From: a virus | Direction: 5' to 3' (one strand) | Length of the DNA: 49,607 nt | Virus record (IMG/VR): IMGVR_UViG_3300029952_000039 | Coordinates: 1-49,607 of that record | Shown: positions 1-49,607 of the stretch, piece after piece | Position numbering within the stretch: the stretch's first letter is position 1 | How the letters are laid out: the number at the start of each line of letters is the position of its first letter | Notes under the pieces: model-generated | What the model saw: the letters and a program-made list of their open reading frames with translations, nothing else | Databases searched by the model: none | What the model was told of the DNA's origin: nothing | Translations under genes and position numbers: made by a program

Positions 1-331
1 ACTTTATGGGGTCAGGGAACGGGATTGAATTGAGTTTGTTGCGCATTCCTTTTAGCTTCGGCTTTCCGCCGATCTTTTTGAAGCATCTTGACCATGCCGT
101 GTGAACCTGCGCCAACATGCCCTGTACCGTGTGACTCGGTATGTCGATCTTCTTCCCGTGGTCGGCAAGGATATTCTGAAAGTCCATGCCGGTATAGTAA
201 ATCCCATCCTTCGCATCAAGTTCGATCTTGCGCACGGCGAAATTATGAACCGCAGTCAAAGACCACAGCCAATCGTTAAGCTGCACTTCTTTATTGGCGC
301 TTAACCTGAGTTTTACTTGTGCCTGAATCAT
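1..331 (-). CDS. tnpB: TnpB-like RNA-guided nuclease, N-terminal fragment (runs off window)
   Basis: The first 110 codons are open to the window edge without a stop. The ATG at 331-329 overlaps the tnpA stop (ATGA), so the two genes are translationally coupled. The N-terminus (start MIQAQVKLRL, then TAVHNFAVRK and HTVQGMLAQV) matches the N-terminal wedge/REC region of IS605 TnpB proteins. The family is known as RNA-guided DNA nucleases that use a guide RNA from the element's end and help keep the element in place. The RuvC catalytic residues and zinc ribbon would lie outside the window, so whether the nuclease is intact cannot be told. Confidence 0.8.
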   Translation of the reverse strand, partial: MIQAQVKLRLSANKEVQLNDWLWSLTAVHNFAVRKIELDAKDGIYYTGMDFQNILADHGKKIDIPSHTVQGMLAQVHTAWSRCFKKIGGKPKLKGMRNKLNSIPFPDPIK

Positions 332-723
332 GCTGATTTTTGCTGTTCGATGTACTGCTTGATAATCGCCAATGGCGCACCACCTACAGTCGCTACAAAA
401 TATGAGTTAGTCCACAGCGTGGGCAGTCTGGATTTAAGGCTTTTGAACTCTTGGCGAAGAAGCCTTGACGACCTCCCTTTGATGCGCTTTACCAGCCGAT
501 GAATCCCGAATTGAGGGTCAACCTCGACAAGCAAATGAATGTGATCCGGCATCGTTTCCATTTCGATTATTCCCGCCCCAAGCTCACCGCACACCTCGCG
601 GACAATCTGCTTTAACCGCAACTCAATATCACCAACGATCACGCTGCGCCGATATTTCGGACACCACACAACATGATACTTGCTCGAAAAAACGATGTTG
701 TTATTTGACTTGAACTTATCCAT
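328..723 (-). CDS. tnpA: IS200/IS605 transposase TnpA (Y1 HUH family)
   Basis: This 131-residue protein has the full length of the IS200-type Y1 transposases. The HUH metal-binding motif is at residues 61-63 (context MPDHIHLLVE), and the single catalytic tyrosine is expected at Y124 in IIKQYIEQQ. These enzymes cut and rejoin single-stranded DNA at hairpin ends during replication. The N-terminal stretch with KYHVVWCPKYRR is also typical. No frameshift or missing key residue is seen, so it could be active. A host-like promoter (730-757) lies directly upstream, and tnpB follows with an ATGA overlap. Confidence 0.93.
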   Translation of the reverse strand: MDKFKSNNNIVFSSKYHVVWCPKYRRSVIVGDIELRLKQIVREVCGELGAGIIEMETMPDHIHLLVEVDPQFGIHRLVKRIKGRSSRLLRQEFKSLKSRLPTLWTNSYFVATVGGAPLAIIKQYIEQQKSA

Positions 724-729
724 GCCGAC

Positions 730-757
730 AATATACAGGTTATAGCAAAATAGTCAA
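730..757 (-). promoter_or_regulatory. Sigma-70-like promoter for tnpA
   Basis: Read on the minus strand, TTGACT (757-752) and TATATT (735-730) are 16 bases apart. The -10 box ends 6 bases before the tnpA ATG, so the transcript would be nearly leaderless. No ribosome-binding site is visible. The upstream octamer of the phage promoter family described elsewhere is absent here. Confidence 0.5.
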
Positions 758-770
758 GAGCAATCGCTCA

Positions 771-791
771 CCCCATAGATAAATCTAGGGG
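771..791. repeat. Imperfect hairpin at the presumed IS605 element end
   Basis: CCCC-a-TAGAT is followed by a two-base loop and ATCTA-GGGG, giving a 9-bp stem with one bulged base. It lies about 50 bp upstream of tnpA, where a subterminal recognition hairpin for the HUH transposase is expected. It contains the stop codon (785-787) of the neighbouring phage gene. Confidence 0.5.
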
Positions 792-1261
792 ATTGCGCTC
801 ACACTCTGTTCAAAAACCACGCCATCGTCAATGCGCTGGCGTATCTCGGCAATGGCCGCACGCAAGTCAGCCCGCGTTGCATTCTCAATCTGCGCTTCAT
901 GGATCTCGAATGCGCGCTTGATGGCGGTCATGGCGGCGCCGTCGTATCCCCATGCCCCAGTGCGTTGCGCCCGCACGCGGGCACGGAACGCACCTTCGAG
1001 CGCTGCGTTGATGTCGTCAACGAAGTGTTGGCCAAATCCGCGCTCTGCCAGGATCAGCGCGATATTGAGCGCGACCGTACACGTCGACCACTGCTGCTCA
1101 TCGGCGTGGCCGGTGATCATGAGGTCGAAGGCGATGCGGAATGCGATCGAGAGATCGGCGATCTGATCATCTGCCAACGGAACCGCGTTCTCGCGCGCAC
1201 GCTGGAATGATGCAGTGCGCTGGGCGGCTTTGTTGGGGTTGTAGGGTTTGCGTTTGCTCAT
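785..1261 (-). CDS. Hypothetical phage protein, helical
   Basis: This 158-residue protein is read from the ATG at 1261 (MSKRKPYNPN), chosen because GGAGGT lies about 8 bases upstream. A farther in-frame ATG at 1297 has no such site. The ATG overlaps the stop of the gene before it (ATGA). The N-terminus is basic and the remainder is alanine-rich and helical (ADLRAAIAEIRQRI). I do not recognise a domain. The stop codon lies in the hairpin at the IS605 end, so the last residues may come from the element and the original C-terminus may have been longer. Confidence 0.7.
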   Translation of the reverse strand: MSKRKPYNPNKAAQRTASFQRARENAVPLADDQIADLSIAFRIAFDLMITGHADEQQWSTCTVALNIALILAERGFGQHFVDDINAALEGAFRARVRAQRTGAWGYDGAAMTAIKRAFEIHEAQIENATRADLRAAIAEIRQRIDDGVVFEQSVSAIP

Positions 1262-1590
1262 GAATTTGCTACCTCCAACAGCACATCGGCATGGCACAAT
1301 TCGCCGACCTTACACCAGCATGCAAGATTCTTACCGCGAAGTTCAGTTTTTGCCAAGGCCGCAATTTCTTTACCGCGTTCGTTCAGTTCAAGCCAGTAGC
1401 GATAGCATTCAACGGCATCCTCAATGGTCGGTACTGCGATATAATTTGGACCGACCATTGTCCCAACTGCCTGCAACGGCGCCACGCTAAATGGATTTCC
1501 CCATTGCGATGGCCGTGTCACGCAGACTGTATTCGGCGGTAATATCCAGCCTTTTGACCGTTTTCTTTGAGTTCTGATCGGTGTATTCAT
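1258..1590 (-). CDS. DUF4326-domain protein
   Basis: This 110-residue protein has the C-terminal signature of DUF4326, a small domain common in phages: KNLACWCK with C91 and C93, followed by C99-H100 and a hydrophobic helix (ADVLLEVAN). The Cys/His pattern suggests metal binding. The biochemical role of the family is not established to my knowledge. The N-terminal part with a GNPF motif (SQWGNPFSV) also fits the family. It overlaps the next gene by ATGA. The region upstream of the start (1591-1651) faces a plus-strand promoter element. Confidence 0.75.
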   Translation of the reverse strand: MNTPIRTQRKRSKGWILPPNTVCVTRPSQWGNPFSVAPLQAVGTMVGPNYIAVPTIEDAVECYRYWLELNERGKEIAALAKTELRGKNLACWCKVGELCHADVLLEVANS

Positions 1591-1629
1591 GCCATCAATA
1601 TTAACCTAAATTGATTATTTTGTGCTGGA

Positions 1630-1645
1630 ATCGTGACACTATATT
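1630..1645 (+). promoter_or_regulatory. Phage promoter element, leaderless type (copy 1)
   Basis: ATCGTGAC (1630-1637), two bases, then the hexamer TATATT (1640-1645). Six bases later comes the ATG at 1652. It matches the repeated element in this genome at 7 of 8 octamer positions and has the same spacing. Confidence 0.6.
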
Positions 1646-1651
1646 TGATGA

Positions 1652-1861
1652 ATGGACGCCATCGAAGCATTACGCCTCATCGCCGAACTCGACAAACCGC
1701 TCGAAGCGACTTCGCCTAACGACTGGCGGCGGCGTGTGCAGTTGATTGCGCGGATTGCACTTGGGGTAACAGAGAGTCCAATTGCATACGGGCGAGTTGA
1801 AGACGCAGGTCAACAATCTCCGCTTCCGCCTTCTCCAAATTGTCATGCAGCTTGTGATTGA
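1652..1861 (+). CDS. Small plus-strand ORF, possibly a truncated gene
   Basis: This 69-residue reading frame starts exactly where the phage promoter element predicts a leaderless start. The first 40 residues or so (MDAIEALRLIAELDKP onward) look like a genuine helical protein. The remainder looks like an antisense shadow of the leftward gene at 1716-1937, which it overlaps for 146 bases. A reasonable reading is the 5' remnant of a gene cut short when the leftward operon was joined to it, or a real short protein. No family was recognised. Confidence 0.4.
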   Translation: MDAIEALRLIAELDKPLEATSPNDWRRRVQLIARIALGVTESPIAYGRVEDAGQQSPLPPSPNCHAACD

Positions 1862-1937
1862 TCTTCATCTGGACTGAGAGCATTGCCTCGGCGTCGATGG
1901 CGCGCTTCTCCAGCGCTTGTTGCGTTGTGGTGTTCAT
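1716..1937 (-). CDS. Small coiled-coil phage protein
   Basis: This 73-residue protein is strongly helical with heptad-like spacing (LEKRAIDAEAMLSVQMK, LHDNLEKAEAEIVDLRLQL). Its ATG overlaps the stop of the preceding gene (ATGA at 1937-1934), which supports it as a member of the leftward operon. The last 15 residues or so overlap the start of the plus-strand frame at 1652 and have low complexity. Its function is unknown. Confidence 0.6.
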   Translation of the reverse strand: MNTTTQQALEKRAIDAEAMLSVQMKINHKLHDNLEKAEAEIVDLRLQLARMQLDSLLPQVQSAQSTAHAAASR

Positions 1938-2284
1938 CGCTGTACCCGGATCGGGATTCCTTTCAGTTGGTGTTCGTACATGGCGCAGAGGGGATCGCTT
2001 TTAGCTTCATACACTCGACAAGTTTCTGGCCGGTTCTCGTAATCTGTGCAGCGGCCGTCGGCGCCAAGCCGTTCGCAATCGAATTGCACTAAAGTTTTAC
2101 CTTCTGGCGGATATGAAGACAATTGTTCGACAAGTGGGCGGACTGGTTTGAAATAATACAGTCCATACAATTCCATGAAGTTTTCAGCTTCAATTTTCCA
2201 GTTATCGATATTGAAATGCTTACCTCCAATTGTGAATCCGCTGCAGCACGCGCCAGGGTGGGTGCATGTGTCACAGGTACTCAT
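1934..2284 (-). CDS. YkgJ-family cysteine cluster protein (putative metal-chelating)
   Basis: This 116-residue protein has the cysteine layout of the YkgJ/UPF0153 Zn/Fe-chelating family: CDTCTHPGACCSGF near the N-terminus, then CERLGADGRCTDY and RPETCRVY in the second half. The start at 2284 (MSTCDTC) is preferred over the in-frame ATG at 2302. At 2284 the ATG overlaps the stop of the 58-codon gene upstream (ATGA), as elsewhere in this operon. YkgJ-like proteins are thought to bind metal. The role in a phage is unknown. Confidence 0.8.
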   Translation of the reverse strand: MSTCDTCTHPGACCSGFTIGGKHFNIDNWKIEAENFMELYGLYYFKPVRPLVEQLSSYPPEGKTLVQFDCERLGADGRCTDYENRPETCRVYEAKSDPLCAMYEHQLKGIPIRVQR

Positions 2285-2457
2285 GCCGGTATCCATTCCC
2301 ATTGAGGTTGCCCAAGCCGCATGATGACCTTGCCGTCGGGACCGCAGAGTGGGCGTTTGCGATGCAGGACACCGCGCACCAGCATCGTGTTTGGCGTGAG
2401 TTTGCGCGCACGCGGCCCAGTGTGCGGCGGCGGGTGTTTGGCGTTTATGTCATCCAT
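2281..2457 (-). CDS. Small hypothetical phage protein, 58 aa
   Basis: This short basic protein runs from MDDINAKHPP to GQPQWEWIPA. It fills what would otherwise be a 160-base gap in a tightly packed operon. Its stop overlaps the next ATG (ATGA at 2284-2281), and its start lies inside the end of the upstream gene (13-base overlap). The middle (LVRGVLHRKRPLCGPDGKV) looks like a small beta domain. No family was recognised. Confidence 0.6.
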   Translation of the reverse strand: MDDINAKHPPPHTGPRARKLTPNTMLVRGVLHRKRPLCGPDGKVIMRLGQPQWEWIPA

Positions 2458-2648
2458 TGATCTGGAAACCTTATCGTAAATGGTTGTTCTGGTTCAAAAT
2501 TAATGCACCATGTTGGTCTAGCTTCAGAAATGCTTATATCACGCAACATCGCGCCGGAAATCAAGAATTCTTCTATTTGCTTCTCAATCAGCATTGCATG
2601 CTCAAGCAAAGCGGATTCATACTGTCTCCAGATGGTGCCTGATATCAT
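2445..2648 (-). CDS. Small hypothetical phage protein, 67 aa
   Basis: The start (MISGTIWRQYESALLEHA) lies in an ATGA overlap with the gene upstream. A helical N-terminus is followed by a short beta-like end (WCINFEPEQPFTIRFPDQW). It belongs to the leftward operon. No domain was recognised. Confidence 0.55.
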   Translation of the reverse strand: MISGTIWRQYESALLEHAMLIEKQIEEFLISGAMLRDISISEARPTWCINFEPEQPFTIRFPDQWMT

Positions 2649-2890
2649 ACCTGCACATCATCATCATAAAACCCGCGCACGACATTGCGAGGCACGAATC
2701 GCGCCGTGGCGATCTCGGCCGCACGTTCGCGCATAGCGGCTTCGCGCTGCAACTCATCGGCCGCCGATTCTGCCTGCGCTTTGGTGTCGCAGTCGACCAG
2801 CGGTACAAAAATTCGCGTGCCAGGACGCACGTAGCCGGCGTAATAGCCGCCTTTTTTGTGACCTGGGCCGATAGCGATGAAGTCGAGCAC
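2645..2890 (-). CDS. Small hypothetical phage protein, GTG start
   Basis: This 81-residue protein is read from GTG at 2890 (VLDFIAIGPGHKKGG), two bases after the stop of the upstream gene, with a weak GGA upstream. An in-frame ATG at 2953 would force a 61-base overlap, and its extra residues (MHAGKWRRRTDF) look like antisense of the neighbouring gene. The first half looks beta-rich and the second half is an Ala/Glu-rich helix. The stop overlaps the next ATG (ATGA). Function unknown. Confidence 0.55.
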   Translation of the reverse strand: MLDFIAIGPGHKKGGYYAGYVRPGTRIFVPLVDCDTKAQAESAADELQREAAMRERAAEIATARFVPRNVVRGFYDDDVQV

Positions 2891-2892
2891 GG

Positions 2893-3204
2893 TTATTCCA
2901 ACTCGGCGATGGTGCAAGAAATCGGTTCGTCGTCGCCATTTTCCAGCATGCATGTTCCGGCATCCTGGTCGACCGTCAGCACCTTGTGCGCGCGCTGATC
3001 ACCAGGCCAGATCACCTCGGCGCCGGCTTGCAATTCCGCTCTCCAATTCGGGTTACCACGCATAATCGTTCCTTTCGGTACATCGTTGTAATATCGCCAT
3101 GGCCGACACCGTAGTGTCACCCAGCCGGCGCGGCCGACCAGGACGCCTTCGAGATATTCCTCACGGTGGCCGGTGCGCTGGTTGTCGTAGATGCCGTTGA
3201 GCAT
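2893..3204 (-). CDS. Hypothetical phage protein (SH3-like beta-rich)
   Basis: This 103-residue protein is read from ATG 3204 (MLNGIYDNQRTGHREEY), 2 bases after the stop of the small membrane protein gene. In-frame ATG codons farther upstream would run through that gene. The sequence alternates short strands (EGVLVGRAGWVTLRC, AEVIWPGDQRAHKVLTVD). The end (GDDEPISCTIAELE) suggests a small barrel that might be an expression or DNA-repair accessory. No specific family was recognised. Confidence 0.55.
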   Translation of the reverse strand: MLNGIYDNQRTGHREEYLEGVLVGRAGWVTLRCRPWRYYNDVPKGTIMRGNPNWRAELQAGAEVIWPGDQRAHKVLTVDQDAGTCMLENGDDEPISCTIAELE

Positions 3205-3206
3205 GG

Positions 3207-3359
3207 CTATTTGCTGGAGAAATCGTACGGGTCGATTTCGTCTTTGTCGAGATACTTGGCGCGCTTGATAGCCAGTCGCCAAATGATCTCGCTGCAAAAA
3301 TATCCGGCCAAAAATGCGATCGCTCCATACGCCATGAAGATCAGTTTCCCGCTGTCCAT
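3207..3359 (-). CDS. Small single-pass membrane protein, 50 aa
   Basis: A hydrophobic segment (LIFMAYGAIAFLAGYFC, residues 6-22) is followed by a basic stretch (RLAIKRAKYLDK) and an acidic tail (DEIDPYDFSSK). This is one transmembrane helix with the basic side predicted in the cytoplasm. Its ATG overlaps the upstream stop (TGATG at 3361-3357), and the next gene starts 2 bases after its stop. Small membrane proteins in early phage operons are often host-takeover or superinfection-exclusion factors, but that is inference here. Confidence 0.65.
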   Translation of the reverse strand: MDSGKLIFMAYGAIAFLAGYFCSEIIWRLAIKRAKYLDKDEIDPYDFSSK

Positions 3360-3817
3360 CAATGCACCTTTTCCTTGCCGAATGTGACCTTGATGAAATC
3401 CGCCATGCCCCAGGCAGTGCGACCGATGTCGTTCATGCTGGTGCGCTTGGCGTCGTGCATTTCGTACAACGCCGCCAAGTAAGTTTGCGGCGTGCCGGTG
3501 CGCTTGAGCAATTCCTCGGCGGCGCGCCGGTTATCAGCGCCACCGATCATGACCGACGCCAAGCAGCAGCACAATTCATCGGTGCATTCTTGGGATGCGT
3601 AGTTGCACGATTGCTCGAAGGTCCGACCAAACTGCTTCATGAACCAGTCGTCTTGTCCGCCAAACATGAACATTGGAACATTTCCGGATTTATCACCGCT
3701 GAGTTCTGCGAGAGCATACTTGCCTTCGCCGAGGATGCAGCATGCCACTGCAGCGATTTCCAGGCTGTTCGCCTCGATGGTGTAGGGGTCGGATGGGTTG
3801 ATGATTTCGAATAGCAT
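3359..3817 (-). CDS. Hypothetical phage protein, 152 aa
   Basis: The start is in a TAATG overlap with the gene upstream and the stop is in a TGATG overlap with the gene downstream. The N-terminus (MLFEIINPSDPYTIEA, then IAAVACCILGEGKYAL) and the cysteine-rich centre (QECTDELCCCLASVMIGG) resemble conserved hypothetical proteins of large phages. I cannot name a family. It has no signal peptide and is presumed cytoplasmic. Confidence 0.65.
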   Translation of the reverse strand: MLFEIINPSDPYTIEANSLEIAAVACCILGEGKYALAELSGDKSGNVPMFMFGGQDDWFMKQFGRTFEQSCNYASQECTDELCCCLASVMIGGADNRRAAEELLKRTGTPQTYLAALYEMHDAKRTSMNDIGRTAWGMADFIKVTFGKEKVH

Positions 3818-4098
3818 TATAGTTCCTCAGAAAGATGCACTAAAACAAACTTTTTCTTGCCGGCCGCCAGCGGCGCGCCATCGGTATTGCGGGTGATGTG
3901 CCAGCCGTTGCAATGGCGGCATTGATATGCGCCCATGGATAACAGTCCTTTTGCATTTTGCATGAATGCCCGGGCGCCGCGAATTGCCGGACCCTTGTCC
4001 GCATAGCGCACCTTTCTCTTGCACACTCTTTGCACTGCCAACGAAAAATCAGCAGGAACATTGTGCGAAAACTTGGCATCCCTACTTTTACGCTTCAT
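3817..4098 (-). CDS. Small zinc-ribbon-like phage protein
   Basis: This 93-residue basic protein is the first gene of the leftward operon. The start at 4098 (MKRKSRDAKF) has a strong GGAGGTG six bases upstream. An in-frame ATG at 4125 falls in the promoter. It carries a C-x2-C-x2-W-H motif (YQCRHCNGWHIT), a half zinc ribbon common in small phage proteins. The basic N-terminal half suggests nucleic-acid contact. Its stop overlaps the next start (TAATG). Confidence 0.65.
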   Translation of the reverse strand: MKRKSRDAKFSHNVPADFSLAVQRVCKRKVRYADKGPAIRGARAFMQNAKGLLSMGAYQCRHCNGWHITRNTDGAPLAAGKKKFVLVHLSEEL

Positions 4099-4124
4099 CG
4101 ATACACCTCCATAGGTATTAATCA

Positions 4125-4153
4125 ATTTTAATCAATCAATCAAATAAAAGCAA
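4125..4153 (-). promoter_or_regulatory. Sigma-70-like promoter of the leftward operon
   Basis: On the minus strand TTGCTT (4153-4148) and TAAAAT (4130-4125) are 17 bases apart. An mRNA start near 4118 would keep the GGAGGTG ribosome site of the first gene. An overlapping alternative (TTGATT, 17 bases, TAATAC) is also present. This host-like signal differs from the element used for the rightward genes, fitting an early operon. Confidence 0.55.
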
Positions 4154-4168
4154 CATAAAAATGAGGTC

Positions 4169-4184
4169 GTCGTGACTTGATACT
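4169..4184 (+). promoter_or_regulatory. Phage promoter element, leaderless type (copy 2)
   Basis: GTCGTGAC (4169-4176), two bases, hexamer GATACT (4179-4184), six bases, then the portal ATG at 4191. No ribosome-binding site lies before that ATG. Confidence 0.7.
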
Positions 4185-4190
4185 AGCACC

Positions 4191-5996
4191 ATGACCGACA
4201 ATGCCAGAAAACTGCTGTCCGACTCGCGTGCGCCGGCGGACGAACAATTCGCCGCGATGGCAGAATTGCAAAAAACGCTTATGCCTACGCGTTCCGATCT
4301 GATACCTGCTGGCAATATCGCGCCTATTATCGACTGGATGCGTGAGAATTATGCAGAACAGGAGATGAATAAGGCGCTGACCCGCAACAATGTCATTCAC
4401 TTCCCCAGCATGGCGGCCCGCAATCGGCAACCTGGTATGCAGTCGGTCGATCTCGATGATAACCAAGTCGGCGTCTGGGGGGACTATTATGAACGCCCGG
4501 GCGCGTTCGGATTTGATTCGATGCGGATGATGGTCGAGCAAACGCCAGTCTTGTCGGCAGTCATCTGGACGCGGATTCGCCAAGTTCAGCGCTTTGCGCG
4601 GGCGCAGGAAAACGGTAAGGGCCCAGGCTTCGAAATCCGAATGCGTGATCGCGATGCCTTTGTCGGCAAACCAGAAAAGGAGAGCATCACCGCGCTCCAG
4701 ACGTTTTTCACCAACTGCGGATGGGAAACAAACCCGCGCGCGCGGGCACGGCTCAAGCGCGACGACTTCACTAGCTTTCTGACCAAGCAAGTGCGCGACA
4801 GCTTGACTATGGACTCGGCACCGATCGAGACTGAATTCAAGCGCAATCGCTCGCAGGGCATGGATGGCATCTATGCCGTCGATGGCGCCACGATCCGGCT
4901 CTGCACCGAGGTTGGTTACCAAGGCGACGACGAGATCCGGGCCCTGCAGGTGGTGCAGGGGCAAATCCGATCCGCTTACACATTCGATGACCTCATCTAC
5001 GTTCCGCGCAATCCCCGCGCAGACGTAATCGTGGGCGGATACGGCCAATCCGAGACGGAATTGCTTGTCAAGACGGTCACGAACCTGCTGAACGCCATGA
5101 CGTACAATGGCAAGTTCTTCGACAGCAACGCCATCCCGAAGGGGCTGCTGCACCTCACCGGCGACTACGATGCCAATGACCTCGCCGCCTTCAAGCGCAT
5201 GTGGTCGGCAATGACAAAGGGTATCGCCAACGCCTGGACGATGCCGGTCCTGGTATCCAAGGACCAAGAGAGCAAGGCCGCATTCGAGAACTTCGGCCAA
5301 GAAGTCAACGAGATGATGTTCAGCAAGTGGATGGTCTTCTTGACGTCGATCATTTGCGCTGTCTACGGGATCTCGCCGGAAGAGATCAACTTCGAGAGCT
5401 TCAGCTCGAAGACATCAAGTCTCGGCGGCAACAACGACACCGAAGACAAGATCATCTCGTCGAAGGACAAGGGCTTGTTGCCGTTGCTGCACTATTTCGA
5501 GAATGTCTACAGCGATTTCATCGTTGCCGAGTTCAGCGACAAGTATTGCTTCCGCTTCACTGGCCTCGACGACGAGGACGAAAAGCAGGGGTTCGAGGAA
5601 GAAAAGCTTGTCTTGACCGTCAACGAGATGCGCGCCAAACGCGGATATGAAAAAATAGAAGCTGCTTGGGGCGATGCGCCATTGAACCCGTCGCTTATCG
5701 GACCCTGGCAGGCTGAGCAACAACAGGGCCAGCAGGATTTCGGGCAACCGCAGGGGGAGATGGCGGAGCCAGCCGATGAAAATGCTGACGATGACGGGCA
5801 ACCACTGGGTGCCGCTTCCGGTAGTGCTGCACCGGCGCCGGCCGGCAATGACTTCGGTGGCGACAAGGACAGTGGCGACTTCGGCGCACCGGCACATGGC
5901 ACGGACAAGCCGCTCCCAGCTGCGTCTGGTGACGAATACGAACCAAACCCGATGACCAAGTCGTTCGGACTCCCAATTTTTACGATCGAGGCTTGA
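4191..5996 (+). CDS. Portal protein
   Basis: This 601-residue protein has the size and pattern of phage portal proteins. It has an alpha/beta wing with GFDSMRMMVEQTPVLSAVIW, repeated membrane-independent helices, the stretch ISPEEINFESFSSKTSSLGG typical of the crown/clip region, and a Gln/Gly/Pro-rich acidic C-terminal tail. Portals form the dodecameric DNA-entry ring of the head. The start has no ribosome site but sits 6 bases after a phage promoter element, suggesting leaderless translation. The last residues (MTKSFGLPIFTIEA) resemble the repeated short peptide found in the neighbouring internal proteins. Confidence 0.85.
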   Translation: MTDNARKLLSDSRAPADEQFAAMAELQKTLMPTRSDLIPAGNIAPIIDWMRENYAEQEMNKALTRNNVIHFPSMAARNRQPGMQSVDLDDNQVGVWGDYYERPGAFGFDSMRMMVEQTPVLSAVIWTRIRQVQRFARAQENGKGPGFEIRMRDRDAFVGKPEKESITALQTFFTNCGWETNPRARARLKRDDFTSFLTKQVRDSLTMDSAPIETEFKRNRSQGMDGIYAVDGATIRLCTEVGYQGDDEIRALQVVQGQIRSAYTFDDLIYVPRNPRADVIVGGYGQSETELLVKTVTNLLNAMTYNGKFFDSNAIPKGLLHLTGDYDANDLAAFKRMWSAMTKGIANAWTMPVLVSKDQESKAAFENFGQEVNEMMFSKWMVFLTSIICAVYGISPEEINFESFSSKTSSLGGNNDTEDKIISSKDKGLLPLLHYFENVYSDFIVAEFSDKYCFRFTGLDDEDEKQGFEEEKLVLTVNEMRAKRGYEKIEAAWGDAPLNPSLIGPWQAEQQQGQQDFGQPQGEMAEPADENADDDGQPLGAASGSAAPAPAGNDFGGDKDSGDFGAPAHGTDKPLPAASGDEYEPNPMTKSFGLPIFTIEA

Positions 5997-5997
5997 T

Positions 5998-6300
5998 ATG
6001 CAAGAGACAGTTCAAGACATTCAAACCAAAGCATCTATTCAAGTACAAGGTATAGCCGGCAGTGTCCGCGTAACCGAGTGCGCGATGTCGGCTATCGCAG
6101 TTACCCCCAGCAACGCCACTACGCTCCCTGTAGGATGTCAGGGCTTATGGGTCGGCGGTGCCGGCGCGGTAGCGGTGACATTTTATGCAGGGTCTAGCGT
6201 TGTATTCTCAGCAGTCCCAGCCGGTACGCTATTGAAAATCTCGCCGTCTCAGGTTCTTTCAACTGGTACGACGGCCACGCTGATTCTAGCGCTGTACTAA
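5998..6300 (+). CDS. Small beta-rich phage structural protein
   Basis: This 100-residue protein lies one base after the portal stop and overlaps the next gene by TAATG. The sequence TPSNATTLPVGCQGLWVGGAG and the end VLSTGTTATLILALY match a small, widespread phage family that follows portal or capsid genes and is usually annotated only as a virion-associated or hypothetical protein. It is all-beta and has no signal peptide. Function is inferred from position only. Confidence 0.7.
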   Translation: MQETVQDIQTKASIQVQGIAGSVRVTECAMSAIAVTPSNATTLPVGCQGLWVGGAGAVAVTFYAGSSVVFSAVPAGTLLKISPSQVLSTGTTATLILALY

Positions 6301-7871
6301 TGGGCCGAGTTGCTGTCAAAGGTAATGCCACCGATTTCGCCGCCGGCACCGAGATCGGCGACGAAATCTATTTCCAACACGCAAGCGGACCAGCGTGCGG
6401 TCAAGTGCGCTCGATCGGGTGCCATGGCGTGACTGTGCACCACGAAAACAAGCCGCACCAGGTCAAGTGGGAGCATGTGCTCGGGCATAAGAAGCGCGCG
6501 CCGGTGAAATACACTGTCATCGACGAGGGCGAGGACGGTGCCATCGTTGGCAATGCCGCCGGCAAGAAGAAATTCCTTCGCATCGATCCCAGCGCCAGGT
6601 TAGGAGATATGGTTTTGGACAAGTCGCTTCGAGGTAACCGCATGATACTGTTCGCCAAGGCCAATGGCGCGCCACCTGGCCCTGGTCTGTCGCGCAAACA
6701 GATAACAGACAAAAACGGGGTCCAGGTCAACAAATGGGTGCGGACCAATCCCGATCAGGCCAAACCGCGCGAGCGTGCGCATGCCGATTCCGCGCCGTCG
6801 CATGTCGGGTTCAATCACGGTGAATTCAAGGGTCACGGTAAGGTAATCGCCAGTGGTGCCGATGGCCACACCGTCCAGGATGGTGCCGGCGCCACGCATA
6901 GGATACCGCATGCCAGCGTGACGCACCAATGGTATGGCGACGACAAACCGGACGCGTCGCCGCATGACGATGACGAAACCATTCATCCCGACAAGTTCAG
7001 TGCGGCCGACTTCGCCAAACAGCACGATGACCCGAACGCCTCGGCGGAAAGCATCATGGCCGCGCATCCGCCAGAAGTACGCGAACGCGCCGCCAAGACG
7101 GTAGAAAAGCTTGGGACTGTCAAGCCGACCGATCAAGAGCACTCGCAGGATGGCGTCTGGAACCCGGAACGTGCGGCCATGCACCGCAAGATCATATTCG
7201 ATGGCGTCGAGGTGAAGGGCAAGAAGGTGCCTGGTCTGCTTTCGAATGAACGCGTCAAGGCGGCCACGCCGGCGCCTGGTCAGAAGCCAACCTTCATCGC
7301 GCTCGGTGGCCGTGGCGGATCCGGAAAGTCCACGCTGAACGGCAAGGTCTATCAGGAAGAAAACGCGATCGTACTCGATGCCGATCACATCAAGGGCATG
7401 TTGCCGGAATATGCGGGTTGGAACGCGCACCAAGTCCATGAAGAGTCTGGGCATATTCTTGATACCGTGCTGGCGATGGCCAAGATCCTGGGTGTCAACG
7501 TGGTACTTGATGCCACGATGAAAACCGGCAAGACGCTGGAAGACAAGATCAACTCGTTCAAAGACGCCGGATTCCGCACGGAAGCGCATTACATGCATCT
7601 GCCACGGCAAGAGGCGGCCAAGCGCGCCATGTCGCGGTTCGCTGGCGGTGGCGAAACCGGCCGGTACGTGCCGCCAGAGGTGGTGCTTGGCAACACCGAG
7701 AACGAAGCCAATTTCGACAAGATCAAGAACAATGTCGACGCGTGGTCATTCCATGATAACAACCGCAGCAAGGAAGAAGGGCCAAAACTGATTAGCGGCA
7801 AGGGAACGCCCGCACTTGTACCAAAAAAGATCATGACAAAGGCTATGATTCGGCCTATACTGTTCTTGTAG
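6300..7871 (+). CDS. Zeta-toxin-like P-loop kinase in a polyvalent-type protein
   Basis: This 523-residue protein has a C-terminal zeta-toxin-like kinase domain. The Walker A motif GGRGGSGKST is near residue 338, followed by VLDADHIKGMLPEYAGW, VVLDATMKTGKT and a helical lid containing RYVPPEV. Known zeta enzymes phosphorylate UDP-sugars or related small molecules; the substrate here is unknown. The N-terminal third holds two small barrels and a linker with MILFAKANGAPPGPG. The protein ends in MIRPILFL. Both carry the ILF-type peptide shared with other proteins in this cluster. It probably belongs to proteins packaged with the DNA. Confidence 0.75.
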   Translation: MGRVAVKGNATDFAAGTEIGDEIYFQHASGPACGQVRSIGCHGVTVHHENKPHQVKWEHVLGHKKRAPVKYTVIDEGEDGAIVGNAAGKKKFLRIDPSARLGDMVLDKSLRGNRMILFAKANGAPPGPGLSRKQITDKNGVQVNKWVRTNPDQAKPRERAHADSAPSHVGFNHGEFKGHGKVIASGADGHTVQDGAGATHRIPHASVTHQWYGDDKPDASPHDDDETIHPDKFSAADFAKQHDDPNASAESIMAAHPPEVRERAAKTVEKLGTVKPTDQEHSQDGVWNPERAAMHRKIIFDGVEVKGKKVPGLLSNERVKAATPAPGQKPTFIALGGRGGSGKSTLNGKVYQEENAIVLDADHIKGMLPEYAGWNAHQVHEESGHILDTVLAMAKILGVNVVLDATMKTGKTLEDKINSFKDAGFRTEAHYMHLPRQEAAKRAMSRFAGGGETGRYVPPEVVLGNTENEANFDKIKNNVDAWSFHDNNRSKEEGPKLISGKGTPALVPKKIMTKAMIRPILFL

Positions 7872-7883
7872 GAGGTGAATATC

Positions 7884-8060
7884 ATGGCTGAAGAAAAGAA
7901 AATCCAAGGAATACCACATAGCCACTTTGATGGCTATGACGGCGGCACCGAGCCGCCTGCCGAATTCATGGCTGAGTTGCTGAAGGGCGCTCCTGCCGCC
8001 GTCCAAGCGCGCGCCGCCGAATTCGCCAAGGAACAGGCTGCTGCAAAAAAAGTTGAATAA
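7884..8060 (+). CDS. Small hypothetical phage protein, 58 aa
   Basis: The start at 7884 (MAEEKKIQGIP) is chosen because GGAGGTG lies 6 bases upstream. The protein is hydrophilic with an Ala-rich C-terminal helix ending in AAKKVE. It lies 12 bases after the kinase gene and before a hairpin. Position between portal and capsid modules suggests a minor virion or assembly role. No family was recognised. Confidence 0.6.
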   Translation: MAEEKKIQGIPHSHFDGYDGGTEPPAEFMAELLKGAPAAVQARAAEFAKEQAAAKKVE

Positions 8061-8094
8061 ATGCTTGACAAGCATTGTTCAAATTTGATGTAAT
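8060..8094 (+). promoter_or_regulatory. Hairpin and sigma-70-like promoter
   Basis: AATGCTT-gac-AAGCATT (8060-8075) forms a 7-bp stem without a long T run, so at best it is a weak terminator. The same bases contain TTGACA (8065-8070), which is 18 bases from TGTAAT (8089-8094), a fair host-type promoter. The phage element at 8105 lies just downstream. Confidence 0.4.
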
Positions 8095-8104
8095 ACGCCT
8101 GTTC

Positions 8105-8120
8105 GTCGTGAAGGTAAAAT
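8105..8120 (+). promoter_or_regulatory. Phage promoter element with leader (copy 3)
   Basis: GTCGTGAA (8105-8112), two bases, hexamer TAAAAT (8115-8120). The predicted RNA start near 8127 lies past the ATG at 8123, so translation would begin at 8192 with a leader of about 65 bases. Confidence 0.55.
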
Positions 8121-8191
8121 TTATGTTCGATCTCTTCCATCGCCATAGGCATGAGGCCCGGCGGTTAACTATCATAAAGGTTGAAAAAGTC

Positions 8192-8533
8192 ATGCAAATC
8201 AATTTCCAAGTCGGTGGCGTGCTCACCGAAACCGTTCTTGCCGTTTTCAAAGATGCTGCTGGCAATGTCACTTCCGCGCACGGCGCTGTCGTTTTCACTT
8301 CGTCCGATGACACCATTGCGACTGTCGTCGAAGGCGGCGATGGCGTTTCCGCTGTCGTTACCGGCACCGGCAAGGTCGGCACTGCGACGATCACAGCAAC
8401 CGATTCCGCCGACAACGCCAGCGATATCGCTACCGTTACCACTGTCGCCGGCGAAGCCGTATCGCTGGCGTTGGAAGAAGCACCGGTTGCTGCGCCTGCT
8501 GCGGCCCCGGCACCAACCGCTCCGGCAGCGTAA
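8192..8533 (+). CDS. Ig-like (BIG2-type) domain phage protein
   Basis: This 113-residue protein is read from ATG 8192 (MQINFQVGGVLTETV). It is a single Ig-like beta sandwich with the pattern of BIG2 domains (AVVFTSSDDTIATVV, GKVGTATITATDSA), then an Ala/Pro-rich tail ending in APTAPAA. Such proteins often decorate heads or tails and bind surface sugars. An upstream in-frame ATG at 8123 (MFDLFHRHRHEARR) is possible but lies ahead of the RNA start predicted from the promoter element. AAAGG lies 11 bases before 8192, a weak ribosome site. Confidence 0.7.
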   Translation: MQINFQVGGVLTETVLAVFKDAAGNVTSAHGAVVFTSSDDTIATVVEGGDGVSAVVTGTGKVGTATITATDSADNASDIATVTTVAGEAVSLALEEAPVAAPAAAPAPTAPAA

Positions 8534-8626
8534 TCGTTACCCAGCCAAGGATGTAAAGACTTGGCACGCTGTCTCTTTCGAGACAGCACACGAATTGGCA
8601 CCAATTACTGAAGTTCCAATTCGTGT

Positions 8627-8701
8627 GTCGGGATAGAGCAGCGGTAGCTCGTCAGTCTCATAAACTGAAGGTCGGTGGTTCGATTCCATCTCCCGCAACC
8701 A
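8627..8701 (+). tRNA. tRNA-Met (CAT), odd acceptor stem
   Basis: D stem GAGC/GCTC, anticodon stem TCAGT/ACTGA with loop CTCATAA (anticodon CAT at 8659-8661), variable loop AGGTC, T arm GGTGG-TTCGATT-CCATC, and an encoded 3' ACCA (8698-8701). The 3' acceptor strand TCCCGCA pairs with the 5' strand at only five positions. The top two fail unless T8628 is bulged, in which case G8627 and T8626 pair. CAT could also be an Ile tRNA after lysidine modification. The 5' end overlaps a 12-bp hairpin. Confidence 0.75.
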
Positions 8702-8909
8702 GAAACACCGTGAGAGCGCAAAGTGGTAACCCTGTACAGGGGAATAGCCGAGTCGTTGACTGCATTCACTGATGCTCGGCCACGATTAGAAGAGAATTGA
8801 TGCCGCATCGGAGAATGCATGCGATGGTGCCAAGCAGTCAATTCAGACCAACGCATTGGTACGATTACAATTGCGGTTGGCAGGAGGTGAAAGTCCTCCA
8901 CCAGTTTCA

Positions 8910-8993
8910 GGATGCGTGGCCGAGTGGTTGATGGCACCTGCCTGTAGAGCAGGTCTTAACAGCGCGTTGGTTCGAATCCAGCCGCATCCACCA
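8910..8993 (+). tRNA. tRNA-Tyr (GTA)
   Basis: A perfect acceptor stem GGATGCG/CGCATCC, anticodon stem CCTGC/GCAGG with loop CTGTAGA (anticodon GTA at 8944-8946), a long class-II variable arm, T arm GTTGG-TTCGAAT-CCAGC, and encoded ACCA at 8990-8993. All expected parts are intact. Confidence 0.93.
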
Positions 8994-8998
8994 GATTT

Positions 8999-9069
8999 GC
9001 CCTTGATTGGATTGGGGCCGGGAACCAAGGACCGGCATCAGAGAGGTTCGATTCCTCTTAGTGGCACCA
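8999..9069 (+). pseudogene. Degenerate tRNA-like element
   Basis: A good T arm (AGAGG-TTCGATT-CCTCT, 9042-9058), acceptor strands GCCCTTG and TAGTGGC with one mismatch and two G-T pairs, and a 3' ACCA (9066-9069). The anticodon stem GCCGG/CCGGC closes a 10-base loop instead of 7, and the D arm is not recognisable. The total is 71 bases. It looks like a decayed tRNA or a tRNA-like fold inside a larger RNA. Confidence 0.5.
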
Positions 9070-9522
9070 GAATCCTAAGTTGGCAATAAGTGGCGTGAGC
9101 GAAAGCGACGTATCCACGTAAGCCAAGGGCGGATGAGAGCAGTGGAGCCTACGGCCACAAAAAACAAGACGGCGGTGGAAGTCCGCGCTGGAGACGTAAC
9201 CAGCAAGAATATAGCCCATTGCCGGCTGCTTGACGGATTTGAGGCCGTTTCAACGTGGCTTGACGTTGGAGAATCAGAAGCCTGGCACGGTATGGCTTCC
9301 TCAAAACGTGAGTGTCGGCGGTCCAGAGACCTGGCCGGTAAGCCTGAGACGGGTACACATAGTCCACATCCGGGCACCCTTCGCGGTGCCCGGCGTCGTT
9401 ACAGTACGCTGAAGCAATCCGAAAGGTCGCCGTCAGCGGGTAGTGGGCTTAAACCACCGCAGCGAGGTTGCGCCATGCCGGGTGCATAGTGGTGTGCGAA
9501 AGTCTCCCCCGGCAGGGGCGCG

Positions 9523-9538
9523 TGCGTGATTGTAGGAT
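9523..9538 (+). promoter_or_regulatory. Phage promoter element, leaderless type (copy 4, weak)
   Basis: TGCGTGAT (9523-9530) keeps the CGTGA core. Two bases on is TAGGAT (9533-9538), then six bases and the ATG at 9545. Spacing equals copy 2 exactly, though both boxes deviate. Confidence 0.5.
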
Positions 9539-9544
9539 AGTCCA

Positions 9545-11752
9545 ATGGAAAAACCACTTCTCATCGATGTCGGCGCCTGCTGCGAAGACCATACCAATTC
9601 CGCGCTGGAGCACTTGCACAAGGCCATTGGTGAGGGCGATCCCGATCTGATATGGGCGGTTCACCATTCTCCGTTCCTGGCGCGCATGATCGAACTCTTT
9701 ACCGAGCGCGGCTTGATGCGGCTCGACGGCTTCAAAAACGAACTCATGCAATGGCTCGCCGGCGAGCGCCATGTCGGCCAGCACCGCACTGTCGTGCCGG
9801 CTGGCATGCACGAGCGCTGGACCGATAGCGAAATGAAGTTGGTCAAGCTCTACCTGGAGTCGCTGGCACCGGGTACGTTCACGCTCGATGACTACATGCT
9901 GTGCGTGGACATGCTGTGCAACAAGTACCTGGCGCCGGATGCGCTGCGCACCGAAGCCGAGTGGCTGGCTACCAGGTCCGTGCTCATGGGCCGTGTCCAG
10001 GCGAGCATGGCGACGGTATCGGCCAAGCAGGTTGATGTGTTACTCGAAAAACTCCCTGCCACCGTCGCCGCTGCCGCCGCAGAATTCCCGTTCACTCCCG
10101 TCCAGCGCGCCGTCATCGACTACGCGCGCGTGCGCGGCTGCGAAAACGTGGTTGAACTCGCGGCGTCGACCCGCAAGACCATGCGCGCCATCATCCAACT
10201 CAAGATGGCTGCCGATGCCTTGGGTAATCCGGCTCCGATGAACAACTTGCAGACGGCTTTGTTTGATGCGTTCGGGGAGTTGAATCGGGATTGGCGGCGG
10301 ATAGCGTTGACGGAAGCGGTCGAGAACTCCAACCAGGGCTACGTGGCATCAATGCCGGAAGGCAAGAAGTTGCGACGCCTTGAGCAATACCATGGCGCTT
10401 GCCCATGGTGCAGGCGCATCGATGGCATGGTGCTGGAGGTTGTCGCGCCGGGTGCTGTCGATAAGAATGGCGATACCCAGGTATGGGTCGGCAAGACCAA
10501 TCTCGGGCGCTCGGCCGCGCCGCGCCGGCGCCAAGGCGGGATATTGGTCGAGAGGCAACCGGAAGAGATGTACCATGTGGCCGCTGGCGCGCAGCATCCC
10601 AATTGTTTCATCAGCAGAAATGTTAATATTTATACTGTCGATGGTTGGAAAAAGATTGGCGATATTTCTATTGGTGATCTAGTTCTCACACACAAAGGTA
10701 GATTTCGGAAAGTAACATGGATTCTATCTGGTGCTCGTCATACTGGTGATGTAATTCAGATTGAAATTTCACAAGATGGTAGAAATCGCATTAAGATTTC
10801 TGAAATGACGCCAGAACATCCTGTTCTAACCGAAAGGGGTTGGGTTAATGCTGGCGATATAGTTATTGGCGATAAAGTGTCTGCATTAGCTAAAATTTGT
10901 GAAACTTGCAGAAAACCGTTTGTTAATGCACATCACCCGCATATAAAATCATGCTCAAGCCAATGTGCTGTTCATCTTGGAATAAACCAATTTTCAACTG
11001 GTGATCCAATAGCATATGCCGCTGCCATAAAACAAACTGCTGATTCTAATCGTATTCGTATGCGTGGCATGACGGTCGAACAGAGGCGTGAAATAACTGC
11101 AAGCGCACGTATTGCTTCAAGTGCCCTTGGTTATTCTTGGTTGAAAACTCCAGAATCAAAACGTAAAGGTGGGCTGACTGCATCAAAGCATAATTACACA
11201 CCATCCCCAATTGAGGAAGATATTGCCGAGATGATTGAGTGTCTAGGAATATCGGTTGATCTTCAGCATCGAGTTGATAGAAATTATCCAGATGCTGCTG
11301 GTCGTAAGCGTTATTGGTGGATTGATATTGCATTGCCGGAACAGAAAATTGCTGTCGAAATAGATGGTGAACCATGGCATGGTAGATTATCTGGCGGCGG
11401 TGATAGCAAGCGCGATGATGATCTAAAATTATCAGGTTGGAATGTAATGCGTTTTGATTCTTTGAATGCAAAAGAATCACCGCATAAGGTGGCTGAATCG
11501 ATTGCTCGTTTGGCGCTTAACCATTCTGGTGAATATACTTTTGGAAGTGCGGATGTATCGTCTATTTCTAGGCGTCATGTGACAAATAAATTGCTTTATA
11601 ACTTTGGCGTTGAAGAAGATGAATCGTACATTATTGGCCGTGGCGTAGTAGTTCATAATTGCCGTGGTTCCTGGCTTGAAGAGGTTGATGATCTACCGGG
11701 TGAGGATGCCGAGTTCGGCGCTCGCATTCGTGAAATTTTGAGGAAGAAATAA
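9545..11752 (+). CDS. MuF-like head morphogenesis protein interrupted by an intein
   Basis: The 735-residue precursor has an extein of residues 1-353 and 706-735. The extein is a phage head morphogenesis (MuF/SPP1 gp7-like) protein, with [11 protein letters not shown] near residue 285 and the family's terminal HPNCRGSW signature, which is split by the intein between N353 and C706. After splicing the product would be 383 residues. Such proteins sit inside or at the portal of the procapsid. The start is leaderless-type, 6 bases after a promoter element. The stop overlaps the next ATG (TAATG). The intein part is visibly more AT-rich than the extein. Confidence 0.88.
10604..11659 (+). other. Intein with Vsr/DUF559-like homing nuclease
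   Basis: This 352-residue insert begins with Cys354 ([15 protein letters not shown], block A), has [13 protein letters not shown] near residue 421 (block B, TxxH), and ends [11 protein letters not shown] followed by Cys706, the standard C-terminal splice junction. The middle holds a four-cysteine zinc finger (CETCRK and CSSQC, about residues 452-480). A nuclease domain of the Vsr/DUF559 fold follows ([20 protein letters not shown], about residues 594-613), and not LAGLIDADG or HNH. Vsr-type nucleases in inteins and introns have been reported but are uncommon. Codons such as AAT, ATT and GGT are enriched, suggesting recent arrival. Confidence 0.9.
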
Positions 11753-12489
11753 TGCCACTCGCATCAGGCGACAGCCAATCCGTGATCAGTTCCAACATAG
11801 CCGAAATGATTCGTGCCGGACATCCGCGCGCGCAGGCAGTCGCCGCCGCCTACCATAATGCCGGGAAGTCGCACGGCCACGTCAATCCACGCCCCGATAT
11901 GATCAAAGCGCGCTGCGGCGGTCCTGGTATGTGCCCCATCTGCAAGTGCGAACAGGCTGATATGGCTGGGGTGCCGATGGTGAAGTCCGTGCTATTCGTC
12001 AAGGCCCAACCGACCGAAGCCCAGATCGCCGCTGGCAACTACAAAAAGCGGCGCATCGCCTGGCATGGACTTGAGATCGCCGTCGAGAACGAGGCGGGAT
12101 CGACGCGCAGCGGCACCAAGCCGAATGGCGACAAGTGGTCGACCACCATGGTGCGCCCATACGGCTATTTCTGCCGGAGTGAAGGCACCGATGGCGATGA
12201 GGTCGACGTATTTGTCGGGCCGGATGAAGACGCCACGCAGGTCTATGTGGTGCGCCAGCGCAAAGTCGGCGACTGGGAGCGCTACGACGAGGACAAAGTG
12301 ATGGTCAACTTCCCCAATGAGACTGCGGCGCGCGCGGCATTTTTGCGCAATTACGATGACCCGCGCTTTCTGGGGCCGATCACCGCCATGCCGGTTGACG
12401 AGTTCGTCGCCAAGGTGCGTGCTACGTATGACAAGCCTGCGATGATTAAGGCTGTGCTGTTCTTCAAGGAAACCACCAAGTCATCGTGA
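11752..12489 (+). CDS. Polyvalent-type protein with inorganic pyrophosphatase-like domain
   Basis: This 245-residue protein has three parts. The N-terminus has the phage motif [20 protein letters not shown], followed by [12 protein letters not shown], possibly metal-binding. Then comes [16 protein letters not shown]. The central domain ([45 protein letters not shown]) matches the InPase domain described in polyvalent phage proteins. The acidic GDEVDVF motif is the likely metal site. It ends in [15 protein letters not shown], a second copy of the ILF-type peptide. The start is in a TAATG overlap with the MuF gene. Whether it hydrolyses pyrophosphate is not known. Confidence 0.75.
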
Positions 12490-15400
12490 TGGTAGGCTGT
12501 CAGAATCCCAATCTGACGGCCACTGCGATGCTGATATTCTTCAAATCCGAGCAATTTGGCTTGTTTAGTGCGCCTGTCCATGTCGGAGCGAGCGTGCGTG
12601 CCGATGGTACCGTAGTGGCACCGCATACGCGCATCCAAAAAATCAAACTGAAGCACGATACTGCGCCTCGGCACAAGAAGCTTGATTCGTTCATTGCCGC
12701 ACATGGCGGCACCGAGCGGCTTTCCAATACATTGTCAGGCATGACGGAACCGCAGCGCCAGCGTCTGATCGCCGAAATGGCGAAATTGGATGGAATCACA
12801 CCTGAACAAGTGGCGGCGAAGTTCGTTATCACCGTACCTACAGCTACAGTCGGCGAAACGCCGGACCTGTTTTCCGCGCCAATAGAGCCTGAAATTGCAA
12901 CGGAATCGGCTGAACCTGCAACAAAACATGAAATAACCGAACACGTCACCGGGCGCGGTAAGACGCTGCGCGGCGTGGTTCGGCATGATCTGAGCGCTGA
13001 CCAGGCCAAGGCCATTGACGAATACACGTTCAAAAAGGACGGTGGCTGGTTCATTCGCGAGAAGCATCTTGGCACCACACCAGCGATTTCGCGTGCGAAA
13101 GCAGTAGAGTATTCAATGCATGTGGCGCCTGTCGAACCACATCCTATCGAAGCCGCTGCGCCAGCGTCAGCAGTCGAGCAAGGCCCATTCGGCGTCCCCG
13201 CCGGCATCACCAAAGCCAGGCGCCGCGAAATCAACCAAAAAGCATTCGATATCGTCAATTCCGGCAAAGACATCACCGACAGCGATCGCGCTGTCTTGCG
13301 CCAATACAGCGGTAACGGTGGCTGCGGCGACAGCTTGAACGAGTTCTATACCGACCAGGAAGTGGCGAAGTCCATGTGGACAGTCCTGGGGCGGCTCGGC
13401 GTAACGCATGGCACTGTGCTGGAACCATCCTGCGCGACCGGCGTTTTTGCGCATACTGCGCCGGTCGGCGTGCGCCTTACCGGCGTCGAACTCGACCCGA
13501 CCAGCGCAGCGATCGCCGATGTCCTGCATGGTGACCGCCATGAAATCGTCAATTCCAGCCTGGAGCGTTTCGCTACATCCGATGGTGACCGCCAGTTCGA
13601 TGCAGTCATCGGGAACGCGCCATTCGGACTCCGCGGCAGTCTCATCAAAGACGATAAGCCGGAACTGTCCACCGCAGAAGGTTACTTCCTCGATACGTCG
13701 CTGGATAAGTGCAAACCCGGCGGCGTGGTGGCGATGATCGTGCCCACTGGCGTGCTCGACAGCAGCAGCGGCAGAAAGGTCCGCCAGCGCCTACTCTGCA
13801 AAGGCGAATTTCTCGGCGCCATTCGCATGCCAAACACGGCATTCGAGCACAGCCATACCGAAGTGACGACAGATATTGTGTTCTTCCGCAAACGTCCTGA
13901 TGATGTAGCGGCGGCGCTGAAGTCTGCTGGGCGCGCGGCCATGAAGAAACTCGGCGTCTGGGACGAGGATTACTTGTCAGGAAACTATTTTGAAGGGCGT
14001 GGTGCTGATTCAGTCTTCGGTACAATGGAAGCGGGCTGGCGGGCGAAGGCCGGAATCGGCAATGACATCACGGTAGCCGGGAGTATGATCGGCGTCCCAG
14101 ATAGCATCAGTACATGGCAACCAGACGAATTCAAGACGCCGACGCCTACCGTGCAGGAAGTCGTTGACGCACTCGATGATGATGGCGACCGCAAGCGGGT
14201 GCTCGGCGCCGCCGTGAAACGCAATTACGTTGTCGGCAAGGTCGGCGATACCAAGACGGTTGATGGCATTGACTATATTCTGCAGGGGCGGCCGCCGCGC
14301 TGGCACCGTGTCGACGAGTTCATGCAGTCTGCCGATGTGACCGATGCCCAGCAGCTCGCGCGCGATATTGAGTCAGCTATCGCCGGTGGCGACCGGGTCG
14401 GCCTGGCCGAGCGCGTTCAGGCTTACGTCGATGCGCATGGGAACCCGGGAAAGAACAAGAATTTGTTGTTGGCGGCATCGCAAGATCGCGTTTTGTATCG
14501 TCTCATTGGCGCCGTCAAACCCGACGGCACGCTGTCTGATGTGGTGTCTGGGGCTACTGTGCAGCGCGTCGAGGGGTCGTTCGAGACCGCTGCGCAGTCG
14601 CTTGCGATCGAGCATGACAATGGCCTATTCACAGTTGCCGATCTGGCGGCGCGCATGGACAAACCAGTTGCCGACGTCGAGGACCATCTCTTTGCCTCGT
14701 CCGACTACGCCTATGCAGGTGGCGACCGCTGGACGACCATGGACATTTACCTTACCGGAGACCTCTGGCCGAAGCTGGATGGGGTCCGCGCAGCGACAGC
14801 ACAAGGCGAACTCCGTGAAGGACTAGCAGAAAAATATGCGCTGCAGGCAAAACGCCTAGAAGACGCCATCGACCCGAAGTCGCTCGAAGACGTCGACATC
14901 CAGGTCAACACCGCGTTCCTGCCTACAACCATACTCGAAGCCTACCTGAACGACAAAAAGAACAATTCCGGTAACGACTGGGAGCGCAAGCACCCAGACA
15001 TATCGATCAAGTTTGCAGATGCGTGGTACACGGTCACAGGTGGCAGCGAGTATTCGAGCGCACAGAAGTTGCTCACCAATTACCTAAACCGTGATGGCGT
15101 CGGCAAGAAAGACTTACCTGACATTCAGGCACTCAATGAAGACTTCAAGGCGTGGTTGCTGACGAGTCGATACCGTGACGAGGTTGAAGACTTGTATAAC
15201 CGGCGCTTCCGTGGCTTTGTCCAGAAGGAGTTTTCGGACGCAACAATTGATATCCCGGGCATGAATACTGAGGGCCTGAAGCAATACCAGTACGCGGGGT
15301 TGCGCTGGGCGATGTCCGCTGGTAAAGGAATTGTCGCGGCTGACGTCGGGCTCGGCAAGACCGTACGTGGTCTCATGCTAGCGCGCATGGCGAAAATCAA

Positions 15401-18400
15401 TGGCACCGCGCAGCGCCCCACGTTCGTGGTGCCGAAGTCAGTTCTGGCCAACTGGGTCGCCGAAGCCGAGCGCTGGTTTCCTGGCAGCCGCTGTCTGGTG
15501 ATAGGTGAAACCTACACGCGCGATGCCGATGGCATGCTCAAGAGCAAACCCGATGACGCCGCCACTCGTGCGCGCAAGCTACACGACATGGTGCAAAACG
15601 ATTACGACTTCATTTTCATCTCGCAACCGACATTCTCAGAAATCGACATTGACCCGATTACCAAGGGCGAATACGTCAGTTCCGACTTCTGGGTGCAGCG
15701 TGGCGACAAGAAGGGCAACGCCGGCGACAAGAAGTTGAAGAAAATCCGTGAGGCGTACGATCAGGCGATTGCCAATCGTGAGTTCGGGAAGCGAACAGAC
15801 GCGATCTATTGGAATGACCTTGGCGTCGACATGCTGTTAGTGGATGAAGGGCAAAATTTCAAAAATTTGTTTTCTGCCAAGGCAAGATTCGGCTCGACGC
15901 CTAAGTTCCTTGGCGGCCAAGGCGAGAGCATGCGCGCCTTTGACCTGAACATGAAAACGCGGTACCTGCGCGAGCACAATGATGGCAAAGGCATTTATCT
16001 GCTGTCCGCGACACCGACAAAGAACTCGCCGCTGGAAATTTATTCGATGTTGTCGCATATCGCGCCGGAAGCGTTTGAACAGATCGGCATCCGCAACAGT
16101 GAAGAGTTCCTGGACCGGTTCTGCTTGTTTGTCGAGGACAAGGTACTCACCACCACCGGTACCATCGAAGACGCCATGGTGACCGCTGGCTTCAAGAACT
16201 TGGGTGAGTTGCGCGAGATCATGCGCAAGTACATCGACCGCAAAACCGCTGCCGATGTCGGGCTCGTGCTGCCTCAGCGCGATGACCAGATGCACTTGGT
16301 AGACATGAACGCAGAGCAACAAGCCGTCTACGCGGGATTGCGCCAGGACCTGATTGACTCGGCCAAGGAAAAAGACGCTACCGGAGACGCACACATTTTC
16401 TCGATCATGAGCAAGATGGGGAAAGCGGCTCTTGATTTGGAACTACTTGACCCTGAAAAATATGTTGGCGAAGTCAGTCCAAAATATGAAGATGCGGCCA
16501 AGGTGATCGCGGCCGGTGCCAAAGACGGGGGTCAGGTAGTTTTCTGTGACAGCGTGCAAGCGCACCAAAAGATTGTCGAAGCACTCGTGCGCGCCGGCAT
16601 GGACCGCAAGCGAATCGCCATCATCAATGCCTCAGAAGCGGAATCATCCTCCAAGCGCCAGAACATCGCCGACGCCTTCAATGCCGGCAAACTCGATGCC
16701 GTGGTTGGCAACACCGCGACCATGGGTGAAGGCGTCAACCTGCAGAAAAAGACAACCGATATCCATCACTTCGATTTTCCTTGGGACCCGGCCAGCATGC
16801 AACAGCGCAATGGCCGTGGACTGCGCCAGGGTAATATCAATGAGGCTGTGCGCATTCACTCCTACATGAGCAAGGGTTCGTTTGACGGTTACCGATACCA
16901 ATCCATGATGGCGAAAAAGGATTGGCAGGATATTTTGTGGACTGGTGGCGATACCGTCGAGAATCTGGCGCGCGAGGGGAAACTTGATCGGTCCGACCTG
17001 CTGATCATGATGTCTGCCGATCCTGACGCAGAGCGTGCCAAGTTCGAAGCCGATAAAGCTGCAGCGGCCCAGCGCTACGGCGCCGACCAAACGCGCGATG
17101 CCGCCTATGAGTTCAAGCGTCTGCAGTTGAAGAAGCAATCCTATGGCGAACTCAAGAACAAGGATAACGCCAGCGCAGCGCGGTTGCGGTCACAGATCGA
17201 TCAAGCCACCAATAAATTGGTGAAAAACAAGTATTTCATCGCCAAGGAAGCGCTAACCAGCAAAGTCCCGGTTGTGATCCATCCCGAGACCGGCGCTGCA
17301 TTGAGCGCTGGAGTAGGACTCGATGTCGCCGAAAAGAACGGTACCATTGGTAAATGGGTGATCAGTTCCGTTAATCCGATCAGCGGAAACGTGTCCATGC
17401 GCCGCTACGGAGAACTCGGAAACGCTCGCGCTATATCGGTTCCGTTGAAGGAAATGGAAACCGGCGTCACTACTTTCAACTATGTCGAAGCCGATGAACA
17501 GGCAGTGATCGCTACCAAGTTATCGGCGGCTGCGGAAGATTCAGTCGGCTCGGTGGTTGATCTGAAGTCGCTGAAGGGTATGCCGTCTGCTGTGATCCAT
17601 TCCAATTACAAGGCCCTGCAAAGCCGCTTGAAAGAAGGTCTTCGTGATTACAAGTGGTCTTCTCCGTATGGCGGTATGGGGTTCCTTGATGCGTCTGGTA
17701 CGCCTGTTGCCGCTGAATCGTATGAGGCGCATAAGTTGGCGGCTTCGGACCAGCACGATATCATGCTCCCCACTGACGAGCATCGGGAAAAGGCAATCCA
17801 GGCATATATCGACGATGAGAAGGCTAAGCGGTTCACTACTGAGTATGTGACCGGTCGCAACCGTAGCCGACCAGGACAGACCGTATTCGTACAGCGCATG
17901 CCTGGTAAGCACGATCAAAGCTACAACCGGTGGAAGTCGATCGGCAATGAATTGTTCGGGCATGAATTCGAGAAGGATGCTAAATCGGCATTCCATAGTG
18001 TTCAGGGCGATACCATACGCCATGCGCCAACCTTCCATGATGCCATCCGCGCAGCGGTTCCGATGGCTGATATTGGGTACGGAACCACACCGAAGTGGCC
18101 GCGCAAGGCGCTGGCCGTGCTGTACGCAAAGGCCAAGCACGATGGTGTTCTGGACAAACCATTCCAAGAAGTGCAGCCGAAGTCGTCTCGTGGTGATAAC
18201 GAGGTTCACAAGGACATATGGAAGTATGGGGAAAGTGGAAACGCGTTGATGAGCGGGATATATGGCGGTGGCACCACCGTGCGCGACGCCTTGACAACCC
18301 TTGCGCAACACAATGGATACGCTGACCTAGCATCTGCCATGACGGTATCTAGTACCAAGCCTGAAACTGCGGCCAAAGATGCTGGGCGTTTGCTCAACAT

Positions 18401-18584
18401 GCCGCTGGCGCGTCACTCGGTGGATGCATTGCGCTACCTCGCCGCCAAGCACCCAGATATCGGCAAGACCACCTTGAAGGATTTAGGCATGCAGACGTAC
18501 CGCCAAAACTCGCATCTCAACGCCAATGACCTGGCCCGCACATTGGACGAGATGCTGCCGAAATTCGAAGAGGTGGCAGCATGA
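12489..18584 (+). CDS. DarB-like adenine methyltransferase-SF2 helicase polyvalent protein
   Basis: This protein of about 2031 residues is read from ATG 12489 (TGATG overlap; a GTG at 12486 is also possible). It begins with a short lead containing MLIFFKSEQ. Then comes an N6-adenine methyltransferase with VLEPSCATGVFA (SAM site, near residue 310) and NAPFG (motif IV, near 376; the family usually has NPPF). Next is an SF2/SNF2 helicase: ADVGLGKT (951), LLVDEGQNF (1117), LLSATPTKN (1171) and QRNGRGLRQG (1437). The last 500 residues or so are unassigned. P1 DarB has the same build. It is packed in the head and shields injected DNA from restriction, the likely role here. Confidence 0.82.
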   Translation: MVGCQNPNLTATAMLIFFKSEQFGLFSAPVHVGASVRADGTVVAPHTRIQKIKLKHDTAPRHKKLDSFIAAHGGTERLSNTLSGMTEPQRQRLIAEMAKLDGITPEQVAAKFVITVPTATVGETPDLFSAPIEPEIATESAEPATKHEITEHVTGRGKTLRGVVRHDLSADQAKAIDEYTFKKDGGWFIREKHLGTTPAISRAKAVEYSMHVAPVEPHPIEAAAPASAVEQGPFGVPAGITKARRREINQKAFDIVNSGKDITDSDRAVLRQYSGNGGCGDSLNEFYTDQEVAKSMWTVLGRLGVTHGTVLEPSCATGVFAHTAPVGVRLTGVELDPTSAAIADVLHGDRHEIVNSSLERFATSDGDRQFDAVIGNAPFGLRGSLIKDDKPELSTAEGYFLDTSLDKCKPGGVVAMIVPTGVLDSSSGRKVRQRLLCKGEFLGAIRMPNTAFEHSHTEVTTDIVFFRKRPDDVAAALKSAGRAAMKKLGVWDEDYLSGNYFEGRGADSVFGTMEAGWRAKAGIGNDITVAGSMIGVPDSISTWQPDEFKTPTPTVQEVVDALDDDGDRKRVLGAAVKRNYVVGKVGDTKTVDGIDYILQGRPPRWHRVDEFMQSADVTDAQQLARDIESAIAGGDRVGLAERVQAYVDAHGNPGKNKNLLLAASQDRVLYRLIGAVKPDGTLSDVVSGATVQRVEGSFETAAQSLAIEHDNGLFTVADLAARMDKPVADVEDHLFASSDYAYAGGDRWTTMDIYLTGDLWPKLDGVRAATAQGELREGLAEKYALQAKRLEDAIDPKSLEDVDIQVNTAFLPTTILEAYLNDKKNNSGNDWERKHPDISIKFADAWYTVTGGSEYSSAQKLLTNYLNRDGVGKKDLPDIQALNEDFKAWLLTSRYRDEVEDLYNRRFRGFVQKEFSDATIDIPGMNTEGLKQYQYAGLRWAMSAGKGIVAADVGLGKTVRGLMLARMAKINGTAQRPTFVVPKSVLANWVAEAERWFPGSRCLVIGETYTRDADGMLKSKPDDAATRARKLHDMVQNDYDFIFISQPTFSEIDIDPITKGEYVSSDFWVQRGDKKGNAGDKKLKKIREAYDQAIANREFGKRTDAIYWNDLGVDMLLVDEGQNFKNLFSAKARFGSTPKFLGGQGESMRAFDLNMKTRYLREHNDGKGIYLLSATPTKNSPLEIYSMLSHIAPEAFEQIGIRNSEEFLDRFCLFVEDKVLTTTGTIEDAMVTAGFKNLGELREIMRKYIDRKTAADVGLVLPQRDDQMHLVDMNAEQQAVYAGLRQDLIDSAKEKDATGDAHIFSIMSKMGKAALDLELLDPEKYVGEVSPKYEDAAKVIAAGAKDGGQVVFCDSVQAHQKIVEALVRAGMDRKRIAIINASEAESSSKRQNIADAFNAGKLDAVVGNTATMGEGVNLQKKTTDIHHFDFPWDPASMQQRNGRGLRQGNINEAVRIHSYMSKGSFDGYRYQSMMAKKDWQDILWTGGDTVENLAREGKLDRSDLLIMMSADPDAERAKFEADKAAAAQRYGADQTRDAAYEFKRLQLKKQSYGELKNKDNASAARLRSQIDQATNKLVKNKYFIAKEALTSKVPVVIHPETGAALSAGVGLDVAEKNGTIGKWVISSVNPISGNVSMRRYGELGNARAISVPLKEMETGVTTFNYVEADEQAVIATKLSAAAEDSVGSVVDLKSLKGMPSAVIHSNYKALQSRLKEGLRDYKWSSPYGGMGFLDASGTPVAAESYEAHKLAASDQHDIMLPTDEHREKAIQAYIDDEKAKRFTTEYVTGRNRSRPGQTVFVQRMPGKHDQSYNRWKSIGNELFGHEFEKDAKSAFHSVQGDTIRHAPTFHDAIRAAVPMADIGYGTTPKWPRKALAVLYAKAKHDGVLDKPFQEVQPKSSRGDNEVHKDIWKYGESGNALMSGIYGGGTTVRDALTTLAQHNGYADLASAMTVSSTKPETAAKDAGRLLNMPLARHSVDALRYLAAKHPDIGKTTLKDLGMQTYRQNSHLNANDLARTLDEMLPKFEEVAA

Positions 18585-18898
18585 TCAACCCAAAACAATT
18601 CGCCGCTAGCACGCTCGAACTGCTGCAGGCCAACCCGCGCAATTATCGCAACTTCGGCACACACTGGTATTTCGTCAAGGCGCTGATGAAGCGGTTTTAT
18701 ACCGCCGATAACCTGTACCTGCTTGGTGATTTTGACGATCCCTCTGTGACGGCGCGCATGGAGCCGCCTGATGACTTGCAGAGTGCGCTCTCTGGCGCGG
18801 TCGAGGAATATCAGGAGAATGCATGCTTTGGCATGGGCGCGGTCGAGTTGACTGATGACGCTGGCGAGAAGTTTATCCTCATTGATGCCGACGCCTAG
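18581..18898 (+). CDS. Small hypothetical protein coupled to the DarB-like gene
   Basis: This 105-residue protein has its ATG in an ATGA overlap with the end of the giant gene, implying coupled translation and possibly a partner role. The sequence (MINPKQFAASTLELLQ, NFGTHWYFVKALMKRFY, GMGAVELTDDAGEKFIL) is helical then beta, with an acidic surface. It recurs in form as a small protein beside large phage helicases, but I cannot name a family. Confidence 0.65.
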   Translation: MINPKQFAASTLELLQANPRNYRNFGTHWYFVKALMKRFYTADNLYLLGDFDDPSVTARMEPPDDLQSALSGAVEEYQENACFGMGAVELTDDAGEKFILIDADA

Positions 18899-18903
18899 CG
18901 ACT

Positions 18904-18933
18904 GCTATCATATGCTATCATATGCTATTATAT
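18904..18933. repeat. Three tandem 10-bp repeats
   Basis: GCTATCATAT occurs twice in direct tandem, followed by GCTATTATAT. The repeats lie in the 78-base gap where the rightward helicase operon and the leftward antirepressor gene converge. Helical-pitch spacing suggests a protein-binding array or a slipped AT-rich tract. No hairpin terminator is visible in this gap. Confidence 0.6.
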
Positions 18934-18976
18934 CAATGCGCGAGACATGTTCAGGCTCACAGCTTGAAGTACCTGA

Positions 18977-19765
18977 CTATCGCGCTTCCAGTACATCATT
19001 TTTCCACATCAATTCACCATTGGCGTCGATTGCCCCAAACTTCTCGCCAGCTTTAAGCAAATAGTAGCGGCCGTTGTGACGACGCTCTTGATATTTCCGG
19101 CGCGTCAGCAGACAGTTCGTCCCGGCAATTGAGCGACCAAACATGTTTGCCAACTCATACACGTAGTAGAGTTTTTTATTTGACTGAACCGATGTCAATG
19201 GAAGCGGCAATTGCTCTTGCTGTGTCGATGCCGACGACTCCACCACCTTCACCTTGGCGGTGGCAATCTGCATGAATTCCACCAAAGCTATACCAGTGGC
19301 ACGATATGCTGCCACGGATGCCATACTGAGCGCTTTGGTGTCGTCTAACCCGCTTTCCTTGAAGTGCTTATACATGTCGCCGGTGATGTAGCCTGATTGC
19401 ACGGCTGGATGCATGGTGACCGCCGGCGCGGCGATCGGCACGGCCTGCGCGACGCGCTCGCACTCGATGAAATACTGTCGCGCTTCCTTGCCCTTGGCGT
19501 TCCGCTCGACCATGGACAGTTCCTTCGCCATGTCGGTGGTGATGTGGTGGTCAACCCGGTTTTGACCACCTCGACCTTCGCTCCCCAAAATCGGGGAGCA
19601 AAGATAATCGGTATTTTCCACAAACCCATATTGGCTGATGCGATCTTTCAACCATGTTGAATAATCCTTGCCGACTTCCAAAAACGTATGCAAATCCCGA
19701 GCATTAACGGTCTGCACCGAGTTATCGCCGATTTTGGCGGTTGCTATTGTGATTATTTGATTCAT
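18977..19765 (-). CDS. AntA/AntB-family antirepressor
   Basis: This 262-residue protein has an N-terminal AntA/AntB domain (ARDLHTFLEVGKDYSTW, YGFVENTDYLCSP, HHITTDMAKELSMVERN, GKEARQYFIECE; residues about 20-105). The C-terminal region (NKKLYYVYELANMFGRSI, RHNGRYYLLKAGEKFG) probably binds DNA or partners. Antirepressors inactivate a phage repressor and switch on lytic growth. It is the only leftward gene between 4.1 and 31 kb. Its leader carries a compact three-way-junction RNA (19787-19851). AAAGAAAG lies upstream of the start as a modest ribosome site. Confidence 0.85.
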   Translation of the reverse strand: MNQIITIATAKIGDNSVQTVNARDLHTFLEVGKDYSTWLKDRISQYGFVENTDYLCSPILGSEGRGGQNRVDHHITTDMAKELSMVERNAKGKEARQYFIECERVAQAVPIAAPAVTMHPAVQSGYITGDMYKHFKESGLDDTKALSMASVAAYRATGIALVEFMQIATAKVKVVESSASTQQEQLPLPLTSVQSNKKLYYVYELANMFGRSIAGTNCLLTRRKYQERRHNGRYYLLKAGEKFGAIDANGELMWKNDVLEAR

Positions 19766-19786
19766 TTTTGACTTTCTTTATCGCCT

Positions 19787-19851
19787 AATAGTGAGGGCCT
19801 TGGCAGTCCCTGCCAGAATTCAGGGATGGTCTTTCGACCGCCCTCACTATT
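19787..19851 (-). ncRNA. Three-way-junction RNA in the antirepressor leader (C4-like candidate)
   Basis: A 12-bp outer stem (19787-19798 with 19840-19851) encloses two arms: GGTC-GAAA-GACC on the minus strand (19839-19828) and TGGCAG-gga-CTGCCA (19815-19801). The GAAA tetraloop appears only on the minus strand, which is the antirepressor strand and lies 22 bases ahead of its ATG. Phage P1 and P22 control ant genes with small antisense RNAs made from this position (C4). I did not find clear complementarity to the ribosome site, so it could also be a cis-acting leader or terminator. Confidence 0.5.
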
Positions 19852-19980
19852 TTAAGCATTAAGGTTCACATAATTCCATCGAGATCCGCCAAGATTTACG
19901 ATGGTGCTTAGATAACCGGTCGTTGCGACCGATGAGAAATAATACCAGAACCGCGCAAATTTGAGCAAGTTTTTTGCGCC

Positions 19981-20276
19981 GGTTACGCAAATTGTTACGC
20001 TGTTACGCCAAAATATCGCTAAGTCATTGATTTTAAAGCGGTTACAAAGTAACAGTAACAAATGCGGATAGACATATATATGCGCATCATGCGCGCACAC
20101 ACACAATATGTTTCCTATATGCAATATAGATTGCTCACATAGTATCTATCTATATATATCTATGTTACTTTGTAACTGTATACTATAAGTATGAAAAAAA
20201 TGTAATGAAATCAAAGACTTGGAACGGTAACAGAAACGTAACAACGCGTAACAACTGCTGTTGTTGCGTTACCGGC
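19981..20276. repeat. Cluster of twelve GTTAC/GTAAC sites in an AT-rich control region
   Basis: Six GTTAC and six GTAAC pentamers occur within 296 bases. Two form palindromes with a 3-base centre: GTTACAAAGTAAC (20041-20053) and GTTACTTTGTAAC (20164-20176). Each is the exact reverse complement of the other, and they flank 110 bp of TATATAT/CACACA-rich DNA. Three GTTACGC copies (from 19982) and three GTAAC copies (20226-20254) lie outside. This region separates the divergent antirepressor and helicase genes and has no coding frame. Operator or origin function is inferred. Confidence 0.65.
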
Positions 20277-20300
20277 AACAAAACACAGTGAATTGGCGTC

Positions 20301-20316
20301 GTCGTGACCTGAATAT
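20301..20316 (+). promoter_or_regulatory. Phage promoter element, leaderless type (copy 5)
   Basis: GTCGTGAC (20301-20308), two bases, GAATAT (20311-20316), seven bases, then the ATG at 20324. This selects 20324 over upstream in-frame starts, which would lie before the RNA start. Confidence 0.65.
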
Positions 20317-20323
20317 GGTGGAC

Positions 20324-23300
20324 ATGATGCCTATTCTGTTTTTCAAATCTATTCCGGCCGGTGCGCGCTGGATCTCAGTCCATCCGAATGGCCCAGGCAC
20401 AAAAGGTCAGCCGGTGTTGATCCAACCCAATGCCGATGGCAGTGCTCATGTGATCGGTGGCGCCGGTGGCAAACTCAACTACCTCAAGATCCGTGGCGTT
20501 CGCAGTGAATCCGACTACAAGCGCGAAGCCGAAGAAAAGAAAAAGAACAAGGTCGAAGCCGACAAGGCTCAGCGCAAAGCCGATAAAGAGGCTGGCCTGG
20601 TGGAGTCGAAGAAAAAAGCGCATGCAGACGTCAAGCGCCAGGTAGCTGGAAAGGAACAGGAATTCGTGCAAAAGGTGGCGGCCAAGATGAAGTGGGCGCC
20701 GGAGACGCTGCAATTCCCAGAGGCCAAGGTCGCCGACATGTCGCCGGCGGCGGCGGCCAAGGTCCGCGCAAAATTCCACAACGAGTTGGTGGCGCGCGCC
20801 AACGAGGCAGTCAACCTCCAGAAAAAGATGTTGGTCGACAACGCGGCGGCGCGCATGGAAGCCGATATTGGCGAGATCCCGCTGGAATCGAAAGACCCTG
20901 ACGTGCTGTCCGTGGCGGACCTGAACCCAGTCAAGGCGGAAACCGGTGGCCTTGGCTTCGCGCCGAAATACGCCGACCGCGCTGAAAAGGCTGGGCTCAC
21001 CGAAGCCGACCTCGCCAAAGAGGTTCAGGCAAGCAAACAGGCCAAGCAAGATGCGATGACGCCGGCGCAGCGCAACGCCGCAGTCGCCAAGGGCGAGACC
21101 GCCAAGATGGTGGCGATCGAACTGGCGACTATCAGGGAGCCGCTTGTCAGCGCCGACGCGCATGTGCAACTCGTCGACGCCCGCGCCGCCATGGAACTCG
21201 TCAAAGAGCAGAAAGCGCTCAAGCAGGTACAGCAAAAGGCGCAAGCAGCCAACAAGGAAATTGCAAAGACAGCGGCCGAACCAAAAGCGTACGTGATCGA
21301 GTACACCGCCGATCCCGATGCCGACGAAAAGATTGAGCACGATATCGAGTCCGACCTGCGCACCGTCAAGACGAAAGCGTTCCTGTCAGAATTCCAGCGG
21401 CTTGCCGGCGATGAGCCGATAGAGACACTGGGCAAGTACATCGGTGTCGGTGCCTACAACAGCATCAACTCGCTGGCGCTGGCCGTCGGTGGCGACGCGC
21501 TGGTGGACAGGTCTGTCGTGGACGTACTCGGTATTGCTGGCGCCGCTCAAGTCCTGGCGCGGCGGATCCACAATGACTTGCCGGATCAGGTGGAGCGCAT
21601 CCAAGCCGGCATGCAGGAATTCCACATCGACCACTACATGGCGGCCAGTGAGTCAGCGCTCTCGGACGCGCGCGATCTCATGGAGACCGCGCGCGAGATC
21701 GAGTTGGGTGAAATGGCAAGCGGATCCGACCTCATGGCCGGCCAGGAACTCAATCAGCGCCGTCGCCGTGCTGTCACAGACGCGCAAAAGGTCATGGGCC
21801 AGACGCTTGGCGAGCTCGAAGCCAATGCCGCGCTCGTGGTTGCTCTGAAGCAGGGGAAGAAAGAAAGTTTTCAGGTATCGCTTGGCCGCACCACGCCAGA
21901 GTCCGCGATCCAGCGCGCGCGCGCAATCGGGCTCCAACGCGGCGACTACACGCTGGATGAGGTCGCTGGCGACAAGTTCCTGACTATCAACGGCGCTGGT
22001 CTTGATCGCCTGTCCAAACCGGTCAATGCCGCTGATGTCGCGCAGGTCCGGCGCAACATCGCAATTATCCGTGGCGACGAGGATGAGGACGGCTGGCTGC
22101 CCCTGGGCGTGGCCAATCGTCCAGATCTGGTAATGGATGTCAAACCAGGGGCATCGCCGTCGCTGGCAGAACCTTTTACCCCGGGCGCGGACCTGCAGCA
22201 ATCGCTTCGAGACTATATCGGTGGTCGTGCCGCCGACGGCGACCCCGCTGCCGACATCATCGCCGATATCCAGTCTCAGGCGTTCTTCCAGAAGTCTGGC
22301 GACAACGCCGGGTATCGGGCCGCGCTCGACGCCGTGGCGCCGCTTGGCGACGGCCGGCTGCGCGCGGAGACGCTGGCACCGAAATTTGACGAATACGCAG
22401 ACGCGTTCGTATCGAAGCGGTACGGGAACACGCGGTCGACGCTGAACCGGCAGAAATTCGATGTCGATCAAAAGTCCGTCGACGCGCTGCACCGGGCTCT
22501 GGCCGCTACGCCAGAGGGAACTGCTGCCTATAAGCCGATCGGCGAACTCACCGACCAGGATCAGCGTGCTATCCGCGAATTCTTTCACGCCAATGTCGCG
22601 CATGAGGATGCTGATGCCGCTGAGTTGCGCGCAGACTTCGAAAAACACGGTGCAGCCGAACCGGAGCGCACGGTGACCGACATGTTCGGTGAAGAGACCG
22701 ACAACCCCGAGCACAGTGACTGGCGCGCGCGCCGTGACGAGATGGCGGGCAAGATCAAGTCGTCGAGCCTGAACTGGTCGAAATATGTCGATGCCATGCA
22801 CGGCAACGAGAACGCCTACGCAGCGGTCCAGGACCTGATTCGATCGAAAGTCGGTAAGGCGTTCGCGGAAACCTATAACAAACTCAACCCCGATAAGCCG
22901 ATCCGGCTCGGGCGCTCGGTTATCCGCAACAACCTCAACCACTTGGATGCGGTCGACCCCGTAGCGCGTGAGGCGCGCATGGCGCAAGAGCGGGCGCTGA
23001 CTGACAGCTTGCGCGAGCGCAGCGGCGGCAAGTACGCGGCTGGGTCTGTGAGCGACAAAATCGATGCCGCGCGCGAGCAACAACACGCATTCGAGCAGTC
23101 ACAGATGGGGTTCTTTGCCGACGACAGTCCGCCAGATGAGGCTAAAGAGGTCGCTGTCGCCGCCGATGAGCGGCATTCTCTTGGGCACGCGGCAGAGCGC
23201 CAAGTCGCGGCCATGATGGATAAGGTCGGGCAGAATTTCAAGCCTGGGCAGCCGACCAAGATTTGGGCGCCGTCGATGAGTGGTGGCAAGAACGCGGCCA

Positions 23301-24847
23301 GGCAGCGGCTTGTCAAGCTGGTTGATGCCAATAAGCGGGTGGTGGCTGCCTTCGGCACAGGGTCCGGCAAGTCGCTGTTGCAGTTGTCTTCGTTCACCAA
23401 TCTCAAGGAACAAGGAAAAGCCAAGCGCGGGCTGGCGCTTGTGCCTTCGATCGTGCAAGGGCAATTCAATGGCGAGGCGCTGCGGTATCTCGAACCAGGG
23501 AAATACAATCTCCACTGCCAGCCTGGTGCAAACCGGGCCGAACGCATCGCCGCCTACAAGAATCCGCGACATGACTTTTGTGTGATGACGCACCAGTCGT
23601 TCCGCGATGACATGGCGCACCTCGGCGCTGCCCATGCCGGCGTCTCCGACGGCGAGATGGCGGCGCGGCTGAACGCGATGACGCGGACTGGGCGAAAAGT
23701 TTGGATGAAGTCAGTAATGGACAAGGAAGGTATCGATTTTGATTATCTCACCGTCGACGAGTCGCAGAATACTCTCAACCGGGCCGGGAAGTCAAACAGC
23801 GAACTCGCCAATGTCGCCGATGCGCTTGGCGATAACACGCCGTATCTGCTACACGCGAGCGGGGATCCTGTGAAAAATGATGCCAGCGAAGTCTTCGACC
23901 TCATGAGCAAGATGGACCCAGACCGCTACAGCGACCGCGCCGCCTTCATGCGCCGGTACGGTGCCGATACGCTCGCCAGCAAGGACGCACTCAAGCGCGA
24001 GATGGCGCGATATGTCTACCCGTCAAAAATTGACCCTGATGTCGGCGCCGACCGGAAAACCGAGACCGTGCCAATGTCAGGTGGACAAAAACTCGCGATG
24101 GCCGAAATGGACAAGCATTTCAGTGACGCCCGCTTGGCGCGCATGGCTGGGCGCGTCGATGTCGCTGCGATCCGCGCGATCTCGCCGCAGTCGTTCGCCG
24201 GCGTGCCGGAAGACCAACACGAGGCGATCGCCAAAGACCTGCAGGCAAACATCGGCATCCTCAAGCAGTCGGCACAGCAGCGAATTTTCAACACGCACGC
24301 CGATAACTCCAAGGTCGACCACATCTCGAAGATGGCCGGCGACCGCAAGGGCAAGCCTGGCGTGGTATTCGCGCACTCGATCGATGCCGTCAAGGCAATC
24401 ACGGCGCGGCTGGAGAAAGAAGGACATCGCGTGGTGTCGCTTACCGGCGCCGACTCGGCGGTGGAGAAAGAGAAAAAGCGATTGGCGTTCAATCCTGAGA
24501 CCGGGGACGCGTCGGCTGACATCATGGTTGCCAGCGATGCCGGGGCGACGGGGATGAACATCCAGCGTGGGCAGTGGATGGTGCAAATGGATGTGCCGAA
24601 TACTGCTATGGTTCATGCCCAGCGCAACGGCCGTATCTTCAGAACCGGTCAACTCAACGATGTCGAGTTGACGGACTTGATCAATGACCATCCGGCCGAG
24701 CGCGTCGCACGCGACAGGTTGGTCAAAAAGTATGGGTTACGTGATTTGATGACTTCTTCGATGGACGGGCTTGACGATACTGGCGTGGCGGCATACGTCA
24801 ATCAACGCAATGTCGAGAAACAGGACTTGCAAAATACTCTTATTTGA
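20324..24847 (+). CDS. Giant SF2 helicase polyvalent protein
   Basis: This 1507-residue protein starts MMPILFFKSIPAG, followed by the conserved polyvalent N-terminal pattern RWISVHPNGPGTKG and HVIGGAGGKLNYLK. A long Lys/Glu/Ala coiled-coil comes next, then a helical middle of unknown function. The C-terminal third is an SF2 helicase: AFGTGSGKS (near residue 1009), YLTVDESQN (1143), LLHASGDPVKND in place of the SAT motif, and AQRNGRIFRTGQ (1432). No methyltransferase domain is seen, unlike the first giant protein. It likely acts on the injected genome or its proteins. The end is followed by a small gene after 13 bases. Confidence 0.78.
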   Translation: MMPILFFKSIPAGARWISVHPNGPGTKGQPVLIQPNADGSAHVIGGAGGKLNYLKIRGVRSESDYKREAEEKKKNKVEADKAQRKADKEAGLVESKKKAHADVKRQVAGKEQEFVQKVAAKMKWAPETLQFPEAKVADMSPAAAAKVRAKFHNELVARANEAVNLQKKMLVDNAAARMEADIGEIPLESKDPDVLSVADLNPVKAETGGLGFAPKYADRAEKAGLTEADLAKEVQASKQAKQDAMTPAQRNAAVAKGETAKMVAIELATIREPLVSADAHVQLVDARAAMELVKEQKALKQVQQKAQAANKEIAKTAAEPKAYVIEYTADPDADEKIEHDIESDLRTVKTKAFLSEFQRLAGDEPIETLGKYIGVGAYNSINSLALAVGGDALVDRSVVDVLGIAGAAQVLARRIHNDLPDQVERIQAGMQEFHIDHYMAASESALSDARDLMETAREIELGEMASGSDLMAGQELNQRRRRAVTDAQKVMGQTLGELEANAALVVALKQGKKESFQVSLGRTTPESAIQRARAIGLQRGDYTLDEVAGDKFLTINGAGLDRLSKPVNAADVAQVRRNIAIIRGDEDEDGWLPLGVANRPDLVMDVKPGASPSLAEPFTPGADLQQSLRDYIGGRAADGDPAADIIADIQSQAFFQKSGDNAGYRAALDAVAPLGDGRLRAETLAPKFDEYADAFVSKRYGNTRSTLNRQKFDVDQKSVDALHRALAATPEGTAAYKPIGELTDQDQRAIREFFHANVAHEDADAAELRADFEKHGAAEPERTVTDMFGEETDNPEHSDWRARRDEMAGKIKSSSLNWSKYVDAMHGNENAYAAVQDLIRSKVGKAFAETYNKLNPDKPIRLGRSVIRNNLNHLDAVDPVAREARMAQERALTDSLRERSGGKYAAGSVSDKIDAAREQQHAFEQSQMGFFADDSPPDEAKEVAVAADERHSLGHAAERQVAAMMDKVGQNFKPGQPTKIWAPSMSGGKNAARQRLVKLVDANKRVVAAFGTGSGKSLLQLSSFTNLKEQGKAKRGLALVPSIVQGQFNGEALRYLEPGKYNLHCQPGANRAERIAAYKNPRHDFCVMTHQSFRDDMAHLGAAHAGVSDGEMAARLNAMTRTGRKVWMKSVMDKEGIDFDYLTVDESQNTLNRAGKSNSELANVADALGDNTPYLLHASGDPVKNDASEVFDLMSKMDPDRYSDRAAFMRRYGADTLASKDALKREMARYVYPSKIDPDVGADRKTETVPMSGGQKLAMAEMDKHFSDARLARMAGRVDVAAIRAISPQSFAGVPEDQHEAIAKDLQANIGILKQSAQQRIFNTHADNSKVDHISKMAGDRKGKPGVVFAHSIDAVKAITARLEKEGHRVVSLTGADSAVEKEKKRLAFNPETGDASADIMVASDAGATGMNIQRGQWMVQMDVPNTAMVHAQRNGRIFRTGQLNDVELTDLINDHPAERVARDRLVKKYGLRDLMTSSMDGLDDTGVAAYVNQRNVEKQDLQNTLI

Positions 24848-24860
24848 TTATACTACTGAC

Positions 24861-25109
24861 ATGCAAACCAACATCGACACAACAACCCGCCATTTAGGCG
24901 AACTCGCCGCCATGGCGCATCAGACTGCGGCGGCTGAACGCCGCATCCTGGAAGTTGCTGTCAAACGGCTGGCCGATGTGCAAGCCGATATCGATCGCAC
25001 GCGCCCGGGCGCGATCACTACCGATGGCGACGCCTACATGGACCTAATTCGCGAGCGCGGACAACTTAACCAAGTCATCGCGAAAGCGCGCGCCGTGCTG
25101 CAGACTTAG
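24861..25109 (+). CDS. Small hypothetical helical protein, 82 aa
   Basis: It is read from ATG 24861 (MQTNIDTTTRHLGEL). An earlier in-frame start would overlap the helicase end. There is no ribosome site; a hexamer TATACT lies 6 bases upstream, but the upstream octamer is absent. The protein is one long helical hairpin (AAERRILEVAVKRLADVQADI, RERGQLNQVIAKARAVL), suggesting an assembly or chaperone-like role. A strong terminator follows at 25139. Confidence 0.6.
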   Translation: MQTNIDTTTRHLGELAAMAHQTAAAERRILEVAVKRLADVQADIDRTRPGAITTDGDAYMDLIRERGQLNQVIAKARAVLQT

Positions 25110-25138
25110 CCAACCGATTACTCGCAGCGCCGACCTTC

Positions 25139-25163
25139 GCCGCCTTCGGGCGGCTTTTTTTTT
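25139..25163 (+). terminator. Rho-independent terminator
   Basis: GCCGCC-TTCG-GGCGGC followed by nine T (25155-25163). It closes the helicase unit and lies 12 bases before a phage promoter element that starts the capsid module. Confidence 0.92.
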
Positions 25164-25175
25164 GCGCATGTTGCC

Positions 25176-25191
25176 GTCGTGACTTGATACT
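25176..25191 (+). promoter_or_regulatory. Phage promoter element, leaderless type (copy 6)
   Basis: GTCGTGAC (25176-25183), two bases, GATACT (25186-25191), seven bases, then the ATG at 25199. It is almost identical to the portal copy over 16 bases. Confidence 0.75.
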
Positions 25192-25198
25192 CGATGGC

Positions 25199-26104
25199 AT
25201 GGACGACACCCAACTATTGGCGAATTGCCCCGAATATCTGTGCATCGGCTCGATGCTCAAGGCGACTCCGCGCATGGAGGGAAACAATCGATTCATCTAT
25301 ATCGAAGCATCCAACGAGGTCGAGGACCAGCAAAATGAAGTAGTTCTTCAAAAAGCGTTGCGCGATAGCGCCGATTGGTTCCTGCAGTATGGGAATCTCG
25401 ATATCGACCACTATACACTGATCGGAAAACCCAATCCGAAACTTGGCACACCAGGAATACCTGGTTGTGAACTCTTCGAAATCGGGCGACCAGTAGATGT
25501 CAAATTTTCCGGCGGTGCTACCTTCGTGAAGGGTCTCATCGCTACTGGTAGTGGTCCTGCCAGCGAAAAAGCCAACGAATTCTGGTCAAGCTTGGTCGAT
25601 ATTAGCCCGCCAGCGCGCTGGTACCCATCCGTCGGCGGACATGTTATGGAAACCGCAGTCGAGATCGACCCAGACACAAAAAGCCGCAAAGCGTACGTAA
25701 AAAAAGTGCGCTGGAGTAATATTGGGTTTAGTAAAACACCCGTCAATCAAGCCGTCCCGACCGTTGCGACGGTCCCGTTCGGTGTGCTTGCCAAAAGTTG
25801 GGGCGTGGCCGGTCTGGATTTTGTCAAGGCTCTCGAAGCCAGCTACAGCACCGACATGGCGAATCTCTCTGGCGGCGGCGCGCTCGGCATGCAGTCTCTC
25901 GATGGCGCACCGAAAAATTATTTCGAGTTCCGCGACATCATCGCCGGCGCCATCAAGAGCGGTGCCGCGAAACCGAACCCGAAGGCACTTATCGAATATT
26001 GCAACAAAAGATTTGGCCTCGCGCTCAGCGACGCGGCTGAGTATGTGGAGCGGTTTTACCGCGATTTGAAAACTGGTTTAAACAAAAAACGGAGTGCGAC
26101 ATGA
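25199..26104 (+). CDS. Putative prohead protease
   Basis: This 301-residue protein lies ahead of the scaffold and capsid genes, the usual protease slot. The first 200 residues show the herpes/HK97-type assembly protease pattern: RFIYIEASNEVEDQQNEVV, then a histidine in LDIDHYTLIGK and a serine region SPPARWYPSVGGHVME. Catalytic residues are inferred, not proven. The C-terminal part has a stretch (KALEASYSTDMANLSGGGAL) that closely matches the capsid protein's N-terminus, so it may mimic the capsid arm. The start at 25199 is fixed by the promoter element; TTG at 25184 is in the -10 box. Confidence 0.68.
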   Translation: MDDTQLLANCPEYLCIGSMLKATPRMEGNNRFIYIEASNEVEDQQNEVVLQKALRDSADWFLQYGNLDIDHYTLIGKPNPKLGTPGIPGCELFEIGRPVDVKFSGGATFVKGLIATGSGPASEKANEFWSSLVDISPPARWYPSVGGHVMETAVEIDPDTKSRKAYVKKVRWSNIGFSKTPVNQAVPTVATVPFGVLAKSWGVAGLDFVKALEASYSTDMANLSGGGALGMQSLDGAPKNYFEFRDIIAGAIKSGAAKPNPKALIEYCNKRFGLALSDAAEYVERFYRDLKTGLNKKRSAT

Positions 26105-26778
26105 GCGATGGAAAACAAGTTGGTGCCTTCGAGGCGCTGTTGGGCGAACTTGACATCATAGCCAAGGCACTGCCGGCAGACGGGGGCGATAAAGTCATTG
26201 CTGCCGCAGCCGGTGGCACTGGTGAAGCGGGTGGCAAGAAAGACGGTGGCAACACCGGTGGCGAAAAAGTCGAAGGCAAGAAAAAAGAAGGCGAAGGCGA
26301 AGAACTCGACGAGGATGGTAACCCGCTCGTGAAGTCGCTGACTGTCACTATCAACGGCCAGGAAGTCCAGGCTGAAGACGGTACTGCGCTGGTCAAGGCG
26401 CTGATCGGGCGCATCGACGACACGGAAGACGTGATCGCGAAAGCGCTGTCCGCGACCATTGGCATCGTCAAGAAACAAGGCGAGGTCATCACGCGGCAAG
26501 CCGAAATCATCAAGTCGCTGCAGGGCGATGTGCAAAAAATCGGCAACCAGGGTAATGGCCGCAAGACGCTGCTGAACATTCACGACAATGCGTCGGCGAC
26601 TTTAGCGAAGTCCGAAAATGCTGGACAAATCGATGGCTCGACCTTCATGGTGAAAGCCACTGCTGCCTTCGACGCTGGCAAGATCACCGGCAAAGACCTG
26701 ACATTTATCGATGTCGCACTGCGCAACAACCAAGCGCGCGAAATCGATCAGTCTCTGGTCGCAAAGGTTCTGGCATAA
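26101..26778 (+). CDS. Putative scaffold protein
   Basis: This 225-residue protein overlaps the protease stop (ATGA) and precedes the capsid gene. It has a low-complexity Gly/Lys/Glu linker (GGKKDGGNTGGEKVEGKKK) followed by coiled-coil segments (ALIGRIDDTEDVIAKALSA, EVITRQAEIIKSLQGDVQK) and a compact end. This composition and position are typical of head scaffolds, which guide capsid assembly and are then cleaved or released. Assignment rests on position and composition. Confidence 0.65.
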   Translation: MSDGKQVGAFEALLGELDIIAKALPADGGDKVIAAAAGGTGEAGGKKDGGNTGGEKVEGKKKEGEGEELDEDGNPLVKSLTVTINGQEVQAEDGTALVKALIGRIDDTEDVIAKALSATIGIVKKQGEVITRQAEIIKSLQGDVQKIGNQGNGRKTLLNIHDNASATLAKSENAGQIDGSTFMVKATAAFDAGKITGKDLTFIDVALRNNQAREIDQSLVAKVLA

Positions 26779-26816
26779 CCCACCCCACCAACCCGTCAAC
26801 TTAAAGAGGAATCAAA

Positions 26817-28331
26817 ATGGCAGGAATTTTCAATCAATATGCGGGGGTGGTACCAGGCGGTGCTAACCCTGTTCTGGGCGGCTCGCAAGGCGGGGCCCTT
26901 TCCAACTTCGAGGACTTGCAAAAAGCCCTCCAAGCCAGCAACTACCAAACCGACGTCGCGACCCTGACCGGCGGCGGCTCGCTTGGCGTTCAATCTCTCG
27001 ATACGGCCATGAAAACCGTGATCCAGGAGAATGAGAACTTCACGCTGTTCAACATGCTGCAGTCGACCAACGCGACGAATATCGTCGACGAATACGTTCG
27101 TCAGACCGGTGTCGGTGGCGTGTTGGCGGGTTCGGCGAATTCTCAAATGGGCGTTGTCGCATCGGCCCAAGGCGCTTACGCTCGTGAAGTCGGCTTGGTC
27201 AAGTTCCTGATGTCCCTGCGTCAAGTCGGGTACGTCCTGAACATCGGCAAGAACATCATCGAGGCGACTGCGGTCGAAGAACGCAACGGCGCGCTGCAAT
27301 TGCTGACCGATGCCGAATACATGCTTTTCCACGGCAACGCCTCGGCATCGCCGGTTCAATTCGACGGTATCTTCACGCAGATCGATGCGCAGATCGCAGC
27401 CGGCAATATGTCCAGCGGCAACGTCTATGACTTGCAGGGCGCAAAGCTGAATAGCGTACTGCCGTTCTCGACCATCAACGCGAATGTGCAGGGGTATGGT
27501 AGCTGGGGTAAGTCGACCGATGCCTTCTTGCCGATGTCTGTGCAGACCGATTTGAACACCGATCTCGACCCAGCATATCGCTGGATGCCTGCCGGATCGA
27601 ATACGCCGATGCTTGGCGGCCATGTGGAAGCAATTCGCCTGACTCACGGCGCATTGAAAACCCATATGGACACGTTCCTGCACGATACATTGAATCCGAT
27701 GACCGTGCCCTGGGACGGCGCAACCGACACGAATTACACTGCGGCGGCAACTGCCAATGCCGGTATCCTGCCGGCCAGCCTGACCATTGCAACCAATTCG
27801 GATCCGTCGAGTTCGTTCAACGCCTCGCGTGCCGGCTTATACTATTGGGCTGTCGCTGCAATCGATGCCACTGGCAAGGGTTACAGCGCCTGCGTAAAGA
27901 GCGCGCAAACTTCCGTCGCCGCCGGCTACAATGCCGTGTTGACGATTACGCGTTCGACCGCAGGAACCGAAAGCGGATACGCCTTGTATCGTTCGTACCA
28001 GAACGGCCCGAACACATCGTCGACACTGCGGCTGTTCAAGGTCATTCCAGTCGGCGGCGCTACCACTACCTATACCGACCGGAATGCCGATATCCCCGGC
28101 ACTTTCCAGGTTCCGCTGTTGAACATGGGCCAAGCCGCCGATGCGATCGGCTGGCGCCAATTCCAACCGATGACAAAGATTCCTTTGCCTTTCGGTGTTG
28201 GCGGCGTACCCGTTATCTCGTGGTTTCAGTTCCTGTTTGGTTATCTGCGTATGACCAAGCCGAAACACCACGGCTACATCAAAAACATCTTGCCTTCTAA
28301 GGCAACGTGGCGGCCATTCACGAACGAGTAA
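26817..28331 (+). CDS. Major capsid protein with an inserted Ig/FN3-like domain
   Basis: This 504-residue protein has AAAGAGGA upstream. The N-terminus (LQKALQASNYQTDVATLTGG, then SLGVQSLDTAM) and the central HK97-type body (VDEYVRQTGVGG, REVGLVKFLMSLRQVGYVLN, EYMLFHGNA) fit a major capsid protein. Residues about 325-425 form a separate beta domain (AGLYYWAVAAIDATGKGYSA, GYALYRSYQNG, TTTYTDRNADIPG) like Ig/FN3 folds. Then come the last body residues (LPFGVGGVPVISWFQFLFG). The insert probably projects from the capsid surface. The protein assembles the head shell. Confidence 0.85.
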   Translation: MAGIFNQYAGVVPGGANPVLGGSQGGALSNFEDLQKALQASNYQTDVATLTGGGSLGVQSLDTAMKTVIQENENFTLFNMLQSTNATNIVDEYVRQTGVGGVLAGSANSQMGVVASAQGAYAREVGLVKFLMSLRQVGYVLNIGKNIIEATAVEERNGALQLLTDAEYMLFHGNASASPVQFDGIFTQIDAQIAAGNMSSGNVYDLQGAKLNSVLPFSTINANVQGYGSWGKSTDAFLPMSVQTDLNTDLDPAYRWMPAGSNTPMLGGHVEAIRLTHGALKTHMDTFLHDTLNPMTVPWDGATDTNYTAAATANAGILPASLTIATNSDPSSSFNASRAGLYYWAVAAIDATGKGYSACVKSAQTSVAAGYNAVLTITRSTAGTESGYALYRSYQNGPNTSSTLRLFKVIPVGGATTTYTDRNADIPGTFQVPLLNMGQAADAIGWRQFQPMTKIPLPFGVGGVPVISWFQFLFGYLRMTKPKHHGYIKNILPSKATWRPFTNE

Positions 28332-28393
28332 TCGCGGCTGTCTGCGGCCCCTGGCTCCGGCCGGGGGATTATCAATCGTCGGAGTAATAGATC

Positions 28394-28723
28394 ATGCCAC
28401 GAGTAATTTGTAAGTTGGAATATGCGTCCGAGTTAATAGACGGCATCGTATTTGAACGCCACGGTGAGCATCTCATCTCGGCGGAAATATCGGACGAAAA
28501 GGCAATGCATTTTACGTCTATCGCCGGTTTTGAATTGGCTGACAGCCAGGACAGCGAGATCCTGGCGCTGACAGAACAGGCGATTGCGCTTGGCATTAAG
28601 GTTGACTCGCGCTGGAAAGTGCAACGCCTCACCGCTGAGATCAAGAAGGTAGTTGACGCAAACGAATTCGCTGAAAAGCAAAACACGCTGACTCTGCAGA
28701 GTGCGGGCAGCGCCAAGGAATAA
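28394..28723 (+). CDS. Hypothetical protein downstream of capsid
   Basis: This 109-residue protein has GGAG ahead of the ATG. It begins with a beta region (VICKLEYASELIDGIVFERH) and ends with a helix-turn unit (ALTEQAIALGIKVDSRWKVQ) like the HeH/SAP-type units often found in phage connector proteins. A role at the head-neck junction is suggested by position. No enzyme motif is seen. Confidence 0.65.
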   Translation: MPRVICKLEYASELIDGIVFERHGEHLISAEISDEKAMHFTSIAGFELADSQDSEILALTEQAIALGIKVDSRWKVQRLTAEIKKVVDANEFAEKQNTLTLQSAGSAKE

Positions 28724-28744
28724 CCGGCCGCCGGCCATTTTTTT
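28724..28744 (+). terminator. Possible weak terminator after the capsid unit
   Basis: A short GC hairpin (GGCC-gcc-GGCC) is followed by A and seven T (28738-28744). The stem is only four bp, so read-through into the next gene is likely. Confidence 0.45.
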
Positions 28745-28756
28745 AGAGAGAATGAA

Positions 28757-29350
28757 ATGAGCAAAGCCCCGCAGGGTTCCAACCAGGAACAAGTCAACAA
28801 TTCGTCTCCGGCGATGTCCGTTGCCAAGGTAGGCGATTGCATCGGCGATCTGATCAATCTCGAAAATACGGGCATGATTACCAAGGCCGGGTTGGCGATT
28901 AAAAGCGGGGGCGCGTCGCCGCTTGCAGCAGCTGCATCAGGTTTTGTGGCTCAGGTCAACGGCGCTATCGTTTATGTGGCTGCGGCAACAAGCATGCCAG
29001 CCATTGCCGGCACGTTGCCGACTGCCGACAGCGCGGCCTGGGCGTTTTATGTGAACCAGTCGGGAACGCTAAGCGCATCGGCAATGGCCACGCCAGCATC
29101 CACCGTTGCCGGTGCAATTGCCAATTTGGTCTCGTTGGCGGCAGCCACCGCGCCGGCCCCAGTAGGTGCTCAGCAACCAGTCTACTCGGCATTGATCGGC
29201 TTCATCGTGGTATCGAATGCGACTGGCGGCAACTTCACTGCCGGCACGACCAATCTCGATGCTGCCAGCGTGACCACGCTGTATTTTGATGCTCTCGGTA
29301 ACAGTCAGTTGGTGCCATTGCTAACGCAGGAAAACCGCCCAATCTATTAA
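28757..29350 (+). CDS. Putative virion structural protein (decoration-like)
   Basis: This 197-residue Ala/Thr/Ser-rich beta protein has AGAGAG upstream. The middle (AAASGFVAQVNGAIVYVAAA, GTLPTADSAAWAFYVNQSG) and the end (LVPLLTQENRPIY) resemble phage structural proteins annotated after the capsid gene. It could decorate the head. It lies between a weak and a strong terminator, so it may be transcribed as a short unit at high level. No specific family is assigned. Confidence 0.6.
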   Translation: MSKAPQGSNQEQVNNSSPAMSVAKVGDCIGDLINLENTGMITKAGLAIKSGGASPLAAAASGFVAQVNGAIVYVAAATSMPAIAGTLPTADSAAWAFYVNQSGTLSASAMATPASTVAGAIANLVSLAAATAPAPVGAQQPVYSALIGFIVVSNATGGNFTAGTTNLDAASVTTLYFDALGNSQLVPLLTQENRPIY

Positions 29351-29371
29351 GCCAGGACTACCCCGGCTGAC

Positions 29372-29408
29372 AAATCCGCTGTCCGGGAATACCGCTCAGC
29401 GGATTTTT
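29372..29408 (+). terminator. Rho-independent terminator
   Basis: AAATCCGCTG and CAGCGGATTT (10-bp stem, 15-base loop) end in a run of five T. It ends the capsid-decoration unit only 12 bases before the next gene's ATG at 29420, so that gene must rely on read-through or a promoter not recognised here. Confidence 0.8.
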
Positions 29409-29419
29409 AATGGGTTCAC

Positions 29420-30523
29420 ATGACTACGATTATTGTCGATCAAGCAGTGACGGTACCGGTTACGTTGTTGACCAATGGCGTCCCGACGCCGATCGCATCC
29501 GGGGCGACCGTCACGGCGCAATTATTCGATGTCGTCACCGGCGCTGCGTTATTCACGCCAGCGATTACGTGCTTGTCTGGCGATGCCGGCTCAAATTGGG
29601 CTGCGGGTCTGGTTGCGGTCGCATTGACCGCGCTTCAGACCAATACGACCGCGCCGCCGGTGGCGATGTTGGTCATCGTCGTGGACGGGAAGCCATATCG
29701 TTTCCGCCTTGATATCGAGGTGGCGAACTCTGCGCCGACGCGCTCGGATCTGTTCGTGAAAGATTTCATCGTCTCGGATATCCGTTCTGACCAACTTTAT
29801 CTGTTGGCGTTGACGATCATGCCGAACCTCACCGTAACCGATGACTACATCTGGGAGAGGGTACTCGCGGCTGAATCAGATGCCAGTCGCCGCCTGCGGG
29901 TCAGGTTCGTGCCGACGGCATTTTTCCCGACGCCGCCCACAAGCGATCAGATAACGGCTCTGAACGGTATGCCGTGGGATATCGACCCCGCCTATGACTA
30001 CGACCCCGCCATGTTTCAGGGAGACAACTGGAGTTTCATCCAACTCAGGCAGCGCCCGCTAATCAGCTTGACCTCGGTCATGTACAATTACCCGAGTGAG
30101 AATGATTTCAACTACGTGTTGCCGCTGGATTGGTTCAAATGGGATTTGAAATACGGGCAACTCCGCATCGTACCGACTTCGAACATCTCGATGGCGATGC
30201 TGGGCGGCTTCATGATTCAACTCATCGGCGCCGGGCGTGTGATACCGCATATCCTCAATATAACCTATGTTGCCGGCCTTACCGATGTCTGGCAGAAGTG
30301 GCCAGATATAATCGACCTCATCAAGAAAATGGCGGTCGTGCGCGTCATCGGCGACATGTTCTTCCCGTCCAGCGACAGCATCAGCGCCGACGGGCTCAGC
30401 CAGTCGCTGTCGGTCGACATGGAAAAGTATCGCGACATGATCGATGTCCTCATCGACGGCCCCAAGGGGCAGAATGGCGGTCTCAAGACTGCTATCCATG
30501 GTGTTCGTGGGATTGTGATGTGA
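29420..30523 (+). CDS. Head-neck connector protein
   Basis: This 367-residue protein has an N-terminal Ig-like part (TVPVTLLTNGVPTPIASGAT, VDGKPYRFRLDIEV). The larger C-terminal part (VTDDYIWERVLAAESDASRR, WDIDPAYDYDPAMF, NITYVAGLTDVWQKWPDIID) resembles adaptor proteins of neck modules. It is followed by other neck genes and the tail sheath. There is no clear ribosome site. The stop overlaps the next ATG (TGATG). Confidence 0.65.
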   Translation: MTTIIVDQAVTVPVTLLTNGVPTPIASGATVTAQLFDVVTGAALFTPAITCLSGDAGSNWAAGLVAVALTALQTNTTAPPVAMLVIVVDGKPYRFRLDIEVANSAPTRSDLFVKDFIVSDIRSDQLYLLALTIMPNLTVTDDYIWERVLAAESDASRRLRVRFVPTAFFPTPPTSDQITALNGMPWDIDPAYDYDPAMFQGDNWSFIQLRQRPLISLTSVMYNYPSENDFNYVLPLDWFKWDLKYGQLRIVPTSNISMAMLGGFMIQLIGAGRVIPHILNITYVAGLTDVWQKWPDIIDLIKKMAVVRVIGDMFFPSSDSISADGLSQSLSVDMEKYRDMIDVLIDGPKGQNGGLKTAIHGVRGIVM

Positions 30524-31158
30524 TGCAGCTAAGCCCATCAAAATTTAATTCCTTCCTGGCCGGAATCGGGCAGCAGTACACCTGGCGCAAATCCTACGCC
30601 TGCCCATGCACGGACCCGCACAGTGGCGCACCGAAACCATCATGCCCTATTTGTTTCGGGAAGGGTCGTCAATGGCTTGCCGGCGTGAATGGAGTCGCCG
30701 GCATGACTGGCATGTCCACGCAGCGGGCATGGGCACAGTTCGGTCTCTATGAGAGCGGCGACGTCGTGGTCTCGATCGGATCGGACTCGCCGATGTACAC
30801 AATGGGGCAGTATGACCGCGTGACGGCATTGAACGCAACCAATCAATTCAGCGTTGTCTTGACGCATGGCGCGCAGGTGGAAGCGCTGGTGATGACGGTC
30901 AACTCGATTGATCGCGTATTTTGGTTGACGACCGATGGCACTGCAGTAGTTGAGGGCGGTATCCCTGTCGTCAATTCCGATGGCACGCTGACATGGGCTG
31001 GCGGCGCGCCGCCGGCGAATACCAAGTACACCGTCTCTGGGTCGAAGTTCTTGGACTATTTTTGCTTCGGCGACTTTCCGTCGAACCGTAACGAGCACAG
31101 CGGCGCGCCGTTGCCTAAGCGCGTTGTGCTCCGCGACTTTGATTTGTTCCGGCGTTAG
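30523..31158 (+). CDS. Neck protein with cysteine cluster
   Basis: This 211-residue protein is read from the TGATG overlap (MQLSPSKFNSFLAGIG). The N-terminus has CPCTDPHSGAPKPSCPICFG, a four-cysteine zinc-knuckle-like site seen in phage neck proteins. The remainder is beta-rich (GDVVVSIGSDSPMYTMGQYD, GAPLPKRVVLRDFDLFRR). It converges with an oppositely oriented gene, their stop codons sharing the TTAG at 31155-31158. Confidence 0.65.
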   Translation: MQLSPSKFNSFLAGIGQQYTWRKSYACPCTDPHSGAPKPSCPICFGKGRQWLAGVNGVAGMTGMSTQRAWAQFGLYESGDVVVSIGSDSPMYTMGQYDRVTALNATNQFSVVLTHGAQVEALVMTVNSIDRVFWLTTDGTAVVEGGIPVVNSDGTLTWAGGAPPANTKYTVSGSKFLDYFCFGDFPSNRNEHSGAPLPKRVVLRDFDLFRR

Positions 31159-31895
31159 GGTTCGGCGAACGCCAATTTGATTACCTCATCTGCCGCCGGT
31201 TGCATGGCCTCGGCGACCTTCTTGGCGATGTACTGGCCTGGTTGCGCCGGGATGATCCAGCCTGCAGACCATTCTCCCATAACGCGAAATGTGAGATATG
31301 TACTGGACTTCGACTTCTTGCTCGAGGTGTCGAACCGGACCATTCCGTGCTGATTTGTGCCTGGCGCGTTCATGCGGTCGCCCCAGTTGTAGGTAGCGCG
31401 CTGGCGCATGCGCACGCGAGCGCCGGTACCGCCATTGTTCTGCAACGCCTTGCCAGTCACCACAGACGGCGCCATGCTCGACGCGGCTTGATAGGTATCT
31501 GCCGACATGCCGCTGACATTGTGCCTGAGGGGGATGATCAGATACCGCTGTCCGGCATGGGGGCCGGTCTTGGCGAACCGTATTTTCTTCGATGTCTGGA
31601 GCATGCGCTTGAGGTCGCGCGGCGGCCGCCCGGTCTCGATCTCTTCCGCGTATTTGTAGTTGGAACTGATCACGGCCGACAGGTCGGTAGGATACGCTAC
31701 CGTGATGGACGCCATGTAGGGGGTTTTTTCACCGCTCCATAGCCGTGCCTTTTTGATTGCGTTTATCCAATCTTCCCTGGTGATTTCAGCGATGTTGCGT
31801 ATGGCCTGCTTGACGCGCGGGAAGACGGCGCCATTCACGACCCTGCGAATATCGTCAGCGTTTGGTAGATCGATGGTGATGGTGTAGTCGGCCAT
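31155..31895 (-). CDS. HK97 gp10-like neck/tail-completion protein, inverted orientation
   Basis: This 246-residue protein (RVVNGAVFPRVKQAIRNIAE, SVVTGKALQNNGGTG, GEWSAGWIIPAQPGQYIAKK) looks like gp10-type tail-completion or neck proteins, which have this amphipathic start and cationic middle. It is the only structural gene on the minus strand. Its ATG follows a reverse-strand copy of the phage promoter element by 6 bases, so it has its own promoter, abutting the forward copy. The family call is moderate; that it is a structural protein fits its neighbours. Confidence 0.6.
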   Translation of the reverse strand: MADYTITIDLPNADDIRRVVNGAVFPRVKQAIRNIAEITREDWINAIKKARLWSGEKTPYMASITVAYPTDLSAVISSNYKYAEEIETGRPPRDLKRMLQTSKKIRFAKTGPHAGQRYLIIPLRHNVSGMSADTYQAASSMAPSVVTGKALQNNGGTGARVRMRQRATYNWGDRMNAPGTNQHGMVRFDTSSKKSKSSTYLTFRVMGEWSAGWIIPAQPGQYIAKKVAEAMQPAADEVIKLAFAEP

Positions 31896-31901
31896 GCCCT
31901 A

Positions 31902-31917
31902 ATTATTGCATCCCGTC
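31902..31917 (-). promoter_or_regulatory. Phage promoter element, leaderless type, reverse (copy 8)
   Basis: On the minus strand GACGGGAT (31917-31910; 5 of 8 matches), two bases, AATAAT (31907-31902), six bases, then the ATG at 31895. It touches the forward copy at 31918. Confidence 0.5.
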
Positions 31918-31933
31918 GTCGTGACTGCACAAT
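31918..31933 (+). promoter_or_regulatory. Phage promoter element, leaderless type (copy 7)
   Basis: GTCGTGAC (31918-31925), two bases, CACAAT (31928-31933), seven bases, then the ATG at 31941. It sits head-to-head with the reverse copy. Confidence 0.7.
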
Positions 31934-31940
31934 AATCTGC

Positions 31941-32783
31941 ATGATCACGCAAATACTGCCTTCTGCCGTCGGGAACGCGCTCAAGATTTATCTTGAGCAA
32001 GAGCCGACTGCGCTTGCTTGGGTGATTTTGCGTAATACCACTGGTATTTTCCCATCATACAACGACGTCAATTCCGTCTCGATTTATGAAGGGGACGACG
32101 AAACGTATCTGATGGATACCTGCGGCCTCGTCAACGGGACCCTGTACTATTATTGCGAATTTTACTGGGATGGGACGGCTTGGAATGCCACTGCCATAGT
32201 GTCAGGGACGCCGAATTACACCTACACCGACCAGTCGGTTGATGTCCTCACAATCGTGCGCGACCGGCTCCAATATGGCCTTGAAAACGAGATCATCATC
32301 GGCACGTTGTCGCCGGCCAGCGGGCAGATACAGGTTCTGAATGCGCCGCCGATATTCGATGAAACGAATTTTCCAGTGGTGACGGTGCATGTCGCTGTCG
32401 ATGGCAGCGGCGACCGCGCTATCGGCGAAATGCCGTTCACTGACGAATTCGATGCGGTCAACAACGTCTGGAAAGAGTCGTCTGGATGGATGGCGCATGT
32501 GTCGCTGACTATCATCGGCTGGAGCAAGAACCCGGATGAGCGGATCGCGCTGCGGCGTGCTCTGCGCAAGATAGTCATCGGCAACCTGGAAGTATTCGAC
32601 AATTACGGGATCATCCTGCCTGAGTTCAGCCAACAAGATGTCGATGCGCTGCCACCAGAATATCCGGCTGCCGTGTATGAGTCCGTTTGCACATTCACAT
32701 GCGAAGCCCCATCCGGCGTGGCCGATACGCAGCCTGTCTATGTTGCGGATCCTATCGTTAACGCAACCCCTGTTTTCCTATAG
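31941..32783 (+). CDS. Putative tail terminator/neck protein
   Basis: This 280-residue protein has an N-terminal half (IFPSYNDVNSVSIYEGDDET, YYYCEFYWDGTAWNA) that looks like a beta sandwich. The C-terminal half (DRLQYGLENEIIIGTLSPAS, FPVVTVHVAVDGSGDRAIG, IALRRALRKIVIGNLEVF) has the alpha/beta pattern of tail-terminator proteins. Position just before the sheath gene supports this. The start is leaderless-type. Confidence 0.55.
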   Translation: MITQILPSAVGNALKIYLEQEPTALAWVILRNTTGIFPSYNDVNSVSIYEGDDETYLMDTCGLVNGTLYYYCEFYWDGTAWNATAIVSGTPNYTYTDQSVDVLTIVRDRLQYGLENEIIIGTLSPASGQIQVLNAPPIFDETNFPVVTVHVAVDGSGDRAIGEMPFTDEFDAVNNVWKESSGWMAHVSLTIIGWSKNPDERIALRRALRKIVIGNLEVFDNYGIILPEFSQQDVDALPPEYPAAVYESVCTFTCEAPSGVADTQPVYVADPIVNATPVFL

Positions 32784-32793
32784 GAAGAAAAAA

Positions 32794-33096
32794 ATGCCTG
32801 AAGATATCCAACAACCGATCAAGCCTGTGGTTCCTGCTGCAGCCCCTGCGGCTGCAGCCGTGGCCCCTGCGGCTGCAGCGGTGTCGGTGCCTGCTGCCGT
32901 GTCGTCGGTTACCGAACCGGCACCGGAAAACGAGATCACGCTTGAGCGTTATGCGATTGCGCGGTCGAAGACATGCGGTCGCGCCGTCGAAGCGCTCAAT
33001 GCCTTCGCAAAGTCTGAAAAGCGCGCTGGCAACCATAAGGCCACGCGGTCTGCCTACGATGCTCGGTATGAAGCATTCATGAACCAACCGGTATAA
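32794..33096 (+). CDS. Small Ala/Pro-rich phage protein
   Basis: This 100-residue protein has AGGA upstream. An Ala/Pro/Val-rich low-complexity N-terminus (from VVPAAAPAAAAVAP) is followed by a helical end (ITLERYAIARSKTCGRAVEA). It lies between the neck gene and the tail sheath gene. The repetitive start suggests a flexible tether. Function unknown. Confidence 0.65.
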   Translation: MPEDIQQPIKPVVPAAAPAAAAVAPAAAAVSVPAAVSSVTEPAPENEITLERYAIARSKTCGRAVEALNAFAKSEKRAGNHKATRSAYDARYEAFMNQPV

Positions 33097-33105
33097 AGGA
33101 CGATC

Positions 33106-34836
33106 ATGCCATATTTCTTCAACGGGCATTTGTACATCACGCCAACTACCGTGTCGGCGGTCAATGACGATGCAATGCTCAATCAAAATCTCAGCGTCGG
33201 GAATGTTCTCGCTGTCATCGGGCAAAGTACCGGCGGCACGCCCAACACCCCGCTGGTATTCGGCGACCCCGCGACCGCGCTGGCAACCCTGCGCACTGGC
33301 GAACTCGCGCAGGCTGTCACAAAAGCGTTCAATCCCAGCAATGAAGTTGGCGGCCCGACTACCGTCGTCGCGATTCGCGTCAACCCGGCTGTGCAGGCTG
33401 GCTTGACGTTGCTGGATTCTTCGGCGAATCCTGCCATTACCCTGCTTGCGTCCGATTACGGCCAGTACACGAACCAAATCAATGTCGATGTGGCCGCTGG
33501 CTCTACCAATGGCGTATACATCACTACCGCTCTCGGTAGTGATGTATACGCGCAGGACAATATCTATGCGGCGCCGATGACCGTCGTCTATACCGGCGCG
33601 CAGGCGACTGCTACGGTGACTGTTACCGATACCACGATGACCCTCTCTGCGCCGGCGGGGACACCGATCGCTGCCATCAGTTTGGCCTCATTTCCTACCG
33701 TCCAGCAGTTGGTCGACAACATCAACACTTTCCCAGGATTCGCGGCGGCTGTGTTGGGCGTTTCCGGGAGTATGCCGTCGCTGAACGGCTTGGATGGCGT
33801 CACCGCACAATCCATCAAGACGACAGCATTCACCGTCACCGCAGTGCTGCAGGCAGCCATCAATTACCTGAACAGCCCACAATCTGGCGGTCTCGTGGTT
33901 GCGGCGCGGCCATCTAACGCGCTGTTGCCGCCAGCGCCATTGGCAACGACCTACCTCACTGGTGGCACAGATGGCACCGTCACCAATACCCAGTGGAGCA
34001 ACGCCTTCACGACCTTGCAGACGCAGGATGTGAACTGGATTGCGCCGTTGTCGGCGACCGGGTCCATCATCGCGATGGCCGACGCGCATGTGCAGTACAT
34101 GTCGACTGTCGGGCGGAAAGAACGGCGTGCGATCTGCGGAATGGCGCTTGGCACGACCGATGCCCAAGCGCTCACCGAAGCGCTTAGCCTGAACAGCAAC
34201 CGAACATCGATTGTACACATCGGGTACTACGATTACGACTGGACGAACCAAGTAACGGGTCTGCAACTGTATTCCCCGTACATGGCTGCCGCCGTGGCCG
34301 CTGCGGCCTTCTCCGGCGTCTCGCCAGGAACGCCATTGACCAATAAGGCGCTGACGTTTAGCGGCGTCGAGCGACGGTTGACCAACCCAACCGAGACCGA
34401 CCCCCTTATCCAAGGCGGCGTCTTCTGCATCGAGTCGACGTCAAAAGGATACTATGTCGTGCAGTCGATCTCGACGTGGTTGGTCGATTCGAAATACGAT
34501 AAGGTCGAACAGTCCGTCGGCTGGGCGCTGGATTTCGTATGTCAGAACGTCCGCAACGCATTGGACCCACTGCGCGGTCAGAAAATGACGCCGCAGTTGT
34601 TGCGTCGTGCAGTCGATATCACGGAATCACAATTGCGGGCCCTTGCCGTTCAAGAGCCACAGGGACCAGGAGTTATCACTGGCGATGCGGCTAGCCCTGC
34701 CTATACCGGGATTACGGCATCGGCCGCTGGCGATGTCCTATCCGTTCAATTCCAATGCAGCCCGGTATTGCCGGCAAACTATGTCGCTGTGACGGTCTAC
34801 GCGGTGCCGTATAGCGGTACCGCGACGGCATCTTAA
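33106..34836 (+). CDS. Tail sheath protein
   Basis: This 576-residue protein has AAAGGA before the ATG. The N-terminal strand region, the large inserted beta domains (LLASDYGQYTNQINVDVA, TATVTVTDTTMTLSA), and the C-terminal sheath core (TTYLTGGTDGTVTNTQW, WTNQVTGLQLYSPYMAAAVA, WLVDSKYDKVEQSVGWALD) match contractile sheath proteins. Sheath rings surround the tube and contract on infection. This identifies the phage as a myovirus type. Confidence 0.9.
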   Translation: MPYFFNGHLYITPTTVSAVNDDAMLNQNLSVGNVLAVIGQSTGGTPNTPLVFGDPATALATLRTGELAQAVTKAFNPSNEVGGPTTVVAIRVNPAVQAGLTLLDSSANPAITLLASDYGQYTNQINVDVAAGSTNGVYITTALGSDVYAQDNIYAAPMTVVYTGAQATATVTVTDTTMTLSAPAGTPIAAISLASFPTVQQLVDNINTFPGFAAAVLGVSGSMPSLNGLDGVTAQSIKTTAFTVTAVLQAAINYLNSPQSGGLVVAARPSNALLPPAPLATTYLTGGTDGTVTNTQWSNAFTTLQTQDVNWIAPLSATGSIIAMADAHVQYMSTVGRKERRAICGMALGTTDAQALTEALSLNSNRTSIVHIGYYDYDWTNQVTGLQLYSPYMAAAVAAAAFSGVSPGTPLTNKALTFSGVERRLTNPTETDPLIQGGVFCIESTSKGYYVVQSISTWLVDSKYDKVEQSVGWALDFVCQNVRNALDPLRGQKMTPQLLRRAVDITESQLRALAVQEPQGPGVITGDAASPAYTGITASAAGDVLSVQFQCSPVLPANYVAVTVYAVPYSGTATAS

Positions 34837-34852
34837 CCCCAGGGAGTGAAAC

Positions 34853-35284
34853 GTGGCAATCCAACAACAAGTAAATCTCAAGACGCGCACTGGCAATAAA
34901 TGCGCGGTCATGTTCGGTGGCATTCAGATCGGGCTCTTGCAGTCGGTGCGCATGAACGACGACTATTCACCGGAACCGGCATCAGGTATCGGCGACATCC
35001 ACGTCCAAGAGTGGGTTCCAACGATGGCGCGGCACAATATCAGCATCCAGGCGATGGTGCTCAACGTCGGTGAAATGATCTCGGCCGGCGTGGCGGCAGA
35101 AAATGGCGACGCCATGCTGCTTGGGCTCGTATTCGACATCGTTGTTTCCGACAATACTGGGGCATTGCTGCGCAAGTACGTCGGGTGTTCGTACGCTTCC
35201 GGCGATATCGAAGTCAGCAAGCACGCAATCGTCATGCAGGCCGGCCAGTTCAACGCGCTCGATACGCAGGGAACCGGCTGTTGA
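34853..35284 (+). CDS. Tail tube protein
   Basis: This 143-residue protein starts with GTG at 34853 with AGGGAG upstream. It follows the sheath gene, the usual order. The sequence (QVNLKTRTGNKCAVMFGG, GIGDIHVQEWVPTMARHNIS) fits a contractile tail tube subunit. A strong hairpin follows at 35308. Confidence 0.8.
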   Translation: MAIQQQVNLKTRTGNKCAVMFGGIQIGLLQSVRMNDDYSPEPASGIGDIHVQEWVPTMARHNISIQAMVLNVGEMISAGVAAENGDAMLLGLVFDIVVSDNTGALLRKYVGCSYASGDIEVSKHAIVMQAGQFNALDTQGTGC

Positions 35285-35307
35285 GAATACTTCTTGGCCG
35301 TGGCATG

Positions 35308-35338
35308 AAGGGGCGGCATCGTCTGGTGCCGCCCCTTT
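35308..35338 (+). terminator. Terminator-like hairpin after the tube gene
   Basis: An 11-bp stem AAGGGGCGGCA/TGCCGCCCCTT with an 8-base loop is followed by only three T. It is immediately followed (35340) by a phage promoter element, so a terminator-promoter switch is plausible. Confidence 0.7.
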
Positions 35339-35339
35339 C

Positions 35340-35355
35340 GTCGTGATAGGAGAAT
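35340..35355 (+). promoter_or_regulatory. Phage promoter element with leader (copy 9)
   Basis: GTCGTGAT (35340-35347), two bases, GAGAAT (35350-35355). The predicted RNA start near 35362 leaves a 26-base leader to the ATG at 35388. Confidence 0.55.
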
Positions 35356-35387
35356 GAAAACTCCCACCCACAATCACATACACCATC

Positions 35388-35798
35388 ATGCCACGTCAAG
35401 CACATGCAACAGATTTTTTCGTTGAAGTAGATCGGCTCGGTCGCTTCAATTTCGCCAGGCGCACCATCGAAGACACGTTCAAGATCCGTGGACAATACCA
35501 CCAAATCACCAGCGGCTACTATGATGACGACGGCAACATGTGCGACCTCGGCGCGCTATCCTATGTGACGGTCAGAGCGCTACTAGTTTCCGGCCCTGAG
35601 AATTTCGACATCGATCAACTTGATCCACTTGTGGATGATGAAGTCGATTCCAAGTTGGTCGCAATATGGAGGGCACTCCGAGAAAAGGAGCTCTCTTTTC
35701 GACCAAAAGCGCGGGTCATCGGCGCGGGTGGAGGGGCGGAAGCTGGCGCAAACTTACCGGCTCTGGTTTCGGAAGCAGTACAATCTCGCGCCGACTGA
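35388..35798 (+). CDS. Tail assembly chaperone, short product
   Basis: This 136-residue protein begins MPRQAHATDFFVEVDRLGRF and has the compact alpha/beta pattern and acidic stretch (DIDQLDPLVDDEVDSKLVAI) of gpG-like tail assembly chaperones. It lies between tube and tape-measure genes, the standard slot. A G run at 35733-35736 allows some ribosomes to leave this frame and read the next, giving a longer chaperone. Confidence 0.8.
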   Translation: MPRQAHATDFFVEVDRLGRFNFARRTIEDTFKIRGQYHQITSGYYDDDGNMCDLGALSYVTVRALLVSGPENFDIDQLDPLVDDEVDSKLVAIWRALREKELSFRPKARVIGAGGGAEAGANLPALVSEAVQSRAD

Positions 35799-35994
35799 CC
35801 CCCGGTATCTTGCCGCCACGGACGAACAGATCGAGACCGAGTGGTGGGCATACCAGTATCAGGCTGGCAAGGTCCAAGAAGAATTCCTTGACGAGCAGTT
35901 CAGTGTCGAGGATGAGCTGGCAAGGATAGAGCAGGAAGCGGCTGAGCGCGATCGCGCGGCGCCGCCTGACGATTGGGAAGATATCGATGGCTGA
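35734..35994 (+). CDS. Tail assembly chaperone extension, made by programmed frameshift
   Basis: The frame continues from the G run to a stop at 35994 with good coding character only from about 35734 (GRKLAQTYRLWFRKQYNLAP, TEWWAYQYQAGKVQEEF). It has no credible start of its own. Reading GGA-GGG in the first frame, the tRNA on GGG can re-pair one base downstream on the same GGGG run. The join would be 35388..35735 with 35737..35994 (about 201 residues). The shift equals +1 or -2. Lambda-type tails use -1 and Mu -2, so the direction is notable. Confidence 0.72.
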   Translation, partial: GRKLAQTYRLWFRKQYNLAPTDPRYLAATDEQIETEWWAYQYQAGKVQEEFLDEQFSVEDELARIEQEAAERDRAAPPDDWEDIDG

Positions 35995-38758
35995 CGTAAA
36001 AATTGGCGTAAACGCCGACGGCAAGAATGTCGCCAAGGCGATCGAGGAAATTACTGCGTCGGTCAATGATTTGGCCAAGGCGGTTGCATCTTCCGGCAAG
36101 GTCAAATTCAAGCCGGCTGATGTCGGTACCGCTGCGCGCGATATCGCACTGCTGAACAAGCAATTCGAGATCGCCGTTGCGCGGTCGAAGGCGCTGCGCG
36201 ACGCCCTCAAGGCTACCGGCCAAGCCGGCAAGTCCATCAATGAGGTCGACTTTCAAAAGCTTGGCGTCAATCCGGCTGCTGCGCAGCGCATGCGCGACAG
36301 CGCTTTCTCGTATGCCGCGCGCGGGACGGCTTGGGATATGGGGCCTCCTGCTCCTAGCCAGCCGGCCCCGCCATCACCACGACCTGGGCGCGGTGGCGGC
36401 AGGGGCGGCGGCGGCACCAATTTCGCGGCAACGGCTGCAAACTCTTTCGGCGGCGGCGTAGGCGGTGGATTCGGCCAAGTAATTCAGGGCGCAACGCGCG
36501 GAGCCGCTGCCGGTTCCGCAGAGGGCGGCGGCATGATGGGCGGCCTCGGTGGGCTTCTAAAGGGAGGTGGAATTGCTGCAGCCGCATTCGGACTATTCAA
36601 AGCCGGTCAAGCCGTTTCTGAAGGCTACGACATGGCAAAGGAGCGCGGCACCAATCTCGACACGCTCAAGCGCCAGATGGGCGACCTCGGCGTCAGCTTC
36701 GCCGGTCTCAAGACCATGACCGACATCGCCAGCGCTGGTCTTGGCGTCAACTCGAAAGAATTCGCGGCACTCGCTGAACAATACAATCAGGCAAGCCACA
36801 ACGCTGAAAAGACGCCTGAAGGTCTCGGCGGTGCCGTGCGCGATGCCACGCAGTTTGGGCGCGCCTACGGCATTGACCCTGGCGCGTCGGCGGGGTTCTT
36901 CGGCGGCATGCAGAACATGAATCCGAAGCAAAACAATCGCGAGTTGGCGCTCCAGATCGCGGAAGCAGTTGAAAAGGGTGGTGGCCGCGCGATGGCGCCG
37001 GACGTGATGCAGTTCCTGCAGACGATGGCGTCGTCGGTGTCGCGCAATAGCCTTGGCATCGCCAATACCGACGCCTACAGCGCAGCGTTCGGGAATATGC
37101 TTGGTAGCGGGCGCACCGGCATGACTACTGATAACGTATCGTCGATGCTCGGACAGGCAAATAATGCTATTTCGCATATGGGTGCTGCCGGCGAAGCTGG
37201 TCGAAATTTCCAGATCGGGTCGTACAATAAAACATACGGTCAAATGAATCCAATGGCCGCCGAAGCGCTTGCCGCTGGCGGCATGTTCGCGACACCGAAT
37301 AGCGTGTTCGGGGATAAAAATTCTGACCTCTCTGAATATTTCCGTCGCCATGGCGGCGATGTCTCGCGGCAATGGGGCGGGAAGAACGGCAACGTGACTT
37401 CGTGGGGGTCGATGAAGGCAGGGTACGAGTCGGCATTCGATAAGGGCGATACCGGGAATTGGCTGCGCCTGAATGCCGTGCAGCGCGATCTCGGGTTGAA
37501 TTCTCCGCAGCAAGCTGCTGCCATGATGAATCTTGATGAGAAACAGGCTGGCGGTCTTCAAAATTCATTGAAGCGGGCCGGTGTCTCGCTGAAGGATTTG
37601 AACGAAGGTGGGATCAAGACCATGGCTGCCATCGGCGGCGCCGACAGTCATGCTGATCTGGACAAGATTTACAGCCAGATCGGTGGCCGCACCGGCAAGG
37701 ATGCGCTATCAGAAAATGAAAAAACGCACCTTGATGCCGCACAGAAAGGAAATACCGAGGATTTCCGCGATGCATTGTTGAAGGTTATGGCTGGCAAAGA
37801 CCAGGAAATGACTGAGGCGAAAGATATGCTTGCTGGCATCAAGGCGATTGAAACTGCCGAGACTGCGCTTGGCGACAAGTTGATCGGTCCGATTAATTCC
37901 ATTCGCGACGCCACTCTCCGCATTGCCAGCGTCATCGCAGGGCCAGAGAAAAAATCTGAGATGGAACTTGGTGCCGAACGTGGCATGGAGGCTGCCAAGG
38001 ACCGATTGCCTAATGTTGATATTAAGGACCGGGTTAAATCGCACATCCAACTTGCAAAAATTGATATAAAGCCAAATCTACATACTGACAAGGCAGAACT
38101 TCGCGCAGAAGCGGATCGCCAGTGGAAGGAGGCTGGTTTGCCTATAAAAGGACAATCTGGCGATATCGACCAGCAAAGTTCCGATATCGCCAACACGTAT
38201 GCGCAGACTGGCGGCACAAAGGCGCAATCTGACATCGACAAGTTGATGGCGATGGGATGGTCTGCTGAACAGGCCGCCGCGATCGCCGCCAATCTTCAAG
38301 TTGAAAGCGGCAGCAATGAAAAGGCTGTCGGAGATAATGGACTCGCGCGCGGAATCGCCCAATGGCATCCAGACCGGCAAGCAGATTTTGCCAAATTTTC
38401 TGGGCATGACATGAAATCGTCCACTCACGATGAGCAACTTGCTTTCGTGAATGATGAATTGCGAAATGGGAAATACAAAAAAGTAGGTGATAAATTGTCG
38501 CATCTTTCAGATGCCAACGATGCCGGATCGCTGATTTCACGAGAATATGAGCGTCCAGCAGATGCCGCCGGCGAAGCATCAAAGCGTGGACGTCTAGCAT
38601 CTTCTCTGGCATCCGCGCACGATAGCCTTACTATCCATCTAAAGGTCGACACCACTGGGCGCAATGCGCAGGGCGGAACATCTCAGCACACTATCGAGAC
38701 ATCGGTGCCAATCGCCCGAGGTAGCGGCAATCAAACAATCGCATTGGCATCGCAATGA
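35987..38758 (+). CDS. Tape measure protein with C-terminal lysozyme-like domain
   Basis: This 923-residue protein overlaps the chaperone end by 8 bases. The N-terminal helices are followed by Gly-rich segments (GRGGGRGGGGTNFAATAAN) and long helical regions. Residues about 750-875 form a phage tail lysozyme domain (IDKLMAMGWSAEQAAAIAAN, LARGIAQWHPDRQADFAKF). Tape measures set tail length and help DNA cross the envelope. The lysozyme part probably opens peptidoglycan at entry. The next gene overlaps by ATGA. Confidence 0.87.
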   Translation: MADVKIGVNADGKNVAKAIEEITASVNDLAKAVASSGKVKFKPADVGTAARDIALLNKQFEIAVARSKALRDALKATGQAGKSINEVDFQKLGVNPAAAQRMRDSAFSYAARGTAWDMGPPAPSQPAPPSPRPGRGGGRGGGGTNFAATAANSFGGGVGGGFGQVIQGATRGAAAGSAEGGGMMGGLGGLLKGGGIAAAAFGLFKAGQAVSEGYDMAKERGTNLDTLKRQMGDLGVSFAGLKTMTDIASAGLGVNSKEFAALAEQYNQASHNAEKTPEGLGGAVRDATQFGRAYGIDPGASAGFFGGMQNMNPKQNNRELALQIAEAVEKGGGRAMAPDVMQFLQTMASSVSRNSLGIANTDAYSAAFGNMLGSGRTGMTTDNVSSMLGQANNAISHMGAAGEAGRNFQIGSYNKTYGQMNPMAAEALAAGGMFATPNSVFGDKNSDLSEYFRRHGGDVSRQWGGKNGNVTSWGSMKAGYESAFDKGDTGNWLRLNAVQRDLGLNSPQQAAAMMNLDEKQAGGLQNSLKRAGVSLKDLNEGGIKTMAAIGGADSHADLDKIYSQIGGRTGKDALSENEKTHLDAAQKGNTEDFRDALLKVMAGKDQEMTEAKDMLAGIKAIETAETALGDKLIGPINSIRDATLRIASVIAGPEKKSEMELGAERGMEAAKDRLPNVDIKDRVKSHIQLAKIDIKPNLHTDKAELRAEADRQWKEAGLPIKGQSGDIDQQSSDIANTYAQTGGTKAQSDIDKLMAMGWSAEQAAAIAANLQVESGSNEKAVGDNGLARGIAQWHPDRQADFAKFSGHDMKSSTHDEQLAFVNDELRNGKYKKVGDKLSHLSDANDAGSLISREYERPADAAGEASKRGRLASSLASAHDSLTIHLKVDTTGRNAQGGTSQHTIETSVPIARGSGNQTIALASQ

Positions 38759-40284
38759 AATTCGAATCCCGCATACCAGGGATAGATGTGATCCTGGTAA
38801 AAAACATCGTCCGCACGACCTTGAACGGGTCGATACCGACATCGCAGCGCGACGCCCAGACGCGACAGATCAACCTCACCAAATACATTGGCGACGGGAA
38901 CAGCGTGCGCGTGAACAAGTCCGTGCGCGAACCCGCTGGCGCGTTCTCGATCACACTCACCGAGCAATTGTTTTACGATGGCACGACAAACACTGGCGAC
39001 TCGCTGTATTCCGTTATAGAACCGATGGACTACATCGAAATCCGCATGACCGGCAATGCCTACAAGCAGTCGGAAAATGGCGCGTGCTCGCGCATTCCCA
39101 TGATCATGCGCGGCTTCATATCGCGGATCGCGTATTCCGAGACAATGGGCGCCGACGGCCACCCGCATCGCAATATCGTCGTATCCGGCCAGGACTACGG
39201 GAAAATCCTGCAGATGATCCAGCTTTTCTACATGCCTGGCACGCCGGAGAGCAACAACTACATGACGGAATTCCCATTTTTTGCGCAGTATGGGATTGGC
39301 GCTACCGTGCAAAATGCGGTGAAATTCATGCAGGACGTATTCAATAACGTGGTGAACCCGTATGTGGCGGCTCTGCGAGAATATTCGAGTGGGGTGGGAT
39401 CGCCTGGACCATTAATCCCAATCAGCCTCGATTTTAGCTCTGCCATCGCCGGCACCGTGTCTCCGTTCGGCGCCGGCGGCTTCGGCCAGGGAACGATATG
39501 GGAATTGATCAAGTCGTTTGGTGACATCGGGACATGGAACGAGTTTTTTATCGAGGACCGCGAGGACGCACCGTATGCGGTGTACCGGCCAAATCCATTT
39601 ATGGACGCCGCCGGACTGCCGATATTCACATTCCCCGCAGGGAAATTCCCGGGATTAGCCGCGAACCAGGTCCAGATCACGCGCGCCGATGTCGTCAGTA
39701 TCTCAGCGGAACGATCTGATTCTGATGTCGCGAATTATTTCTGGGTCGACTCGCCACGGTTCAACCTCTGCTATGAGCCGACCATGAGATCAATGGCGGT
39801 TCTTGACCAAACAAATGACCCGGCCATGGGTCCATACGTGACCGCCTATCAGAACGTCGACCCGCAGCTATACGGCACTAAAAAGATGTGGGAGCAGACC
39901 CAGCAGGGCGGCCAGGACGAGACCATCAACGGGAACGGTGTCGCCGCCGGCGCGGTGCGCGATACCAATCAGACCAGCTTTACGGGCTGGATGAAGGCGC
40001 GCCGCACCGACATGGTTCGTCAAAACCGCGACAACGTGATTTTTGAGCGGGGGTCGATGCGGCTAAAGGGGAATGAGTCCATCCGCGCCGGAACGTACCT
40101 GTCCTACGAGCATGGCGACTACACGTCGCTCTATTACGTGGTTTCTGTCGAGCACGACTACGCGCCGTTCGGGAACTTCTTCACGTCGGTTCAGTTCGAG
40201 CGCGGAACCAACTTCATGGATCGCGTGCGCACGAAAGCGGATACTGATTCGCCGTATCTCTCTGAAATGGTCGATTTATCATGA
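38755..40284 (+). CDS. Baseplate hub protein
   Basis: This 509-residue protein overlaps the tape measure gene (ATGA) and is followed by the spike genes. It has hub-like beta domains (TKYIGDGNSVRVNKSVREPA, GFISRIAYSETMGADGHPHR) and a C-terminal region (RRTDMVRQNRDNVIFERGSM, AGTYLSYEHGDYTSLYYVV) like gp27/XkdQ-type hubs. It joins tube and spike. Function rests on order and fold-like pattern. Confidence 0.72.
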   Translation: MKFESRIPGIDVILVKNIVRTTLNGSIPTSQRDAQTRQINLTKYIGDGNSVRVNKSVREPAGAFSITLTEQLFYDGTTNTGDSLYSVIEPMDYIEIRMTGNAYKQSENGACSRIPMIMRGFISRIAYSETMGADGHPHRNIVVSGQDYGKILQMIQLFYMPGTPESNNYMTEFPFFAQYGIGATVQNAVKFMQDVFNNVVNPYVAALREYSSGVGSPGPLIPISLDFSSAIAGTVSPFGAGGFGQGTIWELIKSFGDIGTWNEFFIEDREDAPYAVYRPNPFMDAAGLPIFTFPAGKFPGLAANQVQITRADVVSISAERSDSDVANYFWVDSPRFNLCYEPTMRSMAVLDQTNDPAMGPYVTAYQNVDPQLYGTKKMWEQTQQGGQDETINGNGVAAGAVRDTNQTSFTGWMKARRTDMVRQNRDNVIFERGSMRLKGNESIRAGTYLSYEHGDYTSLYYVVSVEHDYAPFGNFFTSVQFERGTNFMDRVRTKADTDSPYLSEMVDLS

Positions 40285-41036
40285 GCAAGGGATTCGGCAT
40301 CGTCGTCGCTACCTACCCAAGCGGCAACTCCATCGACGTGCTAATGAACAGCAACGGCGCCAGGCTATCCAATGTCCAGGTGATGTCTCCGACTGGTTCT
40401 GACAGCACTGGACACGTCGACCTCCCTGATATCGGCTATGTTCTCGGTGACCCTGCGCGCTGGAACCCGATCGGCCCCGCGACACGATACATGCAGGCTG
40501 TCATCGAATGGATAGAGGGGGTGCCTGTCTGCATGGGGTTCTTGCCGCCGCAAATCAACCAGACCAGTTTCGACCGCAAAAATTTCCATGTCTTCCGCCA
40601 TGCCAGCGATGTCTACAAAACCATCAACGCCGCCGGCGATATCGAGGAATATCACCCGAGTGGCTCGTTTGTGCGCCTCGCGGCGTCGCCAGTTCACGAG
40701 GATCTCACCGGCCAGGATTTTGATTTGACGTGGGCGATCAAGCAAAATACTGGAGGGGCCGTGCATTGGCATGTGACGGTGGCCAATGCCGGGACCGTGG
40801 TGGCAACGCTAGATATCGACCCCAGCGGGAACGCTGCGCTGGTGAATAGTGGCAATACGACGGTAACCACGACCGGCAACCTCTCCGCGACCGTAGGCGG
40901 CACGGCATCGATTACCTCGACCGGCAACATGGAATTCACGGCACCACAGATTACGATGAACACGCCGACACTAATCGCTACCGGCAATCAAAACACGTCC
41001 GGCACGACCACTACCGCCGATCTGGTGGTCCCTTGA
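40281..41036 (+). CDS. Baseplate spike protein (gp5/gpV-like)
   Basis: This 251-residue protein has an N-terminal OB-fold (FGIVVATYPSGNSIDVLM, RLSNVQVMSPTGSDSTGH) and a C-terminal beta-helix-like repeat (NTTVTTTGNLSATVGGTASI, TPTLIATGNQNTSGTTTTA). This is the spike that pierces the outer membrane. It overlaps the hub gene and the tip gene (TTGA). Confidence 0.8.
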   Translation: MSKGFGIVVATYPSGNSIDVLMNSNGARLSNVQVMSPTGSDSTGHVDLPDIGYVLGDPARWNPIGPATRYMQAVIEWIEGVPVCMGFLPPQINQTSFDRKNFHVFRHASDVYKTINAAGDIEEYHPSGSFVRLAASPVHEDLTGQDFDLTWAIKQNTGGAVHWHVTVANAGTVVATLDIDPSGNAALVNSGNTTVTTTGNLSATVGGTASITSTGNMEFTAPQITMNTPTLIATGNQNTSGTTTTADLVVP

Positions 41037-41308
41037 CGCCAAATATTGCTGTCATCGGTACGACGTCAAGTCATGGCGGATCAATGACTACGGCTACAGG
41101 GTCAAAATTCTCGACGCCTGCCGGCGCGGTCTGTCGGGTCGGTGACCTGCATGTATGCCCAATACCAGGGCATGGCACGACGGTGATCGTATCTGGCGGC
41201 GCCACGAAAGCGACTGTCGGCGGCTTGGCCCTAGCCATCAACGGATCAGTCGCTGGCTGCGGCGCGGTTCTAAATAGTGGTTTCGCTCCGAATTGCTCCA
41301 CGGTGTGA
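41033..41308 (+). CDS. PAAR-domain spike tip protein
   Basis: This 91-residue protein starts with TTG at 41033 overlapping the spike stop. It has the PAAR pattern (TPAGAVCRVGDLHVCPIPGH, GGLALAINGSVAGCGAVLNS) with Cys/His residues suited to bind a metal at the sharpened tip of the spike. A PAAR tip fits contractile injection. Confidence 0.88.
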   Translation: MTPNIAVIGTTSSHGGSMTTATGSKFSTPAGAVCRVGDLHVCPIPGHGTTVIVSGGATKATVGGLALAINGSVAGCGAVLNSGFAPNCSTV

Positions 41309-41311
41309 GCG

Positions 41312-41327
41312 TTCGTGACCACATAAT
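41312..41327 (+). promoter_or_regulatory. Phage promoter element, leaderless type (copy 10)
   Basis: TTCGTGAC (41312-41319), two bases, CATAAT (41322-41327), six bases, then the ATG at 41334. Confidence 0.7.
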
Positions 41328-41333
41328 CAAGCC

Positions 41334-42563
41334 ATGTCCATATCGTCCATCACGTCGGCTATCAATGGTGCTGCGAGTTCGCTTAACTCGTTAGTAGGCG
41401 CGCCATCGCCGCCATCGAGTCAAAAGGCGTTGGCGGTAACATTCGTTCTACTCGACAAAGCAAATGGCGGCAGCAAATCTCTTGATCTGATTATCCGTCC
41501 CGAGGACTTGACCCGCACTGATGTGTCGCGCATAACCGTGCAGCAGACGCTTGGCGGTGCCTGGGGCGATGATTTTGGTGTCGGCCTCTCGACAATCAAT
41601 ATCAGCGGTACCACTGGCTGGCGTGGTAATAAGTCTGGCGATGGCAGGGTCCAGTTTTCAAATTTAAAAAATCAGGTATTCACGGACTGGCATGCGCGGC
41701 GCAACAAGGCGCTAAAGGCAGGGAAAGACCCCGCCGGCGTCATGTTGGTTTTTGTCGATACGCTCAACCAGAACCTCGACTCCGTGATCCCGATGACTTT
41801 CACACTTCGCCGCTCAAAGTCGCGGCCTCTGCTGATGCAGTACAACATTTCGATGATTTCCATAGCCTGGAAGGTTGTGCCGCCACCGGCACCGTCCTCT
41901 GCTGGCGGTCTCGCGGGCTTGCTGGCGTCAATCAAAAACCTCATTGCGGCAGCCAATAATGTTGTTAATTTCGTCAAGAGTGCAATAGGGCAGGTAACTG
42001 CTTACATCAATACGGCAACGACCATTTTTCAGAGCGTTACCAATTTGATACAAAATGCGCAGTCGATACCGCAGAGCCTACTCGGGCCAGCGATAGCGTG
42101 CGCGCAGGCCGGCGCGACCATGTTTTCAACGATTGCCAGCATGTCGGGGTCGACATCACAGTCTGCTGCGGCCATGGCGACTGCTTCCGATTTTTCAAAT
42201 ATCTTGTGCTTGCTCAATAACGCCGTCAACACGGTGCAGACGTATCCAGACTACACGCCTTTGTACGGCGCATCAAATTGCAGTAGTACCAGTGGAGGCT
42301 CTCCACCAAGTCCATACGCTGACACGAACCCATTTTATGCGGTAGTTGGGGCCCCGCAAAATGCGCCGGCACCGGCATCGACCACTGCGGCGGCACCGGT
42401 CATCGTGGTGCCGACTGTCTTGCCGCCGACTGTGACGATTACGCCGGCCGCGCAGCAATCGCTTGCGCTCATCAATAATTCAGATCCGGTATTGGCGCCA
42501 ATGTCCATGTCGGCGCTTGGTACTGCAGCAGGCGCCATCGCATCCGGGATAACACTCAAATGA
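41334..42563 (+). CDS. Baseplate structural protein
   Basis: This 409-residue protein has an N-terminal beta domain (FVLLDKANGGSKSLDLIIRP, GISTINISGTTGWRG-type pattern at about residues 82-97), a helical Ala/Ser-rich middle and a Pro/Ala/Thr-rich tail. The N-terminal pattern recurs in large-phage baseplate proteins next to a LysM/gp25 gene. It overlaps the next gene by ATGA. The specific subunit is not named. Confidence 0.65.
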   Translation: MSISSITSAINGAASSLNSLVGAPSPPSSQKALAVTFVLLDKANGGSKSLDLIIRPEDLTRTDVSRITVQQTLGGAWGDDFGVGLSTINISGTTGWRGNKSGDGRVQFSNLKNQVFTDWHARRNKALKAGKDPAGVMLVFVDTLNQNLDSVIPMTFTLRRSKSRPLLMQYNISMISIAWKVVPPPAPSSAGGLAGLLASIKNLIAAANNVVNFVKSAIGQVTAYINTATTIFQSVTNLIQNAQSIPQSLLGPAIACAQAGATMFSTIASMSGSTSQSAAAMATASDFSNILCLLNNAVNTVQTYPDYTPLYGASNCSSTSGGSPPSPYADTNPFYAVVGAPQNAPAPASTTAAAPVIVVPTVLPPTVTITPAAQQSLALINNSDPVLAPMSMSALGTAAGAIASGITLK

Positions 42564-43174
42564 GCACGCCTTTTGATCGGCCACTTGTCGGATACCGTTT
42601 TGTCCTGACGCAGTACGGCGACACGTTACTGTCCGTGGCCGCGCGCGAGCTCGGTGACGCCAGCCAGTGGTCGACCATCATCGCGCTCAATGGCATGGTC
42701 TATCCCTACCTGACTGACGACCCGGCAAAGGCCGGAACCGGCGTATTCCTAAATGGCGGCTACATCACCGTGCCGGGGAGCACGCCCGGGGCAGATACGA
42801 ATGACCCCAATGCTGTTTTTGGAACGGACATATTGCTGCAGAACGGGTTGCCGATATTCGTGAACGGGGATATTGGGACAGTAAGTGGCGTCCAAAATCT
42901 TAAACAGGCGCTCACAAATGCGCTCGACACCGATCAAGGTGAATTGCTTTTTCACCAGACTTACGGCACGGAAATAAGGAAACTTCTTGGGACGATGAAT
43001 AACCATGCGGCTGTGCTGTTGGCCGCGCAATATGCGAGCGATACCGTATCGGCCGACCCCAGAATATCCAGTATCACCAGTTCAGTTGGGACGCTAGTCG
43101 GCGATGCAATTTCCGTTACTGTAATTGCACCGACTGTGCAGGGCACTACGTCAAAAACCGGGATAACTTATTAG
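42560..43174 (+). CDS. LysM-like/gp25-like baseplate wedge protein
   Basis: This 204-residue protein has an N-terminal LysM-like half (LTQYGDTLLSVAARELGDAS, IIALNGMVYPYL). The C-terminal half resembles gp25/gpW (GVQNLKQALTNALDTDQGEL, LFHQTYGTEIRKLLG). Gp25 proteins start sheath assembly on the baseplate. The pairing of the two domains in one chain fits large phages. A GTG-start gene follows. Confidence 0.77.
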   Translation: MSTPFDRPLVGYRFVLTQYGDTLLSVAARELGDASQWSTIIALNGMVYPYLTDDPAKAGTGVFLNGGYITVPGSTPGADTNDPNAVFGTDILLQNGLPIFVNGDIGTVSGVQNLKQALTNALDTDQGELLFHQTYGTEIRKLLGTMNNHAAVLLAAQYASDTVSADPRISSITSSVGTLVGDAISVTVIAPTVQGTTSKTGITY

Positions 43175-43183
43175 GGATCGATA

Positions 43184-44329
43184 GTGGCATTCCAACTCAA
43201 AAATTTTGTTTCTATTGTTGCGTCGATGGTAAACCGCATGAAAGCGACGCAAACAAATTTGACCGACTTCAACATTGGTGCCGCTGGCCGCACGCTAGTG
43301 GAAGCGCCAGCGATTGAGATCGACCAGCTTTACCAGCAGATGTTCAACGGACTCACGCAAGCGATTCCGGTAAGCGTTTTCCAATCATTCAATTTCCCGC
43401 CACTGTCAGCCATCGGGTCCAGCGGCACCATGACAGTTACCGTGGCAGCGTCGACGAACCCAATCATCATCTCGGCTGGGACGGTGTTCTCGGCGACGGC
43501 GACAGCTATCACATGGTCGTCGACTGCCAGCGTAACCATACCGCCAAGCACTACCACGGTCAGCGTTCCCGTGACAGCTACTACCACTGGTTCATCCACG
43601 AATTTGGTTGCCGATGTAGCATTCACGATGACGCCTGCGCCGGTAGGATTTTCCAGCGCCACCAATTTGTCTCCGTTCGTGAATGGGCTCGATACCGAGA
43701 CGCCGGCGGCCCAGCAAATCCGGTTCGCCGCATTCGTAAACTCGCTGCCGCGCGGGACCGTGGCGGCGCTGTACTATGCGATGACGCTTGCGAACGTGCA
43801 AGATGCCAACGGCAATATCATCGAGCAAGTGCGCTTGTCCAGCGTCGTCGAACCCTGGCTCACCGATGACACACAGCCTGTGAGTGTTGTGAATTGCTAT
43901 ATCCACAATGGCATCGGCAGCACTTCCGTGGCATTGCAAACGAGCGTCAATAACGTGATCCTCGGCTATTATAATTCTTCCGGCGTAGCCGTTCCTGGGT
44001 ACAAGGCCGCTGGCGTCAATGTGAACACTGTTATCGCGACCGAGGTAGCCGTGCCCGTGACTGGGGTCATTACGGCAGCGGCTGGCTATTCACTGACAGA
44101 TCAGGTGATAAACGGCGTCACCGTTCCCGGGTTGGAGACGTTGGCCGCTGCCGCAATCACGTCCTATCTGATAGCGCTTGCCATAGGTCAATCCGCGATT
44201 GAAGCAGAGATCGTCGCGCTCGTGATGAACATCCCCGGCGTCTACAACTATGTCGGGAGCTTACCGGCAGCCGACGTAACGGCCACGGTGTCGCAAAAAC
44301 TGATGCCTGGCACGATCACGTTGACCTGA
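43184..44329 (+). CDS. Baseplate J-like protein
   Basis: This 381-residue protein starts with GTG at 43184 with AGGGA upstream. The N-terminus (KATQTNLTDFNIGAAGRTLV, EAPAIEIDQLYQQMFNGL) is diagnostic for baseplate J/gp47-like wedge proteins. The middle is a beta-rich insert of Thr/Ser/Val strands. The stop is followed after one base by the next gene. Confidence 0.87.
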   Translation: MAFQLKNFVSIVASMVNRMKATQTNLTDFNIGAAGRTLVEAPAIEIDQLYQQMFNGLTQAIPVSVFQSFNFPPLSAIGSSGTMTVTVAASTNPIIISAGTVFSATATAITWSSTASVTIPPSTTTVSVPVTATTTGSSTNLVADVAFTMTPAPVGFSSATNLSPFVNGLDTETPAAQQIRFAAFVNSLPRGTVAALYYAMTLANVQDANGNIIEQVRLSSVVEPWLTDDTQPVSVVNCYIHNGIGSTSVALQTSVNNVILGYYNSSGVAVPGYKAAGVNVNTVIATEVAVPVTGVITAAAGYSLTDQVINGVTVPGLETLAAAAITSYLIALAIGQSAIEAEIVALVMNIPGVYNYVGSLPAADVTATVSQKLMPGTITLT

Positions 44330-44330
44330 T

Positions 44331-45302
44331 ATGCAAATCACAAAAAAACTCATTGGCTATCTCAATCGAGTCTTTAAAAAAGACCCGTTGCCGTTCCTCG
44401 CGCTTGCTATTTCATATGCCGGAACCAGTTTCACATGGTCTATAAAAGATGCTCCCGTCTATACAGCTATCTGGACCTGGGATGATGGGTCAACCACTTG
44501 GGATGATGGGTCAACCAATTGGGATGGAATAAATAATGCCTATATTCCCAGCACGACATCTATTTTGACGATTACACCTATCGGTGGCAGCGGCACGACA
44601 TTGGCGATCGATCTAAGCAAGTACACTATTACCGGGCTCGCCGAATTCATCGCGACTCAGGCAGGGTATTCGGTTAGCTACACAAACTCGTCTGGCATGG
44701 CTGCCTTGAGCGCATTAGTGCTCATCAATGGCAGCGGGTCGTCGACGCAACAAAATGGCGGCTTCCTTTACGGGTACACCAATTTTTGGTGGGCGTACAT
44801 GGACGCATGCGCAGAAGAACTTGAGACCGCTCGGACACAAATCATCGCCATGCCGGCGCAAATGAATACGGTCAATGCCAATGGGTCATGGCTTGATTTT
44901 CTCGGAAATTTTTACGGTATCCCCAGAAATCAAGGCGAACTCGACCCGCAATACGGGCCGCGCATTATCGCGATGGTTATCAGGCCGCTTGGGAATAATA
45001 TCGCTATCGCTGAAGCGTTGCGCGCCATCAACGGCGGTGGTGCCGTGACCGTCCCCGATTACCCGACGCTGACCAACAACAGCTACGGTCTTTTCGATGT
45101 GAATTTTTCAGCGAGTTTGGCGCTGTTGAGTGTGATGACACTTGGGGAAATCGAAACTTCCGTGCAAGCAATCGTGAATAAAATGCGCGATGCCGGCACA
45201 TTTTTGCGCGTGCTGTCGGTTATCAGCCCGATCGAAGGAACGACATATATTGGAGCCGCCGTCATTTCAGGCTGCACAACATACGTTTATCCGCCGCCGT
45301 GA
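44331..45302 (+). CDS. Tail/baseplate gpI-like protein
   Basis: This 323-residue protein follows J, the I slot of P2-type order. A perfect tandem repeat encodes WDDGSTT-WDDGSTN-WDG (44478-44528). The C-terminal half (ANGSWLDFLGNFYGIPRNQG, IAEALRAINGGGAVTVPDYP, IETSVQAIVNKMRDAGTFLR) fits phage tail proteins that join wedge to fibre. Confidence 0.72.
   Translation: MQITKKLIGYLNRVFKKDPLPFLALAISYAGTSFTWSIKDAPVYTAIWTWDDGSTTWDDGSTNWDGINNAYIPSTTSILTITPIGGSGTTLAIDLSKYTITGLAEFIATQAGYSVSYTNSSGMAALSALVLINGSGSSTQQNGGFLYGYTNFWWAYMDACAEELETARTQIIAMPAQMNTVNANGSWLDFLGNFYGIPRNQGELDPQYGPRIIAMVIRPLGNNIAIAEALRAINGGGAVTVPDYPTLTNNSYGLFDVNFSASLALLSVMTLGEIETSVQAIVNKMRDAGTFLRVLSVISPIEGTTYIGAAVISGCTTYVYPPP
44478..44528 (+). 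repeat. 21-bp tandem repeat in the gpI-like gene
   Basis: Two in-frame 21-bp units (TGGGATGATGGGTCAACCA plus two variable bases), followed by the start of a third. They encode WDDGST units and keep the frame, so copy number could vary without breaking the gene. Confidence 0.85.
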
Positions 45303-45311
45303 CACCATAAT
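45296..45311 (+). promoter_or_regulatory. Phage promoter element with leader (copy 11)
   Basis: GCCGTGAC (45296-45303), two bases, CATAAT (45306-45311), leading to the fibre gene ATG at 45339 after 27 bases. Confidence 0.5.
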
Positions 45312-45338
45312 TTCTTTAACAAAAAAGAACCCGCGACA

Positions 45339-46703
45339 ATGACCTATTCTGCCGTTTTGACAGTTGCCGGAGAGGCGCTCTACGCAGCCGCGCTGATGTC
45401 TGGTACGCCTATCGTCCTCTCTACCATGTCCGTCGGCGATGGCGGCGGCAGTCCTATTGCTTCCCCGGATCCGACGCGCACGACGCTGGTTAATCAGGTC
45501 TACTCGACTACTATAAATGGGCTGTCGGTCGACCCATTAAATCCGAATTTGATGTGGGCACAGTTGAGTGTCCCGCCGACCGTTGGCGGCTTCACCGTAC
45601 GTGAGGTGGGGGTATTCACATCTGGCGGGGTCCTATTCGCTATAGCAAATTACCCTGATACCATCAAGGCTGTGGCCGCCAGCGGCACTACATTGGATCT
45701 CGTCATCAATCTCGGGATGATAATTTCCAATACGGCGCTGGTGACGGTGACGATCGACCCCAGCCTTGTCGGCGCCACACGGGCATGGGTTATCTCGACA
45801 ATCACACCTGGGTACATTCTCCCCGGCGGGGCCCAGTATCAGATGCTACAGAAAAATTCATCTGCTGCCGGTGATTTCAGTTGGGCCGATCCGCAATCGC
45901 CGTGGCTGGCAACAGCGGCCACGACTGGAGGTGTAGTCAATGTTTCTGCTCTGACGGCAAACAACAAGATCATCGAAGTAACGGGAGCGCTGACGGCAAA
46001 TGTCACACTGACATTCCCTGCCGCCCCTGGCCGCTGGGTCGTAGTCAATGCCACAACCGGACCGTGGACCGTCACTGCCATTGCGCTTGGTGGTACCGGC
46101 GTACCCGTTGCGCAGGGAGCTGCCGACACAGTATTTTGCGATGGCTCGAACGTGCGTTATGCGCTGGCAGACGCGGTTACGCAGCCGCCAATGACTGGTA
46201 CGACTGCCTTGGCGACGTGCGCCTATGCTGATGCCGCGACACCGTTTCGGTACGTTGTCCCGATCTTGTCGGGGTATGGCACCACGCCTGCATTTAAAAG
46301 CCAGGTCGGTGATACCTCTGTTTCGCAGTTTATCAAAGCCTATGCGATGGCTGTGTCTTGGTCGATGCCAGTCCTGTCTACGCTAAATCCCGCCAAGCCG
46401 TTGAAAATGCGGCTGCATTTTACTGGGGATGTTGGTGCCGGAAATTTCTACCTGCAACTCGGGTATCAGATCTTCGCAAATGGACCGCTAGGGACTGTCG
46501 CATATACCAATGCCGTTGAATCTGTCGCGGCTCCAGCGACGGCAGGGAATTTGTCAAATTATTTGGCTGCTGTGATGGAGATACCGGCATCGACATTGGC
46601 ATCACAGGATTTGGTAAACTTCGTTTTGACCAGACTCGCCGCCAACGGCGCCGATACAAATACTGGTGATTTCCAGTTGGTAAACATCACCATGGAGCAA
46701 TAA
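45339..46703 (+). CDS. Tail fibre/collar protein
   Basis: This 454-residue protein has the N-terminal tail-collar fibre domain (GEALYAAALMSGTPIVLSTM, GDGGGSPIASPDPTRTTLVN, GFTVREVGVFTSGGVLFAIA) of gpH-type fibres. It is followed by a beta-rich shaft and tip. It attaches to the baseplate through the N-terminus and presents the receptor-binding end. Confidence 0.83.
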   Translation: MTYSAVLTVAGEALYAAALMSGTPIVLSTMSVGDGGGSPIASPDPTRTTLVNQVYSTTINGLSVDPLNPNLMWAQLSVPPTVGGFTVREVGVFTSGGVLFAIANYPDTIKAVAASGTTLDLVINLGMIISNTALVTVTIDPSLVGATRAWVISTITPGYILPGGAQYQMLQKNSSAAGDFSWADPQSPWLATAATTGGVVNVSALTANNKIIEVTGALTANVTLTFPAAPGRWVVVNATTGPWTVTAIALGGTGVPVAQGAADTVFCDGSNVRYALADAVTQPPMTGTTALATCAYADAATPFRYVVPILSGYGTTPAFKSQVGDTSVSQFIKAYAMAVSWSMPVLSTLNPAKPLKMRLHFTGDVGAGNFYLQLGYQIFANGPLGTVAYTNAVESVAAPATAGNLSNYLAAVMEIPASTLASQDLVNFVLTRLAANGADTNTGDFQLVNITMEQ

Positions 46704-46705
46704 CG

Positions 46706-47836
46706 ATGAGTATTTTACTCGGCAGCCAGAGTCCACAGCAACCTGCTATTTTCTTCCCGTTTTCAACCGTATACACGATCGTGATCGCTGGTATTTATCG
46801 GATATCTGCGCTTGGCGCTGGCGGCGCTGGTGGCATGGCATATACCAGCACTGGGACAGCGCAAGCCGCTGCGGGTGGTGGCGGCGGCGGCTTCTCTGAA
46901 ATCGATGTCTTCCTACCATCTGGTACGGCTATCACTATTTCACCTGGAGTGGGTGGCGCCGGGGTTACGGCGACAAATGGTACTGCGGTAATTGGCAACG
47001 CCGGAACATCCACGACGGTGACTGCAACCGGGCTGTCGTTAACGGCAACCGGCGGCGGCGGTGGCGGCGCCAGTATTGTCTCTGGCACTCAGGTATACGG
47101 TGGCAGCGCAGGCACTGCATCGGGCGGCTCGAACAACCAAAGCGGGGGCAATGGCGGGGCTGCTCAAGCCACATCGACAAGTACCGGCGTAGCCCAAGCT
47201 GCGGCAGGCGGCGGCGCGGCGGCTACGCCTTTGGGCACGGGTGGCGCGGGCGGCGCGGCGCTGACATCAATCACGGGAACGTCGACATATTCAGCCAGCG
47301 GCGGCGGCGGCGGCGTGGGCGGTTTCGCTGGCGGTATGGCGACCGCAACTAGCGCGAGTTCTGCAACGGGCGGCGCGGGTACGGGAGGGGCGTCGGTGAA
47401 CGCTACAAATGCTGTTGGTCTTGGTGGCGTCCCACGTTTGGGGTCATTCGGTGCGAGCACAAGCACCGTTGGCGCGGATGGTATTAGCCGTACCGTTACG
47501 CTCAGTGCTCAAAATTTAACAATAGCTAGTGTGGGTTTTGAATCGTTGTTCGATCCGTGGCGCTCATTCACTGGCGGCGGCGGCAGCGGCGGAGCGAACC
47601 TCGGAACGAATGGAGGGCTTGGTGCTGGTGGGGGCGGCAGTGGGACTGGTTACTTTGGCGCTTGCGGCGGGACATGTGGCGGCGGCGGCGGTGGTTCGGG
47701 AGGCGGTGGGATTTCGGGAGGCGGTGGCGTTGGAGGTCTGGGCGGCTTTGGTGCTGGCGGCGGCGGCATGGCTGGAAACGGCGTCAAGAGCGGCGCGGGC
47801 GGTAATGGCATTGTTACGATTGAAAGGATAGCATGA
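46706..47836 (+). CDS. Glycine-rich tail fibre adhesin
   Basis: In this 376-residue protein most of the sequence is Gly/Ala/Ser/Thr-rich with repeated GGGG runs (GGGGGGFSEI, GGGGVGGFAGGMATATSASS, GGGGGSGGGG). Known adhesins of this kind fold their glycine motifs into a polyglycine-II sandwich with variable loops that bind receptors. It lies right after the fibre gene and before a small gene, the usual place for a tip adhesin. Confidence 0.72.
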   Translation: MSILLGSQSPQQPAIFFPFSTVYTIVIAGIYRISALGAGGAGGMAYTSTGTAQAAAGGGGGGFSEIDVFLPSGTAITISPGVGGAGVTATNGTAVIGNAGTSTTVTATGLSLTATGGGGGGASIVSGTQVYGGSAGTASGGSNNQSGGNGGAAQATSTSTGVAQAAAGGGAAATPLGTGGAGGAALTSITGTSTYSASGGGGGVGGFAGGMATATSASSATGGAGTGGASVNATNAVGLGGVPRLGSFGASTSTVGADGISRTVTLSAQNLTIASVGFESLFDPWRSFTGGGGSGGANLGTNGGLGAGGGGSGTGYFGACGGTCGGGGGGSGGGGISGGGGVGGLGGFGAGGGGMAGNGVKSGAGGNGIVTIERIA

Positions 47837-48213
47837 AGACCTACGTGATAACGGCGACTGGCAACACGGTGGTTGCAAGTCAAGAATTTATGGATGCGCA
47901 ATTTCCGGGTGCCTACACGCTCGTTGAATCGGACCCGATCAGCGCGCCATCGTTTGGAACGATCATCACGTCAAGAGCTTTTTTCAAGCGACTTGGAATC
48001 GCAAATACAACTTGGTTATATGCGCAAGCACCGACGAATCCCACGCTGGAAATGTATAAAGACCAGGTGTGGGATGGGCCGGTTGACCTGGCCAATCCCG
48101 ATACCGCTGCCGACCTGGCGTACCTGACCACACTAGCCGGATCGCCGGTCACTGCCGATGCGGTCAATACGATTCTGACCGCGCCCGTGCTGGCGAACGA
48201 AGTACCTGGTTAG
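47833..48213 (+). CDS. Small fibre-associated protein
   Basis: This 126-residue protein overlaps the adhesin stop (ATGA). The sequence (TYVITATGNTVVASQEFMD, AFFKRLGIANTTWLYAQAP, PDTAADLAYLTTLAGSPVT) could be a fibre assembly chaperone or tail fibre accessory. The position after the adhesin supports this. No specific family was recognised. Confidence 0.6.
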   Translation: MKTYVITATGNTVVASQEFMDAQFPGAYTLVESDPISAPSFGTIITSRAFFKRLGIANTTWLYAQAPTNPTLEMYKDQVWDGPVDLANPDTAADLAYLTTLAGSPVTADAVNTILTAPVLANEVPG

Positions 48214-48258
48214 CTGCGCTGAATACGCACGACATTCTTTTTTTTTTAAGGTTTACGA

Positions 48259-49047
48259 ATGGCATCGCCCATAATTCCCTGGATCGGCGGCAAGCGCAGG
48301 CTGGCCGACCATCTTATCCCGCAATTTCCGGCTCACATCTGTTACGTCGAAGTGTTTGCCGGCGGCGCAGCGCTCTACTTCATGCGCACGCCAGAAGAGG
48401 TCGAAGTCATCAACGACATCAACGGCGAGCTGGTGAACCTGTATCGCGTTGTAAAAAGCCATTTGGAAGAGTTCGTTCGGCAGTTCAAATATGCATTGTC
48501 GAGCCGTGACGTGTTCAAGTGGATGCAAGATACGCCGCCGCATGTCCTGACCGACATCCAGCGCGCCGCCCGTTTCTTTTACCTGCAGCAGCATGCGTTC
48601 GGCGGCAAGGTCGACGGCCAGAATTGGGGCACGGCGACTACCGCGCCGCCGATCAACCTGCTGCGGATCGAGGAGAACCTGTCCGCTGCACACTTGCGGC
48701 TGGCCAGCGCGTTCATCGAAAACATGGACTGGCACAAGCTGATAGAAAAGTACGACCGGCCACACACGTTCTTTTATCTTGACCCGCCGTACCTGGAAAC
48801 CGAAGGCTATGGCGTGGCGTTTGGCATCGAGCAGTACGTCACGATGGCCGAAACGCTCAAAGCGATCAAAGGCAAAGCCATCGTCAGCTTGAACGATCAT
48901 CCGAAAATTCGGGAGATTTTCACCGGCTTCGATATCGACACTGTTCCGATCAGGTATTGCGTCGGCGGTGGCGCGAAAGCCGTCCAGCGGTCGGAACTGA
49001 TTATTTACAGTTGGGACAGGAAGCAAGACCCGGTTGGGTTGTTTTGA
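48259..49047 (+). CDS. D12-class DNA adenine N6-methyltransferase (Dam-like)
   Basis: In this 262-residue protein, motif I region WIGGKRRLADH (residues 8-18) is followed by EVFAGGAALYFMRTP, and DPPY lies at residues 175-178 (YLDPPYLETEGYG). This set is typical of D12-class enzymes that methylate adenine. The Phe-x-Gly motif is varied to FAGG. It could protect phage DNA from restriction. It follows a T run at 48239-48248 and AAGG upstream of its start. Confidence 0.88.
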   Translation: MASPIIPWIGGKRRLADHLIPQFPAHICYVEVFAGGAALYFMRTPEEVEVINDINGELVNLYRVVKSHLEEFVRQFKYALSSRDVFKWMQDTPPHVLTDIQRAARFFYLQQHAFGGKVDGQNWGTATTAPPINLLRIEENLSAAHLRLASAFIENMDWHKLIEKYDRPHTFFYLDPPYLETEGYGVAFGIEQYVTMAETLKAIKGKAIVSLNDHPKIREIFTGFDIDTVPIRYCVGGGAKAVQRSELIIYSWDRKQDPVGLF

Positions 49048-49093
49048 CATTACGCATTTTCATCATCGATAAACTTATTTGAAAGGTCGAAAA

Positions 49094-49558
49094 ATGACAC
49101 CACAAGAATTCATTTCCGCAATCGCGCCGGCAGCAGTCGAGAGCATGGCACGCACAAAAATCCCGGCATCGTTCGTCATCGCCGAGGCTGCACTTGAATC
49201 TGGCTGGGGCGGTCATGCTCCAGGAATGAACCTTTTCGGCGTGAAAGCGGATGCCTCGTGGCATGGCGCAGTGACGATTCAGCGTACCCGCGAGGTGGTC
49301 GACAGCAAGTCGGTGTTCATCGACGCGCGGTTCCGTGCGTATACCGACTGGCTCGGCTCCATTACCGACCATGCAGGTTTTTTGCTGGACATGCCACGCT
49401 ACAAGCCGGCGTTTGAACATTGCGACGATTCAAAAGCCTTTACCATTGCCGTGGCCGACGAGCATTATGCGACCGCCCCGGATTATGCGAAAAAAATCAT
49501 TGAGGTGATTGACGAACACGATCTTCAGCAATACGACAGGCCAAAGGTGATTGCGTGA
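49094..49558 (+). CDS. FlgJ-like glucosaminidase endolysin
   Basis: This 154-residue protein is read from ATG 49094 with GAAAGG upstream. It has the glucosaminidase (GH73) core: FVIAEAALESGWGGH (catalytic Glu near residue 38), GMNLFGVKAD, and FRAYTDWLGSITDHAGFLLD. There is no signal peptide, so release would need a holin. This is the lysis module start. Confidence 0.86.
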   Translation: MTPQEFISAIAPAAVESMARTKIPASFVIAEAALESGWGGHAPGMNLFGVKADASWHGAVTIQRTREVVDSKSVFIDARFRAYTDWLGSITDHAGFLLDMPRYKPAFEHCDDSKAFTIAVADEHYATAPDYAKKIIEVIDEHDLQQYDRPKVIA

Positions 49559-49607
49559 CCAAGGATGAAAAACGGGCATACATCGCGCTGGCGCTCTACT
49601 CGCTGGC
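49555..49607 (+). CDS. Start of a gene after the endolysin (truncated by window)
   Basis: A GTG at 49555 overlaps the endolysin stop (GTGA), with AAAGGTGA upstream. Seventeen codons (VTKDEKRAYIALALYSLA) remain open to the window edge. The hydrophobic IALALYSLA suggests a membrane segment, so a holin or spanin component is possible but not shown. Confidence 0.5.
   Translation, partial: MTKDEKRAYIALALYSL

Follow-up and report, generated by a model that had tools for sequence, protein, structure and literature searches.

In phage P1, Lpa binds a 9-bp inverted repeat at 11 late promoters, as described in part of PMC10695390. In D. radiodurans, nearly one-third of the genes have a −10 motif ~6 to 7 bp upstream of the open reading frame, according to passages of PMC12340547. 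Sections of PMC3014915 describe, for T4 gene e, soc, 49, and I-TevI, a late promoter located within the 5′ arm of an RBS hairpin; transcripts from the late promoter lack the 5′ portion of the inhibitory hairpin that is formed by longer early transcripts. Parts of PMC7403470 cover the T4 middle promoters (MotA/AsiA) and the extended −10 promoters of Thermus phage P23-45 (gp39), at which a phage factor redirects host RNA polymerase (RNAP). Here, we describe a composite element in a 49,607-nt stretch of viral DNA (the window). Its copies very probably serve as late promoters in a phage clade that includes PHB04, Dolphis, ST4, Touem01, fHe-Yen8-01, and phiT5282EW. The clade consists of large phages with alpha-, beta-, and gamma-proteobacterial hosts. 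Among the literature matches listed, we found no description of the motif, which does not in itself establish its absence in print.

Copies of the element in the window

A sequence-only reading of the window had listed eleven copies of a near-fixed layout, in which an octamer is followed by two bases and a −10-like hexamer, and all eleven were recovered at the listed positions (Table 1). As that reading had also claimed, eight of the eleven (1630, 4169, 9523, 20301, 25176, 31918, 41312, and the minus-strand copy at 31917) have an ATG 6 or 7 bases 3′ of the hexamer. The absence of a ribosome site, claimed for the same eight, held for seven of them in a 4-mer test and failed at 9523, where the hexamer TAGGAT includes AGGA. 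A −35 box is absent, since the best match to TTGACA at spacers of 15 to 19 did not exceed 3/6 in any of the eleven copies.

Table 1. Positions of the eleven copies of the composite element in the window and the start codons that follow them
Coordinates	Strand	Octamer-N2-hexamer	Start codon and gene
1630..1645	+	ATCGTGAC-N2-TATATT	6 nt to ATG 1652, 69-aa frame
4169..4184	+	GTCGTGAC-N2-GATACT	Leaderless type; portal gene 4191-5996
8105..8120	+	GTCGTGAA-N2-TAAAAT	Not 6/7 type; ATG 8123 (gap 2) or SD-led ATG 8192
9523..9538	+	TGCGTGAT-N2-TAGGAT (weak copy)	6 nt to ATG 9545, 735-aa gene
20301..20316	+	GTCGTGAC-N2-GAATAT	Leaderless type; helicase gene 20324-24847
25176..25191	+	GTCGTGAC-N2-GATACT	Leaderless type; head maturation protease 25199-26104
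31902..31917	−	GACGGGAT-N2-AATAAT (weak, divergent)	6 nt to ATG 31895, gene 31155-31895 (−)
31918..31933	+	GTCGTGAC-N2-CACAAT	Gene 31941-32783
35340..35355	+	GTCGTGAT-N2-GAGAAT	Start 35388, gap 32, without SD 4-mer
41312..41327	+	TTCGTGAC-N2-CATAAT	Leaderless type; gene 41334-42563, virion structural/tail tube initiator family
45296..45311	+	GCCGTGAC-N2-CATAAT	Tail fibre gene start 45339, gap 27

The octamers of the plus-strand copy at 31918 and the minus-strand copy at 31917 adjoin back to back. The T-run of a terminator-like stretch lies directly 5′ of the copy at 25176, and a GC hairpin with a T-run lies immediately 5′ of that at 35340. At 45296, a weak AU stem (TTCTTT/AAAGAA) begins at the first base 3′ of the hexamer.

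With a matrix built from the eleven copies, nine plus-strand copies were strong (16.9 to 20.3 bits); below them came another window site (13.9 bits), the minus-strand copy at 31917 (13.2 bits), and the copy at 9523 (12.7 bits). The latter two ranked 69 and 57, respectively, in leave-one-out scoring and would not stand out alone. We also built an independent matrix from 60 sites of six named relatives, leaving the window out of the training. This matrix gave nine window matches of at least 13 bits (mean of 1.24 and maximum of 5 in 100 dinucleotide shuffles), eight of which are listed copies, while the ninth, on the minus strand at 44557, is unlisted. The remaining listed copies scored 9.6 bits (31917, minus strand) and 9.0 bits (1630) or fell outside the best 25 matches (9523). 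Seven matches of at least 8 bits had an ATG at a distance of 6 or 7, compared to a mean of 0.51 and a maximum of 3 in the shuffles; the shuffled-sequence comparison that the sequence-only reading had named as a refuting test did not, therefore, refute it. Among 17,132 open frames, GTCGTGAC was the commonest octamer 22 or 23 nt upstream of ATG, with 107 occurrences versus 3.3 at control offsets.

Conservation and anatomy across the clade

Comparison of homologous genes, which the sequence-only reading had proposed as a check, identified the motif at 134 of 175 orthologous starts for eight window sites, while for eight other window genes, taken as the control, it was present at 7 of 127 starts. 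Conservation was high for the sites at 4169 (portal, 14/14), 20301 (helicase, 16/19), 25176 (protease, 36/37), and 31918 (29/30). For the minus-strand site at 31917 and the site at 9523, the motif was found at 22/26 and 10/21 orthologous starts, respectively, nine of the latter at gap 6; because the copies at these orthologous starts are strong, they back the two weak window copies. Two sites count against the promoter reading, as 35340 was weakly conserved (7/22, none at gap 6 or 7) and 41312 was not conserved (0/6). No orthologous start was found in the relatives for 1630, 8105, and 45296. The weakness of two of the eleven copies, taken singly, would fit a chance pattern chosen by eye; this explanation is contradicted by the independent matrix, the octamer ranking, and the orthologous starts, and we rejected it as having a negligible probability.

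To describe the element beyond the window, we defined a composite site as the octamer GTCGTGAY with a −10-like hexamer (.A...T) exactly 2 bases 3′. The hexamer was present at this spacing in 233 of 297 distinct GTCGTGAY octamers from 97 sources, in line with the near-fixed layout claimed for the window, while the same pattern occurred at spacings of 0, 1, and 3 to 7 in 2 to 21 of the 297. A scan of a phage collection with the composite pattern returned at least 120 stretches, which are excluded from these counts. Composite sites showed no −35 enrichment, and an extended −10 TG at −15/−14 was present in just 37 of the 233. Terminators were found in the 60 nt upstream of 47/233 composites, versus 4.4 in shuffles, and of 1/64 octamers without the hexamer. 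A total of 42/233 composites fit none of the start classes that we defined, which counts against reading the element as a promoter.

An ATG lies 6 or 7 bases 3′ of the hexamer in 122 of the 233 composites versus 3 of the 64 octamers without it. For about half of the copies, the message should, thus positioned, begin exactly at the first codon without a ribosome site. The class of leaderless mRNAs proposed from the window is supported, with the limit that the fixed gap is found in these 122 sites, about half of the family, and that the remainder has leaders. The base at −1 was C in 69/91 sites with gap 6 and in 25/31 with gap 7, and this C is the one feature that supports an RNA start at the A of the ATG. 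In Dolphis and Touem01, an SD 4-mer preceded 1 of 13 motif genes (gap 5 to 8) versus 135 of 226 genes without the motif, and the start codon was ATG in 13/13 and 169/226 of these genes, respectively.

In composites that are not of the leaderless type, the leader often contains a hairpin or a Shine-Dalgarno site. In 24 of the 104 composites without an ATG at gap 5 to 8, the promoter lies inside the 5′ arm of a hairpin beside the start codon (shuffles, mean of 3.9 and maximum of 11), and the stems begin at offsets 0 to 2 after the −10 hexamer. Because the 5′ arm begins at the first bases after the hexamer, transcripts initiated there would lack most of the arm. Some hairpins of composite sites end in a T-run.

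These features also bear on two explanations that do not involve a promoter. The fixed distance to many start codons without SD sites is what would be expected if the element acted within long late mRNAs, as a signal for translation at the RNA level. The 104 composites without a nearby ATG, the enrichment of terminators directly 5′ of composites, and the finding that information stops at the octamer argue against such a signal, which we consider extremely improbable. A repressor operator or stoperator scattered over the late region would be consistent with the near-palindromic octamer (GTC-GT-GAC), with the location of the copies in intergenic gaps in one orientation, and with the AntA antirepressor encoded in the window; however, an operator would need neither a hexamer at fixed spacing, nor an ATG at a fixed gap, nor the loss of ribosome sites, and is very unlikely.

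Candidate readers of the octamer

The signature of sigma70 is A at −11 and T at −7. The hexamer has both, which argues against an unrecognized phage sigma factor or sigma-like protein that would recognize the octamer and the hexamer together. In favor of such a protein, the 2-base spacing is rigid and T at −12 is only weakly preferred (C 48%, T 17%), unlike in ordinary sigma70 promoters. Sigma region 2 (PF04542) was found in 0/10 records, while the control matched in 10/14, and PF04545 gave sub-threshold matches only, although a diverged sigma factor could escape these searches; overall, we regard a phage sigma factor as unlikely. A search for single-subunit phage RNAP gave 0/10 records, with a control that likewise matched nowhere, which makes this result uninformative. 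The sequence-only reading had suggested a phage-modified polymerase or an activator; given that the searches of the phages gave no sigma region 2 family, we favor a phage activator that would act together with the host polymerase.

The best candidate for this activator is the Cys-rich gp82 family, to which we give slightly less than an even chance of reading the octamer. gp82 probably binds zinc, and in a collection of named phages, it occurred in nine records, all within the clade. We also considered 14 loci, chosen by gp82, from 13 bacterial genomes that lack the clade portal and capsid genes. Both gp82 and a composite site were present in 13 of the 14 (L259 has gp82 without a site), and in L267, L270, and L271, the site was 35 to 74 nt upstream of gp82 itself. 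Composites with GTCGTGAC numbered 13 in these loci, for which 400 permuted octamers averaged 0.46, while the octamer without the hexamer was not enriched (19 versus a mean of 12), which counts against gp82. The idea that the 14 loci are unrelated to the clade proved wrong for most of them, as 11 match other clade ORFs; the other clade-like stretches in these 11 include tail genes, and only L260, L261, and L270 are without any. We lowered the probability of gp82 as reader, and of the late programme described below, because of these 11 matches.

Four stretches without gp82 (50 kb each of Thermus Lalka8 and phiMa, 40 kb of SPO1, and the whole of P1) contained no composite. Among 44 viral gp82 loci, 11 lacked a site within the flanks, which counts against gp82, as does Mecenats66, in which gp82 is present, the strict composite site is absent, and two diverged copies lie at orthologous places. 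When genes that accompany the motif were screened for absence from Mecenats66, gp82 and gp50 stood out; gp82 then proved to be present there, with an ORF that crosses the end of the record, and this argument for it was dropped. gp82 showed no similarity to Lpa and had no convincing match in Pfam, PHROGs, or PDB sequences. An AlphaFold2 model of gp82 was confident (pLDDT of 86.7, pTM of 0.67). It had no PDB match at E ≤0.001 in Foldseek, a best Z of 2.2 in VIA-align 2, and a single match in BFVD, an unnamed 90-aa viral protein. Neither Foldseek nor VIA-align 2 pointed to a recognized DNA-binding fold, which again counts against gp82.

Instead of gp82, a different early regulator of the phage could read the octamer, for example gp50, a small HTH protein; the promoter reading would be unchanged. 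gp50 is encoded at the head of the replication operon, in all six named motif genomes and in three sibling contigs of the window. BLAST found no clear homologue in Mecenats66, where the strict motif is lost, and gp50 fits this loss better than gp82. Against it, an HTH-like ORF occupies the place of gp50 in Mecenats66, and gp50 was not found in the 14 bacterial gp82 loci (at most ~20 kb searched in each), 13 of which have a composite site. We consider a reader of this kind in place of gp82 unlikely.

Proposed mechanism and comparison with known systems

The explanation that we consider likely is that the copies are late promoters at which a phage factor on the octamer acts with host RNAP and which give leaderless messages in about half of the cases. 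The factor would read GTCGTGAC at −22 to −15, and host RNAP with its main sigma factor would open the hexamer 2 bases downstream, mainly by using the A at −11 and the T at −7 and without the need for a −35 contact. RNA would start 6 or 7 bases 3′ of the hexamer, which in approximately half of the copies is the A of the ATG, so that the first gene, such as that for the portal, the head protease, or the helicase, would be translated from a leaderless message, while downstream genes of the operon would keep ordinary ribosome sites. The sequences show the composite layout and its conservation in orthologues, the constant ATG distance, the lack of a −35 and, at most of these starts, of a ribosome site, and the excess of terminators on the 5′ side; we infer the start site, the use of host sigma, the activator, and the late timing. 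Leaderless translation is usually weak in gamma-proteobacteria, which counts against this explanation, and leaderless messages are thought to be rare and weak in Gram-negative hosts.

It is possible, although we lean against it, that the late programme is gated at the start site, with gp82 reading GTCGTGAC beside the −10 hexamer and late genes being translatable only from promoter-initiated RNAs. In the leaderless class, a start codon without a ribosome site would be unusable inside a longer transcript and usable at a 5′ end. For the hairpin class, longer transcripts would fold or terminate at the start, while the promoter-initiated transcript would lack most of the 5′ arm. If so, late genes would stay silent in early RNA that reads through into them, whichever class they belong to. 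As late promoters, the copies would represent a clade-wide class that couples transcription start to translation start. Such a class would account for wrong gene starts in deposited genomes, provide a cheap marker of late operons in uncultured phages and a model of leaderless message function in Gram-negative hosts, and leave one named protein, gp82, as the candidate switch.

Similar to the P1 late promoters, the element is phage specific, lies just 5′ of the −10 without a −35, and is repeated before late operons; the octamer and the P1 element AAGTGACTT also have GTGAC in common. P1 late promoters depend on host SspA. They differ from the sites described here in that the 9-mer is separated from the −10 by 4 nt, rather than an octamer by 2 nt, and in that the late genes have leaders. 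The P1 genome contains no composite site, and the Lpa family was not found above the cut-off in seven named relatives or in G001 and G002; PF25716 (Lpa) exceeded the cut-off in 1 of 10 records, P1 itself, and a sub-threshold match in Yen8-01 has an internal stop.

As far as the sources cited above describe them, the MotA/AsiA and gp39 systems likewise act at promoters without the usual −35. The MotA box replaces the −35, while the element described here lies at −22 to −15, and the extended −10 TG is scarce among composites. The hairpin class resembles T4 gene e, as portrayed in part of the T4 source, in having the promoter in the 5′ arm beside the start codon. It differs from that portrayal in that, at many promoters, the arm starts directly with the bases that follow the −10 and in that some hairpins end in a T-run; the T4 hairpins are described there as inhibitory, while an effect of those described here on translation is putative. 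Finally, as in leaderless genes of Deinococcus-Thermus, the −10 of the leaderless-type composites lies 6 to 7 nt before the start codon and SD sites are mostly absent, but there, the arrangement is host-wide and without the octamer, whereas the composite described here is phage specific and belongs to phages with proteobacterial hosts.

The composite element in the window and its relatives

The window, a virus record of 49,607 bases, is part of a larger genome; its long overlaps with three sibling contigs (67,448, 65,384, and 43,476 bases) are at least 99.98% identical. Through the major capsid protein, it is related to 48 IMG/VR loci and to named myovirus-type phages of 86 to 96 kb. Capsid identity to the window is 59 to 69% for PHB04, ST4, Jeremy (left out of the motif scans), Dolphis, phiT5282EW, and fHe-Yen8-01, 38% for Touem01, and 36% for Mecenats66. 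The window also encodes a 2032-aa methyltransferase/helicase protein matching DarB-like antirestriction (12486 to 18584) and, on the opposite strand inside the late region, an AntA-type antirepressor (18977 to 19765, minus strand). In the head region, the gene at 6300 to 7871 matches minor head proteins in PHROGs, and its product has a Zeta toxin kinase family match in the C-terminal half.

The sequence-only reading listed eleven copies of a composite site in which an octamer is followed by 2 nt and a −10-like hexamer, and all eleven are present in the window as described. With a matrix built from these copies, nine strong plus-strand copies scored 16.9 to 20.3 bits and the next window site 13.9 bits. 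Because this matrix is circular, we trained a second one on relatives only, using 60 sites from six named relatives. With this independent matrix, nine window matches reached at least 13 bits, compared with a mean of 1.24 and a maximum of 5 in 100 dinucleotide shuffles; eight of them are listed copies, and one, 44557 on the minus strand, was unlisted. Listed copies below 13 bits were 31917 on the minus strand (9.6 bits), 1630 (9.0 bits), and 9523, which was not among the best 25 matches. The ATG spacing likewise exceeded chance, as seven window matches of at least 8 bits had an ATG at a gap of 6 or 7 nt from the hexamer end versus a shuffle mean of 0.51. A plain sigma70-like promoter (TTGACA-N18-TGTAAT; 8065 to 8094) lies directly upstream of composite site 8105.

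We then considered 97 sources (2.09 Mb), comprising the window, seven named relatives, and 89 viral loci, with the window siblings excluded. They contain 349 GTCGTGAY octamers with flanks, or 297 once near-identical ones were removed. The hexamer, in the form.A...T, followed at spacing 2 in 233 of these 297 and at each other spacing within 0 to 7 in 2 to 21. Across all 297, hexamer base 2 was A in 85%, base 6 was T in 83%, and base 1 was C in 48% and T in 17%. No position upstream of the octamer exceeded 0.05 bits in this set, and TTGACA matches upstream of the family octamers were no better than in shuffles, in agreement with the claim that a −35 box is lacking. T-run hairpins lay within 60 nt upstream of 47 of the 233 composites, compared with 4.4 (at most 9) in shuffles, and within the same distance of 1 of the 64 octamers that lack the hexamer; window copies 25176 and 35340 come after hairpin/T-run stretches. 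The strict composite pattern was absent from the whole of P1, from 40 of the 133 kb of SPO1, and, in two Thermus phages, from 50 of the 72 kb of Lalka8 and 50 of the 52 kb of phiMa.

Comparison of homologous genes in related phages, as the sequence-only reading had proposed, placed the motif at 134 of 175 orthologous starts for eight window sites versus 7 of 127 for controls. For sites 1630, 8105, and 45296, no orthologous starts were found. In the control gene with 4/7, four orthologues have gained the motif. Capsid and sheath genes, which are internal to operons, never had the motif at the starts compared, while the products of motif-bearing genes are the portal, the head protease, a helicase, and proteins without an assigned role. 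The composite element before late operons is real, conserved, and rigid. The 735-aa gene downstream of 9523 (9545 to 11752) has weak Hint-domain and restriction-endonuclease-like matches.

Motif occurrence at orthologous starts of window sites and control genes
Site	Strand	Orthologous starts with motif
4169	+	14/14
9523	+	10/21
20301	+	16/19
25176	+	36/37
31917	-	22/26
31918	+	29/30
35340	+	7/22
41312	+	0/6
Eight control window genes		0/30, 0/16, 0/26, 0/10, 0/8, 4/7, 3/23, 0/7

Candidate readers of the octamer

Sigma region 2 gave no match in 10 records (the control matched in 10 of 14), sigma region 4 gave matches below the cut-off only, and the family model for the P1 activator Lpa found no such protein. 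We infer that the composite element functions as a promoter at which host sigma would act with a phage activator, for which the Cys-rich phage protein gp82 is a candidate. In named phages, gp82 has 173 to 184 aa and eight invariant Cys. All six named motif-bearing genomes encode it, as do the window sibling G001 and Mecenats66. Among 50,697 named phage records, it is present in 9, every one of which belongs to this clade. Mecenats66 has gp82 but lacks the strict composite pattern; it carries two diverged motif copies at orthologous places.

gp82 is also found at 31 loci of bacterial genomes, which hold 29 GTCGTGAC composites, whereas 300 permuted octamers averaged 0.92. In 13 of 15 bacterial genomes searched, a clade portal/capsid match was absent. 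The 14 loci of those 13 genomes, which were chosen by gp82, contain 13 GTCGTGAC composites, whereas 400 permuted octamers gave a mean of 0.46 and a maximum of 6; the octamer by itself shows no enrichment there. Counting GTCGTGAT too, 13 of the 14 have a composite, and L259 has none. The site lies a short way upstream of gp82 itself in L267, L270, and L271 and before a conserved gene with a product of about 265 aa in L257, L263, and L268. As evidence against gp82, 11 of the 14 loci carry other stretches resembling clade ORFs, with tail genes among these at several loci; L260, L261, and L270 alone are free of such stretches. The small HTH protein gp50 is a rival candidate reader but was not found in these 14 loci (about 20 kb or less of each).

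Spacing to the start codon

The claimed ATG at a gap of 6 or 7 nt recurs family-wide at 122 of 233 composites (gap 6, 91; gap 7, 31), compared with 3 of 64 octamers without the hexamer. Roughly half of the copies thus have a start codon tied to the element at 6 to 7 nt. In a motif-blind count over 17,132 open frames of at least 80 codons, GTCGTGAC was the commonest octamer beginning 22 or 23 nt before ATG (107 versus 3.3 expected from control offsets, the related genomes not being independent). A C directly precedes the ATG in 69 of 91 (gap 6) and 25 of 31 (gap 7) cases, as expected of a transcription start site there. Among annotated genes of Dolphis and Touem01, a Shine-Dalgarno (SD) 4-mer was present at 1 of 13 motif genes (gap 5 to 8) versus 135 of 226 motif-free genes, in line with the claim that a ribosome site is missing. 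These data suggest that the RNA starts at the A of the ATG.

In Dolphis, ATGs at gap 6 lie at 14320, upstream of the annotated gp15 start (14482), and at 23688, upstream of that of gp25 (23748). Because the longer frames are kept in relatives, both deposited starts are probably wrong. In fHe-Yen8-01 (L052:3726) and phiT5282EW (L058:31031, minus strand), the leaderless-type ATG begins a two-codon frame, ATG TTT TGA, after which both phages have AAAGGGC and then the start annotated for the protease. This frame may be a mini-ORF that is leaderless and coupled to the gene behind it.

Anchored hairpins and known late promoters

Among 104 composites without an ATG at gap 5 to 8, 24 had a strong stem starting 0 to 8 nt past the hexamer, against a mean of 3.9 and a maximum of 11 in shuffles, and in 17 of them the 5′ arm starts at the first base past the hexamer. 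Of 111 sites, 20 had a stem starting at offset 0, 20 at offset 1, and 13 at offset 2 (the counts overlap), with few at larger offsets, and five of the 24 hairpins end in a T-run directly before an ATG. The leaderless class showed little stem excess (11 of 129 versus a mean of 7.2). By start class (ATG 6/7 rule), the 233 composites comprise 122 leaderless, 27 hairpin, and 42 SD-plus-open-start sites, and 42 fall in no class. Outside the main clade, the Burkholderia locus L270 has this hairpin layout at a divergent composite (9812, minus strand), with a GAGGTA...TACCTC stem that begins at or near the first base past the hexamer. If RNA starts 6 to 7 nt past the hexamer, most of the hairpin 5′ arm would be absent from the transcript, consistent with start-site gating of translation.

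As a kind, the element would be a phage late promoter in which an activator element replaces the −35 box. P1 late promoters (AAGTGACTT) have GTGAC in common with the clade octamer, but 4 bp further from the −10. What is new relative to this kind is that the leaderless layout is systematic and that the hairpins are anchored. For the hairpins, T4 gene e is a precedent, with a late promoter situated in the 5′ portion of a hairpin that is inhibitory (PMC3014915).
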